From the NCBI RefSeq assembly GCF_020010925.1, contig NZ_JAGJBZ010000003.1, forward strand, positions 186,001 to 250,000: a stretch of DNA of 64,000 bases. Reading direction: 5' to 3'. This stretch comes from Streptomyces griseiscabiei. GTDB taxonomy: Bacteria; Actinomycetota; Actinomycetes; Streptomycetales; Streptomycetaceae. This document shows positions 1 to 64,000 of this stretch, piece by piece (the stretch's first letter is position 1; each line of letters opens with the position of its first letter). The position numbers and the translations under genes were made by a program. The notes below the pieces were generated by a model. It did no database searches, had not been told where the DNA came from, and was given only the letters and a program-made list of their open reading frames with translations.

Positions 1-863
1 GCTCCGGCGACCCCACCGTGGTCATCGCGAACGCCGACCGTCTGGACCGGGTCGTCACCACGGCCCGTGCGACCGACGGCGTCGCCTCGGCCACGCCGCT
101 GAGCGGGTCCCCACGCCCCGACGGTGCCCCGCCGGCCGTCGACGGCCGGGTCCGTATCGACGTCACCCTGCGCGCCGCCGCCGACAGCGACGCGGCCAGG
201 GACACCGTCGCCAGGCTGCGCACCGCCCTGCACGCGGTACCGGACGCCGACGCCCTCGTCGGGGGCACCACCGCCCAGCAGTACGACACGCTGCGGGCCG
301 CCGAACGGGACCGCACCCTCATCGTCCCGGTGATCCTGGTCGTCATCCTGCTGATCCTCACCGCACTGCTGCGGTCGTTGCTCCTGCCCGTGCTGCTGGT
401 GGCGACCGTGGCGCTCAACCTCCTCGCGACGCTGGGCATCTCGTCGCTGGTCTTCACGCATGTGTTCGGCTTCAGCGGCACGGACCCGTCGGTGCCCCTG
501 TACGGCTTCGTGTTCCTCGTCGCCCTGGGAGTCGACTACAACATCTTCCTCATGGACCGCGTACGGGAGGAGACGCTGCGGCACGGCCCACGCCAGGGCG
601 TACTGCGCGGGCTGACCGCCACCGGAGGGGTCATCACCTCCGCCGGAGTCGTCCTCGCCGCCACCTTCGCGGCCCTCGGCGTCATCCCCCTCGCCTTCCT
701 CCTCCAGGTCGCCTTCATCGTCGCCTTCGGCGTCCTGCTCGACACCCTGGTCGTCCGCTCCCTCCTGGTCCCCGCGCTCGCCCTGGACCTGGGTCCCGCC
801 GCGTGGTGGCCGAGCCGCCTCGCCCGACCGGGTTCTGCCTCCGTGTCACGACGTCGTGGCTGA
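1..863 (+). CDS. MMPL/RND-family exporter, C-terminal part (5' end outside window)
   Basis: The reading frame is already open at the window edge (first full codon at position 3), so only the last ~287 residues are visible. They show a soluble periplasmic-type segment, then about five hydrophobic helices. The segment reading VALGVDYNIFLMDRVREE is the conserved helix with Asp-Tyr typical of MmpL/RND lipid exporters. The protein ends with a short Arg-rich tail. MMPL proteins move lipids or lipopeptides across the membrane by proton motive force. The gene lies upstream of and parallel to a fatty-acyl ligase operon, so a role in exporting that product is a reasonable inference, but the 317-bp gap means co-transcription is not shown. 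Confidence 0.85.
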   Translation, partial: SGDPTVVIANADRLDRVVTTARATDGVASATPLSGSPRPDGAPPAVDGRVRIDVTLRAAADSDAARDTVARLRTALHAVPDADALVGGTTAQQYDTLRAAERDRTLIVPVILVVILLILTALLRSLLLPVLLVATVALNLLATLGISSLVFTHVFGFSGTDPSVPLYGFVFLVALGVDYNIFLMDRVREETLRHGPRQGVLRGLTATGGVITSAGVVLAATFAALGVIPLAFLLQVAFIVAFGVLLDTLVVRSLLVPALALDLGPAAWWPSRLARPGSASVSRRRG

Positions 864-1102
864 GGGTCAACTCACCTACAAATCTTGCCAATTACTCGCC
901 CTGGGGCACAGGAGTGCGATCTAGGGTGGGGCAATGGCCCGCCTCCTTCGTCCCCCGCGCCATCAGGACCGGTCTCGCAGGTCGGTGCGGGAGTGCCCGA
1001 TTCATCCGGGCCCGTCCGGGCCGGATGCCGGCGCGGACCGTGCGCCCGTCGGTGGCTTACGGATTCGGTCGCTCCCCGGGTGACGCTCGGTCACCCGACA
1101 GT

Positions 1103-1174
1103 CCCGCCCAGGGAGACCGTCCCGCCCAGGGAGACCGTCCCGCCGAGGGAGACCGTCCCGTCGATGGAGGCCGA
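1103..1174 (+). repeat. 18-bp tandem repeat in the leader of the acyl-AMP ligase gene
   Basis: The 317-bp gap 864-1180 contains no gene. It holds three near-perfect 18-bp units (1103-1120, 1121-1138, 1139-1156; unit CCCGCCCAGGGAGACCGT) and a degenerate fourth (1157-1174). The degenerate copy supplies the GGAGG at 1166-1170 that serves as ribosome binding site for the ATG at 1181. A TAGGGT -10-like hexamer is at 924-929. The repeat period is a multiple of three and the frame stays open upstream, so an N-terminally extended protein cannot be excluded. Confidence 0.8.
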
Positions 1175-1180
1175 CACCGC

Positions 1181-3034
1181 ATGCGCAGGCACAGGAGTTT
1201 CGTCGAACTGATGTGTGTGAGGGCGGCCGAGCACGGTGACCGGACCGCCCTGGTCTTCAGCGGGGACCCGCTCCGCGCCGAGGCCGACGAGACCATGACG
1301 TACGGGGAACTCGACCGGGCCGCCCGCCGGGTCGCCGCGCTGTTGCGGGACCGGTTCTCCGTCGGCGACCGGCTGCTGGTGCTGCATCCCTCCGGGCCGG
1401 GGTTCGCGCAGTCCCTGCTGGGGTGCATGTACGCGGGCATGGTCCCGGTGCCCGCGCCGCCGCCCGACGGCCGTCAGCGGCGGCAGGCCGACCGGCTCGC
1501 CGCGATCGCCCGGGACGCGGGAGCGGCCGGCGCCCTGACCGACGTGACGGACCTGGAGGCGCTCAGGTCCTGGGCCGGGGAGCAGGGCCTGCGGGACATG
1601 ACCGTGCTCGCCCCGCACTCCGCCCAAAGCGTTGTGGACGGCGCGAACGGCGAAGGCCTCGTGGACGGGTCGCCCGCGGCGAACCCGTGGCCGTCGCCGC
1701 CGGCCGACCCGCACGCCCTGGCCTTCCTCCAGTACACCTCGGGGTCGACCGCCGACCCCAAGGGCGTCATGGTCGACCACGCCAACCTGCTGGCCAACGC
1801 CGAGATCCTGGCGAAGATCGCGGGCCTGAGCGCCGAAGGACCGGTGGGCGGCTGGCTGCCGCTCTACCACGACTTCGGGCTGATCGGGCTGCTGCTCACG
1901 CCACTCGTCCTCGGCGGTCGCAGTGTGCTGATGCCGCCGACGGCCTTCCTCAAGCGCCCGCACACCTGGCTGACCCTGATCGACCGGCACGGCATCGACT
2001 TCTCCCCCGCCCCGAACTTCGCCTACGACCTGTGCCTCCAGCGGATCACCGACGAGGAGCTGGCCCGGCTGGACCTCTCGCGCTGGCGGTGCGCGGTGAA
2101 CGGCGCGGAGCCCGTCCAGGCCGCCACCGTCGAGGCGTTCACCCGGCGGTTCGCCGCCGCCGGGCTGCGGCCGGAGGCGATGCTCCCCGGCTACGGCATG
2201 GCCGAGACGACCCTGGTCGTCTCCGGTGACCGGCCCGCCCGCCGTGCCGTGATCACCGAGGTGGACCCCGCCGCGTTCGAACGCGGCGAGCTGCTGCCCC
2301 CGGCCCCCGGCGCCCCCGCGCACCGCGTCGTCAGCAGCGGCCCGGCCGAGCACCTCGACGTCCGCATCGTCGACGCCGACGTGGGCCGGACCCTGCCGGA
2401 CGGCCGGGTCGGCGAGATCTGGGTACGCGGCCCGAACGTCGCCCGGGGCTACTGGGGGCGCCCGGCGGAGACCCGGCGCGTCTTCGGCGCCGTCACGCCC
2501 GACGGGGAGAGCGGCTTCCTGCGCACCGGGGACCTCGGGGTCCTGCACGAGGGCGAGCTGTATGTCACGGGCCGCACCAAGGAGTTGATCATCATCCGGG
2601 GCCGCAACCTCTACCCGCAGGACCTGGAGGCGGCGACGCGGGCGGCCCACCCGGCGCTGGAACGCGGCGTCGGGGCGGCCTTCTCGGTCCCGGTGCCCGA
2701 GGAGGAGGTCGTGATCGTCCGCGAGTGCCGGGCCGACCGCCTCGCGCCGGACGAGCTGCCCCGCGTCGCCGCGAGCGTCCGCGACCGGCTCACCCGGGAG
2801 GTCGGGGTGCCCGCCCACAACGTCGTGCTCGTGCCGCCCGGCACGGTGGCACGCACCACCAGCGGCAAGATCCAGCGCCGGCTGCTGCGCCACCGGCTCC
2901 TCGGCGGCGAGCTTCCGATCCTGTACGCGGAACTGTCGCGGGCGGTGCGCGCCCGGCTGGGCGACGGCACGGAGGGCGGCGATACGGAGGGTGGCGGCCC
3001 GAAGAGCGGTGCGGAGGGCGGTGACGCCTCGTGA
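1181..3034 (+). CDS. Fatty-acyl-AMP ligase (FAAL)
   Basis: This adenylating enzyme (617 residues) activates a free fatty acid with ATP and passes the acyl group to a carrier-protein thiol. The P-loop-like motif YTSGSTADPKGV is near residue 185, the YGMAETT motif is in the middle, and the C-terminal hinge reads RTGDLG...YVTGRTKELIIIRGRNLYPQDLE. GRNLYPQDLE together with the N-terminal FVELMCVRAAEH is characteristic of FAALs rather than acyl-CoA ligases. The start is the ATG at 1181, with GGAGG ten bases upstream. The gene overlaps the next one by GTGA. The nearby ACP genes are the likely acceptors. The chain length of the substrate cannot be read from the sequence. Confidence 0.9.
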   Translation: MRRHRSFVELMCVRAAEHGDRTALVFSGDPLRAEADETMTYGELDRAARRVAALLRDRFSVGDRLLVLHPSGPGFAQSLLGCMYAGMVPVPAPPPDGRQRRQADRLAAIARDAGAAGALTDVTDLEALRSWAGEQGLRDMTVLAPHSAQSVVDGANGEGLVDGSPAANPWPSPPADPHALAFLQYTSGSTADPKGVMVDHANLLANAEILAKIAGLSAEGPVGGWLPLYHDFGLIGLLLTPLVLGGRSVLMPPTAFLKRPHTWLTLIDRHGIDFSPAPNFAYDLCLQRITDEELARLDLSRWRCAVNGAEPVQAATVEAFTRRFAAAGLRPEAMLPGYGMAETTLVVSGDRPARRAVITEVDPAAFERGELLPPAPGAPAHRVVSSGPAEHLDVRIVDADVGRTLPDGRVGEIWVRGPNVARGYWGRPAETRRVFGAVTPDGESGFLRTGDLGVLHEGELYVTGRTKELIIIRGRNLYPQDLEAATRAAHPALERGVGAAFSVPVPEEEVVIVRECRADRLAPDELPRVAASVRDRLTREVGVPAHNVVLVPPGTVARTTSGKIQRRLLRHRLLGGELPILYAELSRAVRARLGDGTEGGDTEGGGPKSGAEGGDAS

Positions 3035-5031
3035 CGGCGCCCGGCCCGCTGATCGACACCGGCCGGGTCGACCTCGACGGCTTCGACCGGGCGCTCGGTG
3101 ACCCCGCCGACCCTGCGGCGCCCCTCTCCTTCGCCCGCGGCGCCGAACTGGACCGCGCCGAGCGGTTCCCCGAAGACGGCTGCCGGGAGCTCGACCGGAC
3201 GGGGCTGCCGCGCCTGTATGTGCCGGCCGAGTTCGGCGGGGCGCTGACCCGCTACGACGAACTCGTCGCGGCGCTGCGGGCGGTGGCGCGCCGCGACCTG
3301 ACGGTCGCCATCGCGCACGGCAAGACGTTCCTCGGAGGTGTCTGCGTCTGGCTGGCGGGCAGCCCGGAGCAGGCGCGCGACCTCGGCGCCGACATCGTCG
3401 CCGGGACGCCGGTCGCGTGGGGCCTGACCGAGCCCGGCCACGGCAGCGACCTGCTCGCCGGCGAGATGACCGCGACACCGGAGCCCGGCGCGCCCCGCGC
3501 CCCCGGCGACCCCGCCGCCCCGACCGACGTCGCCGTCGTCGGCGTGTCCACTGCCCTTGGCGACCTCGCTGCCCCGGCCGACCCCGCTGCCCCGGCCGAC
3601 TTTGCCGCCCCGGCTGATCCGGCCGACGTCGCCGTCGTCGGCGTGTCCGCTGCCCTTGGCGACCCCGCTGCCCCGGCCGACCCCGCCGCCCCGACCCACG
3701 TCGCCGCCCCCGGCGGGACCACCGCCCCCGGCGGGACCACCGCCCCCGGCGGGTCCACCGCCCCCGTCGGCTTCCGGGTGCACGGCGAGAAGTGGCCGGT
3801 CAACAACGCCACCCGCGCCCCACTGCTCTGCCTGCTCGTGCGCACCCGGCCCGAGGGCGGGCCGCGCGGCTTCAGCCTGCTGCTGGCCGACAAACGGCGG
3901 CTCCCGGCGGACCGCTGGCGGACCCTGCCCAAGGTGCCCACCCACGGCATCCGGGGCGCCGACATCAGCGGGATCGCGCTGGACGACTGCCCGTTCCCGG
4001 CCGACGCGCTGATCGGCGAGGAGGGCGCCGGGCTGGAGATCGTCCTCAAGGCGCTGCAGCTCACCCGGACCGCCGTGACGGCCCTGTCGCTGGGCGCCGC
4101 CGACCAGGCGGTGCGGCTGGCCGAGGAGTTCGCCGCGCGGCGCGAGCTGTACGGCCGCCGGCTGATCGAACTGCCGCACGTACGCCGGGTGCTCGGGGAG
4201 GCGTACGCGGCGCTCCACGCCGCCGAGATCGTCAGCGTGCTCGCGGCGCGCAGCGTGCATACCCTGCCGCAGGAGATGGCCGTCATCTCCGCGGTGGCCA
4301 AGTCGTACGTCCCCACGCGCGTCGACGAACTGATCGCCGCCTGCGGGGAGTTGCTGGGGGCCCGCGCGTTCCTCGCCGGGGTCCACGAGCACGGCGCGTT
4401 CCAGAAGCTGGAGCGCGACCACCGGGTGGTCGGTGTCTTCGACGGGAGCACCTTCGTCAACCAGCACGTCCTGATCAACCACTTCCCGTTGCTGGCCCGA
4501 GGCCACCGGGAGGGCACCGCCGACGAGGAGGCCGTCCGCCGTACCGCCGATCTGTCGGTCCCGCCGCCCCCGGCCCGGCTCGACCGGCTGAGCCTGCTGG
4601 CGCGCGGCGGCTGCGGCTTCACCCAGAGCCTGCGTGCCGCGAGCGGTGACGTACGTGCGCTGGCGTCCACGGGCCAGGTGCCCGCACGCGTGGCCGAACT
4701 CGCCGAGGAACTGGCCGACGGCTGCGACCGGCTCCACCGCGAGCTGGCGCTGCTCCCGCCCGCCTCCCAGGACGTACCGCCGGAGGCCTTCGCGCTGGCG
4801 CGCCGCTACGAGCACTGCTTCGCGGGTGCCGCCGCCCTGCGGGTGTGGCTGCACAACCGCGCGTCCGGCGGGGACCCGTTGTGGCTGGAGGCGGTCCTCA
4901 CCCACGTACTGCGGTCGGTGCGTCCGCCGGGCCGGCCGGCCGACGCCGACGACGAGGTGTTCGACCGGCTCCTCGACGCCCGCGCGGCCGGCCGCCCCGC
5001 CGCCCCTCCGACCTCGGCGGCCATACCGTGA
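3031..5031 (+). CDS. Acyl-CoA/acyl-ACP dehydrogenase, large form with a repeat insertion
   Basis: This flavoprotein of the acyl-CoA dehydrogenase family (666 residues) is expected to introduce a double bond into an acyl chain. Diagnostic segments are GLTEPGHGSDLLAGEMTA (FAD-binding strand), GEKWPVNNATR, and the C-terminal helices containing RELYGRRLIELPHVR. It has about 100 extra residues rich in Pro, Ala and Gly between EMTA and GFRVHGEKW, encoded by tandem repeats at about 3480-3770. A normal family member runs directly between those strands. The GTG start overlaps the FAAL stop. Paired FAAL and dehydrogenase genes occur in lipopeptide pathways such as ramoplanin and enduracidin, where they make unsaturated acyl starters, so carrier-bound acyl is the likely substrate. 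Confidence 0.88.
   Translation: MTAPGPLIDTGRVDLDGFDRALGDPADPAAPLSFARGAELDRAERFPEDGCRELDRTGLPRLYVPAEFGGALTRYDELVAALRAVARRDLTVAIAHGKTFLGGVCVWLAGSPEQARDLGADIVAGTPVAWGLTEPGHGSDLLAGEMTATPEPGAPRAPGDPAAPTDVAVVGVSTALGDLAAPADPAAPADFAAPADPADVAVVGVSAALGDPAAPADPAAPTHVAAPGGTTAPGGTTAPGGSTAPVGFRVHGEKWPVNNATRAPLLCLLVRTRPEGGPRGFSLLLADKRRLPADRWRTLPKVPTHGIRGADISGIALDDCPFPADALIGEEGAGLEIVLKALQLTRTAVTALSLGAADQAVRLAEEFAARRELYGRRLIELPHVRRVLGEAYAALHAAEIVSVLAARSVHTLPQEMAVISAVAKSYVPTRVDELIAACGELLGARAFLAGVHEHGAFQKLERDHRVVGVFDGSTFVNQHVLINHFPLLARGHREGTADEEAVRRTADLSVPPPPARLDRLSLLARGGCGFTQSLRAASGDVRALASTGQVPARVAELAEELADGCDRLHRELALLPPASQDVPPEAFALARRYEHCFAGAAALRVWLHNRASGGDPLWLEAVLTHVLRSVRPPGRPADADDEVFDRLLDARAAGRPAAPPTSAAIP
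3526..3768 (+). repeat. In-frame minisatellite inside the first acyl-CoA dehydrogenase gene
   Basis: A 99-bp period is visible: GACGTCGCCGTCGTCGGCGT starts at 3526 and again at 3625 with about 70 bases of near identity. It is followed by three 18-bp units of type GGCGGGACCACCGCCCCC ending near 3768. The encoded peptide is low-complexity (VAVVGVSTALGD twice, then Ala-Pro-Gly-Gly-Thr-Thr repeats) and interrupts a conserved beta domain. Confidence 0.85.
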
Positions 5032-6806
5032 CCGACAGGACCGGGGCGAACGACGCCCGCGACACCCGTGACGCCCGCGATGCCGCCATCGACGACCACT
5101 CCGCGGCGGCTGCCCTCGCCGACCTCGAACGCCGGTTCGGCGACCCCTGGGATCCGGGCAATCCGACCGGCCACGCCGCGGTGCTGGCGGCCGACGAGGC
5201 GGGCGAGATGCTCACCGCGGGCGAGCGGCTGCTGGACGGCTACGGGCTGAACGCCGAGTTCGTCCCGCCCGAACTGGGTGGGCGGCTGACCCGGCTCGAC
5301 CACCTCGTCGAGGTGCTGCGGGCGGTCTTCCGCCGCGACCCCTGCCTGGGACTGGGGTACGGAGCCGCCAGTCTGATCCCCGCCGTCAACGTCTGGACCG
5401 CGGGCGACGCCCGGCAGCGCCGGCGGATGGCCGAGGTGCTGCTGGCGGGCGGCCGGGCCGTCTCCGGCTACCACGAGCTGGCGCACGGCAACGACTTCGC
5501 GCGGGCCGCGTTCACGGCGCTGCCCGGCGACGACGGCCGGCTGCGGCTCGACGGGCGCAAGGAAGTGATCGCCAACGCCGGGCGCGCCGAGGCCATGGTG
5601 CTCTTCGCGCGCACCTCGACCGCTCCGGGCAGCCGGAGTCACTCGCAGCTGTTCGTCGAGCAGGCGGACCTCCCCGAGGGCGCGCCGGTCCAGCTGCCGC
5701 GCTTCCCCAGCGCGGGGATGCGCGGGGTCCGGCTCGGCGGGCTGGAGTTCCGGGACTGCCCGATCCCGGCGGACGCGGTGCTCGGGGCGCCCGGCCTCGG
5801 CATGGAGACGGCGCTGCGCTCCTTCCAGGTCACCCGCGTCGCGCTGCCGGCGATGAGCGCGGGCATCCTGGAGACCGGCCTCGACGTCACCGCCCGCTTC
5901 GCGGACGAACGCGTCCTGTACGGGCGGCCGCTGGCCGGGATGCCGTACATCGGCTCGATCCTCGCCGACGCCTTCACCGACCTGCTGATCTGCGACTGCC
6001 TGGCCACCGTGACCGCCCGCTCGGTGCATCTGCTCCCCGGCGAGAGCAGTCTGTACGCCTCGGCCGCCAAGTACTTCGTCGCCACCCTCCTCAGGGACGC
6101 CATGGACGCGCTGTCGCGGGTGCTGGGCGCCCAGTTCTACATCCGGGACGGCGGCTACGGGATCTTCCAGAAGCAGCTGCGCGACCTGGCGCCGGCGGGC
6201 TTCGGCCACACCGCGCGCGTGGCCTGCCTCAGCACGGTGCTCCCGCAACTGCCCCGGCTGGCCCGCAAGGGATGGCTGGACGACACCCAGCCGCCCGCCG
6301 GGGTGTTCCGCCTCGGCGCGGACCTGCCGCCGCTGCCCTTCGAGCGGCTGTCGATCGGCTCGGGCGGGCGCGACCGCCTCAGCGCCTCGCTCACCGCGGC
6401 CCTCGCCTCCCGCGACCTGGACGGCGAGCTGCGCCGCTCGGTGCGCGTCATGGCGGACGAGCAGACCGCCGTACGACGCGCGTGCGCCGAACTGGCCCCC
6501 GGGGATCTCACCGTCGCCGCCCGGCCCGAGGCGCTGCGGCTGGCGGCGCGGTACGCGGCGGTGCTCGCGGCGACCGCCTGTGTGAACGTCTGGCTCCACA
6601 ACCGGGAGCGGCACGAAGCGTTCCTCGGCGACCCCCGCTGGGCGGTCGCGGCACTGGGACGGATCGCCGAACGGGTGGGCCGCGACCCCGGGCAGCGTCC
6701 CCGGCACCTCACCGAACGGCTGTCGGCGGAGGTCCTCTCCCGGCACCGCGACCGCCGTGGCTTCAGCCTGTCGAACCGGAGCCTGCCCGGAGGGCGCCGC
6801 CATTGA
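5028..6806 (+). CDS. Acyl-CoA/acyl-ACP dehydrogenase, second large form
   Basis: This is a second dehydrogenase (592 residues) similar in layout to its upstream neighbour but without the repeat insertion. Visible family segments are YHELAHGNDF, GRKEVIANAGRAEAM (FAD/substrate strands) and RFADERVLYGRPLAGMPY in the C-terminal helical bundle. The GTG start at 5028 overlaps the previous stop by GTGA, so translation is coupled. The reading frame stays open further upstream, but that would run deep into the neighbour. Two consecutive dehydrogenases behind a FAAL suggest stepwise or dimeric desaturation of the carrier-bound acyl chain. The position of the double bond cannot be told. Confidence 0.87.
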   Translation: MTDRTGANDARDTRDARDAAIDDHSAAAALADLERRFGDPWDPGNPTGHAAVLAADEAGEMLTAGERLLDGYGLNAEFVPPELGGRLTRLDHLVEVLRAVFRRDPCLGLGYGAASLIPAVNVWTAGDARQRRRMAEVLLAGGRAVSGYHELAHGNDFARAAFTALPGDDGRLRLDGRKEVIANAGRAEAMVLFARTSTAPGSRSHSQLFVEQADLPEGAPVQLPRFPSAGMRGVRLGGLEFRDCPIPADAVLGAPGLGMETALRSFQVTRVALPAMSAGILETGLDVTARFADERVLYGRPLAGMPYIGSILADAFTDLLICDCLATVTARSVHLLPGESSLYASAAKYFVATLLRDAMDALSRVLGAQFYIRDGGYGIFQKQLRDLAPAGFGHTARVACLSTVLPQLPRLARKGWLDDTQPPAGVFRLGADLPPLPFERLSIGSGGRDRLSASLTAALASRDLDGELRRSVRVMADEQTAVRRACAELAPGDLTVAARPEALRLAARYAAVLAATACVNVWLHNRERHEAFLGDPRWAVAALGRIAERVGRDPGQRPRHLTERLSAEVLSRHRDRRGFSLSNRSLPGGRRH

Positions 6807-6822
6807 GGACAAGGAGCACGGC

Positions 6823-7119
6823 ATGAACACCCCCGAACCCGCCCCGTCGGCCGCGTCGGACACCGAGCTGCGGAGCTGGCTGCGCGCCCGGGTCGCCCAC
6901 TACGCGCAACGCGACGTCGCCGACATCACCACCACCGCCTCGCTGACGGCGTACGGCCTCGACTCGGTCTACGCGCTGGTCCTGTGCGGCGACATCGAGG
7001 ACCACCTCGGGCTGGTCCTGGAGCCGACCGTGGCCTGGGACCACCCGACGATCGACGCGCTGGCGCGGCACCTGGAGGAGATCCTCGCCCAGGCGCCCCC
7101 GTCGGGGGAGAGCCGATGA
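6823..7119 (+). CDS. Acyl carrier protein (first)
   Basis: This 98-residue carrier protein has the attachment motif YGLDSVYAL with Ser48 as the expected phosphopantetheine site, followed by the usual helix II and the VAWDHPTIDALARHL segment of helix III. AAGGAG at 6811-6816 precedes the ATG at 6823. The next gene's ATG overlaps its stop. From its position between the dehydrogenases and a ketosynthase-III-like gene it probably carries the fatty acyl chain supplied by the FAAL and acted on by the dehydrogenases. Confidence 0.9.
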   Translation: MNTPEPAPSAASDTELRSWLRARVAHYAQRDVADITTTASLTAYGLDSVYALVLCGDIEDHLGLVLEPTVAWDHPTIDALARHLEEILAQAPPSGESR

Positions 7120-8048
7120 CCTCGCTGGAGGAGGTGGCGGCCCACCTGCCGTCGGAACGGATACCCATCGAGGAGCTGGGCGGCGAACTGGGCATCAGCG
7201 CCGTGGAGATGAAGGTGTACCGGCGCTACTACGGCCTGGCCGAGGTCCGCCGTGAGCCCGGCGGCACGCTCACCGATCTGCTGCTGGCCGCCGCGGGCCG
7301 GCTCGACGGGCTCCGCGGTGCGGAGGAACGGGTGCGGTACGTCGTCCAGGCGCGGACCATGCCGGTGGTCGTCCCCCATCCGGTCAACCCCGTGCACGAG
7401 GTGCGCGACGCGCTCGGGCTCGGGCACGCCACGGCGTTCGCGGTGACCCACCACGCCTGCGCCTCGGGGCTGCTGGCGGTGGACCTGGTCGGCAAACTGC
7501 TGGCCAGCGACGGTGATCCGGACGCGCTGGCGCTGGTCCTCACCGGTGAGAAGACCTTCACCCTGGCCGCACAGGCGGTGCCGGGTACGGCCGCCACCGG
7601 CGAGGCCGCAGCCGCTGTCCTCGTCGGGATCCGCGACGACCGGGACCGGATGCTGAGCTACGCCGCCCGCACGCACGGCCGTTACTACGAGTGCCAGTCG
7701 CTGGACGACGAACTGGCGGGCGAGTTCCAGCAGATCTACACCGAGGCCCTGGCCGAGGTCATGCTGGCGGCCGTGGCGAAGGCCGGCCTCGGGACGGACG
7801 ACATCGCCATGGTCTTCCCGCACAACGTCAACCGGCTGTCGTGGACGCGGCTCGCCCGGCGTCTCGAACTCCCGCTGGAGCGCGTCTTCCTGGACAACGT
7901 GCCGGTCACCGGGCACTGCTTCTGCGCGGATCCCTTCATCAACTACCGGACCGCCCTCGATCGCGGCCGGCTGCGCCGTGGGGACCGCTATCTGCTCGCC
8001 ACGGTCGGCCTCGGCTCGACCTTCTCGGCGATGCTCTTCGAGCACTGA
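7116..8048 (+). CDS. Ketoacyl-ACP synthase III-like acyltransferase
   Basis: This 310-residue thiolase-fold protein has a nucleophile motif HHACASG (Cys115) and a FPHNVNRLSW motif (His236) as in FabH. The third catalytic position, Asn in FabH (GNTSAAS), is replaced by GHCFCADPF around residues 266-273. That substitution is common in FabH relatives that transfer acyl groups to O or N nucleophiles instead of, or in addition to, decarboxylative condensation. The ATG overlaps the ACP stop. Possible jobs are chain extension of an acyl-ACP or acyl transfer between carriers, and the sequence does not decide. A thiolase-like partner without a clear nucleophile is encoded at 11213-12142. Confidence 0.85.
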   Translation: MTSLEEVAAHLPSERIPIEELGGELGISAVEMKVYRRYYGLAEVRREPGGTLTDLLLAAAGRLDGLRGAEERVRYVVQARTMPVVVPHPVNPVHEVRDALGLGHATAFAVTHHACASGLLAVDLVGKLLASDGDPDALALVLTGEKTFTLAAQAVPGTAATGEAAAAVLVGIRDDRDRMLSYAARTHGRYYECQSLDDELAGEFQQIYTEALAEVMLAAVAKAGLGTDDIAMVFPHNVNRLSWTRLARRLELPLERVFLDNVPVTGHCFCADPFINYRTALDRGRLRRGDRYLLATVGLGSTFSAMLFEH

Positions 8049-8049
8049 A

Positions 8050-8139
8050 GGAGCACGGATGAACGGAGCACGGATGAACGGAGCACGGATGAACGGAGCA
8101 CGGGTGACAGGTGCACGGGTGAAAGGTGCGTGGATGAAG
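8050..8139 (+). repeat. 15-bp tandem repeat, each unit with SD-like GGAG and ATG/GTG
   Basis: Six units of 15 bp follow the ketosynthase stop: three of GGAGCACGGATGAAC (8050, 8065, 8080) and three degenerate ones (8095, 8110, 8125). Each carries GGAG or GGTG followed a few bases later by ATG or GTG. The array fills most of the gap between the ketosynthase-III-like and ATP-grasp genes, the largest gap inside the operon. Confidence 0.85.
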
Positions 8140-8157
8140 GGGACTTGGGCGTGGTGA
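8059..8157 (+). CDS. Possible 32-residue pentapeptide-repeat micropeptide
   Basis: Starting at the first repeat ATG with GGAG seven bases upstream, the frame reads three MNGAR units, then VTGAR, VKGAW, MKGTW and AW before a TGA at 8155-8157. The stop lies one base before the GTG start of the ATP-grasp gene. Each unit could itself initiate translation. It may serve only to bring ribosomes to the next gene, or it may be an accident of repeat expansion. No homologue is known to me. Confidence 0.3.
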   Translation: MNGARMNGARMNGARVTGARVKGAWMKGTWAW

Positions 8158-8158
8158 C

Positions 8159-9559
8159 GTGGTGACCGGGAGTTTCACCGGCCGGCTGAAGGCGGCCCTG
8201 ACCGGGACCTCCGACGCGCGGCTGGTGTTCCTCGGCAACTTCGAGGTCGAGGACCAGTGGGCCCGCGGCGAAGTGGGGCTGCCGAGGCTGTCGTTCGGCC
8301 CGGGCAACGTCATCGTCAACCGGATGGACGAGTTCGCGCTGCTGCTCGCGGGCAAGGGCGACCACGTCGTGCTGAAGGGCGAACCCGACGCCGGCCATCT
8401 GAGCCATCTGGAGGAACTCGGCTTCGACCTGCCGGGGATGCTCGTGGTGGAGCGCCAGGACCCGGGCCGCACCGTCACCCAGGACGCGCTGGAGGACCCG
8501 GCGGTGCTGCGCGAGCTGGGCAGGCTCGGCGCGCGGGGCGATGTCCTCGCCGCGCACGGGGTCGGCGAACTGGAGGAGCGGCTCGCCGAACGGGCCGGGA
8601 TCGCGCTGGCCGCCCCGTCCGCCGCGGTCTGCAAGGCGGTCAACAGCAAGATCTACAGCCGGCGGCTGGCGGACGAGCTGGGCATCCGGCAGACCCGCGG
8701 CTGGACCTGCGCGAGCCTGGCCGAACTGGACGCGGCGGTCGAGGCCGCCCGGCCGCTGCTCGCCGACGGCCGCCGGGTCGTCCTCAAGGACGCCTTCGGG
8801 GTCTCGGGCAAGGGCATCGAGGTGGTCGCGGACGAACGCCGCCTGGACCGGCTGCACCGCATGATCCGCGGCCGGGCGCGGAAGGCCGGGGACGACCGGG
8901 TCGGCCTGGTGCTGGAGGAGTGGGTGGCCAAGCGCGCCGACCTCAACTACCAGTTCACCCTGGCCCGGGACGGCGGTGTGCACGTCGACTTCGTCAAGGA
9001 GGCCCTGACCGAGGGCGGGGTGCATCTGGGCCACCGGATGCCGGCACGGCTCACCGGGCGGCAGACCGCCGAACTGGCCGAGGTGTCACGGCGGTTGGGC
9101 GTACGGCTGGCCGGTGACGGCTACTTCGGGGTCGTCGGCGTCGACGCGATGATCGATCCCGACGGAGGCCTCTACCCGGTCGTGGAGATCAACGCGCGCC
9201 ACAACATGTCCACCTACCAGGCGGCGGTCCAGGAGGCCTTCATCGGCTCCGGACGCTCGGCGCTGGTGCGCCGGTACCCGGTGCGGCTCGGCGCGCCGCT
9301 GCCGTTCGGGGCGCTCCGCCGCGCCCTGGCGGACCTGCTGTTCGACCCCGCCCGGGGCACCGGCCTGCTGATCAACAACTACGCCACCGTCAACGCCGCC
9401 GCGCCGCCCGGAGAGCGGGCCCCGGGGACGGAGTTCGACGGGCGTCTGCACGGGATCGTCGTCGCCGACTCGGCGGACCGCACGGCGGCCCTGGACGACG
9501 AGGTCGGCCGCGGACTGGCCGCCCTCGCCGGGAGCACCAGGAGAGAGGACCGAGGATGA
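8159..9559 (+). CDS. ATP-grasp ligase, BtrJ-like amino acid:carrier-protein ligase
   Basis: This 466-residue ATP-grasp enzyme has an N-terminal pre-ATP-grasp region with FLGNFEVEDQW, a nucleotide-binding segment VVLKDAFGVSGKGIEVV and a metal-binding strand VVEINARHNMSTY. This layout is that of the ligase type represented by BtrJ, which loads L-glutamate onto the carrier BtrI in butirosin biosynthesis. It is followed by a fold-III PLP decarboxylase (overlapping ATGA) and an ACP, the same three functions as BtrJ-BtrK-BtrI. The start is uncertain between the adjacent GTGs at 8159 and 8162. The inferred role is to activate an amino acid as acyl phosphate and attach it to the downstream ACP. The amino acid itself is unknown. 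Confidence 0.8.
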   Translation: MVTGSFTGRLKAALTGTSDARLVFLGNFEVEDQWARGEVGLPRLSFGPGNVIVNRMDEFALLLAGKGDHVVLKGEPDAGHLSHLEELGFDLPGMLVVERQDPGRTVTQDALEDPAVLRELGRLGARGDVLAAHGVGELEERLAERAGIALAAPSAAVCKAVNSKIYSRRLADELGIRQTRGWTCASLAELDAAVEAARPLLADGRRVVLKDAFGVSGKGIEVVADERRLDRLHRMIRGRARKAGDDRVGLVLEEWVAKRADLNYQFTLARDGGVHVDFVKEALTEGGVHLGHRMPARLTGRQTAELAEVSRRLGVRLAGDGYFGVVGVDAMIDPDGGLYPVVEINARHNMSTYQAAVQEAFIGSGRSALVRRYPVRLGAPLPFGALRRALADLLFDPARGTGLLINNYATVNAAAPPGERAPGTEFDGRLHGIVVADSADRTAALDDEVGRGLAALAGSTRREDRG

Positions 9560-10860
9560 CCGCTGAGTTCCAGGTGCAGGGCGTACGGGTGTCGGAGCTG
9601 GCCCGCCGGTACGGCACCCCGCTCTTCGTCTACGACGGGGCCGTGCTGCGGGACCGGTTCCACGGGCTGCGTGACCGGCTGCACCCGGCCATGGAGATCT
9701 TCTACTCGCTCAAGGCCAACCCGAACATCTCGGTCTGCGCGCTGCTGCACTCGTTCGGCGCGGGGGCCGAGGTCTCGTCCCTGGTGGAACTGACGACCGC
9801 GCTGCGGGCCGGTGTGCCGCCGGAACAGGTGATCTTCCTCGGCCCGGGCAAGAGCCGCGAGGAGCTGGCCGCCTGCCTGGACAGCGGGATCCACGCCGTC
9901 GTCTGCGAGTCCCTTCCCGAGGTGGCCCTGGTGGACGAGCTGGCCCGGGACCGGGGTGTGCGGGCGCCGGTCGCGCTGCGCGTCAACCCGCGCTTCTCGG
10001 TCAGACGCGCCGCGCTGGCGATGGGCGGCAAGCCGCGCCAGTTCGGCATCGACGAGGAGGAGCTGTTCGACCTGGCCGCCCGGACCGACCTGGCGAAACG
10101 GTTCCCCGGTGTCGATCTGATGGGGGTGCAGGTGTACATGGGCACACGGATCCTCCATGAGGACGTCATCGTCGAGAACACCGCGCGCATCCTCGATCTG
10201 GCCGAGCGGCTGTCGGCCGCGTTCGACGTCGACCCGCGGATGGTCGACGTGGGCGGCGGTCTGGGCGTCGCCTACTTCGACGGCGAGAGCGACCTTGACG
10301 CCGAGGCGCTGACCGACAGGCTCAACCCCGTCATCGACGCCTTCACGGCCCGGCACCCCGACACCCGGCTGATCATGGAGCTGGGCCGCTATCTCACCGC
10401 CGAGGCCGGCACCTATGTGATGGGCGTCCGCTACACCAAGACCTCGATGGGGGAGCGTTTCGCGGTCGCCGACGGCGGCACCCACCACCACATGGCGGCC
10501 GTGGGCATCGGCTCGTTCGTCAAGCGCAACTTCCCGATGGCCGTGCTCAACCGGCTCGACGAGCCGCCGGCCGAGGAGTGGAACGTCACCGGGCCGCTGT
10601 GCACCCCGGGCGACACGATCGGCCGGAAGGTCCCGCTGCCCCCGGTCCGGCCCGGCGACCTGATCGGCGTGCACCGCTCCGGCGCCTACGGCCCGACCGC
10701 CTCGCCGGGCCTGTTCCTCGGCCACGGCCACCCGGCCGAGGTGCTGGTCCACGAGGGGCGGTGCCACCTGGTCCGGGAACGGGACCACCCCGACGACCTC
10801 CTGCGACGGCAGCGGCTCTTCGACCCGGCCGCGGACCACGAGACCGATGTTTCCCACTGA
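9556..10860 (+). CDS. Fold-III PLP-dependent decarboxylase (diaminopimelate/ornithine decarboxylase family, BtrK-like)
   Basis: This 434-residue enzyme has the PLP lysine in YSLKANPN (Lys53), the phosphate-binding glycine stretch DVGGGLGVAYF, ELGRYLTAEAG, and the active-site cysteine motif GPLCTPGD (Cys349) contributed across the dimer. The helix-2 segment is GVQVYMGTRIL where free-amino-acid decarboxylases of this family have a G-x-H-x-H-I-G-S motif. This is compatible with a modified substrate such as an aminoacyl-ACP. Its immediate neighbours are the ATP-grasp ligase (ATGA overlap) and an ACP. By analogy with BtrK and VinO the substrate is probably a carrier-bound amino acid that becomes an omega-amino acyl thioester. 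Confidence 0.85.
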   Translation: MTAEFQVQGVRVSELARRYGTPLFVYDGAVLRDRFHGLRDRLHPAMEIFYSLKANPNISVCALLHSFGAGAEVSSLVELTTALRAGVPPEQVIFLGPGKSREELAACLDSGIHAVVCESLPEVALVDELARDRGVRAPVALRVNPRFSVRRAALAMGGKPRQFGIDEEELFDLAARTDLAKRFPGVDLMGVQVYMGTRILHEDVIVENTARILDLAERLSAAFDVDPRMVDVGGGLGVAYFDGESDLDAEALTDRLNPVIDAFTARHPDTRLIMELGRYLTAEAGTYVMGVRYTKTSMGERFAVADGGTHHHMAAVGIGSFVKRNFPMAVLNRLDEPPAEEWNVTGPLCTPGDTIGRKVPLPPVRPGDLIGVHRSGAYGPTASPGLFLGHGHPAEVLVHEGRCHLVRERDHPDDLLRRQRLFDPAADHETDVSH

Positions 10861-10885
10861 ACCCCAGGAATGCGAGAGGCCGACG

Positions 10886-11206
10886 ATGGAACACCGCACA
10901 CCGGACGTCCGCACCACCGACCTGTACGGCCGGGCCGTCGCCACGATCACCGGCTCGCTCGCCGAGTCGATGCGGGTCGACGCCGCCACGATCGGTGAGA
11001 ACAGCCGGCTGTTCGACGAACTCGGCCTGGATTCCACGACCGTGCTCGCGCTGTTGATGACGATCGAGGAGGAGATCGGGATGGAGTTCGACACCGACCT
11101 CCTCGAACAGCACCACTTCGAGACCGTGGGGACGCTGGCCGCGTTCGTCCGGGAACAGGCCGACGAACAGGCGGCCGAGCGGGTGGCCGAGCAGGGAGGG
11201 GCCTGA
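10886..11206 (+). CDS. Acyl carrier protein (second, BtrI-like position)
   Basis: This 106-residue carrier protein has the motif ELGLDSTTVLAL (Ser50), an acidic helix II, and a Glu/Ala-rich tail. The start chosen is the ATG at 10886 with GAGAGG upstream. An in-frame ATG at 10847 would overlap the decarboxylase gene. Placed directly after the ATP-grasp and decarboxylase genes, it is the probable carrier for the amino acid, distinct from the first ACP, which follows the fatty acid genes. Confidence 0.88.
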   Translation: MEHRTPDVRTTDLYGRAVATITGSLAESMRVDAATIGENSRLFDELGLDSTTVLALLMTIEEEIGMEFDTDLLEQHHFETVGTLAAFVREQADEQAAERVAEQGGA

Positions 11207-11212
11207 CCGCCG

Positions 11213-12142
11213 ATGTATCTCACCACGTCTCCCGGTGCGGTCGGCGCTGTCGGCACTGTCGGCGCGACAGGCGCGCCCGCGCCCGCCCGGCGGGCACCGC
11301 TGCGCCTGTCGCGGCTGGTCAGCAGGACCTTCTCCGCCGGCCGGCCCTTCCTGCCCGATCCGGTGGGGCCGAGCCTGGCCCGGATGCAGGCCGACCTCGT
11401 ACGCCCGTACCCGGTGGAGTTCCGCCCGGAGGTCCTGGAGCGGGGCACGCGCAACACCTTCGTCGAGATGGCCGAGGAACTGCTCGCCGACCTTCCCCCG
11501 CCCAAGGCCCCCCTGGACCTGGTGCTCGTGGCCCACACCGCCCCGGACGCCGATCCGCGCCGCTCCCTGTCCTGCCGTCTGGCCGATGTGCTGCCCGGCG
11601 ACCCGCTGGCCTTCACCCTCTCGGACCAGGGGACCGCCGCCGCGTTCACGGCCCTGCGGCTGGTCTCGGAGTACGCCGACGCCGACGCCTTCCGGCACGC
11701 CCTGGTGGTCCTGCTCGATCAGCGGACCTTCCCGTACGACACCACGGGGGCCCGTGACGTGCCGCGGGAGGACTGCGCGGTGGCGCTGCTCCTCGGTCTG
11801 GAGGGCCGCGCGGGCGAGCCGGTGACACGGCAACTCGCGGGCGTCGCACCGGACGAGGTCCGCGTGACGCTCGACGCGCTGCTGAACGAGCCGGCCGGCG
11901 GCGCTCCCGGCCGGCCCGTCACCCTCGTCACCGGCGAGGGCCTCGGCGCCGAACCGTTCGGGCCGGGCTTCGACGTGCGTCCCGCGCCGCCGGGCCGCCC
12001 CTGCACCGGCCCCTGGTCGGCCCTGGCCGACGTACTCCCCGAGTTCGCGGAGTCCGGGCCGCGCCGTCTGGTCGTCGCCGACTACGACAGCACGCTGCGT
12101 TACCTGTGCGTCAGCACCCTGGACGTCGAGGAGGGCACATGA
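11213..12142 (+). CDS. Degenerate thiolase/KAS-III-like protein
   Basis: I do not recognise a firm family. The 309-residue protein begins with a Val/Gly/Ala/Thr repeat (VGAVGTVGATGA). A middle segment (NTFVEMAEELLADLPPPKAPLDLVLVAHTAP, then FTLSDQGTAAAFTALRLVSEYADA) has the spacing of the N-terminal half of a thiolase-fold enzyme, with a DQG where the nucleophilic Cys would be expected. It lies six bases after the ACP and overlaps the next gene by ATGA. It could be a structural partner of the KAS-III-like enzyme at 7116-8048. The fold assignment is inference and should be tested by profile comparison. Confidence 0.5.
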   Translation: MYLTTSPGAVGAVGTVGATGAPAPARRAPLRLSRLVSRTFSAGRPFLPDPVGPSLARMQADLVRPYPVEFRPEVLERGTRNTFVEMAEELLADLPPPKAPLDLVLVAHTAPDADPRRSLSCRLADVLPGDPLAFTLSDQGTAAAFTALRLVSEYADADAFRHALVVLLDQRTFPYDTTGARDVPREDCAVALLLGLEGRAGEPVTRQLAGVAPDEVRVTLDALLNEPAGGAPGRPVTLVTGEGLGAEPFGPGFDVRPAPPGRPCTGPWSALADVLPEFAESGPRRLVVADYDSTLRYLCVSTLDVEEGT

Positions 12143-12825
12143 CGGGCCGTACGGCCGCCGACGGCAACGCATGGCCCGGGTACCGGCGGACCGCCCGCCA
12201 CGACGGCCTCGTCCCGGCGCTGACCCTGCTGTGCGAGACCGTCTGCGACGGCGCGCCGCCCCGTGGCCCGGGCGGGCACGTGGTGGCGCCCGCCGGTGTC
12301 ACCGGTGCCGAAGCCGGCGGTGCCGGGTCCGGGGGTACCGGGTCCGGGGGTGCCGTGACGACCCTGAGGGTGGAGGGCGGCACCGTCGTCGCGTGGCGGA
12401 GCCGGGCCGAACCACCGGGTGAGCCCAAGTCCCCTTCTGAGGCATGGGTGTTGGGCCTGACCTGTCTGCGGCTCGGTCTCTCGGAGCGGCTGCTCGACGC
12501 AGTGCTCGCCCATCTCGGGGGCCGGACCGCCGGCGGCGCGAAGCTGCTCCACCAGCAGTTGGTCAAGGGCGGTGTCGCGGAGGCGGTGATGGAGCAGTTG
12601 GAGATCGAGACCATGCTGTCCGGCGCCACGCCGGGCGACCTCGACGACGGCGTCCTCGCCGGCCTGAACGCCCAGATCACCGAGACCGACCGGATGCTGC
12701 TGCGGCTGCTCGGTGCCATGAGCTTCCTGACGGACGGGCCCGGCCAGGCCGCCCGGGTGTCGGAGCTGATCGCCGACGTCTACTTCGGTCCGGCCCACGC
12801 CGGGGAGCACGGGGGAGCGGCATGA
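12139..12825 (+). CDS. Unassigned protein resembling the helical C-terminal domain of acyl-CoA dehydrogenases
   Basis: This is a 228-residue protein overlapping both neighbours (ATGA at each end). Residues about 48-70 are a Gly/Ala/Ser/Thr repeat. The second half (TCLRLGLSERLLDAVLAH, then LLHQQLVKGGVAEAVMEQLE) looks like the first helices of an acyl-CoA dehydrogenase C-terminal domain. The FAD-binding beta domain is missing. Because the next gene is a complete but short dehydrogenase, the pair may form a heteromeric enzyme in which this subunit is catalytically inert. This is an inference from similarity seen by eye. Confidence 0.55.
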   Translation: MTGRTAADGNAWPGYRRTARHDGLVPALTLLCETVCDGAPPRGPGGHVVAPAGVTGAEAGGAGSGGTGSGGAVTTLRVEGGTVVAWRSRAEPPGEPKSPSEAWVLGLTCLRLGLSERLLDAVLAHLGGRTAGGAKLLHQQLVKGGVAEAVMEQLEIETMLSGATPGDLDDGVLAGLNAQITETDRMLLRLLGAMSFLTDGPGQAARVSELIADVYFGPAHAGEHGGAA

Positions 12826-13982
12826 TCGAGCTGGACGACAGGACCCGCGCGATTCAGCGCCGGGCCCGCGCGTGGGCGGGGGAACTCAGGCCTTTCGCGC
12901 TGGAACTCGACCGGGACCCGGACGCCGTCCACCGCCATCTGGACGCGGCGCTCGTGTCGTACCTGTCGAGGATGACGGTACCGCCCGAGTTCAATCCCGA
13001 CCCGGTGGTCGTCGACGGGCATCGCTTCTACGGGACCGGGACCCTGGAGCGGGTCGTCGTCGCCGAGGAGGCGGCGGTCGGCGACACCGGCATGCTGCTG
13101 GCGTCGCCGGGACCGCTGATGGCGGGCGTGCTGGTCGACGTCCTGGGCGACGAGCGGCAGAGGGCGTGGTTCTACCGCCGGATCATGGAGAAGCCCACGT
13201 GGACCTTCTTCGCGCTGACCGAGCCGGACCGCGGCTCGGACGCGGGGGCCATGGACACCACGCTCACCCCGGACGGCGACCGGCACTTCGTGCTCCGGGG
13301 GGCCAAGCACCACATCGGCAACGCGGCCCGCGCCGACCTGGGCGTCGTCTTCGCCCGCACCCGGCCGGGGCCGCTCGGTGTGACCGCGGTCCTCGTCGAG
13401 ACCTCGGCCGCCGGGTTCGCCGCCGACACCCTGGAGACCATCGGGCTGCGCGGTCTGCGCCTCGCCGCCGTCACCCTCGACGACGTGCGGGTGCCCGCCG
13501 ACCAGGTGCTCGGCAGACATCTGCGGCCCACCCAGCGGGGCATGTGGAGCGCGGTGCAGGGGCTCAACCGCCTCCGCCCCGGCGTCGCCGCGGTCGGCCT
13601 GGGCATCGCGCGGGCCGCGTACGAGTACGTCCTGGAGAACCGGCGCACCCCGAGCGCGGTCGAGCGCGGCCGACTCGACCGTCTCGGTCTGCGTCTGACG
13701 GCGCTCCGGCAGCTCGTCTGGAGGTCGGCGATCGCCGTGGACGACAAGGACCCGTCGGCCGGTTACCTGGCGTCGGCGGCGAAGGCCCGCGCGTCGCGTC
13801 TCGCCGAGGAGGCGACACTCGCGGCGCTCGGCTTCTTCGGCCCCGGAGCCCGGCTGGACCACCCCCTGCTGGACAAGCTCGCGCGGGACGCCCGGGGCGT
13901 GGAGTTCATGGAGGGCACCGGCAACATCCAGAAGCTCAACCTGTTCAGCGGCCTGGTCCAGGGCGGTCTCCACCGTGACTGA
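12822..13982 (+). CDS. Acyl-CoA dehydrogenase (third complete copy)
   Basis: This 386-residue flavoprotein is of the normal family length. Motifs are FFALTEPDRGSDAGAM (FAD/substrate strand), GAKHHIGNAARADLG, and the C-terminal GVEFMEGTGNIQKLNLF, which matches the region after the catalytic-base loop. The ATG overlaps the previous stop. It is more like classic short-chain dehydrogenases than the two ~600-residue enzymes at the front of the operon, so it may act on a different carrier-bound intermediate, for example the amino acyl side. Confidence 0.85.
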   Translation: MIELDDRTRAIQRRARAWAGELRPFALELDRDPDAVHRHLDAALVSYLSRMTVPPEFNPDPVVVDGHRFYGTGTLERVVVAEEAAVGDTGMLLASPGPLMAGVLVDVLGDERQRAWFYRRIMEKPTWTFFALTEPDRGSDAGAMDTTLTPDGDRHFVLRGAKHHIGNAARADLGVVFARTRPGPLGVTAVLVETSAAGFAADTLETIGLRGLRLAAVTLDDVRVPADQVLGRHLRPTQRGMWSAVQGLNRLRPGVAAVGLGIARAAYEYVLENRRTPSAVERGRLDRLGLRLTALRQLVWRSAIAVDDKDPSAGYLASAAKARASRLAEEATLAALGFFGPGARLDHPLLDKLARDARGVEFMEGTGNIQKLNLFSGLVQGGLHRD

Positions 13983-14055
13983 CTCCGCCGTGACCGACAC
14001 CGGCCTCGTGGTGGTGGCCCGCCACCCGGACGCGGACCGGGTGGCGCCCCTATGA
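13975..14055 (+). CDS. Possible 26-codon relay ORF between dehydrogenase and PPTase genes
   Basis: A GTG at 13975, eight bases before the end of the dehydrogenase gene, opens a 26-codon frame beginning VTDSAVTDTGLVVVAR. It ends at TGA 14053-14055, overlapping the next ATG (14052) as ATGA. The operon thus stays continuously coupled. It may be a translational relay or the remnant of a deleted gene. There is no independent evidence for a stable peptide. Confidence 0.3.
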   Translation: MTDSAVTDTGLVVVARHPDADRVAPL

Positions 14056-14816
14056 GCGGCGCCGCGTCGGACCGCCCTCGACCGGACGAGCCCGAGCCCG
14101 AGCCGAAGCCAGAGCCAAAGCCCGAGCCCGAGCCCGAGGTGGACGTCTGGACGGTGCCGCTGGACGGGTCGCCGGCCACGGTGGCGGCGCTGGCCGGTCT
14201 GCTGTCGCCGTGTGAGGCCGAGCGCGGCGGTCGCTGCCGTTTCGCGGCCGACCGCAGACGCTTCGTCGTCGCGCACGCGGCACTGCGGCTGATCCTGGCG
14301 GACCGTCTCGACGTCCCTCCGGAGGAGGTGCGTCTGCGGCGCGGACGGCATGGCAAACCACGGCTCGCGGGCGGCTCCGATCTGCGGTTCAACCTGTCCC
14401 ACTCCGGTGATCTCGCTCTGGTGGCGGTGACCCGGTACGACGAGGTCGGGGTCGATGTGGATCGGCTGCGGCCGGGCCTGCCGGTCGAGCCGCTCGCCGA
14501 GCGCTTCTTCCCCGCGTCCGAGGCCCGCTTCGTGGCCGAGGCCGCCGGGCCCACGGAACGCGCCGGACGGTTCCTGCGGCTGTGGACCCGCAAGGAAGCC
14601 GTGGTCAAGGCCGCCGGCGGACGCCTCGTCCAGGGCCTGGGCCTGGCGGTGTGCGGCGCGGACGGTGTCGTCCGCGATCCGTCCGGGCAATTGCGGGGCG
14701 CCTGGTCGGTACTCGATCTGCCGGTGCCGGACGGCCACCGGGCGGCGCTGGCCGTCGCGGGGCCGACGGCCCCCAGGATCTCGGTCAGGCGGGCCGACCC
14801 GGGGAGGGCGCGGTGA
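14052..14816 (+). CDS. Sfp-type 4'-phosphopantetheinyl transferase
   Basis: This 254-residue enzyme transfers phosphopantetheine from CoA to carrier-protein serines, here most likely the two ACPs of the operon. Motifs are KPRLAGG..LRFNLSHSGD, VGVDVDRL (metal-binding Asp) and LRLWTRKEAVVKA (Glu/Lys of the last motif). Residues 12-30 are an alternating Pro/Glu/Lys stretch (PEPEPKPEPKPEPEPE) encoded by a hexanucleotide-like repeat, which is not part of the fold. A dedicated PPTase in the operon supports a self-contained carrier-protein pathway. Confidence 0.9.
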   Translation: MSGAASDRPRPDEPEPEPKPEPKPEPEPEVDVWTVPLDGSPATVAALAGLLSPCEAERGGRCRFAADRRRFVVAHAALRLILADRLDVPPEEVRLRRGRHGKPRLAGGSDLRFNLSHSGDLALVAVTRYDEVGVDVDRLRPGLPVEPLAERFFPASEARFVAEAAGPTERAGRFLRLWTRKEAVVKAAGGRLVQGLGLAVCGADGVVRDPSGQLRGAWSVLDLPVPDGHRAALAVAGPTAPRISVRRADPGRAR

Positions 14817-14838
14817 CATTCCGGATCAGGGGTGGGAA

Positions 14839-16554
14839 ATGAGCACGGACCGGCGGACGCGTCAGTTCATGGATTTCTCCGGAGCGGGCTCCGGAACCTA
14901 CGACCTGACCTGGAGCCAGAAACAGGTCTGCTCATGGATGGAGCAAGCGGCCCCGCACATAGCGAACATGAACCTGGCCGGACTGATCGAGGTCGGCGGG
15001 GGAATATCGGTCGACGACGTCATAGCGGCCCTGCGAGTCGTCGTCGAGCGCCATGAAGCCCTGCGGACACGCGTACATCTGGACCCCACGGGCACGTATC
15101 GCCAGGTCGTGCATTCCGGCGGACGCCTTCCCGTCGATGTCCGGGAGTGCCTCACCGACGATGAAGCGGAAGCGGAAGCGGAACTCGCGGAAATCAAGTC
15201 GCTCCCCTTCACTTCCGTGGAATGGCCCTTGCGTGTGTCCGTTCTCGTCTCCGCGGGGGAAGTCGTGAAGATCGCGGTGTGCGTCTCGCACATCGCGACG
15301 GACGGCTGGGGCATGGGCGTGCTGCACGGCGAGTTGACCGGTCTTCTCTCGCGGGACGCCGGGGCGAGGAAGGCCCTCCTGGAGAAGCCGGTGCGGCAGC
15401 CGCGGGAGCAGGCGGCCTGGGAGCGGACCCACGGCGACTCGGCGACGCGTCGCGCGGAGATCTTCTCCGCCGGGCAGCTGAAGCACTTCCCCAACCAGAG
15501 ATTCCCGCTGCCCCGCCGGGCGCCGGAGTCGCCGCGCTTCCCCGAGATCATGATGGAGTCCAGCGCCTCCGCCGTGGCCGTCGCACGCCTCGCCGAAGAC
15601 GTTCAGGTGACCCCCCACACCGTGGTCGTGGGGGCGATATCGGTCCTGCTGAGTGCACTGAGCCGTAGCGACCGGGCCACCTTCCGCATCTTCTGCGCGA
15701 ACCGCCTCGACAAGGCCACCCAGTCGTCGCTGGGCAGCTTCTACCAAGTGGTGCCGGTGAGCGTCGAGGTGGGCGACCTGCCGTTCCGTGAAGTGGTCAG
15801 GACCGCCTGGAAAAAGACGATGGGCGCCTATCTCCTCGGCCCCGGCGACCCGGTCCGGCTCGACGCGCTCGCGGAGGCGGTGGTCCGGGAACGCGGCGTG
15901 AAACCCGACCTTGAATGCTTCGTGAATCTGCACAACCTCACCTCACCGGCCGCCCTGGAGGCGGCGTGCGGCGTCGGTCCGGGGGTGCGGGAGGCCACCA
16001 GGACATGGAGGAGGGGCGGGAACGAGATATGGGAGCCGGGGAAGTTCTACCTCGACGTGTGGAACGTCGCGGAAAAGCTGGTGGTCTCCCTGTGGGGGGA
16101 CACCGAACTCTTCCCCTCGGATGCCCTTGCGGACGTCCTTGCCTCGCTGGAGGAAATCCTGGTGCGGGGCGCCGACGACAGCGAGCTGGGCGCGGCTGAA
16201 CTGATCCGGTCGGTCCGCCGCCTCCCCGGCGCTCCCGTGCGGGGCGGCCTGGAGTACGTCGACCCATGCTGGGTGGACCTCGCCGAGGTGCGGCAGGCCA
16301 TGGCCGAGTGCCTTTCCCCGCACGCCATCGAGGTGGCTCTGGAGCCCGGGGCCGATCCCTCCGGGGCGAGCATCGTCGCGTACCTGGACCTGGGCGGCAG
16401 GAACCTCACCCCCACGGAGATCCATCGGCTCGTCGTCGCCGGCCTGCGTGGCCGCCGGTTCGTCAGGGCCCCGCACCGGTACGTGATCCGCGACCGGTCC
16501 CCGGACGGTCCGGCTTCGCCCGAGGAGCACCCGAAGGACGAGCGGCGGTCCTAG
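14839..16554 (+). CDS. Free-standing condensation-domain protein
   Basis: This 571-residue protein of the NRPS condensation superfamily stands alone, without adenylation or carrier domains. The HHxxxDG motif appears as SHIATDG (residues 150-156), so the catalytic second His and the structural Asp remain while the first His is Ser. The N-terminus has YDLTWSQKQVCSWMEQ (C1-like motif) and the centre has NRLDKATQSSLGSFYQVVPVSV (C5-like). GGGTGG precedes the ATG. It is the last gene of the operon and the best candidate for joining the fatty acyl chain on one ACP to an amine on the other. A C-terminal ~100-residue extension of unknown role follows the domain. Confidence 0.85.
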   Translation: MSTDRRTRQFMDFSGAGSGTYDLTWSQKQVCSWMEQAAPHIANMNLAGLIEVGGGISVDDVIAALRVVVERHEALRTRVHLDPTGTYRQVVHSGGRLPVDVRECLTDDEAEAEAELAEIKSLPFTSVEWPLRVSVLVSAGEVVKIAVCVSHIATDGWGMGVLHGELTGLLSRDAGARKALLEKPVRQPREQAAWERTHGDSATRRAEIFSAGQLKHFPNQRFPLPRRAPESPRFPEIMMESSASAVAVARLAEDVQVTPHTVVVGAISVLLSALSRSDRATFRIFCANRLDKATQSSLGSFYQVVPVSVEVGDLPFREVVRTAWKKTMGAYLLGPGDPVRLDALAEAVVRERGVKPDLECFVNLHNLTSPAALEAACGVGPGVREATRTWRRGGNEIWEPGKFYLDVWNVAEKLVVSLWGDTELFPSDALADVLASLEEILVRGADDSELGAAELIRSVRRLPGAPVRGGLEYVDPCWVDLAEVRQAMAECLSPHAIEVALEPGADPSGASIVAYLDLGGRNLTPTEIHRLVVAGLRGRRFVRAPHRYVIRDRSPDGPASPEEHPKDERRS

Positions 16555-16595
16555 GACCTATGCCTGATCGTCGTCCGACCGCAAGTGCTGTTAGC

Positions 16596-16607
16596 GTGCA
16601 ACTGCAC
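16596..16607. promoter_or_regulatory. Short palindrome in the sodF leader, possible metal-regulator operator
   Basis: GTGCA-AC-TGCAC is a 12-bp inverted repeat 32 bases upstream of the sodF start. In Streptomyces the Fe-type dismutase gene is repressed by the nickel-responsive regulator Nur. The resemblance to the TGCAA-type Nur half sites is only partial, so this is a candidate only. Confidence 0.35.
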
Positions 16608-16639
16608 ATCGGTGGCAATAGTGTCGGAGGATGTTGGAC

Positions 16640-17281
16640 ATGGCGGTTTACACGCTCCCGGAGCTTCCCTACGACTACGCGGCGCTCGAACCGGTCATCA
16701 ACCCGCAGATCGTCGAGCTGCACCACGACAAGCACCACGCGGCGTACGTCAAGGGCGCGAACGACACGCTGGAGCAGTTGGCCGAGGCGCGGGACAAGGA
16801 GGCGTGGGGTTCCATCAACGGCCTGGAGAAGAACCTGGCCTTCCACCTCTCCGGCCACATCCTGCACTCGATCTACTGGCACAACATGACCGGTGACGGC
16901 GGCGGCGAGCCGCTGGCCGCGGACGGTGTGGGCGACCTGGCGGACGCGATCACCGAGTCCTTCGGCTCCTTCGCGGGCTTCAAGGCCCAGCTGACCAAGG
17001 CGTCCGCGACGACCCAGGGTTCGGGCTGGGGCGTGCTGGCGTACGAGCCGCTGAGCGGGCGGCTGATCGTCGAGCAGGTCTACGACCACCAGGGCAACGT
17101 CGGCCAGGGCTCCACCCCGATCCTGGTCTTCGACGCCTGGGAGCACGCCTTCTACCTGCAGTACAAGAACCAGAAGGTCGACTTCATCGACGCCATGTGG
17201 GCCGTCGTCAACTGGCAGGACGTGGCCCGCCGTTACGCCGCCGCCAAGGAGCGCGGCGACAGCCTGCTGCTCGCGCCCTGA
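16640..17281 (+). CDS. sodF: Iron (Fe/Mn-family) superoxide dismutase
   Basis: This 213-residue enzyme disproportionates superoxide in the cytoplasm. The metal ligands are visible: His in [14 protein letters not shown], His in [10 protein letters not shown], and Asp/His in [12 protein letters not shown]. The length and the start [13 protein letters not shown] match Streptomyces SodF. The ATG at 16640 is chosen over the one at 16631 because GGAGG (16626-16630) is correctly spaced. The gene is monocistronic, with a strong hairpin 110 bp downstream, and marks the right border of the biosynthetic operon. Confidence 0.95.
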
Positions 17282-17389
17282 ACGTGATGACGCATGACGC
17301 ATGACGTGTGACGCCGCGACCGTGACGGCGCCCGCACAGACGCCCTGCTCGTGATCGTCTTCTCAACCTTCACCCGCAGGCGGAAGGAC

Positions 17390-17430
17390 GGAAGGGCCCC
17401 CGCGAGGACATGACTCGCGGGGGCCCTTCC
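17390..17430. terminator. Hairpin terminator downstream of sodF
   Basis: A perfect 17-bp stem (GGAAGGGCCCCCGCGAG at 17390-17406 and its complement at 17414-17430) with a 7-base loop. There is no T-run, as is usual for Streptomyces terminators. Confidence 0.8.
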
Positions 17431-17543
17431 GCCGCCGCAATAGCCGTAGCAGCCGCAGCCTTGGCCTTGGCCTCGACCTCGGCCTCGGGCGAAGTCGGCG
17501 TTGCGCCCGGACGGTGCCGGGGCGGGCCCTCTACTCTCAGCCC

Positions 17544-18386
17544 GTGGGACAGACCGAGCAGCGCGCCGAGGGTTCGGGGCCGTTCACCACCAGACTCAGC
17601 TGGCCGCTCCCGGACGGAGGAACGGCCGTATGGGAGTCACGGCCGGCCCGCCGGCGCGGGATCATCGCCGTCCGCCCGCCCGGCTCACCCACCACCCGTC
17701 ACACCAGGGCCGACGATGTCGCGCTCCACCGGCTGCGCCGGCTCAACACCGCCGCCGCGAGCGCCTTCGTCATCGGCGGAGCCCTCTTCGCGGTGGGCGC
17801 CGGCCTCGCCCAGCTCGGCTCCGGTGACGCGACCACCTGCGCCTCCGTCTACTTCGCCGGCGGCCTCTTCTTCAACACCGGCGGCTACGTCTCCCTGCTC
17901 CAGGTCGTCAACGCCCCCCGCCATGTGCCGGGCGGCGAAGGCCGGCTCGTCACCCAGGGCTGGCGCTGGTGGAGTTACGAGCCCGGGCGACTGGACTGGC
18001 TGAGCGCGTTCGTGCTCTTCGCCGGCACCCTGGTGTTCGCCGTGGACCTGATGGACTCCTTCCTCCAGGGCCTGAGCGTCCAGCAGATCAACCGCCTGAT
18101 CTGGGCCCCGGACGTGATCGGCTGTCTGCTCTTCCTGATCTCCGGCCACCTCGCGTTCGCCGAGATCTGCCACGGCCGGCTCTGCTTCCGCCGACGCAGT
18201 CTCGGCTGGTGGATCGTCGCCGTGAACCAGTTCGGCTCCGTCCTCTTCATGCTCTCGGCGCTCGCCGCCTTCACCCGGCCCTCCACCAGCAGCCTGATCA
18301 ACGAGGACATCGCCAACTGGGCGACCCTGACCGGCGCTTCGTGCTTCTCCGCCGCCGGCCTCCTGCAGTTCTACGAGCGCCCCTGA
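17544..18386 (+). CDS. Polytopic membrane protein of unknown function
   Basis: This protein of about 280 residues has a soluble N-terminal ~70 residues, then about six hydrophobic segments (e.g. AFVIGGALFAVGAGLAQL, AFVLFAGTLVFAVDLM, VIGCLLFLISGHLAFAEIC). The segment between helices contains YEPGRLDWLSA. The GTG at 17544 is preferred because a TACTCT -10-like hexamer ends eight bases upstream, which suggests a leaderless transcript. An in-frame GTG at 17514 is the alternative. Related proteins are common in Streptomyces, but I know no assigned role. Confidence 0.75.
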   Translation: MGQTEQRAEGSGPFTTRLSWPLPDGGTAVWESRPARRRGIIAVRPPGSPTTRHTRADDVALHRLRRLNTAAASAFVIGGALFAVGAGLAQLGSGDATTCASVYFAGGLFFNTGGYVSLLQVVNAPRHVPGGEGRLVTQGWRWWSYEPGRLDWLSAFVLFAGTLVFAVDLMDSFLQGLSVQQINRLIWAPDVIGCLLFLISGHLAFAEICHGRLCFRRRSLGWWIVAVNQFGSVLFMLSALAAFTRPSTSSLINEDIANWATLTGASCFSAAGLLQFYERP

Positions 18387-18455
18387 CGCGAGGAAGGCCG
18401 GGTGAGGGCCTGGGCCGCTGGGCAGCGGTCTCGACGTCTCGGCCGAGGCCGCCCG

Positions 18456-19067
18456 TCACTTCGACATGATGAAGTCCAGGGCGAAACCGGGAGCGGTCGT
18501 CCAGTAGGTGACCCGCTGGAAGTCGTTGGCGTACAACGTCTCGACGGGCATGGGGACATCGATCGGCCTGCCCGCGGCGCTGCCGGGCTCACGGCCCTGG
18601 AGGCTGAGGGTGATGCTCTTCGCCTCGTACTCGTCCATGGGGCCGTTGACGAGCAGAGCGGCATACGCCTCCTCGCCCGGGCCGAGGGTGACGGGCACCC
18701 CCGGGTGCGGGTCGCTCTCCTTGATCACACGGGCCGTGTTCCGACCGTCACCGAGCCGCACGAGAGGGTAGCGGTAGAGGTCGCACTTCTTGGTGCCGGT
18801 GTTCTGGACGGTGAGGAGGAGGTGCCTGGCGTCCACGCTGTCCGCGGGCTCCTTCGAGGAGGACACCCCGAGGACCTTCTGCGAGCAGGCGGCCACGGCG
18901 CCACCACTGCCGCCCGAGCGGTGCGACGCCGTGTCACGGGCCTTGTCGGCGGCCGTCCACGGCCCGGTGGCGGATGCCTGCGCCGACGCCCCCCATCCGA
19001 GAGCCAGGACGAGACCCGTGGCCACGGCCACCTGACGGCGGTGCTTCACAAGGGACTTCACGTTCAT
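18456..19067 (-). CDS. Secreted DUF4232-type protein
   Basis: This is a 203-residue exported protein. A signal peptide is clear: basic MNVKSLVKHRRQ, a hydrophobic core VAVATGLVLALGW, and cleavage near ASAQASA. The mature part shows the DUF4232 pattern LLLTVQNTGTKKCDLYRYPLVRLGD, a tryptophan-free beta sandwich with two cysteines (AACSQKV and KKCDLY). GAAGGAAT precedes the ATG. The gene diverges from the membrane-anchored HTH regulator at 19365. DUF4232 domains are extracellular and of unknown ligand. Confidence 0.82.
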   Translation of the reverse strand: MNVKSLVKHRRQVAVATGLVLALGWGASAQASATGPWTAADKARDTASHRSGGSGGAVAACSQKVLGVSSSKEPADSVDARHLLLTVQNTGTKKCDLYRYPLVRLGDGRNTARVIKESDPHPGVPVTLGPGEEAYAALLVNGPMDEYEAKSITLSLQGREPGSAAGRPIDVPMPVETLYANDFQRVTYWTTAPGFALDFIMSK

Positions 19068-19364
19068 ATGCGTATTCCTTCTCTGATCGGGTCGCTCCGG
19101 CCGGTGCGACAGCCAGAGCCTCGGACGCCGCGCGGGCCTGGGACAACAGCCGCCACCGCCCTGCGATGTCGGAACCGTCCCACCCCCGGCGACCTGCGGA
19201 AACGAGGAAGCCTGGAATGCCCGTCCGGGATGGGGGACCCCTGTGGACGCTCTTGGCGGAACCACGTCGGCCGCCTCCGCGTACAGGTAGGGGAAGGGCC
19301 TGGGGCACTGCCCGGATCGGGACATGACCGCACGGGCCGACGGACGGATGCGAGTACGGACCAC

Positions 19365-20789
19365 ATGGCTGCAATCCACGACGACGTGGCGGAGTTCGCG
19401 TTACTGCTGACGCGTCTGAAGGAGCGCACGGACCGCAGCTACGCGGCGCTGGCCCGCCGTCTGGGCACGCACGCCTCCACGCTGCACCGCTACTGCGCCG
19501 GAGAGGCGGTCCCCCTGGACTTCAGCGGGATCGAGCGGTTCGCGGCACTCTGCGGGGCCTCCCCCGGGGAACGCGTGGAACTCCACCGCCGTTGGATCCT
19601 GGCGGTCGCGGCCCGGCAACGATCACGTTCATCCGATGCCCGGCGGTCACCGGCACCCCACGCCACCACGGGCACCGACCCGTCGCGGGCCTCCGCGGAC
19701 TCCGGCAGCCCGGCGGAAGAGGCGCCCGAGCCGACCCCACCGTCCGACGCGCGCCCCGGGCCGGCCTCACCGACCGCCCCGCAATCCCGCACCGGGCGCA
19801 CCCGCCGAAGGGCCGTGCGGTCGACACTGCTGGCGGCCTCGCTCGCCGTCGCGCTCGCCGGCCTCACCGCGTCCGCCGCCGGACCCCTCTCCGGCGGCCG
19901 TGGGTCGTCGGCCTCCGTCGGCGGCAGCCCGAAACCCTCGGTGTCGCCGACGTTCGGCGACACCGGCCCGCGATCCGCCGCCCCCTCCGCTGCCGCCGCC
20001 TCCTCCGCTGCCGCCTCCTCCGCCGGAGCCGGGTCGCCGTCGGCCTCGGCGCCGACCGTGTCCGACGACGGCGGACCGCGCGCGAACCGGACAGAGACCG
20101 GCACGGCCGCCCCACCGCCGACCCCGCTCACCTGGACGGCCAACTCCCATGTCTGGGCGGACCTCGAATGCGATCACGACTACGTGATCGCCAAGCCCCC
20201 GCAGCAGGTCCCGCCGCCGCCGGCCCCGCAGGACGCCGAGGTGTGGGCCGCGTCCCTGGGGGCGGTGCACGGACGCAACACGAATGTGCGGATGACGGTG
20301 CAGGGACGCGGCGACGCGGCCGTCGTCCTGGAGGCGCTGCATGTCCGCGTGGTCAACCGCACCACCACTCCCGCCGCCGGCCGTGCCGTCGCCTACTCCA
20401 CGGGCGACGGCTGCGGCGCCACCCTCCAGCCCCGATACTTCTCCGTGGACCTCGACGCGCACCGCCCCCGGCCCCGCGCCGTACCGGCCGGCCGGCCGGA
20501 CTCACCGAGCTACGCCGTCGACTTCCCCTACCGCGTGTCCCTGCGGGAGCCGGAGGTCCTGCTGCTCGCGGCGGGCACCGAGTCCTGCACCTGCGAGTGG
20601 TATCTCGAACTCGACTGGTCCTCCGAGGGCCGGAGCGGCACGGTCCGCATCGACGACCACGGCCGCCCGTTCCGCACCACCACCATCAACGGGCTGCCGC
20701 ACTACAGGTACGACACCCCTTCCGGCTGGGTGCCCAGGACCACCACCTACGACGGCGGGCACCCTTCGGCGGCGCCGCCTCGACCGTGA
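19365..20789 (+). CDS. Membrane-anchored HTH regulator with extracellular domain
   Basis: This 474-residue protein starts with an XRE-like helix-turn-helix (residues about 8-70, SYAALARRLGTHASTLHRYCAG). It continues through a disordered Pro/Ser/Ala linker and has one transmembrane helix (STLLAASLAVALAGLTASAAG). A second low-complexity linker leads to an extracellular beta domain (about residues 245-474) with four cysteines, including SCTCEWYLELDW and GDGCGATL. The architecture suggests a one-component sensor that binds DNA at the membrane. It is transcribed away from the DUF4232 gene, which may be its target. Confidence 0.8.
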   Translation: MAAIHDDVAEFALLLTRLKERTDRSYAALARRLGTHASTLHRYCAGEAVPLDFSGIERFAALCGASPGERVELHRRWILAVAARQRSRSSDARRSPAPHATTGTDPSRASADSGSPAEEAPEPTPPSDARPGPASPTAPQSRTGRTRRRAVRSTLLAASLAVALAGLTASAAGPLSGGRGSSASVGGSPKPSVSPTFGDTGPRSAAPSAAAASSAAASSAGAGSPSASAPTVSDDGGPRANRTETGTAAPPPTPLTWTANSHVWADLECDHDYVIAKPPQQVPPPPAPQDAEVWAASLGAVHGRNTNVRMTVQGRGDAAVVLEALHVRVVNRTTTPAAGRAVAYSTGDGCGATLQPRYFSVDLDAHRPRPRAVPAGRPDSPSYAVDFPYRVSLREPEVLLLAAGTESCTCEWYLELDWSSEGRSGTVRIDDHGRPFRTTTINGLPHYRYDTPSGWVPRTTTYDGGHPSAAPPRP

Positions 20790-20899
20790 TCCCCCTCATT
20801 TCGGCCCAGTGCGCGGATCGTTGCCACCAGCGCGGCCGATCAACCGTCTTGATTCTGCGAAGCGCAACTTCTGGATGTGACGTAGAGGAAGGACAACGT

Positions 20900-21643
20900 G
20901 TGAGCGGGAACTTGGTCCGGGGATTCGCGGTGGCCTCCGCCACGGCGGTCACCACGGTCGGTGCCGTCGCGGGAGTCGGACAGAGCGGCACCGGCCAGGC
21001 GGTGGCCGACGCCGGGACGACGGCGAGCGGCTCGACCCTCCTGGCGGACATACCCACGGGCGGACAGGCCCGGACACAGACGGTCGCCCTGACCCAGCAG
21101 GCCGACGCGCAGTCCCTCGCCGCGGACGCCGGCGCGAGGCAGACAGCGGCGGAGGCGGCCCGCGTACAGGCCGCCAAGGACGCGATCGCCAAGCGGAAGG
21201 AGGCCGAACAGAAGGAGGCCGAACGGGAGAAGGCCCGGCAGCAGGAGGCCGAACAGAAGGCACGGCAGGACGCCGGGGACCGCCGGGGCCAGGAGCAGCA
21301 GGACGACGGCTCGTCGACGGACTCGTCCGCCGGCACGCAGCAGTCCTCGTACACCGTCGCCCAGATCCAGGCCATCGCCCGGCAGATGGTGCCTGGCGAC
21401 CAGTTCCAGTGCTTCAGCAACATCGTGGACCACGAGTCCGGCTGGAACCACAAGGCGGTCAACCCCTCGTCCGGGGCCTACGGTCTCGTACAGGCCTACC
21501 CGGGCTCCAAGATGTCGTCCGCCGGAGCGGACTGGCAGACCAATCCGGCCACCCAGATCAAGTGGGGCCTGAACTACATGAACGACCGTTACGGCAGCCC
21601 CTGCGAGGCATGGACGTTCTGGCAGGCCAACGGCTCCTACTGA
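20900..21643 (+). CDS. Secreted transglycosylase-like (SLT-fold) protein
   Basis: This 247-residue exported protein has an N-terminal signal-like stretch (LVRGFAVASATAVTTVGAVAG), an Ala/Glu/Lys/Gln coiled coil (about residues 85-130) and a C-terminal lysozyme-like domain. The latter contains SNIVDHESGWNHKAVNPSSGAYGLVQAYPG (first Glu as catalytic candidate) and WGLNYMNDRYGSPCEAWTFW. AGAGGAAGG precedes the GTG start. It probably cleaves or remodels peptidoglycan outside the cell. A long hairpin follows the stop. Confidence 0.85.
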   Translation: MSGNLVRGFAVASATAVTTVGAVAGVGQSGTGQAVADAGTTASGSTLLADIPTGGQARTQTVALTQQADAQSLAADAGARQTAAEAARVQAAKDAIAKRKEAEQKEAEREKARQQEAEQKARQDAGDRRGQEQQDDGSSTDSSAGTQQSSYTVAQIQAIARQMVPGDQFQCFSNIVDHESGWNHKAVNPSSGAYGLVQAYPGSKMSSAGADWQTNPATQIKWGLNYMNDRYGSPCEAWTFWQANGSY

Positions 21644-21679
21644 GCCGACACCGGCCGCACCGCCGTCGACCGTGGCGAC

Positions 21680-21715
21680 CACGGGCGTCCGTGTGGCCAC
21701 ACACGGACGCCCGTG
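21680..21715. terminator. Hairpin terminator after the transglycosylase-like gene
   Basis: A perfect 16-bp stem with loop GCCA (arms 21680-21695 and 21700-21715, arm CACGGGCGTCCGTGTG), 36 bp after the stop codon. Confidence 0.8.
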
Positions 21716-21827
21716 TACGGCCGGAACCGGCCCCTCCGATCGGCGGGGGCCGGTCGGCCGACCGGCGGGGCATCACCCGAAGCCCGGCGGATGGCCGGCC
21801 GTCCCCCGCCTCGGCAGGGTTGTCCCG

Positions 21828-23099
21828 GTGACCGAGATCGAAAGCGCCAAGAAGACCCCTCGCCGGCCCTCACCCCCCTTACCCGGGCCCGCCACCGCGA
21901 CGGAACGCCCCGCGCCGATGGCGCGGCTGGTCGGGGTGGACCTCGCCCGTGCACTGGCGGTGTTCGGAATGTTCGCCGTGCACGTCGGTCCCGCGCCCAC
22001 GCCCGGGGGCGGCGTCGGTGACTGGTTCCTGGAACTGTCGAGCGGCCGGGCGTCGGCGCTGTTCGCCACCCTCGCCGGGTTCTCGCTGATGCTGATCGCG
22101 GGCCGTCCGGAGCCGAAGACCGGACTGGCCGGCAGGCAGGCGAGGGCCCGGATCGTGATCCGGGCCGTGATCCTGCTGCTGCTGGGCAGCGCGTTGGCGA
22201 CGACCAACTTCGGCGGCGCCGGAATCCTCAACTTCTACGCCCTGTACTTCCTGCTGGCCCTGCCCCTGCTGCGGCTGCGGGCCAGGACGCTCGCGATCGT
22301 CGCGGTGACGCTCGCGGTCGTCACGCCGCAGGTGACGTATGTGATCCGGGCGCTGCTCACCGAGTCGATCGTGCGCACCGTCGACACGTACGACCCCCTC
22401 GCGCGCCTCTCCGGCGTCGGTGTGCTCGATCTCCTGCTCACCGGCCTCTACCCGGCGATCACCTGGATGACGTTCGTGGTCACCGGCATGACGCTGGGCC
22501 GGCTGGACCTCGCTTCCGGCGCGGTACGGCGGCGACTGGCCGCGGTCGGTTGCGCGCTGATCGCGTTCGGATACGGCGTCTCGTGGCTGCTGCTCCGGCT
22601 GACCGGCGGTGCGCAGAAGATCATGGCCGGGATGCCCGCCGTGAAGGACCCCGAGGCCATGAAGGACCCCGGTACGGCAACGGGCTCCTTCGACGCGGCG
22701 GTCGGCGGGGGGCTGTGGGGTCCCGACGCGTGGGGGCTGCTGGCGGCCGAGCCGCACACCGGCTCCACGTTCGACCTCATCGGCAGCCTGGGGATCGCGA
22801 TCACCGTGCTCGTGGGTCTGACGGTGGCCCTGGACCGGCTGTGGTGGCTGCGCCGCGTGGCGGCTCCGGTCATCGCCGTCGGCACCATGTCCCTGACCCT
22901 CTACGTGGGCCACATCCTGGTGATCCTCGCCCTCCCCGGAGAAGCGGCCACCCCGCCGCAGTCCGCCTCCACCGCGCTGCTGCTCTGCTTCATCGCCGGA
23001 GCCACCGTTCTCGCGGCGGCCTGGTCCCGCTTCTTCCGCCGCGGACCGCTGGAGCATCTGCTCAACCACGCCACCAAGCCGGCGCGGCACGTCCGCTGA
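21828..23099 (+). CDS. DUF418/HGSNAT-like multi-pass membrane protein
   Basis: This 423-residue protein has about ten hydrophobic helices. After a Pro-rich cytoplasmic N-terminus the sequence RLVGVDLARALAVFGMFAVHV is the typical first helix of the DUF1624/DUF418 group, related to heparan-alpha-glucosaminide acetyltransferase. SLTLYVGHILVI near the C-terminus matches the last family motif. Such proteins are thought to move acyl groups across the membrane, but the substrate is unknown. The GTG at 21828 was selected as the first start after the upstream terminator that also precedes the family helix. Confidence 0.8.
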   Translation: MTEIESAKKTPRRPSPPLPGPATATERPAPMARLVGVDLARALAVFGMFAVHVGPAPTPGGGVGDWFLELSSGRASALFATLAGFSLMLIAGRPEPKTGLAGRQARARIVIRAVILLLLGSALATTNFGGAGILNFYALYFLLALPLLRLRARTLAIVAVTLAVVTPQVTYVIRALLTESIVRTVDTYDPLARLSGVGVLDLLLTGLYPAITWMTFVVTGMTLGRLDLASGAVRRRLAAVGCALIAFGYGVSWLLLRLTGGAQKIMAGMPAVKDPEAMKDPGTATGSFDAAVGGGLWGPDAWGLLAAEPHTGSTFDLIGSLGIAITVLVGLTVALDRLWWLRRVAAPVIAVGTMSLTLYVGHILVILALPGEAATPPQSASTALLLCFIAGATVLAAAWSRFFRRGPLEHLLNHATKPARHVR

Positions 23100-23188
23100 G
23101 CCCCGGGCGGTCGGCCGGCCGGCGTGGTCACTCTCATCGTGCTGCGAGATCCGTGGCAGGCCCGTCCGGCGGCTCGTACCGCCCGCCG

Positions 23189-23299
23189 TCACCGCGCACT
23201 CGACCGGGCGCGCGGGAACAGCGCGCTGGTGAGGGTGCCGAGAAGCACGAGGGCGGCGTCCACCGCGATCGCGATCTTCAGACCGCCGAGGACGGGCAT
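23189..23299 (-). pseudogene. Remnant of a transporter C-terminus
   Basis: A minus-strand frame of 36 codons reads MPVLGGLKIAIAVDAALVLL and ends FPRARSSAR before a TGA. This looks like the last transmembrane helix and basic tail of an MFS-type permease. No upstream portion is present, because the preceding DNA on that strand is the promoter region of the opposite gene at 23306. It is most likely a deletion scar, though a one-helix miniprotein cannot be ruled out. Confidence 0.5.
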
Positions 23300-23305
23300 G
23301 AAACG

Positions 23306-23782
23306 ATGACCGCCATGTCAGGTCAGGTCTGGGTGTCACTGATATCCATGGGCGGTGTCGTCCTCGGCGGACTGTTGTCCTACCTCGTCCAGCACAGAAC
23401 CCAGCTCTCGGCGGAACGCGCAGAACAGCAACGACAGCGGATCACCTTGTCGGAGGCCAGGCGCGCGGAACGGCTGGCGTTGCTGGAGCGGTTCATCGAG
23501 GTGGGCGCCGAAGCCGAACGCGCCGCGTTCAGCCGCCCCGACGAGTGGGACGACACCCACGACTGGTACCTGACGACCCAGGACGTGATGAACAGACTGT
23601 GGGTCGCGGAACGACTCATCCGCGTCCAGTTCCCCCTGCCCGTACACGACTCGGCCCGCGCCTACTTCCTCGACCTCAACCGGACCGTGTGGGAAGGCCT
23701 GCCCGACGGCGAGAGCGTCCGCGACTACCTGGAAGGCAACCGGCTGACGTTCCTCGACACGGCTCGCGCGGTCATGGGATAG
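23306..23782 (+). CDS. Small single-helix membrane protein, function unknown
   Basis: This 158-residue protein has one N-terminal hydrophobic segment (VWVSLISMGGVVLGGLLSYLV), then a charged Gln/Arg/Glu coiled coil and a helical C-terminal domain with several Trp. ATG codons at 23306 and 23315 are both possible. Similar topology is found in many accessory proteins of Streptomyces. I recognise no domain. Confidence 0.65.
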   Translation: MTAMSGQVWVSLISMGGVVLGGLLSYLVQHRTQLSAERAEQQRQRITLSEARRAERLALLERFIEVGAEAERAAFSRPDEWDDTHDWYLTTQDVMNRLWVAERLIRVQFPLPVHDSARAYFLDLNRTVWEGLPDGESVRDYLEGNRLTFLDTARAVMG

Positions 23783-23831
23783 CGACGGCGGCGGCCATGA
23801 GGCGGCGGGTCGGACCAGGTCGGCGTGGCGC

Positions 23832-23880
23832 TCGGGAAGCGACGGCGCCTCTGCGGGCTCTACGCCTCTGACCTGCGCAT
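23832..23880. other. Attachment-site scar (arm portion, copy D)
   Basis: TCGGGAAGCGACGGCGCC followed 16-18 bases later by CCTCTGACCTGCGCAT matches the element-side flank of the tRNA-Gly att copy at 46120-46170 (TTGGGAAGCGATGGCGC ... CCTCTGAGCTGCGCAT). The tRNA-derived core is missing here. It marks the left edge of the mosaic that runs to 46.2 kb. Confidence 0.55.
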
Positions 23881-24026
23881 GCACCTCCTCCACGACACCG
23901 CGTATCGGCGGGATATTGCGTGAGCGCGAAAGCCGATGCCTCGGGAGGGCTCGCTGGGCTGTCAGCTCGGCAGTCTCGTCGCGCGTGCACACACCGGATG
24001 CGTTGGGATGTGATGCATTTGAGGTC

Positions 24027-27000
24027 CTATCGCACGGCTGGCCGGCAGCCGGTTTCGGCGGACCGGCCGTGCAGATAACGGGACCGTTCCAGGTCGGTGA
24101 GTGTCGTGTCGACGGCCTGGCAGATGTTCCGGATCGCTCGGGACGGGTCGGGCAGGTCGACGTTCCACAGCCCGACGGAGGCGCCTGTGCTGATGGCCAG
24201 AGTACGTCCGTCCGGGCTGAACACCGCTGCTGCGGGCGACCTGGTTCGCAAGGTGATTCTGAGCTGGCTGGTGGCGAGGTCCCACAGCTGGACTCCTCTT
24301 GTGCTGCCTGCGGTCAGCGTGCGTCCATCGGAGCTGAAGGCCAGCGACGCCACCTCACCGCCGGCACTGAAGCTGTCCTGGAGCTGACCGGTGCGCACAT
24401 CCCAGGTCCTCACCAAGCCGTTACTGCCGCTTGCTGTGGCCAGGGTGTGCCCGTCCGGGCTGAACGCGAGGGACAGAAGGCTCCCGGTCCGCGGCTTGAT
24501 GGTGCGCTGTGTGCGGCCGGTCGCGGCGTCGAGCAGCGTGACCTGTTCGCCACCGGCCTCGATGTGAACGACGGCAAGGGTGCGGCCGTCCGGGGCGAAC
24601 GCTGCCGCTCTTACGGGTCGGCCGTGGCCGGTACGGGCGGTGCGCAACGCGCCGGTCGTAAGGTGCCAGATCCGCACCGACCCCCGTCTGCCGACGGTGG
24701 CGAGTCGCGTCCCGTCAGGGCTGAAGACCGCTGTGTCGATGACGCCCAGGGCACGGCTCTGGCGAAGGCGGCCCGAGGCGACATCCCGGACCTCAACCAC
24801 CCTGTTCCTGCCGACACGGGCAACCAGGGCGCGCCCGGTCGGGCTGAACCCCACGGCCCCGAGGCGGTGAACAGAGACGGGTGACTGCCGGCCCCGGAGT
24901 GCCCGATCGCTGTCCAGTGCCAGGGCGGCTTCGCGATCGCCGGTCCTGGCATCCCAAAGCTGTACCGACCCATGCCCGGGTGCCCCTTGGCGGACCGTGG
25001 CCACCGTACGTCCGTCAGGACTGAAACCGATGTCGGCGACGTAGGTGCCGGCGTGGCCTGACAGAGTGGTCCGCGGATGATCAACAGTCGGGCGGTGGAC
25101 GCGGACGGCGGGATCAGAGCTGCTGCTGGTGACCAGGGTGCGGCCGTCCGCGCTGAGGGCCACGTCCATGGCCCCGCGTCCATGATGACCGGCGGTCACG
25201 GTGGCCCGCGTTGTGCCGGAGGCGGTGTCCCACAGCCGCACCGTGTCCCCAGGGCCCGGGATGGCGAGGGTCCGCCCATCAGGAGCGAAGCCCATCCCAT
25301 TCAAACTGTCGGCATCCTGCCTGATGGTGTGCCGGACGGTGCCGGTGGCCACTTCCCGTAGTCGCACCGAACCGTCGGCGGCGACAACGGCGTACATCCG
25401 GCCGTCAGGGCTGAAAACCACCGTATCGCCCCTGATCTGGCTGCCGTGGGCGTTCCGGATGCGGCCGGTGACCACGTCCCACACCCGCAGAGTTCCGCTG
25501 CGGTTCACAACAGCGGCGACGGTGCGTCCGTCAGGGCCGAAGGCGACCGCCTGAGGGTCGACGAGGCCGGTGACGCTGTGCCGCTTGAGGCCGGTGGCGA
25601 CATCCCACACCCGTACAGCCGCCGGTGAGGAGACAGCAACGGTACGACCGTCCGGGCTGAAGTCCAGCCCGCGTACCGCGCCGTCGGGCACGATGAAGGT
25701 TCTGAGTTTCCTTCCGGTGACCGGATCCCACAGGGCCACGGTCCCGCCGGTCCCACCAGCGGTGGTGACAGCGAGGATGCGTCCGTCGGGGCTGAACGCG
25801 ACGGCCTCGCTGATGTCGTGGCCGGTGACTGTGTGTCGGAGTCGGCCTTCCGGCAGGTCCCAGATCCGTACCTTGCCGTCCCCGCTCTGAGCGGCGAGGG
25901 TGCGTCCGTCCGGACTGAGGGCGATGGACTGCACGGGTTTGGTGCCGCTGATCAGGCGCTTGCGCAGCGGAAGCGCCGCAGCGGCATACAGGGCCGCGGT
26001 GGCTTCGCGGGTCGGGCTGGTGCGGTAGGCGTGGACGGCCAGCAGCGCGGCGAGGTCCGGTTCGGCATCCAGCAGTGCGCTGGACTGGGCGGCCAACTGC
26101 CGGGACTGGGCCAGGTGCTGGGCGGTGACCGCGCTCTGCCACAGCCCCACGGCGAGGCCGGCGGCGACGAGTGCGAGGCACAGGGCAGCGGTGACCGCGG
26201 TGAGTACCAGCCGGTACCGGCGCCGGCCCTTCTGTTCGTGACCGTGGCTGGCGTCGAGGAAGGCGTGCTCCAGGTCGGTCAGGTCCTCACGCGGTGTGTC
26301 GCCGAAGTGTTCCCGGGCGGCGGCGAGCCGGCTTCCCCGGTACAAGGCGCCCTCCTCACGGTTCAGTTCCTGCCAGGCATGGGCCGCCTCAGTCAGGTTC
26401 CGGTGCACCCGCAGCCGTTCGCGGTCCTCCTCGATCCACCCGCGCAGCCTGGGCCAGCCCGTGATCAGGGCCTCGTGAGCCATCTCGACCGTGTCGCCGT
26501 CCAGGGTGAGCAGCCGCGCCCGGACGAGTGCCTCCAGCACCCGGGCAGTCTTCTCCCTGCCGGTGCCGCTCAGTTCCGCGCGTTCGACGGGACGGCGGGT
26601 GTCGGAGGCGCCGTCACCGGGGGCGATCAGGCGCAGGAACACACGGCGGGCGGCACCCGCCTGATCTTCGGAGAACCGGCCGTAGACCTTCTCGGCGGTG
26701 TTGGCGATCGCGCTGTCCAGGCATCCGGCCGCCTCGTAGCCCGCCATGGTCAGTGTCTTGCCGCGGCGGCGGCGCCAGGTCTCCAGCAACGCGTGGGACA
26801 GCAGGGGCAGTCCGCCCGGCGCGTCGGCGACCTCCTTGACCAGCCGGGCCGTAAGGGCGCGTTCCACCGTAAGTCCGGCGGCCGTGGCCGGTTTGACGAC
26901 GGCGTCGCGCAGTTCCGCCGGACTCATCGCCCCGGCCAGCAGGCTGGCGTCGCGCAGTGCGTCGGACAGGTCGCGGTGTTCGGCGCAGCGGCCGTAGAAG

Positions 27001-27749
27001 TCGCCGCGCACCGCCAGCAGCACTCGTAAGCGGTTCTCGGGCTGCCGGGCGGCCAGCAGCAGGTCGATGAAGGAGGCCCGCTCGGCGGCATCGTGGCAGA
27101 GGGCGAAGACCTCCTCGAACTGGTCGACGATCACGAGCGTGTCCGCTCCGGCGCTGCCATCGCCGGGAGCCGCCGGTGTGAGGAGGGGGGCGTGGGTGCG
27201 GGCGGGGCGTTCGCCCGGGGTCAGGATCCGGATCGTGGCCGGACGCAGGCCCCTCTCCTGAGTCTGCCGGAGGACGGGTATGAGGCCGGCCCGCAGCAGC
27301 GAGGACTTGCCGCTGCCGGAGGGGCCGAAGACCGCCGCGAATCGTCGGCGGCGTAGCAGGTCGATCAGGTCGGCGGTGAGCTGTTCCCGGCCGAAGAACA
27401 GGCCGCTGTCACCGCTTTCGAACCGTGCCAGACCCCGGTACGGCGTGGGTGATCCGTCGTCGCCCCGAGGGCCGTCACCGGCGGACTCCTCCACCGCCTC
27501 CTTCCACCGGGCCTCCCATTTCGCCAGGTCTCCGCCGCACGCCCCCACATAGGCCAGGGCCACGGCCAGCGTCGGCAGTTGCTCGCCGGCCGCCGCCTGC
27601 GACAGCGTGGTCACCGAGTAGCCCGCCCGCCGGGCCAGAGCCCGGTAAGTGATCCCGCCGGCTTCCGCCCGCAGCTTGCGCAACTCGGACGCAAACCGCT
27701 GCACCGGACCCGACGCCGGATCAACCGGCACCTCACGACGGCCTGCCAT
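24027..27749 (-). CDS. nSTAND NTPase with N-terminal HTH and C-terminal WD40 propellers
   Basis: This is a 1240-residue protein. Residues about 15-75 are an XRE-type HTH (ITYRALARRAGYSVTTLSQAAAG). A novel-STAND ATPase follows with Walker A FGPSGSGKSS (141-150) and Walker B TLVIVDQFEEVFAL (about 204-217). A single hydrophobic helix LVLTAVTAALCLALVAAGLAVG lies near residue 520. The remainder is about fourteen WD40 blades (repeating FSPDGRTLA ... VRLWD), enough for two propellers. The start at 27749 has a strong GGAGGGGGAGGG upstream. Proteins of this build are ligand-activated switches. Some nSTANDs act in antiphage defence, but this one could equally be a developmental or stress regulator. Confidence 0.85.
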   Translation of the reverse strand: MAGRREVPVDPASGPVQRFASELRKLRAEAGGITYRALARRAGYSVTTLSQAAAGEQLPTLAVALAYVGACGGDLAKWEARWKEAVEESAGDGPRGDDGSPTPYRGLARFESGDSGLFFGREQLTADLIDLLRRRRFAAVFGPSGSGKSSLLRAGLIPVLRQTQERGLRPATIRILTPGERPARTHAPLLTPAAPGDGSAGADTLVIVDQFEEVFALCHDAAERASFIDLLLAARQPENRLRVLLAVRGDFYGRCAEHRDLSDALRDASLLAGAMSPAELRDAVVKPATAAGLTVERALTARLVKEVADAPGGLPLLSHALLETWRRRRGKTLTMAGYEAAGCLDSAIANTAEKVYGRFSEDQAGAARRVFLRLIAPGDGASDTRRPVERAELSGTGREKTARVLEALVRARLLTLDGDTVEMAHEALITGWPRLRGWIEEDRERLRVHRNLTEAAHAWQELNREEGALYRGSRLAAAREHFGDTPREDLTDLEHAFLDASHGHEQKGRRRYRLVLTAVTAALCLALVAAGLAVGLWQSAVTAQHLAQSRQLAAQSSALLDAEPDLAALLAVHAYRTSPTREATAALYAAAALPLRKRLISGTKPVQSIALSPDGRTLAAQSGDGKVRIWDLPEGRLRHTVTGHDISEAVAFSPDGRILAVTTAGGTGGTVALWDPVTGRKLRTFIVPDGAVRGLDFSPDGRTVAVSSPAAVRVWDVATGLKRHSVTGLVDPQAVAFGPDGRTVAAVVNRSGTLRVWDVVTGRIRNAHGSQIRGDTVVFSPDGRMYAVVAADGSVRLREVATGTVRHTIRQDADSLNGMGFAPDGRTLAIPGPGDTVRLWDTASGTTRATVTAGHHGRGAMDVALSADGRTLVTSSSSDPAVRVHRPTVDHPRTTLSGHAGTYVADIGFSPDGRTVATVRQGAPGHGSVQLWDARTGDREAALALDSDRALRGRQSPVSVHRLGAVGFSPTGRALVARVGRNRVVEVRDVASGRLRQSRALGVIDTAVFSPDGTRLATVGRRGSVRIWHLTTGALRTARTGHGRPVRAAAFAPDGRTLAVVHIEAGGEQVTLLDAATGRTQRTIKPRTGSLLSLAFSPDGHTLATASGSNGLVRTWDVRTGQLQDSFSAGGEVASLAFSSDGRTLTAGSTRGVQLWDLATSQLRITLRTRSPAAAVFSPDGRTLAISTGASVGLWNVDLPDPSRAIRNICQAVDTTLTDLERSRYLHGRSAETGCRPAVR

Positions 27750-27829
27750 ACCCTCCCCCTCCGGCTGCCCCCGCATCGGAGCGGACAGCCGATCCATGCA
27801 CCTCCATGACCCCCGAACAGCTCACCCGC

Positions 27830-27866
27830 CATTGTTCGGTCGCCAGAACGGTACTTCCGAACAATG
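27830..27866. promoter_or_regulatory. Inverted repeat upstream of the nSTAND gene, candidate operator
   Basis: CATTGTTCGG (27830-27839) and its exact complement CCGAACAATG (27857-27866) are separated by 17 bases. A further CCGAAC is at 27812-27817. The site sits about 80 bp upstream of the nSTAND start, whose product carries its own HTH, so autoregulation is plausible. The rest of the 27750-28147 gap holds a TAAAAT -10-like element at 28119-28124 for the opposite gene and no ORF I can support. Confidence 0.5.
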
Positions 27867-28147
27867 CTCCAGCCGCTGAACTCGTTGATGTGAGCGGTGC
27901 GGGGGACCGCTCTGCGGGTGCGGGCCGTCGGCGGTAGGCGACCTGCGAGCGCGCCAGCAGGATCGAAGACTCGGCGTTCCCGTTCCCCTCACCCGATGCG
28001 AGCCACGTCGGCACCGCCCCACGGCACGCCCGACCAACACCTCACCGAAGAGGACTCTGTCTGCGCATGCACTTCCCACCCTCCCTCCCCGCGCCATCAC
28101 CGACACGCTCACTCTCCGTAAAATCACGATTACGTAAAGTCGTCGCG

Positions 28148-29341
28148 ATGGCCGGTTCGTCACGGTTGGGTTGGCTGGACGCGTTGCGTGGCATCGCCGC
28201 ACTCGTCGTGGTGTTCGACCACTCGTCGTACACCTTCATGGCGGATTTCCGGAGGGAGTTGATGCCGCAGTTCAACACCAGCCGCTACGGCATCATGGTG
28301 TTCTTCCTGGTGAGCGGCTACATCATCCCCGCGTCGCTGGAGCGCCGGGGCTGCGTCCGCACGTTCTGGATCGGTCGGATCTTCCGTGTGTACCCGTTGT
28401 GGGCGGCTGTCGTCACCGCGCTCCTTGCCGTCAACCTCTCCGGCATCGCGGAGATGCCGGGCTTCGGTCAGCAGAGTGCCGCTGCCGTCGCTGTCGCCCA
28501 CGCCACCATGCTCCAGGAGCTGCTGGGGACACCCAATCTCCTGCTCATCCTGTGGACGCTCTCCTACGAGATGTCCTTCTACCTGCTGGTCGTCGCTCTT
28601 TTCACGGTCCGCCTCCACCAGCGGTCCGCGGCGATCGCTGTCGTCCTGGCCATGCTCGCCGCCGCGAGCGTGACAGCAGGGGTGGCACTGCCGCCCTCTG
28701 CCCTGTCCGGCCTGGTAGGCACCGGCCCGCTGATCGCGTTCGCCTCCATCGCCATGGGAGTCGCCATCTGCTGTGCGAGCGCCAGGTCATCCGTACTCCG
28801 GGGCATCGGGGGTGTGCTGGGCGGCGTGCAGGCACTCGTCCTGGTTCTGCTCAACGGAACCGTCCCACTGTGGGAGGGCATGGTGATCCTCGCCGTGATG
28901 TTCCTCGGCACCGCTGTCTACCGTGCCGAGAACGGGCAGAGCACCTGGCGGTATGCGGCGGCCACTGCCGTCGTGGTGGTCACCTGTGCCGTGGGGAGCG
29001 CGTACCGGTACGGCGACGGTGACCATTTCACGCGCCGCGGCTGGATCGTCGCGTTCCTGTTGGCCGTACTCACCTTCGGCGCCGGACTGGCGTCGCGTCG
29101 CCGACGCCTGCCGTGCGCGCTGACCGGACTGGGCGCGATCAGCTACTCGGTCTATATGGTGCATCCCGTTCTGCTGGCAGTGATCGACAGCACGATCGGC
29201 CGACGGCGGCAGGACAGTCTCGCACTCGAAATGGCCTTCTTCGCCGTGCTGCTGCCCGTGTGCCTGTTGACCTACCGTTACATCGAAGGGCCGAGTCAGA
29301 CCTGGGGCCGCAGATTGGCACAGCGCGTGCAGCCACCGTGA
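28148..29341 (+). CDS. Acyltransferase-3 family membrane protein
   Basis: This 397-residue integral membrane enzyme has about ten helices. It opens with RLGWLDALRGIAALVVVFDHSSY, the family signature including the catalytic-type His near the end of helix 1. It continues with IMVFFLVSGYIIPASLERR and ends in ISYSVYMVHPVLLAV. Family members O-acylate sugars, antibiotics or cell-wall polymers. ATG 28148 is preferred because TAAAAT lies 24 bases upstream. An in-frame ATG at 28067 would precede that element. Nothing nearby identifies the acceptor. Confidence 0.82.
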   Translation: MAGSSRLGWLDALRGIAALVVVFDHSSYTFMADFRRELMPQFNTSRYGIMVFFLVSGYIIPASLERRGCVRTFWIGRIFRVYPLWAAVVTALLAVNLSGIAEMPGFGQQSAAAVAVAHATMLQELLGTPNLLLILWTLSYEMSFYLLVVALFTVRLHQRSAAIAVVLAMLAAASVTAGVALPPSALSGLVGTGPLIAFASIAMGVAICCASARSSVLRGIGGVLGGVQALVLVLLNGTVPLWEGMVILAVMFLGTAVYRAENGQSTWRYAAATAVVVVTCAVGSAYRYGDGDHFTRRGWIVAFLLAVLTFGAGLASRRRRLPCALTGLGAISYSVYMVHPVLLAVIDSTIGRRRQDSLALEMAFFAVLLPVCLLTYRYIEGPSQTWGRRLAQRVQPP

Positions 29342-29799
29342 CGAGCGCCGCGGAAGGCGTGCACCGGGGTGAGGCGCTCCTGATCGCTGATGACCGTGGT
29401 TCTCCGCTCTTGAGGGCACGTGGAGGGCACACAGAGGACACGGAGTGGGGGAAGGAAGCGGAGCCGCGCCCGTGCGGCTCCGCATGTGCTCGCGGCGCCC
29501 GGCGTGAAGGCGTTCTTGGATGTGGCATTGCGGAAGCACGTGCCCGCCCCGGGGTGGCGCGGGTCGATCCAAGGGTTGGACGGGATGGGCCCCTGGGCCG
29601 CGCGGATGTCATCGAGCAGGATGCGGGCGCTGAACGGGGCGACGGCCAATGCGCGTCGCGGTGCGCGCCGGCACGGCGGCGCCGCCGCGACCTGATCGGC
29701 TGCGGCGCCACGGCGTTTCTCGTCACTCCACAGCGTGGCCGATGAGTTTGCGGCTCCCGGCCGGTCCAAGCTCATGACACCCCAGGAAAGGACACTGCC
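29342..29799. other. Gene-free stretch with an att-arm scar and a hairpin
   Basis: No supportable gene is present. At 29391-29423 the sequence TGACCGTGGTTCTCCG followed by GAGGGCACG and GGAGGGCAC matches motifs found about 76 bp beyond the att cores at 37.69 and 46.1 kb, so a further integration scar is likely. A 10-bp stem (GCGGAGCCGC, 29458-29467 and 29474-29483) may terminate the acyltransferase transcript. Confidence 0.5.
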
Positions 29800-30405
29800 A
29801 TGTCGGAGCTTCTCGTCGACTTCATCACCTCCCTCGACGGCTGCGCATCGGGCGAGGGATGGCCCGGCTTCTGGGGCCTCGAAGGCCCGGAGTACCTCGC
29901 GTGGCTCGGTGAGCAGCCCGAGGTCACCTATCTGATGGGAGCGAACACCTACCGCCTGATGTCGGGCTTCGCCGCAGGCGAGGTCCCGAGTGGCCAGGAC
30001 GAGTTCCGGCCCGAGGAAGAGGCGTCCGTCGACGGGCTCACTCGAGCGTCCAAGGTGGTGTTCTCCTCCTCACTGGAGGAGCCGCTGAAGTGGGCCAACT
30101 CCACGCTCGTCCGCGACGACGCCGTCGAGGCGGTCCGTGCCATGAAGTCGAGCGGCTCGGGGCTCCTCAGTACGATCGGCAGCCTCAGCCTGAGCCGCTC
30201 CCTGCTACGAGCCGGACTCGTCGACCGCTTCCGGGTCGTGATGTTCCCGGTGATCACCGGAGCCACGGGCGCGGAACGCATCTACGACGGCTATCCGGAC
30301 GTCGCCCTGGAGATGACCGAGCACCGCACCTTCGACGGCCGCATCCAACTGGTCGAGTACAAGCCCCGCGTGCTCGACCACCCGCCACTCGGCGCCCCTG
30401 CGTGA
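29800..30405 (+). CDS. RibD C-terminal/dihydrofolate reductase-like protein
   Basis: This 201-residue reductase-fold protein begins LLVDFITSLDGCASG and contains TYLMGANTYRLM, the family's NADPH-binding region, with DRFRVVMFPVITGATG towards the end. These proteins are widespread orphan reductases related to the C-terminal domain of RibD. The substrate is unknown. AGGAAAGGA precedes the ATG. Confidence 0.88.
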   Translation: MSELLVDFITSLDGCASGEGWPGFWGLEGPEYLAWLGEQPEVTYLMGANTYRLMSGFAAGEVPSGQDEFRPEEEASVDGLTRASKVVFSSSLEEPLKWANSTLVRDDAVEAVRAMKSSGSGLLSTIGSLSLSRSLLRAGLVDRFRVVMFPVITGATGAERIYDGYPDVALEMTEHRTFDGRIQLVEYKPRVLDHPPLGAPA

Positions 30406-30541
30406 CGCCGCCCCGCCCGCCGGCCCGGCGGAGTGAGTGAGCGCGTTCCTCGTCCTGTCGTACGAACACGTGCACGGGGTGCCCTTGAAGGTGTCCCACC
30501 CGGCCTGGCATCAGTCGGAAGAAGCGCGACCAGATTGCGAG

Positions 30542-30572
30542 GGGTGACGAGAATCGAACTCGCGCTCTCAGC
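30542..30572 (-). other. Attachment-site scar from tRNA-Gly 3' end (copy C)
   Basis: The complement of 30542-30572 is GCTGAGAGCGCGAGTTCGAT followed by TCTCGTCACCC, the anticodon stem, variable and T-arm part of tRNA-Gly(CCC). It is 31 bases identical to the copy at 46082-46126. The anticodon loop and CCA end are absent, so it is not a tRNA gene. Confidence 0.75.
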
Positions 30573-30688
30573 CTGCGACCCGCCCTGCAGGCCGAGGCCC
30601 GGCGGTTCACCGAGCGGCGAACTGCCGGGCCGTGCGCCGACAGGCCCGGTCCTGTGCCTGTCAGCGCACGCCACGGGGGCAATGCTCC

Positions 30689-33600
30689 TTATACGACGGC
30701 CTTGTACCCCTGCCAGCCCGTCGCGATCTTCACACGGCCGCCGAACGATCCCTTGCTGTCACCACCGTGGCGGAACAGGTTGCCGCTGGTGTCGCGCGAG
30801 ACGAGGTCCGTCCTGCCGTCGCCGGTGATGTCACCGGCTGCGACGACCGTGTTGTAGGAAGCGCCCCAGTTCGAGAACAGCTTCACGCGGGCCTTGAAAG
30901 TACCGCCGCCGGTGCCGTCGTACCGGTACAGGTTGTTCGACTTGTCCTGCACAAGCAGGTCGCCGACGCCGTCGCCGTTCAGATCACCGGCCCCGACGAC
31001 CTTCTTGTACGCCTTCCAGTTGCCGTACAGCTTCACGCGCGCCGACAGCTTGCCCGTGCTGGTGCCCTTGTACAGGTAGACGGCGCCGGTCGAGGCGTTG
31101 CGGGCGATCAGGTCCGGGCGCCCGTCACGGCTCACGTCACCCGGCGAGGTCAGCAGGTCGTACTGGTTCCAGCCGGAGGTGGCGAGTGTCGTGTACGGCG
31201 TCGAGGGCGTCAGCGCCTTGCCACAGGCCGGGCGGTAGGCGCGCAGGGCGCCGCTGCTCAGCCGGACCAGGACGTCGTTGCAGCGGTCGCCGCCGAGGTT
31301 GCCGAGCGGCACGAACCTCGCTGTGGTCGGCCAGCCGCTACCAGAGACCTTGCTGCCCAGTGAGCCCGTGCCGGTGCCGCGCTGGACGGTGAGGGTGCCC
31401 GAGGAATTGAGGGTGAGGATGTCGCCGATGCCGTCGTTGCCCGCGTAGTCGTGCGGGGCCGCCGCTCCGGCGGTCACGCCGATGGTGCCGGAGAGGGCGA
31501 GGGCGGTGCCCTGGCCGTCGGCGGGCTGGGCGGTCAGCGTCCAGGTGTAGGTGCCGTTGGTGACGAGGCGGCCGGCGGAGTCCTTCCCGTCCCAGGCGGC
31601 CGTCAGCAGACCGCGGGCGGCGGAGCCGGACACGGTACGCACAGTGGTGCCGGACGCCTTGTGGCGGACGACCACCTTCCAGGATGTGGCGGGCTTCGAC
31701 AGCCACCAGGTGCCGGACCAACTCGCGGCCCTGGGGGTGACCGTGGAGTCGATGGCCGAGAGCGCGGATGCCGGAACGCCGGTGGGCACCAGGTGGACGC
31801 GCTGCTCCCGGTCGGCGTAGGCGGCGCCCCCGCCGAAGCGGTCCACGGTCCAGGACGTGCCCGCGTTGAGGTTGTCGCGGCCGATGTCGGTCCAGTCGGC
31901 GAGCTTGCGGCTCGGCAGGTCCGTGTGACTGCCGCTGGACGGCAGCCCGTCATGCAGGTCGATGAGCGTCAGCCCACTGCCCGACCATGTGCCGGCGACG
32001 CGCTCGACGAGGTAGCCGTCACCGAGGAGGACCCTGCCCGCCGGGGCGGTGGTGGTGCGCTTGGCTATACGGTCGTAGACACCCGCGCCCTGGCTGTCTC
32101 CCAGACTTTCCTCGCAGGTCCAGTACACCCAGCGGCCTACGGCCTGGAGGCTGGTCGGCGTGCAGCCGTCGCGTGTGGTGAAGGACTCCACGGCGGTGCC
32201 GGACGGGAGCCGGGTGGCCGTGACCTTGCCGCCGGTAGCCGCGCCGCTCCACAGGGTGTTGCCCCAGACGGCCGCGGCGACCCGGTCGCGCTTGAGCAGT
32301 ACCCTGCCGGCCGAACCGTCCGCGAACTCGCCGATGTACTGGTAGCCGGAGGATGCGCTGTTGACGACCGCGTACCGCCCGGAGAGGTTGTTGAGCCGCG
32401 GAGCGTCGTCACCCGTGTCGAGGGTCGGGCCCCAGGCAGTGGCGCCGTTGGAGCGCAGCATGGTCAGGCCGGACTCGGTGGCGTTGCGGCGACCGTGGCG
32501 GCCGGTGCCGTCGGCGAACATCCGTATGCAGTGCGGGGTGTCGGCGGAGCAGTCGCCGTCCGACCCGTTGATCAGACCGTCCACGGTGGCCTTGGTGACG
32601 GTCGGGGTGCCGCTCGTACTGAACCAGGTGCTGCGGTAGGCACCGAGGATCGTGTTCGGCTCGTACGACGTGCTGTTGTCGGCTCTGCTGAGAATGCCGC
32701 TGCCGAGCGAGAGGCCGTGGATCTGCGCGGGCATCGGCTGCACGGTGGTCAGACGGCTGCGGGCGACCGAACCGTCGGCGGCCCGGGCGATCCGGTACAC
32801 GCCCCAGTCGAGGTCGCCCCGCTCGACGTACTGCCCGGCGCCCGCCACCAGGACGGAGCCGTCCGGCGCCTGGACGATCCCGTGGCCGGCCGGGTCCATG
32901 ACCTTGGTCAGGTCGGTCTCCGTGCCGTCGGACGTGAGGGCCCACAGCGGCTGGCCCCGGTACTTGTTGTCACCGGGGGACACCGGTTCGAGGCCGAGCA
33001 GTTCGTCGCCGACGATCCCGTACGCGGCCTGGTGACTCAGGGCGCCCGTGTCGAAGGTACGGGGCGCCGTGGACAGGTCGTCGCGGTCGTACAGGTCTGC
33101 CTTGCCGCGCCCGCTGCGCAGCCGCAGCACCGAGTCGGTGCCCAGCTGGAAGCCGGTCACCTCCCAGCCGTTCTCCGGGTCGATGCGGTCGGGCAAGGTG
33201 GTGAAAACGCCGGTGGCGAGGTCGACGATGCCCCAGTGGCTCCAGTCGTCCTCGGCGGTGTCGTAGCTGAGGAGGACGGACCGGGCGTCACCGTCCTCGA
33301 CGACGAAGTTGCCCGCACGGTCCGGCAACCCGGTCACGGGCGTCTGCCCGGTCCCGCCCCCGTCCTCGACGCGCCACAGCTGGTAGGCGCCCAGGCCTCC
33401 GTTGACGCCGCTGGTGCTGGTGAGGACGGTGCTGCCGAAGGTCCCCTGGTAGGCGTGGTACTCGGGCACCGGCACCACCGTGGAACCGCCCGATGCGCCC
33501 GTGGCCTGGACGAGGGTGACCTGCGCTTCCTCCTTCGAGTAGAGGGCGACGGTGTCAGAACCGTCCCCGTAGTAGCCGGGCTGGAAGGACGCGGCCTCAC

Positions 33601-33982
33601 GGAAGCCGCCGCTGTCGATGTCGTACTGCACCGGGACGTTCAGCAACTGTTGAAGCGAAGTCGTGGTGCCGGTGGTGTAATCCGTCCACAGGAGCCGGTC
33701 GTCGCCCTCCTGGGCCCAAAGGAAGCCGCTGGTCCCCGCGTTGAGGATCTGCGTGGCCCTGGGGACGGCACGCGGGGCGGCGGGCAGCACGACCTCTCCC
33801 GCAGCAGGAGGCTGCGGGAGGGCTTCCGCCGACGACGGCAGTGCGGCGAGCGGAAGGCTCAGAGCCAGCGCCGTCGCGAGGACGGCCGCTCTACGTGCCA
33901 CCGGCGGGCCGAGGCGTGGTGGGCGTGAGCCAAGAGCCGGTCTGTGTCTGTGTCGGCGTCGGCGTCGGCCGAATCGGGCCAC
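30689..33982 (-). CDS. Secreted VCBS/FG-GAP repeat protein (first of a tandem pair)
   Basis: This large exported protein (1097 residues) has a signal peptide (basic start VARFGRRRRRH, core AAVLATALALSLPLAALP, cleavage near SSAEA). An N-terminal beta-propeller-like region of about 700 residues follows, then a FlgD/Ig-like domain (TWTLTAQPADG). The C-terminus has five FG-GAP/VCBS units such as GDLNGDGVGDLLVQDKSNNLYRY, whose DxNxDG loops bind calcium. The GTG start has AGGAGGA upstream. The same layout is found in the neighbour at 34305, so they are paralogues. Function is unknown, and adhesion or polymer binding is possible. An att scar lies about 120 bp beyond its stop. Confidence 0.85.
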   Translation of the reverse strand: MARFGRRRRRHRHRPALGSRPPRLGPPVARRAAVLATALALSLPLAALPSSAEALPQPPAAGEVVLPAAPRAVPRATQILNAGTSGFLWAQEGDDRLLWTDYTTGTTTSLQQLLNVPVQYDIDSGGFREAASFQPGYYGDGSDTVALYSKEEAQVTLVQATGASGGSTVVPVPEYHAYQGTFGSTVLTSTSGVNGGLGAYQLWRVEDGGGTGQTPVTGLPDRAGNFVVEDGDARSVLLSYDTAEDDWSHWGIVDLATGVFTTLPDRIDPENGWEVTGFQLGTDSVLRLRSGRGKADLYDRDDLSTAPRTFDTGALSHQAAYGIVGDELLGLEPVSPGDNKYRGQPLWALTSDGTETDLTKVMDPAGHGIVQAPDGSVLVAGAGQYVERGDLDWGVYRIARAADGSVARSRLTTVQPMPAQIHGLSLGSGILSRADNSTSYEPNTILGAYRSTWFSTSGTPTVTKATVDGLINGSDGDCSADTPHCIRMFADGTGRHGRRNATESGLTMLRSNGATAWGPTLDTGDDAPRLNNLSGRYAVVNSASSGYQYIGEFADGSAGRVLLKRDRVAAAVWGNTLWSGAATGGKVTATRLPSGTAVESFTTRDGCTPTSLQAVGRWVYWTCEESLGDSQGAGVYDRIAKRTTTAPAGRVLLGDGYLVERVAGTWSGSGLTLIDLHDGLPSSGSHTDLPSRKLADWTDIGRDNLNAGTSWTVDRFGGGAAYADREQRVHLVPTGVPASALSAIDSTVTPRAASWSGTWWLSKPATSWKVVVRHKASGTTVRTVSGSAARGLLTAAWDGKDSAGRLVTNGTYTWTLTAQPADGQGTALALSGTIGVTAGAAAPHDYAGNDGIGDILTLNSSGTLTVQRGTGTGSLGSKVSGSGWPTTARFVPLGNLGGDRCNDVLVRLSSGALRAYRPACGKALTPSTPYTTLATSGWNQYDLLTSPGDVSRDGRPDLIARNASTGAVYLYKGTSTGKLSARVKLYGNWKAYKKVVGAGDLNGDGVGDLLVQDKSNNLYRYDGTGGGTFKARVKLFSNWGASYNTVVAAGDITGDGRTDLVSRDTSGNLFRHGGDSKGSFGGRVKIATGWQGYKAVV

Positions 33983-34219
33983 CGTTCCTCCTGAAAGGCA
34001 AGAAGGCATGGCGGGGGCGTACGGCAACGCCCTGACATTTTCCCCGGCCCCCCGGCCGCTCCCCCCCCACGCGCGTGAGGGGGAGCCTAACAGCATGTCC
34101 ATGACCGGAGCTGGGCGGTGGATGGCACTGCGGGTTCCGACCCGACCGCCGACCGCCAGGACGCGATCCCCAGTGCCAAGTCCTCTACGGCGAGGCCGAC
34201 TTGAACGGCCGTCGCCTAC

Positions 34220-34240
34220 GGGTGACGAGCACCGAACTCG
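34220..34240 (-). other. Degenerate att-like sequence between the two VCBS genes
   Basis: GGGTGACGAG-CAC-CGAACTCG matches the att core GGGTGACGAG-AAT-CGAACTCG in 18 of 21 positions. It lies about 65 bp beyond the stop of the second VCBS gene, a placement similar to copy C behind the first. Chance cannot be excluded. Confidence 0.35.
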
Positions 34241-34304
34241 GTGAGCTCGCGGACGCTGTGGTCAGGGGCTTGGCACTCCCTCGGACGCGACCTGTCACGA
34301 GCGG

Positions 34305-37300
34305 TCAGTACAGGGCCTTGTAACCCTGCCACCCACCACCGATCCCGGTGCGAGAGCCGAAGGATCCCCTGCCGTCGCCGTTGTTGCGCCACAGCTTGCC
34401 GGAGGTGTCGCGGGAGACGAGGTCCGCCTCCCCGTCCCCGGTGATGTCGCCGGCGCCCACCACGACGTTGTAGGAGGCACCCCAGTTGTCGGCCACCTTG
34501 ACCCGCGCCCTGAAGCCACCGGTCGCCGTGCCCGCGTACCGCCACAGCTTGTTCGACCTGTCCTGTGCCAGCAGGTCTCCGTACCCGTCACCGTTGAGAT
34601 CGCCGACACCGACGATCTTCTTGTAGCCGGACCACTTGGAGAAGAGCTTCACCCGGGCCGAGAGCTTTCCGCCGGTGGTGGCCTTGTACAGGTAGACGTC
34701 ACCGGTGGACGCGCGGCGGGCGATCAGATCCGCCCGGCCGTCCCCGGTGATGTCGCCCGGTGAGGTCAGCACGTCGTACTGGTTCCAGCCCGACGCTCCC
34801 AGCGTGGTGTACGGCGTGGAGGTCGTCAGGGCTTTGCCGCACCCGGGGCGGTACGCCCGCAGCGCACCGCCGGCGAACCGTACGAGCACGTCGTTGCAGC
34901 GGTCACCGTTCAGGTCTCCGAACGGCACCATCGTGATCGAGGCCGGCCAGTCCGAGGCCGAGGTCTTCGTCGAGAACTTCCCGGCGCCGTCACCGCGATG
35001 CAGGGAGAGCGCGCCCTTCGAGGTGAGCGTGAGGAGGTCACCGATGCCGTCGGACCCGACATGGTCGCGTCGCACCGCGGCGCCACCGGTCAGCTTCAGC
35101 GTGCCGGACGCCGTCGCCGACGCACCGTGCTTGTCGGCCGGGGCCACCGTCAGCGTCCAGCTGTACGTGCCGTTGGGCACGAACGCGCCCGTAGACGTCC
35201 TGCCGTTCCAGGACGTACGGACCGCGTCGTGCGCGGCTCCACCGGACAGCGTGCGCACGGTGGCCCCGGTCGCCTTGTTCCTGAGCGCCAGCGTCCACGA
35301 CGCGGCCGGCTTCGACAGCCACCATGTGCCGTCCCACGAGGACGACGATGCCACCAGGTCGACCGAAGGTTCTGTCCTCGCTCCCAGGACCGCGATGTCC
35401 GTGGCGGGGACACCACTGCGCAGAACGTGGACGTCCTGCGAGGCCGGGTTCACGTAGCCGACCAGGCCGTTGTACGGATCGACGTCCCACTTACCGGACT
35501 TGGCCGCCAGGGTCCGGCTCACCGCGGAGCCGCTCGTGACGTCCGTGAGGGTCAGCGCTCCGGACGTGGAGTCACGCGTGACCAGGAAGCCGTCGCCCAG
35601 GCGCGTCTCTCCACCGGTGGGCACGGCGATGAGCGTCTTCTTGCGGATGTCGTACACGGTGGCCTTCGGCACGCTGCCCTGGGGAGAGGAGCACGAGCCG
35701 GACCAGTACACCCAGCGTCCCACCACCTGGAGGTCGCCCAAACGGCAGCCGCTGCCGACCAGCCGGAACGACGTGATCGTGTCGCCCGAACGCATCTCCC
35801 TGGCCGTGACCGTGCCGTCGTCCCTGTTCAACGTCCACAGCGCTTCCCCCCACAGGGCGGAGGGGGCCGCACCGGCCGCGCCCGTGCGGGTGAGCACGAC
35901 CTTGCGTGTGTCGAGATCCGCCACCGTCAGGCCGTCTCCCGAGGGCGTGGGCCCGCGCCAGGCCGCATACCGGCCCGCGACGTCCACGAGGCCATGGTTG
36001 TCCTGGAGGCCCGAGGCCATCACGGTGCCGGGGAGGGACTGACCCCGATCCAGGACGGAAACCTCCCCGGCCCTGTTCCGGATGACCGCCCGGCCGTCGC
36101 CCGTACCCATCAGGTCGGGACAGTCCCCATGGTCCCCGGCCATGATCCCGCACATCGGGGCCGCTCCCCGGTCCGTGCGGGTGCCCGCCGTCAGGGCGTC
36201 CGCCGTGCTCAGCGAGCGGCTGTACAGGCGCGTCGCCTGGTCGCCGGACTCGTACGTCATCAGCTCACCGCCGCTCAGATCCAGCGACTCGATCCCCAAG
36301 GGCACAGGGGGGAGGTCCACGATCCGGCGGGCCCGGGGCAGACCGTCGGCCCCCGCCTCGACCTTGGCGACGCCGTAGTCCGATGAGGACTCGCCACCGG
36401 CGAGGACCAGGCCGCCGTCGGGGCTCACGACGGCGGTGGGATCGGCGCGCTTGAGCAGGGGCAGCTCCGCGGAGCCGTCGAAGGGCAGCGCCGAAACGCT
36501 CCAGACCGATGAACCGTCGCGCCGCGCGACGACGAGTGCGTCACCGACGACACCGAGGACCACGTTCCCCGAAGTGCGGGGGAACGCGACCTCGTGCGTG
36601 GGCGCATCCCAGGCACCCTGGGCGTACACCCGCACCTTGGACGTGCCGAACCAGCCGGCCAGGTAGTCGGATCCCACCACGGTGCCCGTGTTCGCCAGCA
36701 GCGGCGGCAGTATCGTGGCGACACCGGTCTCCGCATCCACCCAGGCGTACCGGAGGACCCGGTCCGGGCCGTCGTACCCGTAGTAGTTGACGAGGATGCC
36801 GGAGGCCGAACCCCTGGTGAAGAAGGGGAAGACCGCTCCGTCCGGGAGTCCGGTCACAGGTCTCTGCACCGTGCTGCCGTTCTCGTCGCGCAGCAGGAAC
36901 AGCCCGGTCCGTTCCCCACCTGTCGACGTGCTGGTCAGGACAGTGCGTCCGTACGTCTGCATGTACCTCTGGCCCGCCGGGATGGTCACCGTCTCCGTCG
37001 TACCGGTTCCCATGTCCCGGAGCAGGACGTTCCCACCACTGGTCTGGGACGGGCGCAGGGCGACGACGTCCGAAGCGGTGCCGTATGACCCCGCGGTGCG
37101 CGGTTCGAGTCGCTCGCCACCTGCGACCGGCTTTCGGCTGCCGTCGTAGCCGGTCCACCAGAGGCCGTAACCCTCGGCGGTGGAACGGTACTCAAGGAAG
37201 CCGGTGGCCCCCGCGCTCTGCAGATACGCCGTGCGCGGAGTCGCGCGCATGGTGGCCGGAACGATGATCTCCGTCGCGGTATCCGCGTGCGCGGGCGCCA

Positions 37301-37379
37301 CCAGTGGCACGGCGGACACAGAGAGCGCCAACCCGATGACCGTGACCAGGCAGCCACGCACGAAGGAACGACGAGTCAC
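34305..37379 (-). CDS. Secreted VCBS/FG-GAP repeat protein (second of a tandem pair)
   Basis: This 1024-residue exported protein has the same domain order as the one at 30689: signal peptide (VTRRSFVRGCLVTVIGLALS, cleavage near APAHA), a long beta-rich region, the Ig/FlgD-like TYSWTLTVAPADKHG, and C-terminal VCBS units ending in WQGYKALY. The close match of the last 350 residues with the neighbour (WNQYDVLTSPGDITGDGRADLIARRAS against WNQYDLLTSPGDVSRDGRPDLIARNAS) shows duplication. The first 600 residues have diverged much more. GGGGAGGGGAAG precedes the GTG start. Confidence 0.85.
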   Translation of the reverse strand: MTRRSFVRGCLVTVIGLALSVSAVPLVAPAHADTATEIIVPATMRATPRTAYLQSAGATGFLEYRSTAEGYGLWWTGYDGSRKPVAGGERLEPRTAGSYGTASDVVALRPSQTSGGNVLLRDMGTGTTETVTIPAGQRYMQTYGRTVLTSTSTGGERTGLFLLRDENGSTVQRPVTGLPDGAVFPFFTRGSASGILVNYYGYDGPDRVLRYAWVDAETGVATILPPLLANTGTVVGSDYLAGWFGTSKVRVYAQGAWDAPTHEVAFPRTSGNVVLGVVGDALVVARRDGSSVWSVSALPFDGSAELPLLKRADPTAVVSPDGGLVLAGGESSSDYGVAKVEAGADGLPRARRIVDLPPVPLGIESLDLSGGELMTYESGDQATRLYSRSLSTADALTAGTRTDRGAAPMCGIMAGDHGDCPDLMGTGDGRAVIRNRAGEVSVLDRGQSLPGTVMASGLQDNHGLVDVAGRYAAWRGPTPSGDGLTVADLDTRKVVLTRTGAAGAAPSALWGEALWTLNRDDGTVTAREMRSGDTITSFRLVGSGCRLGDLQVVGRWVYWSGSCSSPQGSVPKATVYDIRKKTLIAVPTGGETRLGDGFLVTRDSTSGALTLTDVTSGSAVSRTLAAKSGKWDVDPYNGLVGYVNPASQDVHVLRSGVPATDIAVLGARTEPSVDLVASSSSWDGTWWLSKPAASWTLALRNKATGATVRTLSGGAAHDAVRTSWNGRTSTGAFVPNGTYSWTLTVAPADKHGASATASGTLKLTGGAAVRRDHVGSDGIGDLLTLTSKGALSLHRGDGAGKFSTKTSASDWPASITMVPFGDLNGDRCNDVLVRFAGGALRAYRPGCGKALTTSTPYTTLGASGWNQYDVLTSPGDITGDGRADLIARRASTGDVYLYKATTGGKLSARVKLFSKWSGYKKIVGVGDLNGDGYGDLLAQDRSNKLWRYAGTATGGFRARVKVADNWGASYNVVVGAGDITGDGEADLVSRDTSGKLWRNNGDGRGSFGSRTGIGGGWQGYKALY

Positions 37380-37675
37380 TTGCTTCCCCTCCCCGACGGA
37401 GGGCCCCATCCCCCCGAACAAGCGGGCGGATACTAGCACCGGTTGAAGACGGATGACCTTGCTGAACCGGTTGGCCGACCCGGGACTTCGGTCGGCGTCA
37501 CCGCCGCTGTGCACACACGAGGTTCAGACCTGCGGAGGACAGCAGGCTGAGGTCACCTGACGCGGAGAAGTATCGGACCGCCCCACGAATCCGCAGCTCA
37601 AGCCGGTCTTCCGAGACTGGATGCGTTGCGCGCACGGCTACCGTCCAGGAGCCGTGCCCTCTACGCGCCCGATCC

Positions 37676-37711
37676 TCGAACTCGCGCTCTCAGCTTGGGA
37701 AGCGATGGCGC
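37676..37711 (-). other. Attachment-site scar from tRNA-Gly with element flank (copy B)
   Basis: 36 bases are identical to 46100-46135. They include the anticodon loop (TTCCCAA on the minus strand), the anticodon 3' stem and part of the T-arm, plus the element-side flank CGATGGCGC. A second shared motif, TTGACCGTGGTTGT, follows at 37787-37800, the same distance (about 76 bp) as in the 46.1-kb copy. Confidence 0.75.
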
Positions 37712-38437
37712 CTGCGTAGAGGTAGGGCCTCTGATCTGGGAAATTCGTTGTCAGGGGGCAGGTGTGAGGGGCTGGTTGCACCGTTGTTGACCGTGGTTGT
37801 CGGCTCTGAAGGGCATGCTATGGGCACGAAGCAGGGATGGGGGGAGAGAGCAGGGCTTCCGGCTGGCCCACAGCGACCGGGAGTGGCTCCGCCTCGAACG
37901 GCAGCCGCGTGGGGCCGTCGCGGCTGCACACATGGCGCCTTCATGGATGCAGTGGCCCGCATCAAGCGTCCTGCTGCGGGTTGAGGACCCCTTGGCCCTT
38001 GCCGACGAACGAGAGAAGGCCGCTGGCGACGTCGTCGGCCGTGTAGGAGAACTCCCTTTCCGGAGACCCTCCGGGCCACCCACCATCCCGTCCGTCCCGC
38101 GCCCGCCGGCCCCCTCGTGCCCGGCCACGGCGACGACCTCCGCCGCACCGCCCGTTCACGCCCTGTTCCGAACGGTTCCGCGGCCACGGCCGTAGCACCC
38201 ACCCGCCTGCCGATCGCCCGCCTGCCGATCGCCCGTCCGCCCCGTCGGTGTCGCCCTCCTGCGGATCCGCCGGATCCGCCGGACCCGCCCGTCCGGCGGT
38301 TCCGAGCCAACGGGGCCGCCCGACGCGCCCGCGCCCAGCGACTCCGCCTCCCTCGCGGGGCGGTCGGAGGGGGAAGGCCGGGAGCGGTCCGGCCGACCCC
38401 TTCGGCTCGCCGTCCTCCAGGAGCCCGGTGGAGCCCC
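37712..38437. other. Gene-free accessory DNA
   Basis: No convincing coding sequence is seen. The stretch contains the att-arm motif at 37787, a short repeat of CCGCCTGCCGATCGCC (38209-38240) and several open frames without codon-position bias or ribosome binding sites. It looks like decayed integration-element DNA. Confidence 0.5.
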
Positions 38438-38728
38438 GTGGAGCCCGCTCGTACTAAAACGGCAACAGAGGCGGAGCCCGCCGAGGAGTCGGACGAGGGG
38501 GTCGAGGTGGTACCCGAGGCGGACGCCCCGGCCGCCGAGAGCCGGCCCGCGCAGCTGCCGGCGGCCACTCACCGGATCGGCACCGGGACCCTCCTCGACC
38601 TCGCCGACCGGCGGATTCCCTTGCTCGCACTGGGCGTGGGACCGGCTCCGGTGGGCCTCGGCATCGGCTTCCCCGGGGTGCGGACGCGCGGCCGCCGAGC
38701 GGCTCGCGACGGCCCGGGTCCCCCTTGA
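38438..38728 (+). CDS. Possible small membrane protein
   Basis: From GTG 38438 the frame encodes 96 residues: an acidic N-terminus (ATEAEPAEESDEGVEVVPEA), then RIPLLALGVGPAPVGLGIGFPGVRTRGRR, which reads like a C-terminal hydrophobic helix with a basic stop-transfer tail. AGGAG at 38419-38423 is too far away for a good SD. It could be the 3' remnant of a secreted sortase-type protein. Low certainty. Confidence 0.3.
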   Translation: MEPARTKTATEAEPAEESDEGVEVVPEADAPAAESRPAQLPAATHRIGTGTLLDLADRRIPLLALGVGPAPVGLGIGFPGVRTRGRRAARDGPGPP

Positions 38729-38784
38729 GTCGGACCTCCGGGGTCCACCTCAGGACGCTTGTCCACCCGGACTTACTCGGTATA

Positions 38785-38797
38785 CATACTCAGTATG
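38785..38797. promoter_or_regulatory. Palindrome over the padR start codon, probable autoregulatory operator
   Basis: CATACT-C-AGTATG is a perfect palindrome whose right arm contains the ATG start. A second related half, TACTCGGTATAC, lies immediately upstream (38773-38784). TATACA at 38781-38786 can serve as -10, giving a leaderless transcript. PadR proteins usually bind such AT-rich dyads over their own promoter. Confidence 0.65.
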
Positions 38798-39457
38798 TCC
38801 ATCCGCCACGGGCTTCTCGCCCTCCTCGAACGCGGCCCGCGCTACGGTTCACAGCTCCGTACGGAGTTCGAGTCCCGCACCGGCTCCACCTGGCCGCTCA
38901 ACGTGGGTCAGGTCTACACGACGCTCAGCCGGCTCGAACGCGACGGCATGGTCGTACAGGACGGCGAGGACGAGGCCGGCCACTCGCTCTACGCGATCAC
39001 CGACAGCGGTCGCGTCGAACTGCGCAGCTGGTTCGAGAACCCCGTCGACCGCACCAGCCCGGCCCGTGACGAGCTGGCCATCAAGCTGGCCATGGCCGTC
39101 GGGGCGCCCGGGGTCGACATCCGTGACGTCATCCAGTCCCAGCGCCGGCACACCGTGAAGGCCATGCAGGACTACACCCGGCTGAAGGCGCAGGCCCTCA
39201 CCACCGTGGAGAGGAACGGGGCCCGGGAGCGGGACGACATCGCCTGGCTCCTCGTCCTGGAGCAGCTGATCTTCCAGACCGAGGCCGAGGCGCGCTGGCT
39301 CGACCACTGCGAGTCCCGGCTGATCCGTCTCTCGTCGACCGCCCCGGCGGCGGGGCCGGAGCCGGCCTCGCCGGGAGCGGCGGCGGCAGCGGGAGCGGCG
39401 GGGATGGGAGCGCGGGCGGGGGCCGAGGCAGAGGAGGCCGCACACCACCGCCCGTGA
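38795..39457 (+). CDS. PadR-family transcriptional regulator
   Basis: This 220-residue regulator has the PadR winged-helix N-terminus (HGLLALLERGPRYGSQLRTEF, NVGQVYTTLSRLERDGMV) and a helical C-terminal dimerisation domain with LLVLEQLIFQTEAEARWLDHCE. A low-complexity Ala/Gly/Glu tail follows. It precedes an ABC transporter in the same direction, the usual arrangement in which PadR represses an exporter until an inducer binds. Confidence 0.9.
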   Translation: MSIRHGLLALLERGPRYGSQLRTEFESRTGSTWPLNVGQVYTTLSRLERDGMVVQDGEDEAGHSLYAITDSGRVELRSWFENPVDRTSPARDELAIKLAMAVGAPGVDIRDVIQSQRRHTVKAMQDYTRLKAQALTTVERNGARERDDIAWLLVLEQLIFQTEAEARWLDHCESRLIRLSSTAPAAGPEPASPGAAAAAGAAGMGARAGAEAEEAAHHRP

Positions 39458-39469
39458 CGTCCACCCTTC

Positions 39470-39650
39470 ACGACCGGCCCTGACCACCCGAACGACCGGG
39501 TCCACCCCAACGACCGGGTCCACAGGGCCGACCGGATCCACAGGGCCGACCGAGTCCACCGGGTCCACCCGACCACCCGCCCCACCCGACCACCCGCCCC
39601 ACCGGGTCCATCCGCCCCACCGGGTCCACCCGACCCACCCGAAGACTCCG
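39470..39650. repeat. Repeat-rich spacer between padR and the ABC genes
   Basis: The 292-bp spacer contains many copies of ACCGGGTCCAC and GACCACCCGCCCC-type units (for example ACGACCGGGTCCAC twice near 39490 and 39510, and CCCCACCGGGTCCA twice near 39598 and 39616). Period lengths are irregular (12-22 bp). No ORF with a start signal is present before the ABC gene. Confidence 0.7.
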
Positions 39651-39749
39651 AACCACCCGACCAGACCCATACCGTACGCACGGCGCTGCCAACGACCGTC
39701 CGTCGCACCGACGTCCGGCCGTTCGCCGACGTACGCCCGAGGGGGAACC

Positions 39750-40483
<734 letters not shown>

Positions 40484-40487
<4 letters not shown>

Positions 40488-43348
40488 CGACCTGGTTCCA
40501 CTCCTGGCGGGCCGCGGTCCGCATCGCCCGCCGTGACGCCTGGCGCTCCAAGGGCCGCAGCTTCCTCGTCCTCGCCATGATCGCGCTGCCGATCCTGGGC
40601 GTGAGCGCCCTGGACCTGACCCTGCGCAGCGCCGAACTCACCCCCGCGCAGCGGATGGAGCGCACCCTGGGTGCCGCCGACGCTCGCTTCTCCGACGCCG
40701 GAACGGCCGGCGTGGCCATCCTGCAGGACCCTGAGGGCGAGCAGCACACCCCGGCCGGGGACTACGACTCGCCGGGCACGTCCTGGCCCGACGGACCGAC
40801 CGATGTCACCAAGGCCATCCCGGCCGGTTCGACGGTACTGACCGACAGCAGGGGCAGCGCCAAGCTGACCACCAGGCACGGTCTGCTCCAGGCCGAGGTC
40901 CGTGAGCTGGCCGCCGCCGATCCCGTCGCCCGGGGCATCATGCGGCTGCAGGAGGGCCGCTTCCCCGAGAAGAACGACGAGATCGCCGCCACCACCCGGT
41001 TCCTGGAGAGCAGCGGGCTGTCCGTCGGCTCCACCCTCACCGCCCGCGGCTTCGACCGCACCTATGTGATCAGCGGCTCGTACGAGCTGCCCAGCGACCT
41101 CAAGGCACAGCAGGTCAACGCCCTGCCGGGGGCCTTCCTCGCGCCGTACGCCGAGGCGGTCGAGAAGGCCGGACTGCCGAAGCCCGAGGACTCCACCACC
41201 TACCTGGTGAAGAAGTCCGGTGGTTTCACGTGGAACACGGTCCAGGCGATCAACGCCAAGGGCGTCCTGGTCACCTCGCGCGCCGTGGCCCTCGACCCGC
41301 CCGCCGACTCCGAGGTGCCGCTCTTCCAGAAGGAAGGCTGGGCCAACTACGAGAGCGGGGGCACCGACGCCGCCGCGCTCGCCGCCGTGGGCACGGTCGT
41401 CGGCCTGGCGATGCTGGAGATCTGCCTGCTCGCCGGTCCCGCCTTCGCCGTCGGCGCCCGCCGTTCCCGCCGCCAGCTGGGCCTGGTCGGCGCCAACGGC
41501 GGTGCCCGCAGCCACATCCGGGCCATCGTGCTGAGCGGCGGCCTCGTCATCGGCGTCGTGGCGGCCCTGGTCGGCATGGTCCTCGCCCTGATCCTGACCT
41601 TCGCCCTCCGGCCGCTCCTCGAGGACTACATGGGACAGCGGTTCGGCGGCTTCACCGTCAGACCGCTGGAACTGCTCGCCATCGCCGCGCTCGCCGTCCT
41701 CACAGGCCTGCTCGCCGCGATCGTCCCGGCCGTCACCGCCTCCCGGCAGACCGTCCTGGCCTCCCTCACCGGCCGTCGCGGTGTGCGCCGCAGCAGCCGC
41801 GTGCTGCCGTTGATCGGCCTCGGCGCCGTCCTGCTCGGCGCGGTCATCGCCCTGTACGGCTCGGTCGTCTCCGACCAGTTCGTCCTGGTCGCGGGTGGCT
41901 CGGCCATCGCCGAGCTGGGTGTGGTCGCCCTGACGCCCGCCCTGGTCGGCCTGTTCGGCAGGGCCGGCCGCTGGCTGCCGCTCTCGCCGCGCCTCGCCCT
42001 GCGGGACGCCGTCCGCAACCGGGGCCGTACGGCACCCGCTGTCGCCGCCGTCCTGGCCGCCGTCGCGGGCACCGTCGCCGTCTCGACGTACGCCGCGAGC
42101 AGCGACGCCCAGAGTCAGGCCGAGTACCAGGCCGGCCTGCCGTACGGGGCCGTCGCCGCGCTCGTCACCGAGGAGGGCGGCCGGGACGTCCCCGAGGTCC
42201 GCGACGCCGTGCAGCGGACGCTGCCCGTCGACGTCCGCGCCGACGTGTTCCGGATCGCCGTCGGCAAGCCCGGCTGCGCCCCGTACGACGAGGGCGAGGG
42301 CTGTGGCCGCTTCGAGGTCGTCACCCCGCCGGCCAACGAGTGCCCGCTGTGGGTCAGCACCCCCGACGGCTCCGACCCCGCGGAGAAGTACAGCAAGGAG
42401 CAGCGGCGCGCGCTCGCCAAGGACTGGCGCTGCCTCTCGGACGGCGGCAACGGCATCTACGTCGACGGCGGTCTCCTCATCGCCGACGCCCCGCTCCTGA
42501 AGGTCCTCGGCATCGACGACCCGGGCGCCACCAAGGCCCTCGCCGACGGAAAGCTCGTCAGCTTCCACAAGCCCCAGGTCGACAGGAACGGCGCCGTCGG
42601 CATCAAGCTGATCACCGACCCGAAGGCCGCCGACCGCGCCGCCGAGCAGAACAAGCCGGTCCCGGGCGAGCTGAAGTCCTTCCCCGCCTACCAGGTGCCG
42701 GGCTCGCCCGACTCCTACGGAGTGCAGAGCGTGCTCAGCCCCGCCGCCGCCAAGGCCGCCGGACTGACCACCGTCCCCCTCGGCGCCTTCTTCAGCACCG
42801 ACCGGATCCCCAGCACCGAGGAGCGGCAGAAGCTCGACGCCGAGATCGCCAAGCTCGGCAGCAACGTCGAGCTGACCGTGGAGCAGGGCTGGGTCGACAA
42901 GAACGGGCTCGTCCTGCTCGCGCTGACCGTCTTCGCCGGCCTGGTCACCATCGGCGCGGCCGGCATCGCCACCGGTCTCGCCCAGGCCGACGCGGAGGCC
43001 GATCTCAAGACGCTCGCCGCGGTCGGAGCCCCGCCTTCGGTGCGCCGCATGCTCAGCGGCTTCCAGTGCGGTGTGGTCGCCGCGATGGGTGTGGTCCTCG
43101 GCTCGGCGGCCGGTGTCCTGCCCGCGGTCGGCCTGCGGCTCACCGAGGAGCGCGAGCAGTTGCGCTCCTACCAGGAGGCTCTCGACAACGGCTGGAGCGG
43201 CACCGGTGACGCCCCGCCGTACGTGCCGATCATCGTCCCCTGGGAGACACTCGCCGCCCTCCTGGTGGTCGTACCCCTCGGCGCCGCCCTGCTGGCCGCG
43301 CTGGTGACCCGCTCGCGCGGGGCGCTGGCCCGCCGCGCCGCGCACTGA
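40484..43348 (+). CDS. FtsX-like permease (two-module ABC permease)
   Basis: This 954-residue permease has an N-terminal helix, a large extracellular domain, three FtsX-type helices around residues 300-420, a further helix pair and a second extracellular domain. A final FtsX helix set near the C-terminus includes LALTVFAGLVTIGAAGIATGLA and LLVVVPLGAALLAALVTRSRGA. It forms an exporter or lipoprotein/peptide-handling pump with the ATPase at 39750. PadR-linked pumps of this type in Streptomyces are often responsive to antibiotics or peptides. No substrate is deducible. Confidence 0.92.
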
Positions 43349-43364
43349 GCCTCCGTCGCCGGAC

Positions 43365-43407
43365 CCTGCCCCTGGACGAGGGTGACTCACCCTCGTCCAG
43401 GGGCAGG
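43365..43407. terminator. Long hairpin terminator after the ABC permease gene
   Basis: A perfect 21-bp inverted repeat (left arm 43365-43385 beginning CCTGCCCCTGGACGAGGGTG, right arm 43387-43407) with one central base, 16 bp after the stop. Confidence 0.85.
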
Positions 43408-43995
43408 AGGCGGTCCCCGTCCCAAGGAATCTGCCCGAAGCCGCCCAGCGCTTCCGGGCCATCTCCACCTCCGGGCACGACGACCGCGTGGGCAGCGGCC
43501 CTGGCCCACCTGACAACTGCTGCTCTGCTTGAGCGACTTGGCCGACCTTCGCGCACCTCATGACCCAGTCACCGAGAACGCGTCTCGCGAGGGGAGGTGA
43601 TTCGGCCTCGTGGCGCCTGAAGCGGCACTCGAAGGCCCTTATATGCGTTACGCGCCCGCGACTTAGGAAACGCAGAGGGCCCAGCCGCATCGGCAACCGC
43701 CGCCGACATCCCCAACCCCGACGCGGGCAGCCCCGCCACCTGCGCAGCCTGACGTGGCTGAGCACGCGCAGAAAGGGCCCCGGCCTCCATCGCTTGGGAA
43801 CCAGGGCGCTTCTTGCGGTTCCAGTGGAAACGCGCGACACCGGGGTCAACACCGAAGCGTCGACGCGGCGTTGTCGACCCACCCCGCCACCCAGGAGCGA
43901 GCCGCCTCCCGCCGTATCCCGCACAAATTCTGGGCGGGGAAGGATCCGGAAACGCTAGTCTCGCCGCCCGTGCCCACCGCAGTCCTGGAGATCTC
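43408..43995. other. Gene-free DNA before the ParA-like gene
   Basis: No gene can be supported. At 43532-43563 the sequence AGCGACTTGGCCGACCTTCGC resembles AGCGACTTAGTCGCCATTCGC at 45869, so the pair brackets the ParA gene and the IS1182 remnant in direct orientation. A TAGTCT -10-like hexamer is present near 43955. Open frames here lack codon bias. Confidence 0.4.
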
Positions 43996-45057
43996 ATGGC
44001 AGGCGAGCTCCCGCGGCTCAAGCGTAAAAGCGCCAAGTCCAAGCCCGAAGTGGCTCCCGAAGAGGCCCTGTACACCGACACGGACCGCGGCGGGGACACC
44101 CTGGACCCGGATCTGTCGTCTCTGTGGTGGTACGACTCCGACTTCCGCCCCAAGGGCCGGAACTGGCCCCTCATCTGGGCGTACATCATCGAAGGCGGCG
44201 GGTCCACCAAGACCACCAGCGCCACGTCCATGGCCGTCATCGCCGCCCTGGACGGCTACCCAGGCGTTGTCTTCGACCTCGACAGCAACATGTCGTCGAC
44301 CACCGTCCTCGGCTACGACGAGACCGCCCTCAAGGGCAAGAAGACCGCGATCGACCTGCTCCACGGCAGGGCCACCCTGGACGAGGTCGCGCTGCCCGCC
44401 CGCTACCGCATCGGCGACGGCGACGACCCCGCAGAGGACTTCGCGCCCATCGAGAACCTGCGCGTCGTGCCCGGCAGCCCCGCCATGGCCGACGCGGACC
44501 GCGCCCTCGCAGAGGACGCGGACCGCAACGACTGGTTCTCCGAGATCCTGCACTCCTACGCGGGCGACGAAGCAGTCTTCTACCTGGACTTCCCGGCGAG
44601 CTACGGCAAGATGCCCCACTCCGTGCTGCGCATGCTGGACGAGGACGACTCCGTCATTCCGTCGATCAAGGCCGACCCCAAGGCCGTCAAGCTGGTCAAG
44701 CGGCTCACGGACGAACTGGAGCGAGTCCGCGACAAGAATCGCGGCTGCCCGTCCGTCCCCGGCCGGCCGACACTCAAGCACTTGATCCTCACCGGCACGT
44801 CGCCGCTGACCTGGAAGGACCAGGTGGCAGCCCGCCAGGGAACGGCCGCGGCAGAGGCGATGTACAGCTCCGTGCTGCTGCCCTACATCCGATACTCGGC
44901 AGACGCCGAGAAGATCTACGAGGACGCAGTTCCCCTCCCGATCCTCCTGCCCGACTCGGTGGCCGCCGTGGACTACCGGGAGGTGACGAGGCGCATGTGG
45001 ACGGACCCGTATCTCAATGAGTGTGGGTGCGACTACTGCCCGGATTCCCTGGAGTGA
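43996..45057 (+). CDS. ParA-like ATPase of a plasmid or integrative element
   Basis: This 353-residue protein has a deviant Walker A motif IIEGGGSTKTTSATSMAVIAA (normally KGGxGKTT) and the following VVFDLDSNMSSTTVLGYD, equivalent to the ParA Walker A' region with its Asp. TAIDLLHGRATLDEV and later GDEAVFYLDFPASYGKM (Walker B-like) fit the deviant-Walker partition ATPase fold. GGAG lies upstream of ATG 43996. No ParB or parS is recognisable next to it, and the 3' flank is an IS1182 fragment, so the partition locus is probably incomplete. Confidence 0.75.
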   Translation: MAGELPRLKRKSAKSKPEVAPEEALYTDTDRGGDTLDPDLSSLWWYDSDFRPKGRNWPLIWAYIIEGGGSTKTTSATSMAVIAALDGYPGVVFDLDSNMSSTTVLGYDETALKGKKTAIDLLHGRATLDEVALPARYRIGDGDDPAEDFAPIENLRVVPGSPAMADADRALAEDADRNDWFSEILHSYAGDEAVFYLDFPASYGKMPHSVLRMLDEDDSVIPSIKADPKAVKLVKRLTDELERVRDKNRGCPSVPGRPTLKHLILTGTSPLTWKDQVAARQGTAAAEAMYSSVLLPYIRYSADAEKIYEDAVPLPILLPDSVAAVDYREVTRRMWTDPYLNECGCDYCPDSLE

Positions 45058-45082
45058 TGCCAACCCCAAGGGCACCACCGCG

Positions 45083-45700
45083 ATGTGGATCCATGACCGC
45101 CTCGACGACCTCTGGAGTGACGAGGACTGCACCGCCTGGTCCCCGCGTGACGGTCGTCATGAGCTCTCACCCGCCCAGCTCGCCACCGTCCGCTGCTGCA
45201 GTACGCGATGAACCTCTCCGACGCCGGGCCGCCGGGCCGGTGCGCTGCCGAATCGACTTCACCTACGCACTCGGACTGGACCTGGACGATCCCGGCTTCC
45301 ACCAGAGCGTCCTGTCCGCCTTCCGCCACCGACTCGCCGAAGGCGACCGCGCCGACCGGCTACTGGGCCTCGCACTCACCCGGATCCGACGGGCCGGCCT
45401 GCTCAAGGGGCGCGTCACGCAGCGCACCGACTCCACCCACGTCCTGTCCGCCGCACGGGAGCCGACCTGCCTGGAGCTGGTGACTGAGGCGGTCCGCGCC
45501 GTGCTGGAAGAGGCGGCCCGCGACGCGCCAGAGGTGCTGGATGAGCTGGCCACCGCCGAATGGGCCCAACGCTACGGCCGGCCGGTTCGCCTGTGCTCCC
45601 AGCCCAGCCACCCCGTCGCCCGCCTGGAGCAGGTGGGCAACGACGCCCGCGAACTGCTGCAACGCCTTGACGACCGGTTCCCTCGGGTGGCATGGCGCCG
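45083..45700 (+). pseudogene. IS1182-family transposase, truncated and frameshifted
   Basis: The N-terminal portion (MWIHDRLDDLWSDEDCTAW, then LSPAQLATV) is in one frame. It shifts near 45185 and again near 45230 into the frame reading RCRIDFTYALGLDLDDPGFH and LVTEAVRAVLEEAARDAPEVLDELATAEW. These segments are characteristic of IS1182 transposases. The match ends near 45700 (after ELLQRLDDRFP), so the DDE catalytic half is lost. The element is immobile. Confidence 0.8.
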
Positions 45701-45715
45701 ACAGCCCTTGCCGAT

Positions 45716-45841
45716 CTCCCACAGGAGCTTGCACGGCGTCCCCTTCTGCGTGGGACGACCACAGCGCGCTGTCGTTCGGCGTCTTCGGGAACCGTCGTAC
45801 CTGGCAGCCATACCGGGCATGGTGAACAGCCCGGCCATACC
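45716..45841 (-). pseudogene. Truncated small Cys-motif protein at the IS1182 junction
   Basis: A minus-strand frame reads MAGLFTMPGMAARYDG, then TARCGRPTQKGTPCKLLW, a pattern (CGxPTxxGxPC) seen in small zinc-ribbon-like proteins of phages and plasmids. It then runs into the transposase remnant, where the frame becomes the IS antisense. The gene was therefore probably cut by the IS1182 insertion or a later deletion. Confidence 0.4.
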
Positions 45842-46049
45842 AGCGCCACGCAAGTGGCCCTTTGCGTAAGCGACTTAGTCGCCATTCGCTCGACCTATGC
45901 TGCAGGTCACATGAAATGCGCCCCGTTAGTTGTGGCGGTCGTGGGCTGGAGGGGCAAAGTGACGCCCGAGGGTCCGGTAAAGGGGTGCGTGGCCTCGATT
46001 TAGCGCACGTGGAGGGCACGCAATCCCCGAATTGGTCTAGACAACAAAC

Positions 46050-46076
46050 AAACCCCAGGCCGTTGGCCTGGGGTTT
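46050..46076 (-). terminator. Intrinsic terminator belonging to the tRNA-Gly-derived att site
   Basis: A 12-bp perfect stem (AAACCCCAGGCC, loop GTT). On the minus strand it ends in GGGGTTTGTTTGTTGT, just beyond the CCA end of the tRNA fragment. Integrated elements that use tRNA 3' ends often carry such a terminator, which restores the end of the tRNA gene after integration. Confidence 0.75.
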
Positions 46077-46081
46077 CATCA

Positions 46082-46126
46082 TGGAGCGGGTGACGAGAAT
46101 CGAACTCGCGCTCTCAGCTTGGGAAG
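46082..46126 (-). other. Attachment site: 3' half of tRNA-Gly(CCC) (copy A, most complete)
   Basis: The complement of this stretch runs CTTCCCAAGCTGAGAGCGCG ... ACCCGCTCCA, from the anticodon loop (CCC) to the encoded CCA end. On the 5' side the sequence diverges at the anticodon loop (ATCGC instead of TCAGC) and no D-arm is present. It is therefore an att site of a tyrosine-recombinase element and not a working tRNA gene. About 77 bp further on lie GACCGTGG repeats and GGGCACG repeats (46212-46250), probably arm-type sites. No integrase gene adjoins it. Confidence 0.8.
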
Positions 46127-46454
46127 CGATGGCGCTTGGATGGGTGTCGTACCTCTGAGCTGCGCATACGTGATCGTTCCGGGTGGCTTCGCCGGCCGGA
46201 TCGCACCGTGGTTGACCGTGGTTGTCCGGTCTTAAGGGCACGGAAAGGGCACGGGCGCCGTGCGGCCGGGAGGGGCCAGGGCTGACGCTGCGGTTGGCGC
46301 CGAAGCCGGGGGCTCCGGCGCGTCGGGCGCCAAGCGGCATTGCGGCTGCACATGACAGGCGTCAACGCACTGAAGATCGCGAAATGTACCAACTGTGGTG
46401 CAGACTTCGGACCTCATACCGGGAAGGTTTGAACCCGGCGCGAGGAGATATCTG

Positions 46455-46770
46455 GTGCGTGGGATTGGCATGGAGCTCGGGGGAGTTGTTGCCGTGGGCG
46501 TTCTGCGGATGCTGATCCGACAGGTTCGGAAGCTGCTGATGGACGTCGGTGACGCTGTCTGCGCATGGCGTGAGGTACGGCAGGTCGCTCGTACCTGCGG
46601 GCGTAAAGCGCTTGTCAGCTCATCGGGATTAGGTGTTGTCGGCGACGGGACACCGACGATGCGCGTGGGCTGGCCAATTCCCTCGGTCGTTGCCCGGAAA
46701 CCGGGTGCCGGCTGCCCTGCTGTCGCTGTGCTCAGCCGGGCAGCCGGTCGGTCAGCGGCGTTTGCTGGAG
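46455..46770 (+). pseudogene. Small gene interrupted by the IS3-family element
   Basis: GTG 46455 has a good SD (AGGAGA, 46444-46449). The frame encodes a basic protein beginning VRGIGMELGGVVAVGVLRML, with one hydrophobic N-terminal segment. The frame runs into the IS at 46771. Joining 46770 to 48097 (removing the IS and one GAG) keeps it open to a TGA at 48216-48218, about 145 residues in total, slightly overlapping the opposite gene at 48175. Family unknown. Confidence 0.45.
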
Positions 46771-46801
46771 TGAGGTTCCCCCGTCATGCGGGAGCCGCTG
46801 A

Positions 46802-47719
46802 TCAGCTGGTCAGCAGGGGTTGACGGGTGTTCAGATTCGTTGGTTCGGCCGTCGCCTGCTCGGCGTAGTACTTCTCCTCGAACTCGATCGGGCTGAGGAA
46901 GCCGAGCCGTTCCTGGATGCGGCGGGAGTTATAGAAGCCGTCGATGTACTCGAAGAGCGCGAGATTCGCCTCGGCCCTCGTGGTGAAGGTGCGGCCACGG
47001 AGGCCCTCGGTTTTGATGAGCATCCAGAGGTTCTCCGCGAGGGCGTTGTCGTACGAGTCCCCGACGGAGCCCATGGACGCCTCAACTCCCGCCCGCATCA
47101 GCCGGGTTGTGAGCTTGATGGACGTGTACTGACAGCCGTGGTCGGCGTGGTGGATGAGCTTGCCCGGCTCGACCTCGCGGGACGCGAGCGCGTACTCCAG
47201 CGTGGTCAGGACCAGGTCGGCGTCCGCGCGGGCGGAGGTCTCCCACGCGACCACCCGCCGGGAGAATGCGTCCCGGATCGCGGAGAGCCACAACGGTCCC
47301 TCGCCGGTGGAGACCATCGTGAGGTCGGTGACCCACAACCGGTTCGGCGCCGGTGCGGTGAAGTCCCGGTTGACCAGGTCCGGGGCGAGGCTGGCCTTGG
47401 GATCGCGGCGCGTGAAGCCCTTCCGCCGCGGGCTGATCCCCGCGATGTCGGCCTCGCGCATCAGGCGCTCGACCCGCTTGCGGCCCACGCGTGTGCCCTC
47501 GCGTCTGAGGACGGCGTGCACGCGCGGCGATCCGTAATTGCCGCCGGACTCCGCGTGGATCTCCTTGATCCGCTCGGCCAGTTCGACGTCGCGGCGTCGC
47601 CGTTCGCACGGTTCCTTCTCCGCGCGGCGCCAGCGGTAGTAGGTGGAGGAGGGGATGTGCAGTTCCCGCAGGACGCACTCGACTCCCAGGCGGGGATGCT
47701 CGTCAACGAGCGCCGTCAC
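46802..47719 (-). CDS. IS3-family transposase OrfB (DDE integrase domain)
   Basis: This 305-residue protein has the HTH_21 region (HPRLGVECVLRELHIPSSTY) and the rve catalytic core: NRLWVTDLTM (first Asp), HHADHGCQYTS (second Asp), and SYDNALAENLWMLIKTE (Glu). It overlaps orfA by 4 bp. A minus-strand run GGCTTTTTTCGC (A6 at 47750-47755 on plus) just before the overlap is a typical -1 slippage site for making the OrfAB fusion transposase. Confidence 0.93.
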   Translation of the reverse strand: MTALVDEHPRLGVECVLRELHIPSSTYYRWRRAEKEPCERRRRDVELAERIKEIHAESGGNYGSPRVHAVLRREGTRVGRKRVERLMREADIAGISPRRKGFTRRDPKASLAPDLVNRDFTAPAPNRLWVTDLTMVSTGEGPLWLSAIRDAFSRRVVAWETSARADADLVLTTLEYALASREVEPGKLIHHADHGCQYTSIKLTTRLMRAGVEASMGSVGDSYDNALAENLWMLIKTEGLRGRTFTTRAEANLALFEYIDGFYNSRRIQERLGFLSPIEFEEKYYAEQATAEPTNLNTRQPLLTS

Positions 47720-48024
47720 CTGGGCCGGGTCGGGTCGAGTTGCGCCGCGAAAAAAGCCGAGGCCGTCCGCAGGACGTCGTTGGCCCGCTTGAGCTGGGCG
47801 TTCTCCTTGCGCAGGGCCGCGAGCTCGGCGCGTTCGTCGGTGGTGAGACGGTCGTCGCGTTCGCCGGCGTCCGCCTCGGCCTGGCGGATCCAGCCGCGCA
47901 GGGCCTCGGGGTGCACGCCGAGGTCGACGGCCAGCTTCTTGATCTGCGGCTTCGGCTCGGTGGTGCGGTACATCCGTACCGCACGCTCACGCAACTCGAG
48001 CGAGTATTTCCGGGGTGCAGCCAT
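47716..48024 (-). CDS. IS3-family transposase OrfA (HTH protein)
   Basis: This 102-residue protein begins MAAPRKYSLELRERAVRMY, the HTH_Tnp_1 motif. The leucine-zipper segment LAALRKENAQLKRANDVLR follows. The ATG at 48024 is preferred over the longer upstream frame because it matches the usual family start. Translation ends shortly after the T6 slippery run. Confidence 0.9.
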   Translation of the reverse strand: MAAPRKYSLELRERAVRMYRTTEPKPQIKKLAVDLGVHPEALRGWIRQAEADAGERDDRLTTDERAELAALRKENAQLKRANDVLRTASAFFAAQLDPTRPR

Positions 48025-48174
48025 GGTCACAGGTCCTCTCATGAGTCCCATCTGACCCGCTGTCAACTTCCTCCGCATCTCGGGGGAACCTCAGAGGGCG
48101 TCGCCACCCGGGTGAAGCGTGGGCGGGTCTCGTTCCTCTTTTCCGTGCCGACGAGGGCCGGGTTGGCGAAGGTG

Positions 48175-48726
48175 TCAGTGAGACTTGGCGGGGGTGGGGG
48201 CGGAGGGGGCGGGGGTGACGGCTGTGCCTGACCCGCTCCCTGGTTCTGTGTGTCGGTCATGCGGGTCAGTGTGCAGTACGAGACTGACAGTGGAGAGGAC
48301 GAGACCGATGACCAGGGCCCACAGGCCGATCGTCCAGGACCTCGCCTTGCGGTCGAGTTTTGTCGCGTTGCTCTCGAAGATGTGAATCCTCGTGGCAGCG
48401 AGTCCCATCAGTACCTTGCTCTTCGGTTCCCTGCCGTTGTGATCCAGCACTTCCCGCGGCTTGAGATCGTCGTAGTCCCTGATCCGGAAGGCCGACAGCC
48501 CGGCTGCGAAGGCGACGGCGTACGCAGCGAATGCGGCGGCTCCCACGTACCTCTGATAGTCCTGCGTGGCGAGGAACTGCGAGGCCGTCGCGACGAACCC
48601 GACGAGGAACACCGACTTCGTGTCGATCTGCGACAGCGAGCCCGACTGCCGCGCCAGGCGTGAGTCCAACTCCCCGTTGATTACCTCAAGCGTGCTGACT
48701 CGCTCCTCAAGCTCCTCCGGCGTCAT
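48175..48726 (-). CDS. Three-helix membrane protein with SLATT/Pycsar-TM-like layout
   Basis: This 183-residue protein has an N-terminal coiled coil (LEERVSTLEVINGELDSRLARQ) and a hydrophobic pair (SVFLVGFVATASQFLA and VGAAAFAAYAVAFAAGL). A ~50-residue cytoplasmic segment follows, then a third helix (TIGLWALVIGLVLSTVSLVL) and a short Pro/Ser tail. The IDTKSVFLVGFV beginning of helix 1 and the helix spacing resemble the two-helix effector domains paired with nucleotide-signalling defence systems, but no cyclase is adjacent. CATAAT (48735-48740, minus strand) lies eight bases before the ATG, so the mRNA is probably leaderless. Confidence 0.7.
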   Translation of the reverse strand: MTPEELEERVSTLEVINGELDSRLARQSGSLSQIDTKSVFLVGFVATASQFLATQDYQRYVGAAAFAAYAVAFAAGLSAFRIRDYDDLKPREVLDHNGREPKSKVLMGLAATRIHIFESNATKLDRKARSWTIGLWALVIGLVLSTVSLVLHTDPHDRHTEPGSGSGTAVTPAPSAPTPAKSH

Positions 48727-48734
48727 GGAAGGAG

Positions 48735-48740
48735 ATTATG
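48735..48740 (-). promoter_or_regulatory. -10 element for the three-helix membrane protein gene
   Basis: On the minus strand CATAAT stands eight bases before the ATG at 48726. No Shine-Dalgarno sequence is present there, consistent with leaderless expression. Confidence 0.5.
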
Positions 48741-49176
48741 GCCGGTCGCGAGCGCCTGAGACGGGTTGCTGTCGCTTGCCACCCGGTGCTCAGAGGCGAG
48801 GGGCGCTTGCTGAGCCGCTGGCGCTCGATAGTGAGTTGAGATTGCCGCACGTCGTACTTGAGGGCATGGATCACGGCAGGGAGGGCTTGTCCCTCCCGCG
48901 CGGAGGGACGCCGCAGGTTGGATGGCTCCCATCTGCGTCAGGGCGTGCAACGGTACGAGGCAACAACACGCCCAGCGGACGGAGGCAGTTCCAGCGTGAC
49001 TGGAACAAGGTTTCTCGGACCGGTTTCGCGATCCAGCTTCACGCTGACTGCCGTGGACCACTACAGTTGGTCGTGCGTTCGGCGTGCCCAGTTCCTGAGA
49101 AGATCCTGGAAACGTGGTCCGCTTTCCGGCAAACTGGCTGCCAAGTCCGGCATGCCCGAGCGCTGCCGGTTGACAG
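48741..49176 (+). other. Structured region without a convincing gene
   Basis: The stretch includes a perfect hairpin GTTCCAG-CGTGA-CTGGAAC (near 48988-49006) and ends in a T-run terminator. A 107-codon frame (from ATG 48866) ends inside that terminator and has weak codon bias. The region may produce a non-coding or antisense RNA, or be a decayed gene. Confidence 0.35.
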
Positions 49177-49204
49177 GGCGAGGCGATGATCCCTCGCCTT
49201 TTTT
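49177..49204 (+). terminator. Intrinsic terminator with T-run
   Basis: Stem GGCGAGG (49177-49183) and CCTCGCC (49192-49198) followed by TTTTTT (49199-49204). A true T-run is rare in this GC-rich genome. It faces the plus strand, but no supported gene ends just before it. Confidence 0.75.
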
Positions 49205-49270
49205 CTATGCCCTGGTGCGGCAGCTGAACTAGCGCTCTGTGTCCCTGCCAGGGCCTTCCCGGCCACTCTC

Positions 49271-49300
49271 AAGGCCCCGTCCACATGGACGGGGCCTTTT
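49271..49300 (+). terminator. Hairpin terminator upstream of the gene at 49336
   Basis: A 12-bp perfect stem AAGGCCCCGTCC / GGACGGGGCCTT with loop ACAT, followed by TT. It ends 35 bp before the next start, so it could insulate that gene or act as an attenuator in its leader. Confidence 0.7.
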
Positions 49301-49335
49301 GCATGCCCGTATTCCAGCCCAGCGAAGGGACTCCC

Positions 49336-49881
49336 ATGCCTGACTTCAGCGGCGATGACGAAGCCACGTACAACAACCTGCGGTCTCACACTCCGGCTCG
49401 TGAGGGTGCGGCGCCAACGCCGGCCAACTTTCCCCGCCGCCGCCCTACACCACGTACGGCCGTAGAGGTCGAACAGGTCGAAGGACTCGACCTCAACCTC
49501 GCCCAGTTCCTCGCGTCCCGGGCAAGCCGGGCTCGTCGACACACTTCTCGCCCCCAGTCAACGCAGCAGAGCCTCCCTGTGTGGATCTTCCACCGCGTCC
49601 GGGAGTCTCCCGTTGGCTACGGCCGCGACACCGCCTGGCCACTAGCCCAGGAGTGGGCACGGATGGTGACTGGCCGCGAACACTTTACTGAGTGGGCCTG
49701 GGCAGTCGGCCTGAGCCGACCGAAGGCAGCCGCAGAACTCATGGACCATGGCTTCACTCCCGACGTGTTGGACACGCTCATCGAGGGCAAGCCCGCCCGC
49801 AGCCTGCTGCGCACCGGATATGACGTCCAGGAGGTGATCTATGGGCTGTACCAGGCGGCCCGTAACGAGGCGACCTGCTAA
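49336..49881 (+). CDS. Hypothetical protein
   Basis: This 181-residue protein is of a family I do not recognise. The N-terminal ~70 residues are polar and probably disordered. The C-terminal part (FHRVRESPVGYGRDTAWPLAQEW ... AAAELMDHGFTPDVLDTLIEGK) is helical and ends with YDVQEVIYGLYQAARNEATC. GAAGGGA precedes the ATG. It lies directly after two hairpins in the accessory region between the IS3 element and the OLD gene. Confidence 0.6.
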   Translation: MPDFSGDDEATYNNLRSHTPAREGAAPTPANFPRRRPTPRTAVEVEQVEGLDLNLAQFLASRASRARRHTSRPQSTQQSLPVWIFHRVRESPVGYGRDTAWPLAQEWARMVTGREHFTEWAWAVGLSRPKAAAELMDHGFTPDVLDTLIEGKPARSLLRTGYDVQEVIYGLYQAARNEATC

Positions 49882-50065
49882 CTGACACCCATCCGGGCTG
49901 AGTTCGTGGTGGCGAAGGCCACCGCCGGAACCGCAACTCCCGGACGATCCACTCACGGACCGCGTCGCCGTGGTCTCGCAGCGCCCGGGCGACGTCCGCG
50001 GGGGATGGCCCGGCCACCTCCGCCAGCCGTTTACCGGTGGCGGAACTGCTCGTCCCGCGTGACAT
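49778..50065 (-). CDS. Doubtful small ORF
   Basis: From ATG 50065 the frame begins MSRGTSSSATGKRLAEVAGP and continues with SPADVARALRDHGDAVREW, which reads like a short helical or HTH-type segment. The remainder is low quality and overlaps the 3' end of the plus-strand gene at 49336 by about 100 bases. It could be a gene fragment left by the IS5-type insertion. Confidence 0.25.
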   Translation of the reverse strand: MSRGTSSSATGKRLAEVAGPSPADVARALRDHGDAVREWIVRELRFRRWPSPPRTQPGWVSVSRSPRYGPPGTAHRSPPGRHIRCAAGCGRACPR

Positions 50066-50336
50066 CTTGACGGATCGGGCTGGCAGCAGGGTGGGTGCAG
50101 GAGCGGACGACTGAGGCAGGAAAGGCCTGGTTGTTTTCCGCTCGCGGACTTCCCGCCTCATAGCAATGAGGCGGGACGCTAGCCAGGAGAAATTACCCCT
50201 ACATACTTCCTGGGTGATGGAACCGTTTAGGGAGGCTGTCAGGTGGGGCTGAAGTGCGCCTTGGCCCCGCGCGAGATGACAATCCACGAGTCCACGAAAC
50301 AGACGTGAGGGCGCTGGAACGGCCAACGACCGCACA

Positions 50337-50705
50337 CTGCCGTCCGATCAGGCCGGGCGACTGCTGTGGATCTCGCCCGCACTGCCCGGCCGCGCGCACG
50401 ACCTCACCGCGGCCCGCACCCACCGGATCATCCGGATCTGCAAACGCCAGGGCATACCGATCCTCGCCGACCGAGCCTACATGGGAGCTGGCCCATGGGC
50501 GCCGACAGCCCTCAGGTGCCCACCGGGCCGTAGCCTCATCCCGACCCAGCAAACCGTCAACCGCGCGTTGGCCGCGGCACGGGCCCCGGTCGAGCGCGGC
50601 ATCGCACGACTGAAGTCCTGGCGCATCTTCCGCAGATCCCGGTGCAGTCCGAATCGAATGGCGTCAATCGCCGCAGCAGTCCTCACCCTAGAGCGGCAAC
50701 GCTGA
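50337..50705 (+). pseudogene. IS5-family transposase remnant (C-terminal part)
   Basis: The frame reads LPSDQAGRLLWISPALPGRA, then HDLTAARTHRIIRICKRQGIPILADRAYMGAG and ends with QTVNRALAAARAPVERGIARLKSW and IAAAVLTLERQR. These are the second-Asp and Glu regions of IS5-type DDE transposases. The N-terminal half is absent or frameshifted, so it is non-functional. Confidence 0.75.
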
Positions 50706-50848
50706 AACAGCTCAGTGGTTGCTGGCTCCGTTCCCGCTGGAGTTGCTTGGTGGGGCCTCTGAGGTCGAGGAATCGCCTATCTCGGGAATTCGGGTGATTG
50801 GCCGTCAGGGCGGCTGCTAACGTCCACAAACGTCACACGGGGAGTTAT

Positions 50849-52804
50849 ATGCCCCGCCCGCCCCAAACGCTCAGGACGACCGTGAAGATCAAGCGCGTTC
50901 GCATCGAGAACTTCTGCTGCCTGCACAAGGTGGAGGTGTCCTTCGAGGACATCACTTCCTTCATCGGACCGACGGGCGTCGGCAAGTCCACCGTGCTCCG
51001 CGCGCTTGACTGGTTCTTCAACGGTGAAAAGGGCGTCGCGCTCAGCGACGATGACGTTCACTCGGCAGCCGATGGCGGTCGCATCTCCGTAGAGGTGGAG
51101 TTCGACGGGTTGACTGAGGATGACCGTCAGACTCTCGGCCGGTATGCACCAGACGGGGCTGCAAGCGTGAGCGTCTGGCGAAACTGGCAGGACGGCGAGG
51201 ACAAGATCACGGGCAAAGCGCTCGCGTATGGCCCCTTCGAGGAGGTGCGGAAGCACGACAAGGCCATGGAACTGCGCCGTGCCTACGACCAGTTGAGGGA
51301 GAGGGAGTCAAGCCTCAGGTTGCCGGCCGCCGGGACCAAGGACAAGGTTCTGGAGGCGATGCGCATCTGGGAGCTGGCCAACCGCGACCTCCTCACGGAG
51401 GCCGAGGTCGAGGACACGCACTTCTTCGGCTTCGCCGGACAGAGCAGGCTGGCCCAGCTGATCGACTTCGTGTTCGTCTCCGCCGACCTGCGGGCGTATG
51501 AAGAGGCCGACGACCAGAAGGCGACGGCCCTGGGACGCATCCTCGACCACACTGTGGACCGCTCGCAGGCGAACGAGGAGCTCGGAGAGATCGAGGAGAA
51601 CGCCCACCTGGCCCGGCAGGAGGTACACAGCAAGGTCTACGGTCCCGTACTGGACGAGGTGTCGGCCGCGCTTTCTGCGGAGGTCGCCAGGTTCACAACC
51701 GGGCGCGAGGTGGTCGTGACCCCCACAGTGCAGGCGCCGAGGCCGGCGCGGACCACCTTCCAGGTGAGCATCCGGGACGGTGCCGCTCGTACCTCGGTGC
51801 ACCGGCAGGGGCATGGCTTTCAGCGGGCCTTGATCATTGCGGCGCTGAAGTACCTGGCCGAACGCCGGCGGTCGGCCGATGGTATGCGGACGTTGTGCCT
51901 GGCCATTGAGGAGCCCGAGCTGTTCCAGCATCCACCTCAGGCGCGGACCTTCGCGAAGGTGCTGCGAGAGCTGGTTGCCACATCGCCGAATGGCCGTGCT
52001 CAGGTCATGTACGCCACCCACAGCCCTGTCTTCATCGACCCGAAGGGTTACCACCAGATCCGCCGCCTCTGCCGCGCCGTCGGCGAGGACCACCCCGTCA
52101 CCGAGGTATGGCAGGCCACAGAGGAGGATCTGTTCACGGCCCTCGACGGGCTTGTCGACCAGAACGTGATCAGGAGCAGGACTGAGGGGACGCTTGGAGG
52201 CGCGCTGGCGGAGGGCTTCTTTGCCGATGTCGTGGTTCTGGTCGAGGGGCGTGGGGACGCGGGAGTGATCACTGGTTGCGCTGAGCGGTCCGGGATCAAC
52301 CTGGGTGCGGACGGCGTCAGCCTCATCGAGGTCAACGGCAAGGACAACCTCATGATCTCCGACGCGCTTTTCAGCGCTTTGGGCGTCTCGTGTCACGTCG
52401 TCTTCGACGGCGACCTTGGCATGGAAGACCGGAAGAGGGAGTCGGTGCGTTATCTCATCCCTGAGCAACGTCACGAGAAAGAGAAAGAGTTCGAGCGCCA
52501 GGCGCGGACGAATCGGACCAAGAACTCGAATCTTCTGCAGTACCTGGGAGCGACGCCGACTCCGCAGCCTGCCGACGACTCGACGGCCCGTTACACCGTC
52601 TTCGAGGACACTCTGGAGACCTTCCTCGACCGCAACTGGCCAGCCTGGGAGGAGCGGCGACAGGAGCTCGTCCGCACAGGCGAGGGCGTCGGGGGGAAGA
52701 ACGCGGCGACGTATCTGGAGACGACCCGGACCGTCGTGGCGGAGCCGCCCTTCCTGCTGCATGCACTGCTGGAGAACGTTCGATCCCTTGTGGGACGACG
52801 CTAG
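50849..52804 (+). CDS. OLD-family ATPase/TOPRIM nuclease
   Basis: This 651-residue protein has an SMC-like ABC ATPase (Walker A FIGPTGVGKSTVLRAL; signature/Walker B CLAIEEPELFQHPPQARTF; D/H-loop MYATHSPVFI) and a C-terminal TOPRIM domain (VVVLVEGRGDAGVI; VVFDGDLGMEDR). This is the class of the P2 phage Old nuclease and of GajA. No UvrD-like GajB helicase follows, so it is a stand-alone (class 1) OLD, likely acting in phage or plasmid exclusion. GGGGAG precedes ATG 50849. A good hairpin follows the stop. Confidence 0.88.
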   Translation: MPRPPQTLRTTVKIKRVRIENFCCLHKVEVSFEDITSFIGPTGVGKSTVLRALDWFFNGEKGVALSDDDVHSAADGGRISVEVEFDGLTEDDRQTLGRYAPDGAASVSVWRNWQDGEDKITGKALAYGPFEEVRKHDKAMELRRAYDQLRERESSLRLPAAGTKDKVLEAMRIWELANRDLLTEAEVEDTHFFGFAGQSRLAQLIDFVFVSADLRAYEEADDQKATALGRILDHTVDRSQANEELGEIEENAHLARQEVHSKVYGPVLDEVSAALSAEVARFTTGREVVVTPTVQAPRPARTTFQVSIRDGAARTSVHRQGHGFQRALIIAALKYLAERRRSADGMRTLCLAIEEPELFQHPPQARTFAKVLRELVATSPNGRAQVMYATHSPVFIDPKGYHQIRRLCRAVGEDHPVTEVWQATEEDLFTALDGLVDQNVIRSRTEGTLGGALAEGFFADVVVLVEGRGDAGVITGCAERSGINLGADGVSLIEVNGKDNLMISDALFSALGVSCHVVFDGDLGMEDRKRESVRYLIPEQRHEKEKEFERQARTNRTKNSNLLQYLGATPTPQPADDSTARYTVFEDTLETFLDRNWPAWEERRQELVRTGEGVGGKNAATYLETTRTVVAEPPFLLHALLENVRSLVGRR

Positions 52805-52859
52805 GTGTGCTGTCCCACCACGTTGGTGACACGCGGGCTGGGTATACCGCGGAGCGTGG

Positions 52860-52891
52860 AACCGGCCTCCGGCTGGTGCTGGAGGCCGGTT
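52860..52891. terminator. Hairpin terminator after the OLD gene
   Basis: An 11-bp perfect stem (AACCGGCCTCC / GGAGGCCGGTT) with a 10-base loop, 56 bp downstream of the OLD stop codon. Confidence 0.75.
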
Positions 52892-53015
52892 TGCTCTGGA
52901 GTCGTCTGCGGAGTGATGGGGTGCACGGAGGGCAGCTCGTTCAGTGCGTGAACGGCCAGCCTGTTCTGCTACTGAACAAGCCGGCCATCGCACCCCCTGC
53001 CCTCGTCCCGTTTGG

Positions 53016-53840
53016 TCAGGTCAGTTCTGCGGCTACGGCCCGGAGCGCGGGGATGAGTTCGGGATGGTCTCCGTGTGCGGCCGACTGGAGCAGTTCGGTG
53101 ATGGCGATGATCTGCGCGTTGCGTCCGGGGCTTGTCTTGAGTACGGGAAAGGTGTCCCGCACGCGCTGGGCGAAGCCGGGTGCGAGCAGGGAGTACGCCA
53201 GCAGCATGGCGGCGTCGTAGCCGGCGGGTGCTTGGCCGAAGCCCTCCCAGTCGAGGAGGTAGGGGGTGGTGTTGGTGAGGTTGGCGGTGTGGAGGTCTCC
53301 GTGGGCTGTCGTCCAGTCCGTGATGCGGGGACCGGGGACGCCGAGGAAGCGGGGGACGGTGCGGTCCACCCATTCCTGGCGTACGGCCACGCGGTCCGTG
53401 GGGACGCGGCTGATGTGGTCCAGGTCGGTGCGCAGTGAGTCCCACCACGAGGCCGGCGGCTTCGGATCCGTGTGCAGGACGGGGCTGGGGGAGACGGCGG
53501 GTTCGTTGACGTACTGGTGGAGTTCGGCGCGGTAGGCGTGGTCGTTGCTGACGGTGTCGGAGGTGTCGTACAGCAGCGGTTTGCGGACATGTCCGTCGAA
53601 CAGTGGGGCGGCCTGGCTGTTGCCGTCCCAGATTTTTCCGGTCACCTTGTCCTCGGGTGCGGAGAGGAGTCTCAGCCAGCAGTCGCCGTGGTCGGGGTGG
53701 TGGGTGCGGCTGCTGAGTGTGCGGCCGTGCCAGCCCCAGACTTCAGGCCCGTCCGTTGTGGCGTCGAGTGTCTTGGCTGCTCGTGTGAATGCCTCGCGCA
53801 TGCGCTGTTGGTCGGCGGGGTGGGGCGGCGGCGAGTACAT
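53016..53840 (-). CDS. Aminoglycoside-phosphotransferase-fold kinase
   Basis: This 274-residue protein has the APH catalytic loop TAHGDLHTANL (Asp base, Asn metal ligand) and the metal-binding YLLDWEGFG. The N-terminal lobe is short and has no clear glycine-rich loop. It overlaps the upstream aldo/keto reductase gene by 98 bp and is the last gene of the JmjC operon. APH-like kinases phosphorylate small molecules or, in some RiPP pathways (class V lanthipeptides), peptides. Which applies here is open. Confidence 0.82.
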   Translation of the reverse strand: MYSPPPHPADQQRMREAFTRAAKTLDATTDGPEVWGWHGRTLSSRTHHPDHGDCWLRLLSAPEDKVTGKIWDGNSQAAPLFDGHVRKPLLYDTSDTVSNDHAYRAELHQYVNEPAVSPSPVLHTDPKPPASWWDSLRTDLDHISRVPTDRVAVRQEWVDRTVPRFLGVPGPRITDWTTAHGDLHTANLTNTTPYLLDWEGFGQAPAGYDAAMLLAYSLLAPGFAQRVRDTFPVLKTSPGRNAQIIAITELLQSAAHGDHPELIPALRAVAAELT

Positions 53841-54729
53841 CCAGCACCTTTCGCAGCGTGGGGACCGGGATGGCGGGGCAGCGTAGGGCCCGTTGCGCCT
53901 CGGCCCAGTGTGCCGGGGTGGAGGCGGAGATCAGAATCCGTGTCACTCCTGGGCATGAGGCCGCGGCGAGGAGGCACGCCTGGGGGACGGTGAGGCCGGG
54001 GTTGAGGAGTGCGGTGAGTTCGGGGGTGGCCAGGTGGGGGAGTTGGCCGCCGAACAGGGGTGCTGAGGCGTAGACCTGCCATCTGAGTTCGGCTGCCTGC
54101 GCGATCGGGCCTCCTCCGTCCAGGGCCTGGGTGAACGCGGAGGCGGTGACGAGGGATACGGGCAGCTGGATGGCCCGTAGGTGGTGGTGTTCCGTGCCGG
54201 CGACTTCGGTGGCCAGTTGGTGCAGGGCGGGGACGTTCAGGGTGCCGGTGTCGAAGCCGTCCCAGGTGGCGACGCCGTAGGCGCTGATGATGCCTGCTGC
54301 CGCTTCTGCTTCGAGGGCGGTCAAGGCGTCGCGCAGGGCTTCGTACGGGTCGCTGTCCGTTCGCTCGGGGTTGTGGGCGAAGACGAGGTCGAGGCGGTCG
54401 CGGCCGAGTTCGGTGCGGTTGCGGGCGCACTGCCAGTGGACGTACGGGCTGCTCAGGCAGTATCCGCGTTCGGCGGCGCCGGTCGTGAGAGCCCCGTCCG
54501 CGACGGCGGCTCTGGCGGCCCGGTCGGTGAGGAATCCGACCTTCGTGGAGACCGGGATGCGGTGCCGGGCGAGGGCCGGTGCGAGGAGTGACTGGGCTTG
54601 TCCGTCGAGGTAGTTGGGGGCCGTATCGATCCAGGCGCCGGCCGGATCGGCGGCTGCGCGGATGACGGCGTCGGGCAATGCCGAGGGGTGGATGCGGTAG
54701 GTGCCCAGGCCGAGGGTGGCGATCGTCAT
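53743..54729 (-). CDS. Aldo/keto reductase
   Basis: This 328-residue TIM-barrel oxidoreductase begins MTIATLGLGTYRI. The catalytic tetrad is visible as IDTAPNYLDGQ (Asp, Tyr), STKVGF (Lys) and DLVFAHNPE (His). The C-terminal ISASTPAHWAEAQRAL fits the NADPH-binding end. The start overlaps the stop of the JmjC gene (ATGA type), and its 3' end overlaps the kinase gene. It probably reduces a carbonyl produced or used within this operon's pathway. Confidence 0.88.
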   Translation of the reverse strand: MTIATLGLGTYRIHPSALPDAVIRAAADPAGAWIDTAPNYLDGQAQSLLAPALARHRIPVSTKVGFLTDRAARAAVADGALTTGAAERGYCLSSPYVHWQCARNRTELGRDRLDLVFAHNPERTDSDPYEALRDALTALEAEAAAGIISAYGVATWDGFDTGTLNVPALHQLATEVAGTEHHHLRAIQLPVSLVTASAFTQALDGGGPIAQAAELRWQVYASAPLFGGQLPHLATPELTALLNPGLTVPQACLLAAASCPGVTRILISASTPAHWAEAQRALRCPAIPVPTLRKVLDVLAAAPPRRPTAHARGIHTSSQDTRRHNGRA

Positions 54730-55922
54730 TGTCGGCCTCCACCGAGGACGGTGATCGCTTGGCCGTTCAGCAGATCGGAGACGACGGCCGCCACGTCCGC
54801 GATGGGGATGCCGGTTGCCGCGACCAGTTCGCCGAGCGAGACGGTGCTGGGGGCGGCGGATGTCAGGTGCTGAAGCAGAGGCAGGGCCTCCTCGGTCAGT
54901 TCCCACTCGTTGTCGCAGGCCCGGAAGATCACTCCGTTCCCGTCGGGAGCGGGCTCTAGCTGCGCACGCGTGGTGGTCAGCCGGATGCGGAGGTCCGGAT
55001 CTGCCGGGATGCCGGTGATGTGGGGGAGGCTGGGGCGGAGGCGGGTGAGGTCGGTGCTGTCGCGCGTCGTCGTGTACCGGCCGAGCAGTTCGGGGTTCTC
55101 CAGGGCGGCGGCGACCTCCTTGCGCAGTCGCTCCAGGTACCTGGCCTGTTGTTCTGGGGTGGCGTGTACGGGGAGGTCTTCGCGGAGGACGTCGTGGCGG
55201 CGGAGGTCGTCGGCGAGCCAGGACAGGAGTTGGGCTCCGGTGGTGGTCTGGATGCCGAAGGTGAGGTGGAGGGAGTGCTCGCCTTCGGAGGCGGCCACTG
55301 AGTGCCACCAGCCGCGCGGGAGGTAGAGCATGTCCCCCGGGTGCAGGACCAGTTCCGCGACCGGGTCCTTCGGCGGCGGCTCGGGTTCGGCGGTGTCCTT
55401 GTACATGGGGGCGGTGCGGGTGGGGCCGTACAGCTTCCAGCGCTTGGTGCCGTCGATCTGGATGACGACGACGTCGTGGTCGTCCCAGTGGATGCCGAAG
55501 CCCTCGCGGGCGGTGAAGGAGGCGTACAGGTTGGTCTGGACGCCGGTGCGCAGCCACTGCTCCAGTTCCATCGCGGCGCGGCCGATGGGTGGGTGGAGTT
55601 CGTCGACGGCGTCGATGACCAGGGAGGCGCCCTCGGCGAGGCGGGCGTGGAGTTCGGCGGGGTGCAGGCGCTGCCAGACGGTGTGCCGGCGGGTGGTGAC
55701 GGGAGCGGTGTAGCGGTGGGCGGGCAGCATCTCGCCGTCCGCGGACAGGCGGAAGCGGGGCGATTCCAGGCGGTGGGTGGCCAGGATGGTGTTGACGTCG
55801 TCCCAGGTGATCAGGTCGGCCGGGTTGGGGACGGCGGAGGGGACGTGGCGGTGGTGGCGGTGGAGCACCTGGGCCAGGAACTCGTCCTGGCCCAGGTGAG
55901 CCGCCAGCTTCAGCGGCGACAA
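54726..55922 (-). CDS. JmjC-domain Fe(II)/2-oxoglutarate oxygenase
   Basis: This 398-residue protein belongs to the ribosomal-oxygenase-like JmjC group. The iron triad appears as HWDDHD (His145, Asp147) and GWWHSV (His207). GTKRWKLYGP supplies the usual Lys and Tyr, and a C-terminal winged-helix-like segment (VSLGELVAATGIPIADVAAVV) resembles that of NO66/YcfD-type hydroxylases. TTG 55922 is chosen because AGAGGAGAAGCG stands immediately before it. The in-frame GTG at 55991 would sit inside the peptide gene. It lies 16 bp after a 53-codon peptide gene. Enzymes of this group hydroxylate protein side chains, so the peptide is a candidate substrate. Confidence 0.85.
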   Translation of the reverse strand: MSPLKLAAHLGQDEFLAQVLHRHHRHVPSAVPNPADLITWDDVNTILATHRLESPRFRLSADGEMLPAHRYTAPVTTRRHTVWQRLHPAELHARLAEGASLVIDAVDELHPPIGRAAMELEQWLRTGVQTNLYASFTAREGFGIHWDDHDVVVIQIDGTKRWKLYGPTRTAPMYKDTAEPEPPPKDPVAELVLHPGDMLYLPRGWWHSVAASEGEHSLHLTFGIQTTTGAQLLSWLADDLRRHDVLREDLPVHATPEQQARYLERLRKEVAAALENPELLGRYTTTRDSTDLTRLRPSLPHITGIPADPDLRIRLTTTRAQLEPAPDGNGVIFRACDNEWELTEEALPLLQHLTSAAPSTVSLGELVAATGIPIADVAAVVSDLLNGQAITVLGGGRQ

Positions 55923-55938
55923 CGCTTCTCCTCTGGGA

Positions 55939-56100
55939 TCAGTCGTTGCCGTCGGTACGGCCAGTGCTGCCGCCGTCGGACGGGGTGACACCGCGCTCGC
56001 GGGCGGCCTGGATCCGGCGGCGGGCCTTCACCAGCCCGGACGTCGTCGAAGTCGGGGTGGTGGTCTCGTCCGCCATGCTGGCGGGGTTCGACGTGGTCAC
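55939..56100 (-). CDS. 53-residue peptide upstream of the JmjC gene (possible substrate)
   Basis: GTG 56100 is preceded by AAGGAGGAGCA, one of the best ribosome binding sites in the window. The peptide starts VTTSNPASMADETTTPTSTT, has a central basic helix (VKARRRIQAARERG) and ends TPSDGGSTGRTDGND. There are no cysteines and no signal peptide. The stop is followed directly by the JmjC ribosome binding site. Size, SD strength and position suggest a small protein or modified-peptide precursor with the Asp/Asn/Arg-rich C-terminus as possible core. Homologues would be needed to prove it. Confidence 0.6.
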   Translation of the reverse strand: MTTSNPASMADETTTPTSTTSGLVKARRRIQAARERGVTPSDGGSTGRTDGND

Positions 56101-56230
56101 TGCTCCTCCTTGAGGTTGGGGGACTTTGGGGTGGTGCCCCGCTCCGGACGGCGCTCGACCTGTCCTAGGGGTGCGGGCGGTGATCCGCCCGGAGCGGGAG
56201 TTCAGGGGGTGGGCGGCGACGTACGACGCT

Positions 56231-56530
56231 TCACGGCTTCCACCAGGCTCGCCACGGCCGGGTGATGATCTCCCGGTAGGTGTGGTGGGAGGGGTTCTGG
56301 CCGCCGTGCGCGAGCACCCAGTCCTGCGGTTCGACGAAGTCGATGCTGGTCGGCGAGGTCTCGTCGCAGACCGCGCACCGCATCGCGTAGGTGATGGGCT
56401 CGGCGTCCGGCTCCCGGTCCGGCTGGAGGGTCCACTCCTTGTGGCAGACCACGGCGCGGGCACGTGAAATCGGATCGGCTGCTTCACCGGGAGCAGGGTC
56501 AGGGTTCGACGAGGCGAGTTGGATCTTCAT
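56231..56530 (-). CDS. DUF7848-type small protein
   Basis: This 99-residue protein has AMRCAVCDETSP (one CxxC pair), preceded by HKEWTLQPDREPDAEP and followed by DWVLAHGGQNPSHHTYREIITRPWRAW. This pattern is shared by many short Streptomyces proteins found near HTH regulators and DUF397 genes. Function unknown. It is part of the minus-strand group transcribed away from the HTH-TPR regulator. Confidence 0.8.
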   Translation of the reverse strand: MKIQLASSNPDPAPGEAADPISRARAVVCHKEWTLQPDREPDAEPITYAMRCAVCDETSPTSIDFVEPQDWVLAHGGQNPSHHTYREIITRPWRAWWKP

Positions 56531-56545
56531 GGATGCCTCTCTGCT

Positions 56546-56971
56546 CTAGCGGAAGAGGGCGGAGGAAGATGGCTGGCTAGCTGCGACGTACGGGTGCTGG
56601 AGCGCGTCCCGGAGGGCGTCGGCGTCCGTGAGAGTGTCGTCGTCCGGTAGCTCGCACCAGCCGCCGAACCAGTCGTCCATCAGCTCAAGACCAGGGGCCA
56701 CCAGCCATGATCCGCTGGAGAGATGACGTACGGGCAGATCGCTCCAGCCGTCGGTGGTGCCGGTCCTGATCGCGTAGTAGAGACGTTCGTTGGGCCCGTC
56801 GTACAGGACAGGTCCGATCGTCACGCCCGTCGTGCGGAGGTGAGCCAGGGCCAGGAAGCCGATGTCCGCAGGGGTCCGGAGGAAATCCCAGTGGTCGCCG
56901 ATTCGGAGCAGGCGCAGCCCGGGTAGGTCGTTGACCAACGGAGCGCTGCGCAGCGCGTCGCGAACGGACAT
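56546..56971 (-). CDS. Small protein of the primase/polymerase-like Streptomyces family
   Basis: This 141-residue protein contains NDLPGLRLLRIGDHWDFLRTPADIGFLAL and APGLELMDDWFGGWCELPDDDTLTDADALRDAL, a pattern seen in short proteins annotated as bifunctional primase/polymerase-like. No polymerase catalytic motif is visible. The ATG overlaps the stop of the next upstream gene (TAATG), so the two are coupled. Confidence 0.65.
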   Translation of the reverse strand: MSVRDALRSAPLVNDLPGLRLLRIGDHWDFLRTPADIGFLALAHLRTTGVTIGPVLYDGPNERLYYAIRTGTTDGWSDLPVRHLSSGSWLVAPGLELMDDWFGGWCELPDDDTLTDADALRDALQHPYVAASQPSSSALFR

Positions 56972-57387
56972 TATGTGCCTCCCTGTTGCTGGAGGTCGTG
57001 GCCGGCGTTGAAGGAGCGAACACGGCCCGGTGCAGTTCTGGGGGAGCGGAGGATGATCAGTTGGGTGTTGGTCGCGGCTATCTGTCGCTTGCGTTCCAAG
57101 GCGATCCGCTTGGGGCCCAGGTGGTTGAGCGACGGGATCAATGCGCCGTAGGTGTAGGGGAGTTCGAGGGCGTCGAGCAGGCCGACGAAGGCCGGGGAGC
57201 GGATGGTGAGGGTCGCGTTGCGGTCGGTGAAGACGCCGCACAGAGTCAGTTCGTGCCGACGGCAGTAGTCGGAGAGGCAGTCGACGAGTGCCGTGTGCCG
57301 GGCGAGGCCACCGGTGACGTGGCGTACGTAGCCGAAGACCTGCGGGCACGAGACCGGGCGGCGTTCCGTGATGAGTGCGTCGTCCAT
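56971..57387 (-). CDS. Resolvase-like small protein
   Basis: This 138-residue protein has VFGYVRHVTGGLARHTALVDCLSDYCRRHELTLCGVFTDR. The layout (Tyr, Arg, then a helix, then a strand) resembles the start of a serine-recombinase fold, but the catalytic Ser is not where expected. The ATG at 57387 is used. An alternative lies two codons upstream. It diverges from the HTH-TPR regulator at 57506. Confidence 0.55.
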   Translation of the reverse strand: MDDALITERRPVSCPQVFGYVRHVTGGLARHTALVDCLSDYCRRHELTLCGVFTDRNATLTIRSPAFVGLLDALELPYTYGALIPSLNHLGPKRIALERKRQIAATNTQLIILRSPRTAPGRVRSFNAGHDLQQQGGT

Positions 57388-57431
57388 GCCCACAGCCTCG
57401 GCCGTGGCGAACGGCCGTGAAATGACCGTAT

Positions 57432-57451
57432 GTTGTACTTCCGTTGCACTT
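57432..57451. promoter_or_regulatory. Direct repeat in the divergent promoter region
   Basis: GTTGTACTT (57432-57440) and GTTGCACTT (57443-57451) are spaced exactly 11 bp, one helical turn, in the 118-bp gap between the divergent genes at 57387 and 57506. They are a candidate binding site for the HTH regulator encoded next to them. Confidence 0.5.
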
Positions 57452-57505
57452 CACGCCCGCCTCGTCACCCAGAGTGCTTCCATACGGGAGGGAAGGGGGT
57501 TGTTC

Positions 57506-58552
57506 GTGGTCAGCGTGAAGCAATGGACGGGCCGGGAGGCGAGCGCTCTGCGCGCTGCGCTGCGGATGAGTATGCGCGCCTTCGCGGAGCACCTTGGTGT
57601 GGCCCTGCGTACGGTGGCGAAGTGGGAGAGTCTGGGGGCGGAAACTCATCCACGGCCCGACACCCAGGCCATCCTCGACACCGCGCTCGCCCGTGCCGAC
57701 GCCGCCGAACAGGCTCGGTTCGAAGAGGTGCTCTTCCCGGAACGGACGACGGCCGTGCGTCCTGCGGACTACGAGACCTGGACCGAGGACATCGAACGCG
57801 CGGTGATCTGCGTCAGTCGCCAGGACTTCCCCTTCGCCTCGACCCTGCTGAACCGCTGGCTGGGCAGCCGCGACCCGCACCACCTCGACGACAAGGGCCT
57901 CTATCTGTACGGCCGTTCGCTCGTTCTCCTCGGCGATCTTCAGCGGGACCAGGGCGCGATCCTCGGGCCGCTCTCTGCCATCCAGTCGTACAGGTCCGCG
58001 CACGGTATGTTCACCGAGCTCGGCATCCCGCGCCGGGCGGCGCAGATCGAGCTGTCCCTCGCCGTCGTGCAGGAGATGTCCGGCCGCCTCGACGCCTCCG
58101 CCCGTCAGTACGAACTGCTGTCCGCAGACGAGCGCTTGAGCCCCCGTGACCGGGCCAGGGCCCGCCTCTGGGTGGGCACGGCGTTGAGCAAGGACGGCAA
58201 CAACGCCTACGCCACCCAGGTGATGACGTCCGCCACCCATGCCTTCGAGGAACTGGGCGAGCCGGAGGACTGGTCGGTCGCCCACCAGAAGCTGGCGCTC
58301 GCCCACCGGGGCGCCGGCGACCTCAAGCAGGCCCTGCACAACATCGACATCGCGCGCACCACGGGCACGCTCGACTCCCCGATGCAGAGGGTGCGGCTGG
58401 ACACCGCGTACGGGCACATCCTTCTGTCGGATAGGGCGACCCGGAATGATGGGCTGTCCGTCCTCGACCAGGCGGCGCAGATGGCCCGGCAGTACGGCCT
58501 GAGTCACCAGCTGCGCAGTATCGAGGGCATCCGAAAGGGCCAGCAGCGATGA
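57506..58552 (+). CDS. HTH-TPR transcriptional regulator
   Basis: This 348-residue protein starts with an XRE-type HTH (WTGREASALRAALRMSMRAFAEHLGVALRTVAKWE) and continues with a helical region of TPR-like repeats (e.g. RRAAQIELSLAVVQEMSG, DWSVAHQKLALAHRGAGDLKQAL). GTG 57506 follows GGGAGGGAAGGGGG, and GTG 57515 is an alternative start. Its stop overlaps the next ATG as ATGA. TPR-linked HTH proteins often respond to peptides or partner proteins. Confidence 0.85.
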   Translation: MVSVKQWTGREASALRAALRMSMRAFAEHLGVALRTVAKWESLGAETHPRPDTQAILDTALARADAAEQARFEEVLFPERTTAVRPADYETWTEDIERAVICVSRQDFPFASTLLNRWLGSRDPHHLDDKGLYLYGRSLVLLGDLQRDQGAILGPLSAIQSYRSAHGMFTELGIPRRAAQIELSLAVVQEMSGRLDASARQYELLSADERLSPRDRARARLWVGTALSKDGNNAYATQVMTSATHAFEELGEPEDWSVAHQKLALAHRGAGDLKQALHNIDIARTTGTLDSPMQRVRLDTAYGHILLSDRATRNDGLSVLDQAAQMARQYGLSHQLRSIEGIRKGQQR

Positions 58553-59238
58553 GCCAGGGAGTGCCAGTGCCGGAGCACCAGCAGCGCCAGATCACCGACG
58601 AGCAGTTCCACGACGCGACGCTGATCTGGAACTACCACCAGATGGGACACGAGGTGCGTCCCTGCTCGGCGGCGATCGGCCTGGGCAGCCACGACCTCGG
58701 GGTGGCCACCGCGTCCGCCGATCTCTACCGGGTCGGTCTCTTCCCCGTCGTGGTGTTCAGCGGCGGCAACAGCCCCACCACCCGCGCCCGTTTCCCGCGC
58801 GGCGAGGCCGTCCACTACCGCGAGCATGCACTGAGCTTGGGCGTCCCCGACGAGGCGATCCTGGTCGAGCCGGAGGCGGCCAACACCGGGCAGAACATCA
58901 CCTACTCACGCGAGCTGCTGGCCGGGGCCGGTGTGGAGGTGGAGTCGCTGTTGCTGATCTCCAAGCCGTACATGGAACGCCGCTCGTACGCGACCTGCCG
59001 CAAGCTGTGGCCCGAGGCGGAGGTCGTGTGCGCCTCCGAGCCGCTGGAGCTGGAGGACTACATCAAGTCCATCGGCGACGAGCGGCTCGTCGTCGACATG
59101 CTCGTCGGCGATCTGCAGCGGGTGATCGAGTACCCGAAGCTCGGCTTCGCCGTCGAGCAGGACGTACCGGGGGACGTGCATGACGCTTACGAGCGCCTCC
59201 TGGGTGCCAGCTTCGACAGCCGCCTCATCGGTAGCTGA
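58549..59238 (+). CDS. YdcF/DUF218-family protein
   Basis: This 229-residue protein has IGLGSHDLGVATASADLYRVGLFPVVVFSGG, the Rossmann-like DUF218 core, and later EPEAANTGQNITYSRELL and LLISKPYMERRSYATCRKLWP, the second family block. Family members are implicated in envelope or vancomycin-related functions but have no settled activity. No transmembrane helix is present, so it is cytoplasmic. It overlaps the regulator upstream and WbqC downstream. Confidence 0.87.
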   Translation: MSQGVPVPEHQQRQITDEQFHDATLIWNYHQMGHEVRPCSAAIGLGSHDLGVATASADLYRVGLFPVVVFSGGNSPTTRARFPRGEAVHYREHALSLGVPDEAILVEPEAANTGQNITYSRELLAGAGVEVESLLLISKPYMERRSYATCRKLWPEAEVVCASEPLELEDYIKSIGDERLVVDMLVGDLQRVIEYPKLGFAVEQDVPGDVHDAYERLLGASFDSRLIGS

Positions 59239-60025
59239 GACGCCCGATGCCGTGGCAGACGCGGTGGCAGAGCGCGCGGCGACGGGTGGCGTGTGCGCGA
59301 TCCACCAGCCGAACCTCTTCCCGCGCCTGTCCACGCTGGCCAAGCTGTACGCCGCCGACCGGTGGATCGTCCTCGACGACGTCCAGTTCGCGCGACGCGA
59401 CTACCAGCACCGTGCCCGGCTCGCTTCGACGGACGACCCCGATCGGCAGCAATGGCTCACCCTCCCCACACACCTGCCCCATGGGCGCCCGACTCCGGTC
59501 AATCAGGCACTGCTGGCCGATCCCCACCGCTCCCGGCGCACGGTCGGTCTCCTCATCCGCCAGTTCTACGGCCGTAGCCGCCACTGGCTGGCGGTGAGCG
59601 AAGCCCTCGAAGCGGTCCTCGACCGCTTCGAGGACACGAACCGCGTGGCAGACCTCGCGAGCACGTCGACGCTCGCCCTGCTCACCGCACTCGGCTGGAG
59701 CGGTGAAGTGCTGAAAAGCAGCTCCATCCCCACCCGCCGGGGCCGTTCCGAGCGCCTCGCGGATCTCGCCACGGTCACCGGCAGCACCAGCTACCTGTGC
59801 GGCACAGGCGGCCTGCGCTACCTCGACCCGCAGCCCTTCGCCGCCCACGGCATCACCGTCGTGCCGTTCCGGACACCCGAGAACCCGGACGACCGGCTCT
59901 GGCACTGCGCCCGACGCATCAGCAGCCTATGGGCGGTGAGCGAGATCGGGCCGACGGCCTTGACAGCCGCGTTGGAAGGCGAACGAGAAGCGCATCTCCT
60001 TGGAGTTCGCCGGAGGCAGACGTGA
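59180..60025 (+). CDS. WbqC-family protein
   Basis: This 281-residue protein has the family motifs CAIHQPNLFPRLSTLAKLYAADRWIVLDDVQFARRDYQHR and SSSIPTRRGRSERLADLA...YLCGTGG. WbqC proteins occur in polysaccharide loci and in conserved Streptomyces regulator clusters, and their chemistry is not established. Its start overlaps the YdcF gene by 59 bp in another frame, indicating tight translational linkage. Confidence 0.87.
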   Translation: MTLTSASWVPASTAASSVAETPDAVADAVAERAATGGVCAIHQPNLFPRLSTLAKLYAADRWIVLDDVQFARRDYQHRARLASTDDPDRQQWLTLPTHLPHGRPTPVNQALLADPHRSRRTVGLLIRQFYGRSRHWLAVSEALEAVLDRFEDTNRVADLASTSTLALLTALGWSGEVLKSSSIPTRRGRSERLADLATVTGSTSYLCGTGGLRYLDPQPFAAHGITVVPFRTPENPDDRLWHCARRISSLWAVSEIGPTALTAALEGEREAHLLGVRRRQT

Positions 60026-60100
60026 AACAGCCCGAAGCCCCTGGTGTGCCGCGGCACGGCATGTCAACGTAGACGACCTTCCGAAGATCGAGGGGGAACA

Positions 60101-60646
60101 GTGGACCTGATCACCTCAGCCCAGCGCGACGAGCTGTTCACCAGCTTCGAACGCGACGCCTTTCACTTGGAGTTGAGAGACGACTACGGGTCCCCCATCG
60201 AGGACACCCCGTACGCCCGCTGGCAGAGAGGCGAGCCTGACGACTACGCATGGCTCGGGCCCTGGACGGGGCTCATGAAGCGAGTCACCAGCGAAGGAAA
60301 GACCGTGCGACGCGTCCGCGTCATCACGGAGCCGCACTCCCCGTACATCGGCTGGGAGCACTCGTTGACCCACCTCAACCAGAAGGCAGGGGAGGACATC
60401 CGGTGGCTGCCGCGCCATCAGGTGACGGACGGCCTGACGCTCCCGGTCGACGGCAACGACTGGTGGCTGTACGACGACCGTCTCCTCGCCGTGGGCCACT
60501 TCGACTCGGAGGGCCGCGTGCTGGGGTCGGAGATCATCAAGGACATGGACATCGTGGCCGAGTGCGTCCGCATACGTGACCTGTTCTGGACCGCCGCCAT
60601 CCCACACGCCGCGTACGAGCCCCGACACCGAAACGAACCGGCCTGA
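60101..60646 (+). CDS. DUF6879-type protein
   Basis: This 181-residue protein has SFERDAFHLELRDDYG, RRVRVITEPHSPYIGWEHSLTHLNQKAGEDIRWLPRH and DWWLYDDRLLAVGHFDSEGRVLG, the DUF6879 pattern. GAGGGGGAA precedes the GTG start. Such genes regularly accompany HTH regulators (whiJ-like loci) in Streptomyces. The role is unknown. Confidence 0.85.
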   Translation: MDLITSAQRDELFTSFERDAFHLELRDDYGSPIEDTPYARWQRGEPDDYAWLGPWTGLMKRVTSEGKTVRRVRVITEPHSPYIGWEHSLTHLNQKAGEDIRWLPRHQVTDGLTLPVDGNDWWLYDDRLLAVGHFDSEGRVLGSEIIKDMDIVAECVRIRDLFWTAAIPHAAYEPRHRNEPA

Positions 60647-60687
60647 GTCTGCAGAACTGACGACCGTCCACCACCTGACCCGAGCCC

Positions 60688-61437
60688 ATGGAGGCGCCCC
60701 TGCACCCGGACCACCCCAGCGAACCCTTCCGCCCCGACTCGCCGGACCCGGTGTACTGGGTCACCCCGCGTCACCTGGCCGGTGACGACGACGTACTCGC
60801 CGAACGGATCGGCGACACCCTGCTCGGCCTCGGCTGGCGCTTGTGGCCCACCTCCCGCCACACCCTTCTGTATGTGAGCCCGGACGGGCTGCGCGGCGCA
60901 GAGTGGATTCTCGCCGCCTACCCGTTCGAACTGGGCGGTTTGCCCGTGGCCTGGCAGCTGAGCGCCCGCTCCCATCCGGCTTCGGTGATGGCGGAGTGGA
61001 ACGCGTACTTCACCACCGGCGTCCCGTACGAGGCACTGGCGGACCTCCTCGTGGCATTCGACGCGCGCGAGGCGCCCGACGTCGGCTTCGACGGTCCCGA
61101 GACGGTCCTCGACGGGCTCGACGCACGCGGCTGGTTCCGCGACGTGGACCGGCCCGCCACCACCGCCACCGACCCCGGCTTCGCCTCCCATGTGTCCCTG
61201 GAGGTGCTGCCCCCGCTCATCGAGGATGCCGATCCGCGCACCGACCTGGCGGGCTGGCAGGCGTGGGCGGAACCTGTGCTCGGCGCCCCGTATCTGTGGT
61301 GTGCGACCTTCAGCGCCAGCGTCCCTCACGATCTGGTCGCCGAGTTCGCGTCCTCGCTCGCCTCTCCGGTCCCGGTGCCCCGCCGCACCGTGCCCGAGAG
61401 CGCCGAGGGCCGGCTTACCGTCGTCCGCCGCAGCTGA
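60688..61437 (+). CDS. DUF317-domain protein
   Basis: This 249-residue protein carries two DUF317 repeats. The first contains VYWVTPRHLAGDDD and the second TDLAGWQAWAEPVLGAPYLWCATFSASVPHDLVAEFASSLASP. DUF317 proteins are restricted to actinomycetes and are commonly found on Streptomyces plasmids and integrated elements. It faces the mobilisation genes across a shared terminator. Confidence 0.87.
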   Translation: MEAPLHPDHPSEPFRPDSPDPVYWVTPRHLAGDDDVLAERIGDTLLGLGWRLWPTSRHTLLYVSPDGLRGAEWILAAYPFELGGLPVAWQLSARSHPASVMAEWNAYFTTGVPYEALADLLVAFDAREAPDVGFDGPETVLDGLDARGWFRDVDRPATTATDPGFASHVSLEVLPPLIEDADPRTDLAGWQAWAEPVLGAPYLWCATFSASVPHDLVAEFASSLASPVPVPRRTVPESAEGRLTVVRRS

Positions 61438-61577
61438 CGACCCCTGTCCCCTTGGAGCCGCTGGTGTGCGGCTCGTTGCTTGACGACCGTCTCGGTGCAG
61501 CTGGACGGCGAGAAGGCCCCGGCATCCGCTCCGCTGTGCCGGGCGCGGCCTCTTGGCGGTCGTTTCAGTCCTGCCAC

Positions 61578-61606
61578 AACGGCGGCCCACTGGGTGGGCC
61601 GCCGTT
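61578..61606. terminator. Bidirectional hairpin terminator between DUF317 and mobilisation genes
   Basis: A 13-bp perfect stem (AACGGCGGCCCAC / GTGGGCCGCCGTT) with loop TGG lies between convergent genes. Confidence 0.75.
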
Positions 61607-61619
61607 GGCGTGTGTCCGG

Positions 61620-62012
61620 TCAGTTCTCTCCGTGCAGGGCGCGGTGTTCGAGGGTGTCTTCCGCGGTGACGATCTTGACTAGGCGTTCGTACTCCGCGTG
61701 GTCCTCGTCGGTCATGATGGCGACGGCGTCGCTGACCACAGAGTCCTTGGGGAGCTTGGCGAAGTACTTCATGAGCAGCTCGACGAAGGCGTCCTGCATC
61801 GCGTCTAGTTCACGCTGCCAGTCGGCTTCGAGCCGCATCTGTGCCTTGGCGGCGGCTCTCTCTGCCGGGGTGCAGGAGACCAGCAGGGCGCGCTCGGCTG
61901 CGGTGAACGGACGTCCATCGCGGTGGTACGGACGCGTCGGGTCGTCGCGCCGGTCGAAGTCCACATCGGTGATGAGGACGACGACTTCGGGGCGAACGGA
62001 GGAGTGGGGCAT
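61620..62012 (-). CDS. Small helical accessory protein of the mobilisation locus
   Basis: This 130-residue protein is of an unrecognised family. MPHSSVRPEVVVLITDVDFD opens a strand, followed by long amphipathic helices (AAERALLVSCTPAERAAAKAQMRLEADW) and an acidic end. It is transcribed after the relaxase, separated by 50 bp. Its charge pattern suggests a protein-protein role. Confidence 0.6.
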   Translation of the reverse strand: MPHSSVRPEVVVLITDVDFDRRDDPTRPYHRDGRPFTAAERALLVSCTPAERAAAKAQMRLEADWQRELDAMQDAFVELLMKYFAKLPKDSVVSDAVAIMTDEDHAEYERLVKIVTAEDTLEHRALHGEN

Positions 62013-62062
62013 GGACGGTTCCTTGGGTGGTGTCGTGAGATCGGTTGTGCTTGTGAGCGTGA

Positions 62063-63739
62063 TCAGCGTCGTCGCGCTTGAGGCTCCTGCGGGTGCGGAG
62101 CGGTGGGGTGCTTGGCGGTGTGGTGCATCTTGGCTGCTTGGGCGCGTGAGCCGGGCGCGTGGCGTTCGCCGAGGCGGCGGATGCGCCAGGTCAGTGCTCG
62201 GGCGGGGCTGTGGGCGTCGTCCAGCGTGCGCTGGTTGAGGGCCCGGTCGAGGAGCGCGGTCGCGTTGTGCCCGGCCGCTTCCGCCTCGGCGAGCACGGTG
62301 GCCAGGGCGTCCCAGGCCGGGTCGGCCAGGATGCGCTCGGCCTGCTCGGGGACCGCCTCTCGGAGGTGGTGGGCGTAGCGGCGTTTGGTCTGCGTGCTGG
62401 GTGCCCGGCTGGCGAGGCCGGCCAGGACCGGTCCGGTGACCTGCGCGTACGCGGCCCGCAGGTGGATGAGGGTCTGCTCGGCTGCCGCCTGCTGCTGGGC
62501 GTGCTCTCGGGTGCGGTGCCAGTGCATCGCGTAGACGACCGCGGTGAGCGCGACGTCCAGCAGCATCGCCAGCCCGGCACCGTCGCCACGAGGTGCGGGG
62601 TCCTTCCAGATTGCTTGGACGCTGCGGCGCAGGACGCGGGCGCTGGCGTGGTCGGCGGCGATGCGGGAGCGGGTGGCGCGCTCGAAGGCGACGGCGGCTC
62701 GTTCGAGTTCTGCCCTCGCCGCGGCGGGGGCGGTGAGCGGGAGCAGGTCGAGTGCTCCGCCGAGCGCGGCCAGCTGGCCCTGGGCCACCGCGTCGTCGCT
62801 GAGGGCCAGGTGGTGGGGGATGCGTTCGGTGGCAGCGGTGGCCTGGTGCCAGGGGCTGCCCGGACGGACAGCCACCGGTTCGGGGCCGGTGGCGACGAGG
62901 CGTTGGCGGATCTTGGGCAGGGAGAGGTCGCCGGCGAGGGTGGACCCCGCGTAGAACACGGGCTCGCCCTTGTCGTTGGTGTCGCCGGGGAGGGCGAAGG
63001 TGCAGCCGAGCGTGTCGCCGGACGGGCCGAGTTTGAGGCGCACGGTCACCCCGGTCGCCTCCAGCAGGGCGAAGAACTCGGCCTCGGTGGAGGCGGCGCC
63101 CATCGCGCGGCGGACGCGCAGGCGCAGGATCTCGCGGGAGGTGGCGTCCTGGCCCAGGCGCTTGGCCTTGAAGTGCTCCTTGCTGGTGGGGCGCCTGGCG
63201 GCGGTGCCGTCGCCCGGCTTCAATCGCCTGAGCCCGTAGTCGACTTCGATCTGGCGGGCTTCCCTCTGCACGGCGCGGATGTCGTGGTCCCGCCGGGGGC
63301 GGCGGCCGTCCTGGCGTACGAGGGTGGCGGCGATGTGGATGTGGTCGTCGGCGTGGCGGACGGCCACCCAGCGGCAGGCTTCCTCGTCCCCGTCGGGGGC
63401 GATGCCGGCGGCGGCCACGATCCGGCGGGCGATGTCCGCCCACTGGGCGTCGGTGAGGATCGGGTCTTCAGGCGCGGCGCGGATGGGGCAGTGCCACACC
63501 GTGTATTTGGGTGCTTTGTCGCCCAGCATCTTCACGGGCTGGTCGAGCTGTGCGGCGAGCTGGGCCTCCACTTCCTTGGGGTCGCGGTGCGGGCTGCGGC
63601 CGGGGTCGGGGGCGAAGTCGTTCCAGGAGGCCACCAGGTGTGGGTCGATGTGCTCGTTGGCCCGGCCCTTGCCGAAGAGGTAGCCGATGGTGCGGCGCGT
63701 GGCCTGTGGCCCCTTGCCGAGGATGATCTTCGGGATCAA
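62063..63739 (-). CDS. Relaxase/mobilisation nuclease
   Basis: This 558-residue relaxase opens MIPKIILGKGPQATRRTIGYL. The three-His motif appears as VRHADDHIHIAATL (HxxxHxH type) after EACRWVA, and the C-terminal half is an Ala-rich helical region. It would nick an oriT and lead transfer of the element strand. The upstream gene is MobC-like, four bases away. No oriT sequence could be assigned inside the window. Confidence 0.88.
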   Translation of the reverse strand: MIPKIILGKGPQATRRTIGYLFGKGRANEHIDPHLVASWNDFAPDPGRSPHRDPKEVEAQLAAQLDQPVKMLGDKAPKYTVWHCPIRAAPEDPILTDAQWADIARRIVAAAGIAPDGDEEACRWVAVRHADDHIHIAATLVRQDGRRPRRDHDIRAVQREARQIEVDYGLRRLKPGDGTAARRPTSKEHFKAKRLGQDATSREILRLRVRRAMGAASTEAEFFALLEATGVTVRLKLGPSGDTLGCTFALPGDTNDKGEPVFYAGSTLAGDLSLPKIRQRLVATGPEPVAVRPGSPWHQATAATERIPHHLALSDDAVAQGQLAALGGALDLLPLTAPAAARAELERAAVAFERATRSRIAADHASARVLRRSVQAIWKDPAPRGDGAGLAMLLDVALTAVVYAMHWHRTREHAQQQAAAEQTLIHLRAAYAQVTGPVLAGLASRAPSTQTKRRYAHHLREAVPEQAERILADPAWDALATVLAEAEAAGHNATALLDRALNQRTLDDAHSPARALTWRIRRLGERHAPGSRAQAAKMHHTAKHPTAPHPQEPQARRR

Positions 63740-63743
63740 TGGC

Positions 63744-64000
63744 TCACCGCCCGTCTGTGATGCGGGCGACGGCGGTGTCCAACTCGGTGATGGACGCCTC
63801 GACGCGGTCCAGGAGCCGTTGGACGGTGTGGGGGTGGGGCAGGGCGCCGTCCATGTTGAGGTGCCGGGTGAGCTGGTTGAGATTGCTGCCGACTTTGCCG
63901 AGCTGCCCGTTGGCGGCCATCAGCGCCTTCACCAGAGCACGGTAGTCGGCGACGGCGGCGGTGGGATCGTCGGCGCGGGCGGCGGCGAGCGCGCATTCGG
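63744..64000 (-). CDS. MobC-like relaxosome protein (5' end outside window)
   Basis: The visible 84 residues end with LMAANGQLGKVGSNLNQLTRHLNMDG and VQRLLDRVEASITELDTAVARITDGR. The GxNLNQLTRHLN motif is diagnostic of MobC relaxosome accessory proteins. The frame stays open to the window edge, so the N-terminal DNA-binding part lies beyond it. Confidence 0.8.
   Translation of the reverse strand, partial: ECALAAARADDPTAAVADYRALVKALMAANGQLGKVGSNLNQLTRHLNMDGALPHPHTVQRLLDRVEASITELDTAVARITDGR

Follow-up and report, generated by a model that had tools for sequence, protein, structure and literature searches.

An operon in Streptomyces griseiscabiei predicted to build an unsaturated N-acyl-beta-aminoacyl thioester without an adjoining NRPS

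In butirosin biosynthesis, BtrI, BtrJ and BtrK convert glutamate to GABA, with the ATP-grasp ligase BtrJ loading glutamate and working with BtrK. To our knowledge, this pathway has no fatty line, KAS or ACAD. The locus described here resembles it in having an ATP-grasp ligase, a carrier protein and a fold-III decarboxylase of the type that acts on aminoacyl-ACP. In PqsBC, which makes a quinolone, KAS-III-fold subunits are paired and one lacks the catalytic Cys.

In the bolagladin (bol, Burkholderia gladioli) study, the decarboxylase BolN resembles BtrK and beta-alanine feeding fails to rescue its loss, the KAS III proteins BolM/BolP are proposed to carry out N-acylation, and deletion of the ACAD BolQ yields the beta-alanine analogues (PMC7756342). 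By this description, bol shares with our locus a BtrK-like decarboxylase, freestanding ACP, KAS III homologues and ACAD, but uses the VinN-type adenylating enzyme BolO instead of an ATP-grasp ligase, a citrate-primed acyl chain and an NRPS. For AFC-BC11 (afc, Burkholderia), it is reported that the decarboxylase AfcP works on carrier-bound Asp in vitro and that the KAS-III-like AfcL, described with Cys/His/Asp, makes an amide (PMC12186527). As there described, afc also resembles our locus in its FAAL, freestanding carrier protein, PLP decarboxylase acting on Asp-carrier and amide formation that does not need C domains; it differs in the A-domain AfcQ, a beta-alanine trimer, a single carrier protein, and N-acylation by the FAAL itself rather than a KAS III, a point against our main reading below. 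Olenamidonin A contains a dehydro-beta-alanine (Dba) unit, and the 3-oxoacyl-ACP synthase OleH/AutS is assigned to joining acyl groups to DHA-ACP (PMC11204786). The autucedine, olenamidonin and enamidonin systems thus resemble ours, by description, in a KAS-III-type synthase that puts acyl chains onto ACP-bound dehydro-beta-alanine; our block differs from them in lacking an NRPS and in having FAAL-ACAD1-ACAD2-ACP1 in front (aut was compared by description). The solanimycin paper also mentions dehydro-beta-alanine (PMC10204066).

The window analyzed is 64,000 nt of DNA from the soil actinomycete S. griseiscabiei (GCF_020010925.1, NZ_JAGJBZ010000003.1, 186,001-250,000, forward strand). Pfam and NCBIfam profile matches identify, at positions 1181-16554, a 12-gene operon followed by a C gene (Table 1). 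As a first-pass annotation of this DNA had described, all named genes lie on one strand; gene boundary analysis found 4-nt overlaps at six junctions of the block, the largest gaps being 110 nt (KAS3/ATP-grasp) and 69 nt (ACAD3/PPTase). The block is two joined modules, FAAL-ACAD1-ACAD2-ACP1 and KAS3-ATP-grasp-decarboxylase-ACP2-KASp-ACADp-ACAD3, which bears out the earlier view that a fatty-acid line and an amino-acid line, each with its carrier protein, come together here with no PKS or NRPS beside them. In genome searches for Condensation and AMP-binding domains, the FAAL and the C protein were the sole AMP-binding and Condensation matches in the 64-kb window (genome-wide totals, 65 at E<=1e-30 and 29, respectively), and the window contained no NRPS genes, including any for the Dap-Dap-Gly-Phe peptide of enamidonin and autucedine. 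The freestanding enzyme set is known from a few lipopeptide antibiotics and here occurs without the usual NRPS; our search of open-access papers agrees with the annotation that no described pathway has this exact set.

Table 1. Features of the operon and its flanks (window coordinates)
Feature	Position	Strand	Basis
MMPL transporter gene, 3' part	18..863	+	PF03176; full gene about L009:12761-14863
FAAL, fatty acyl-AMP ligase, putative ACP1 loader	1181..3034	+	Pfam AMP-binding 8.4e-73
ACAD1, large acyl-CoA-dehydrogenase-like, probable acyl-ACP1 desaturase	3031..5031	+	Pfam
ACAD2, large ACAD-like, probable ACAD1 partner	5028..6806	+	Pfam
ACP1, fatty-line acyl carrier protein	6823..7119	+	PP-binding; LDSV motif
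KAS3, KAS-III-like acyltransferase, putative catalytic half of pair	7116..8048	+	ACP_syn_III_C
PreATP-grasp/ATP-grasp ligase	8159..9559	+	PF18604 5.7e-15
BtrK-type fold-III PLP decarboxylase, aminoacyl-ACP substrate predicted	9556..10860	+	Pfam
ACP2, amino-acid-line carrier protein	10886..11206	+	PP-binding 4.5e-9; LDST motif
KASp, KAS-III-fold partner	11213..12142	+	Predicted structure; beside KAS3 in 73/79 loci
ACADp, small ACAD-like subunit without FAD and catalytic parts	12139..12825	+	Predicted structure
ACAD3, short-chain-type ACAD	12822..13982	+	Butyryl/short-chain-type ACADs are best solved structures
PPTase, putative activator of carrier proteins	14052..14816	+	ACPS + AASDHPPT_N
Free-standing condensation (C) protein	14839..16554	+	PF00668 1.4e-21 (2.3e-21 for longer ORF)

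What might such an operon make? We consider it likely that the product is an unsaturated N-acyl-beta-aminoacyl thioester, probably turned into an enamide. We infer every substrate and reaction; the main reading rests on gene content, gene order, co-occurrence, residue conservation, predicted folds and the linkage of related cassettes to NRPSs. A fatty acid would be loaded onto ACP1 by the FAAL and given one or more double bonds by the ACAD1/ACAD2 pair. Aspartate would be attached to ACP2 through its side-chain carboxyl by the ATP-grasp ligase, and the BtrK-type decarboxylase would strip the alpha-carboxyl to leave beta-alanyl-ACP2. KAS3/KASp would then take the acyl group on KAS3 Cys115 and pass it to the amine, so that an amide results and no C-C bond is made. 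Together, ACAD3 and ACADp would convert the beta-alanyl unit to dehydro-beta-alanine before or after acylation, the PPTase would activate both ACPs, and release would fall to the C protein or to an enzyme encoded elsewhere. By analogy, the work on bolagladin and AFC-BC11 supports this logic.

In the fatty line, a FAAL, two ACADs and an ACP lie together, as would be expected of an unsaturated acyl starter module, and the putative product is an unsaturated acyl thioester. Fatty acyl-AMP ligase models are among the best NCBIfam matches of the FAAL, and the first ACP of Pks13 is the best match of ACP1, all below their cut-offs. ACAD2 and FAAL accompany ACAD1 in 20/20 loci that have ACAD1. By active-site motifs that we take from general knowledge of the families, the catalytic Glu of ACAD1 is replaced by Asp (FDG motif in 19/19 homologues) and an acid occupies the usual position in 0/19 ACAD2 homologues. 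Thus, although ACAD2 is full length, the annotation of three complete ACADs overstates catalysis. The missing base of ACAD2 also weighs against our main reading.

ACAD3 is the probable N-acyl-beta-alanyl-ACP2 desaturase judging from its sequence; its MEGT base is present in 17/17 sequences, giving the intact catalytic base expected of the ACAD for an enamide starter. ACADp had no match in a Pfam search, and its predicted structure (pTM 0.86) is an ACAD-type C-terminal bundle, as befits what had been called a partial-looking ACAD relative. Foldseek matched it to SCAD (3e-4) and the Fic32-33 complex (1e-3), with TM <=0.49 among the matches listed, and ACAD3 is also present in 48/48 loci having ACADp. 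L088 and L072 carry the cassette, and yet two of the four genomes searched, those of L088 and L072, lack an ACAD3 homologue at E<=1e-40; ACADp/ACAD3 are therefore not always needed. Such strains would need another enzyme for Dba or would make beta-alanine forms instead. The nearest NCBIfam match of the PPTase is HetI-like, below cut-off.

In the other line, the ATP-grasp ligase probably loads aspartate, via the beta-carboxyl, onto ACP2. The ligase is present in 52 loci, 49 of which have the decarboxylase alongside, and, counting the present genome, in 28/392 from the genus. ACP2, whose nearest NCBIfam match is AsbD (below cut-off), adjoins the decarboxylase, supplying the freestanding carrier protein and BtrK/VinO-type PLP decarboxylase of an enamide starter. 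This line probably yields (dehydro-)beta-alanine, since NRPS genes of the enamidonin type adjoin related cassettes and the decarboxylase resembles BtrK; the first-pass prediction of an unsaturated N-acylated omega-amino acid still looks likely, narrowed to this unit.

Of 7996 scored candidates, 1078 are KAS3 homologues at E<=1e-10. Gene presence was scored across 79 KAS3 loci with hand-set tblastn bit thresholds, in fetched loci extending <=10 kb to each side, whose ORFs come from a simple GC-frame caller with rough starts and some merged or split genes (e.g., L029, L045). The core cassette, KAS3 through ACAD3, is complete in 39/79. Since this gene order recurs across actinobacterial genera, the block is not a chance arrangement. 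KAS3 and KASp occur without ligase and decarboxylase in 19/79 loci, and the pair is therefore not tied to Asp. NRPS genes adjoin the cassette in L041, L047, L050, L072, L079 and L088; L041 and L047 are MMPL-linked. The cassette genes of L050 and L088 are 39-68% identical to those of the window, and the NRPS codes beside them, which we take to mean Dap/Dab, Gly and Phe, fit the enamidonin/autucedine backbone; those compounds contain dehydro-beta-alanine. L088 has the full code, with all four adenylation codes read by eye; the L050 Phe-like code has one position unresolved, and the second code of L079 was left out. L088 also has an SbnB-type gene by Pfam match.

Could the amino acid be glutamate instead? 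The ligase would then load glutamate to form GABA-ACP2, and the product would be N-acyl-GABA or a 4-aminocrotonyl derivative. By far the best solved matches of the decarboxylase are BtrK structures (7ru7 and 2j66; 312 bits, with the next match at 179), and 7ru7 is named an L-glutamyl-[BtrI acyl-carrier protein] decarboxylase; a butirosin-type GABA side chain was our first guess. However, the L050 and L088 cassettes adjoin enamidonin-type NRPSs, whose products have a three-carbon unit, and the decarboxylase of AFC-BC11 acts on Asp-ACP, as is likewise proposed for bolagladin. We infer aspartate from the NRPS-linked relatives and keep GABA as a rather improbable rival. Less probable still is that KAS3/KASp joins acyl-ACP and another thioester by a C-C bond, giving a ketone or heterocycle as PqsBC would. 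The partner arrangement does recall PqsBC. KASp, which had no match in a Pfam search, is predicted to have a KAS-III fold (pLDDT 89, pTM 0.88), in keeping with the thiolase-like partner annotated earlier, and PqsBC is among its Foldseek matches with AbyA1, ChlB3 and FabH. Its profile comparison with KAS3 is weak (probability 6.5%, E 0.0056), and in that weak alignment a Thr faces Cys115. But KAS3 (Cys115, His236, His267, Asp272) lacks the FabH-type triad, as expected of the acyltransferase for an enamide starter: Cys115 is kept, His replaces the FabH Asn and an Asp lies five residues beyond it, each in 81/81 sequences. This replacement disfavors the ketone that the annotation had offered, and we dropped Claisen chemistry. 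The conserved neighbors, unlike those of PqsBC, make aminoacyl-ACP, and in the Dba pathways described so far the role given to KAS III proteins is acyl transfer to amines.

It is also possible, although unlikely, that the block makes N-acyl-Dba for an NRPS encoded elsewhere, the product being an ordinary enamide lipopeptide. The six NRPS-linked cassettes fit this idea, and contigs 1, 2, 3 and 6 of this genome carry NRPS loci. However, the block carries its own PPTase, and a tblastn search with the two L088 NRPSs found no NRPS-type match >75 bits beyond FAAL and C proteins in the 18 full-block loci, which span <=10 kb to each side (one further 47-bit match lies at the L021 edge). A different assignment, which we regard as improbable, has the C protein N-acylate the aminoacyl-ACP while KAS3/KASp shuttles acyl groups. 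In its favor, the cassette and FAAL module co-occur in 18/79 KAS3 loci, and a C protein, which the annotation grouped with them, lies inside 8/18 and just outside, on the same contig, in 5/10 others. Against it, the conserved element is KAS3/KASp; the loci fetched for the four closest relatives contain neither a C protein nor the MMPL gene, the genome of one of these (L019) has no match to the window C protein at E<=1e-15, and the L042 full-block C protein has Lys in place of the catalytic His.

Returning to the amide-forming KAS3/KASp route, we tentatively suggest, at somewhat less than even confidence, that the 12-gene block suffices, with no NRPS, to make small lipo-enamides of a new actinobacterial class, with 11 further cassettes that have their own MMPL and neither FAAL nor NRPS within the locus as a second NRPS-free form. 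Such a route would rely on an ATP-grasp ligase joining aspartate to ACP, an amide synthase formed by a KAS-III heterodimer, and an ACAD of two subunits, and its products would be unsaturated N-acyl-dehydro-beta-alanine derivatives. If true, a widely distributed cassette gains concrete, testable chemistry, in which, with neither adenylation nor NRPS modules, a paired KAS-III protein makes the amide and a split ACAD the enamide; uncharacterized enamide lipids would be indicated in many actinomycetes, and the system would be a compact one in which to study how KAS-III folds that once made C-C bonds came to make C-N bonds.

The C protein is possibly a release enzyme, and its operon membership is unsure. 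Its nearest solved sequence is 4znm (C-domain type II peptide synthetase), which we take to be SgcC5. Its SHIATDG motif, compared with HHxxxDG, has lost the first His and keeps the second His, Asp and Gly. The last ~115 residues have no Pfam match at E<=1, and we dropped an ANL C-terminal subdomain there. In a tree that left out L003_nrpsC, L111 and the C fragments, short or split, from L026, L029 and L045, it falls outside the cassette-linked C protein group. Given this tree, the relatives' loci and the L019 search, we no longer count it, as the annotation had, as a fixed part of the operon. The MMPL gene is separated from the FAAL gene downstream by 317 nt and is 27-31% identical to cassette-linked MMPLs, versus 45% and 42% to two own-genome paralogues; with no conservation alongside the block, its proposed role as the cluster exporter was dropped. 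Both genes are thus weakly tied to the block.

Finally, of 392 genomes from the genus, this one among them, 152 have ACAD2 homologues. The own-genome homologue (C1:1319374-1321041) has an AMP-binding match on one side (C1:1323383-1324564) and NRPS C domains on the other (C1:1305333-1318920), the setting expected if this is an acyl-starter module.

Within the 10.6-Mb genome of S. griseiscabiei (G000), all 13 genes from FAAL to the free condensation (C) protein are encoded on the + strand, with 4-nt overlaps at six junctions and gaps of 6–110 nt at the rest. Pfam and NCBIfam assign FAAL, three acyl-CoA dehydrogenase (ACAD) proteins, two PP-binding proteins, a fold-III decarboxylase, a PPTase and a Condensation domain, as well as a KAS-III C-terminal domain (KAS3) and a PreATP-grasp protein; neither gives a family match for KASp or ACADp. 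These assignments and coordinates bear out the gene set described in the first-pass annotation, as does the finding that the 64-kb window contains no AMP-binding match (E ≤ 1e-30) besides FAAL and no Condensation match besides the C protein, since it had also claimed that no adenylation domain or NRPS accompanies the block. The superoxide dismutase gene that follows has no match within the loci of the four closest relatives (L018–L021), which keep FAAL to PPTase at 72–91% identity.

Of 7996 scored candidates, 1078 are KAS3 homologues at E ≤ 1e-10. Scanning one genome per species gave 189 confirmed stretches, and the 80 best of them make up the 79 loci to which all locus counts here refer; gene presence was called by tblastn bit thresholds. 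The ATP-grasp gene is present in 52/79 loci, the decarboxylase in 56/79 and both together in 49/79. A seven-gene core (KAS3, ATP-grasp, decarboxylase, ACP2, KASp, ACADp and ACAD3) is complete in 39/79, and the full FAAL-to-ACAD3 set occurs in 18/79, from Streptomyces, Actinomadura, Microbispora, Streptosporangium, Nonomuraea, Actinoplanes, Paractinoplanes, Micromonospora, Glycomyces and Nocardiopsis.

FAAL, ACAD1 and ACAD2 occur together in all 20 loci with ACAD1, and this half of the block is common without the cassette. G000 itself contains a second ACAD2 copy, flanked on one side by an AMP-binding match and on the other by NRPS condensation domains. Since ACAD2 homologues (E ≤ 1e-60) are common in the genus (152/392 genomes, own included), the ATP-grasp gene is rarer (28/392, own included) and, by their coordinates, the two lie ≤1.4 kb apart in at least four genomes among the matches listed (G000, G545, G546 and G563), the window joins a general unsaturated-acyl starter module to an amino-acid cassette.

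How does this cassette compare with published pathways? For bolagladin, an Asp-loading enzyme, the BtrK-like decarboxylase BolN, the KAS III homologues BolM and BolP and the ACAD BolQ are described, enzymes proposed or shown to give N-acyl-dehydro-β-alanine, and BolQ loss is reported to yield β-alanine analogues (PMC7756342). For AFC-BC11, Asp loading, on-carrier decarboxylation and amide formation by the KAS-III-like AfcL are described as reconstituted, with N-acylation carried out by FAAL itself (PMC12186527). Judged by gene content, the window has an ATP-grasp ligase in place of the Asp-activating A domain, the KAS3/KASp pair in place of KAS III and ACAD3 with ACADp in place of the ACAD; its decarboxylase matches BtrK best among solved structures (312 bits; best other structure, 179). 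Known enamide lipopeptide pathways largely account for the logic of the gene set. Its unusual features are the ATP-grasp entry, the paired KAS, the split ACAD and the absence of an NRPS. The earlier claim that no described pathway has this exact set agrees with searches of the open-access literature, which listed no such combination.

The AlphaFold model of KASp, built from aligned relatives, has a KAS-III fold (pTM 0.88), and profile comparison finds KASp barely related to KAS3 by sequence (probability 6.5%, E 0.0056), with Thr opposite Cys115. Among 81 KAS3 sequences (the window plus 80 ORFs >250 aa), Cys115, His267 and Asp272 are kept in 81/81 and His236 in 80/81. As His267 replaces the Asn of FabH at the aligned position, these residues argue against ordinary decarboxylative condensation. 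KASp accompanies KAS3 in 73/79 loci. Since 19/79 have KAS3/KASp without ATP-grasp and decarboxylase, the pair probably also serves other amino donors. At L017, its neighbors include AurF, a free C protein and, as a possible alternative amino-acid loader, a class-II-tRNA-synthetase-like protein.

The ACADp model, again built from aligned relatives, is a helical bundle like that of the C-terminal part of ACADs (pTM 0.86), with structural matches that include short-chain ACADs and the Fic32-33 complex (TM ≤0.49 among those shown). ACADp was found in 48/79 loci, always alongside ACAD3; ACAD3 occurs without it in 1/79. Counting the window and ORFs above script length limits from most full-block loci plus L033 and L040, the catalytic Glu is kept in ACAD3 (17/17), replaced by Asp in ACAD1 (19/19) and by a non-acidic residue in ACAD2 (19/19).

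The best clue to cassette function comes from gene neighbors. In L050 and L088, the cassette is followed by an ornithine-cyclodeaminase-family gene (assigned by Pfam for L088), a gene we take to be SbnA-like and NRPSs; L079 is similar with a different NRPS. The adenylation codes, DIWEVTAD twice, DITQFGLI and DAAVIACV in L088 and DIWEATAD, DIWEPTAD, DILQVGYI and DAW?AALV in L050, presumably specify, by code tables, Dap/Dab, Dap/Dab, Gly and a Phe-like residue. The first carrier site is separated from the next condensation motif by a condensation/epimerization-type motif, and the NRPS ends in a thioesterase-type motif. Olenamidonin A is described as containing dehydro-β-alanine, and its synthase OleH, a homologue of AutS, may attach various acyl groups to DHA-ACP (PMC11204786). 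A tblastn with the L088 NRPSs places NRPS genes beside the L047 and L072 cassettes as well; in L041, an NRPS end lies at the locus edge, with an adenylation domain ∼1 kb beyond that edge on the same contig (63,226 bases). ACADp and ACAD3 are both present in L041, L047, L050 and L079 and both absent from L072 and L088. As no ACAD3 homologue reaches E ≤ 1e-40 in the genomes of the latter two, the enamide step is probably not shared by all cassettes. L088, with its full enamidonin-type code, and L072 offer a natural test of the ACAD pair as enamide maker. When the 18 full-block loci were searched to ≤10 kb either side with the two L088 NRPSs (tblastn), the best matches were FAAL and the C proteins (≤75 bits); the L021 edge gave one further match (47 bits) and L029 none at all.

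Of the 18 loci with the FAAL-to-ACAD3 set, 8 contain a C protein; in five of the other ten (L023, L024, L030, L031 and L032), one lies just outside the locus on the same contig. In a 36-row tree, 12 C proteins group (support 85/72), of which ten belong to full-block loci and one to L036, the last coming from a separate short contig of the L022 genome. The window C falls outside this group, pairing weakly (91/54) with a C from the L021 genome. The S. spongiae (L020) genome has a 79% identical C at the end of another contig; the L019 genome has no match at E ≤ 1e-15. Because the window C lies outside the cassette-linked group and none of the L018–L021 loci contains a C, it may be a recent or unrelated neighbor of the block.

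Thirteen cassettes without FAAL (by tblastn threshold) have their own MMPL transporter downstream, 66–98% identical to the L046 copy. The window MMPL is 27–31% identical to these, below its 45% and 42% identity to two G000 paralogues. Besides the NRPS-linked L041 and L047, they comprise 11 loci (L044, L046, L052, L057, L058, L060, L063, L064, L066, L073 and L084) with no NRPS match in the locus (tblastn with L088 NRPSs). From their gene content, these 11 appear to be another variant of the pathway that does without an NRPS.

Coordinates of the operon and of related or neighboring features
Location	Feature
G000:C3:186001-250000	Window
Window 1181-16554	FAAL start to C protein end
Window 16631-17281	Fe/Mn superoxide dismutase gene, same strand as C protein, 76 nt downstream
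G000:C1:1304229-1324564	NRPS locus with ACAD2 homologue (52% identity), AMP-binding gene upstream; likely lipopeptide cluster
G000:C2 (L015:11391-13219)	Second, distant KAS3/KASp pair of G000; adjoins carboxyltransferase, ketosynthase-like and NDP-hexose 2,3-dehydratase genes
L017:4746-14683	KAS3-ACP-KASp-C with class-II aminoacyl-tRNA-synthetase-like protein, AurF-type oxygenase, methyltransferase, two PPTase-family genes
L046:7645-19919	Cassette, then MMPL; directly behind formyltransferase and AICARFT/IMPCHase gene (purN/purH-like)
L078:10179-12110; L082:10220-12151; L090:4549-6597	∼640–680-aa ORFs with KASp-like part, perhaps joined to a further domain
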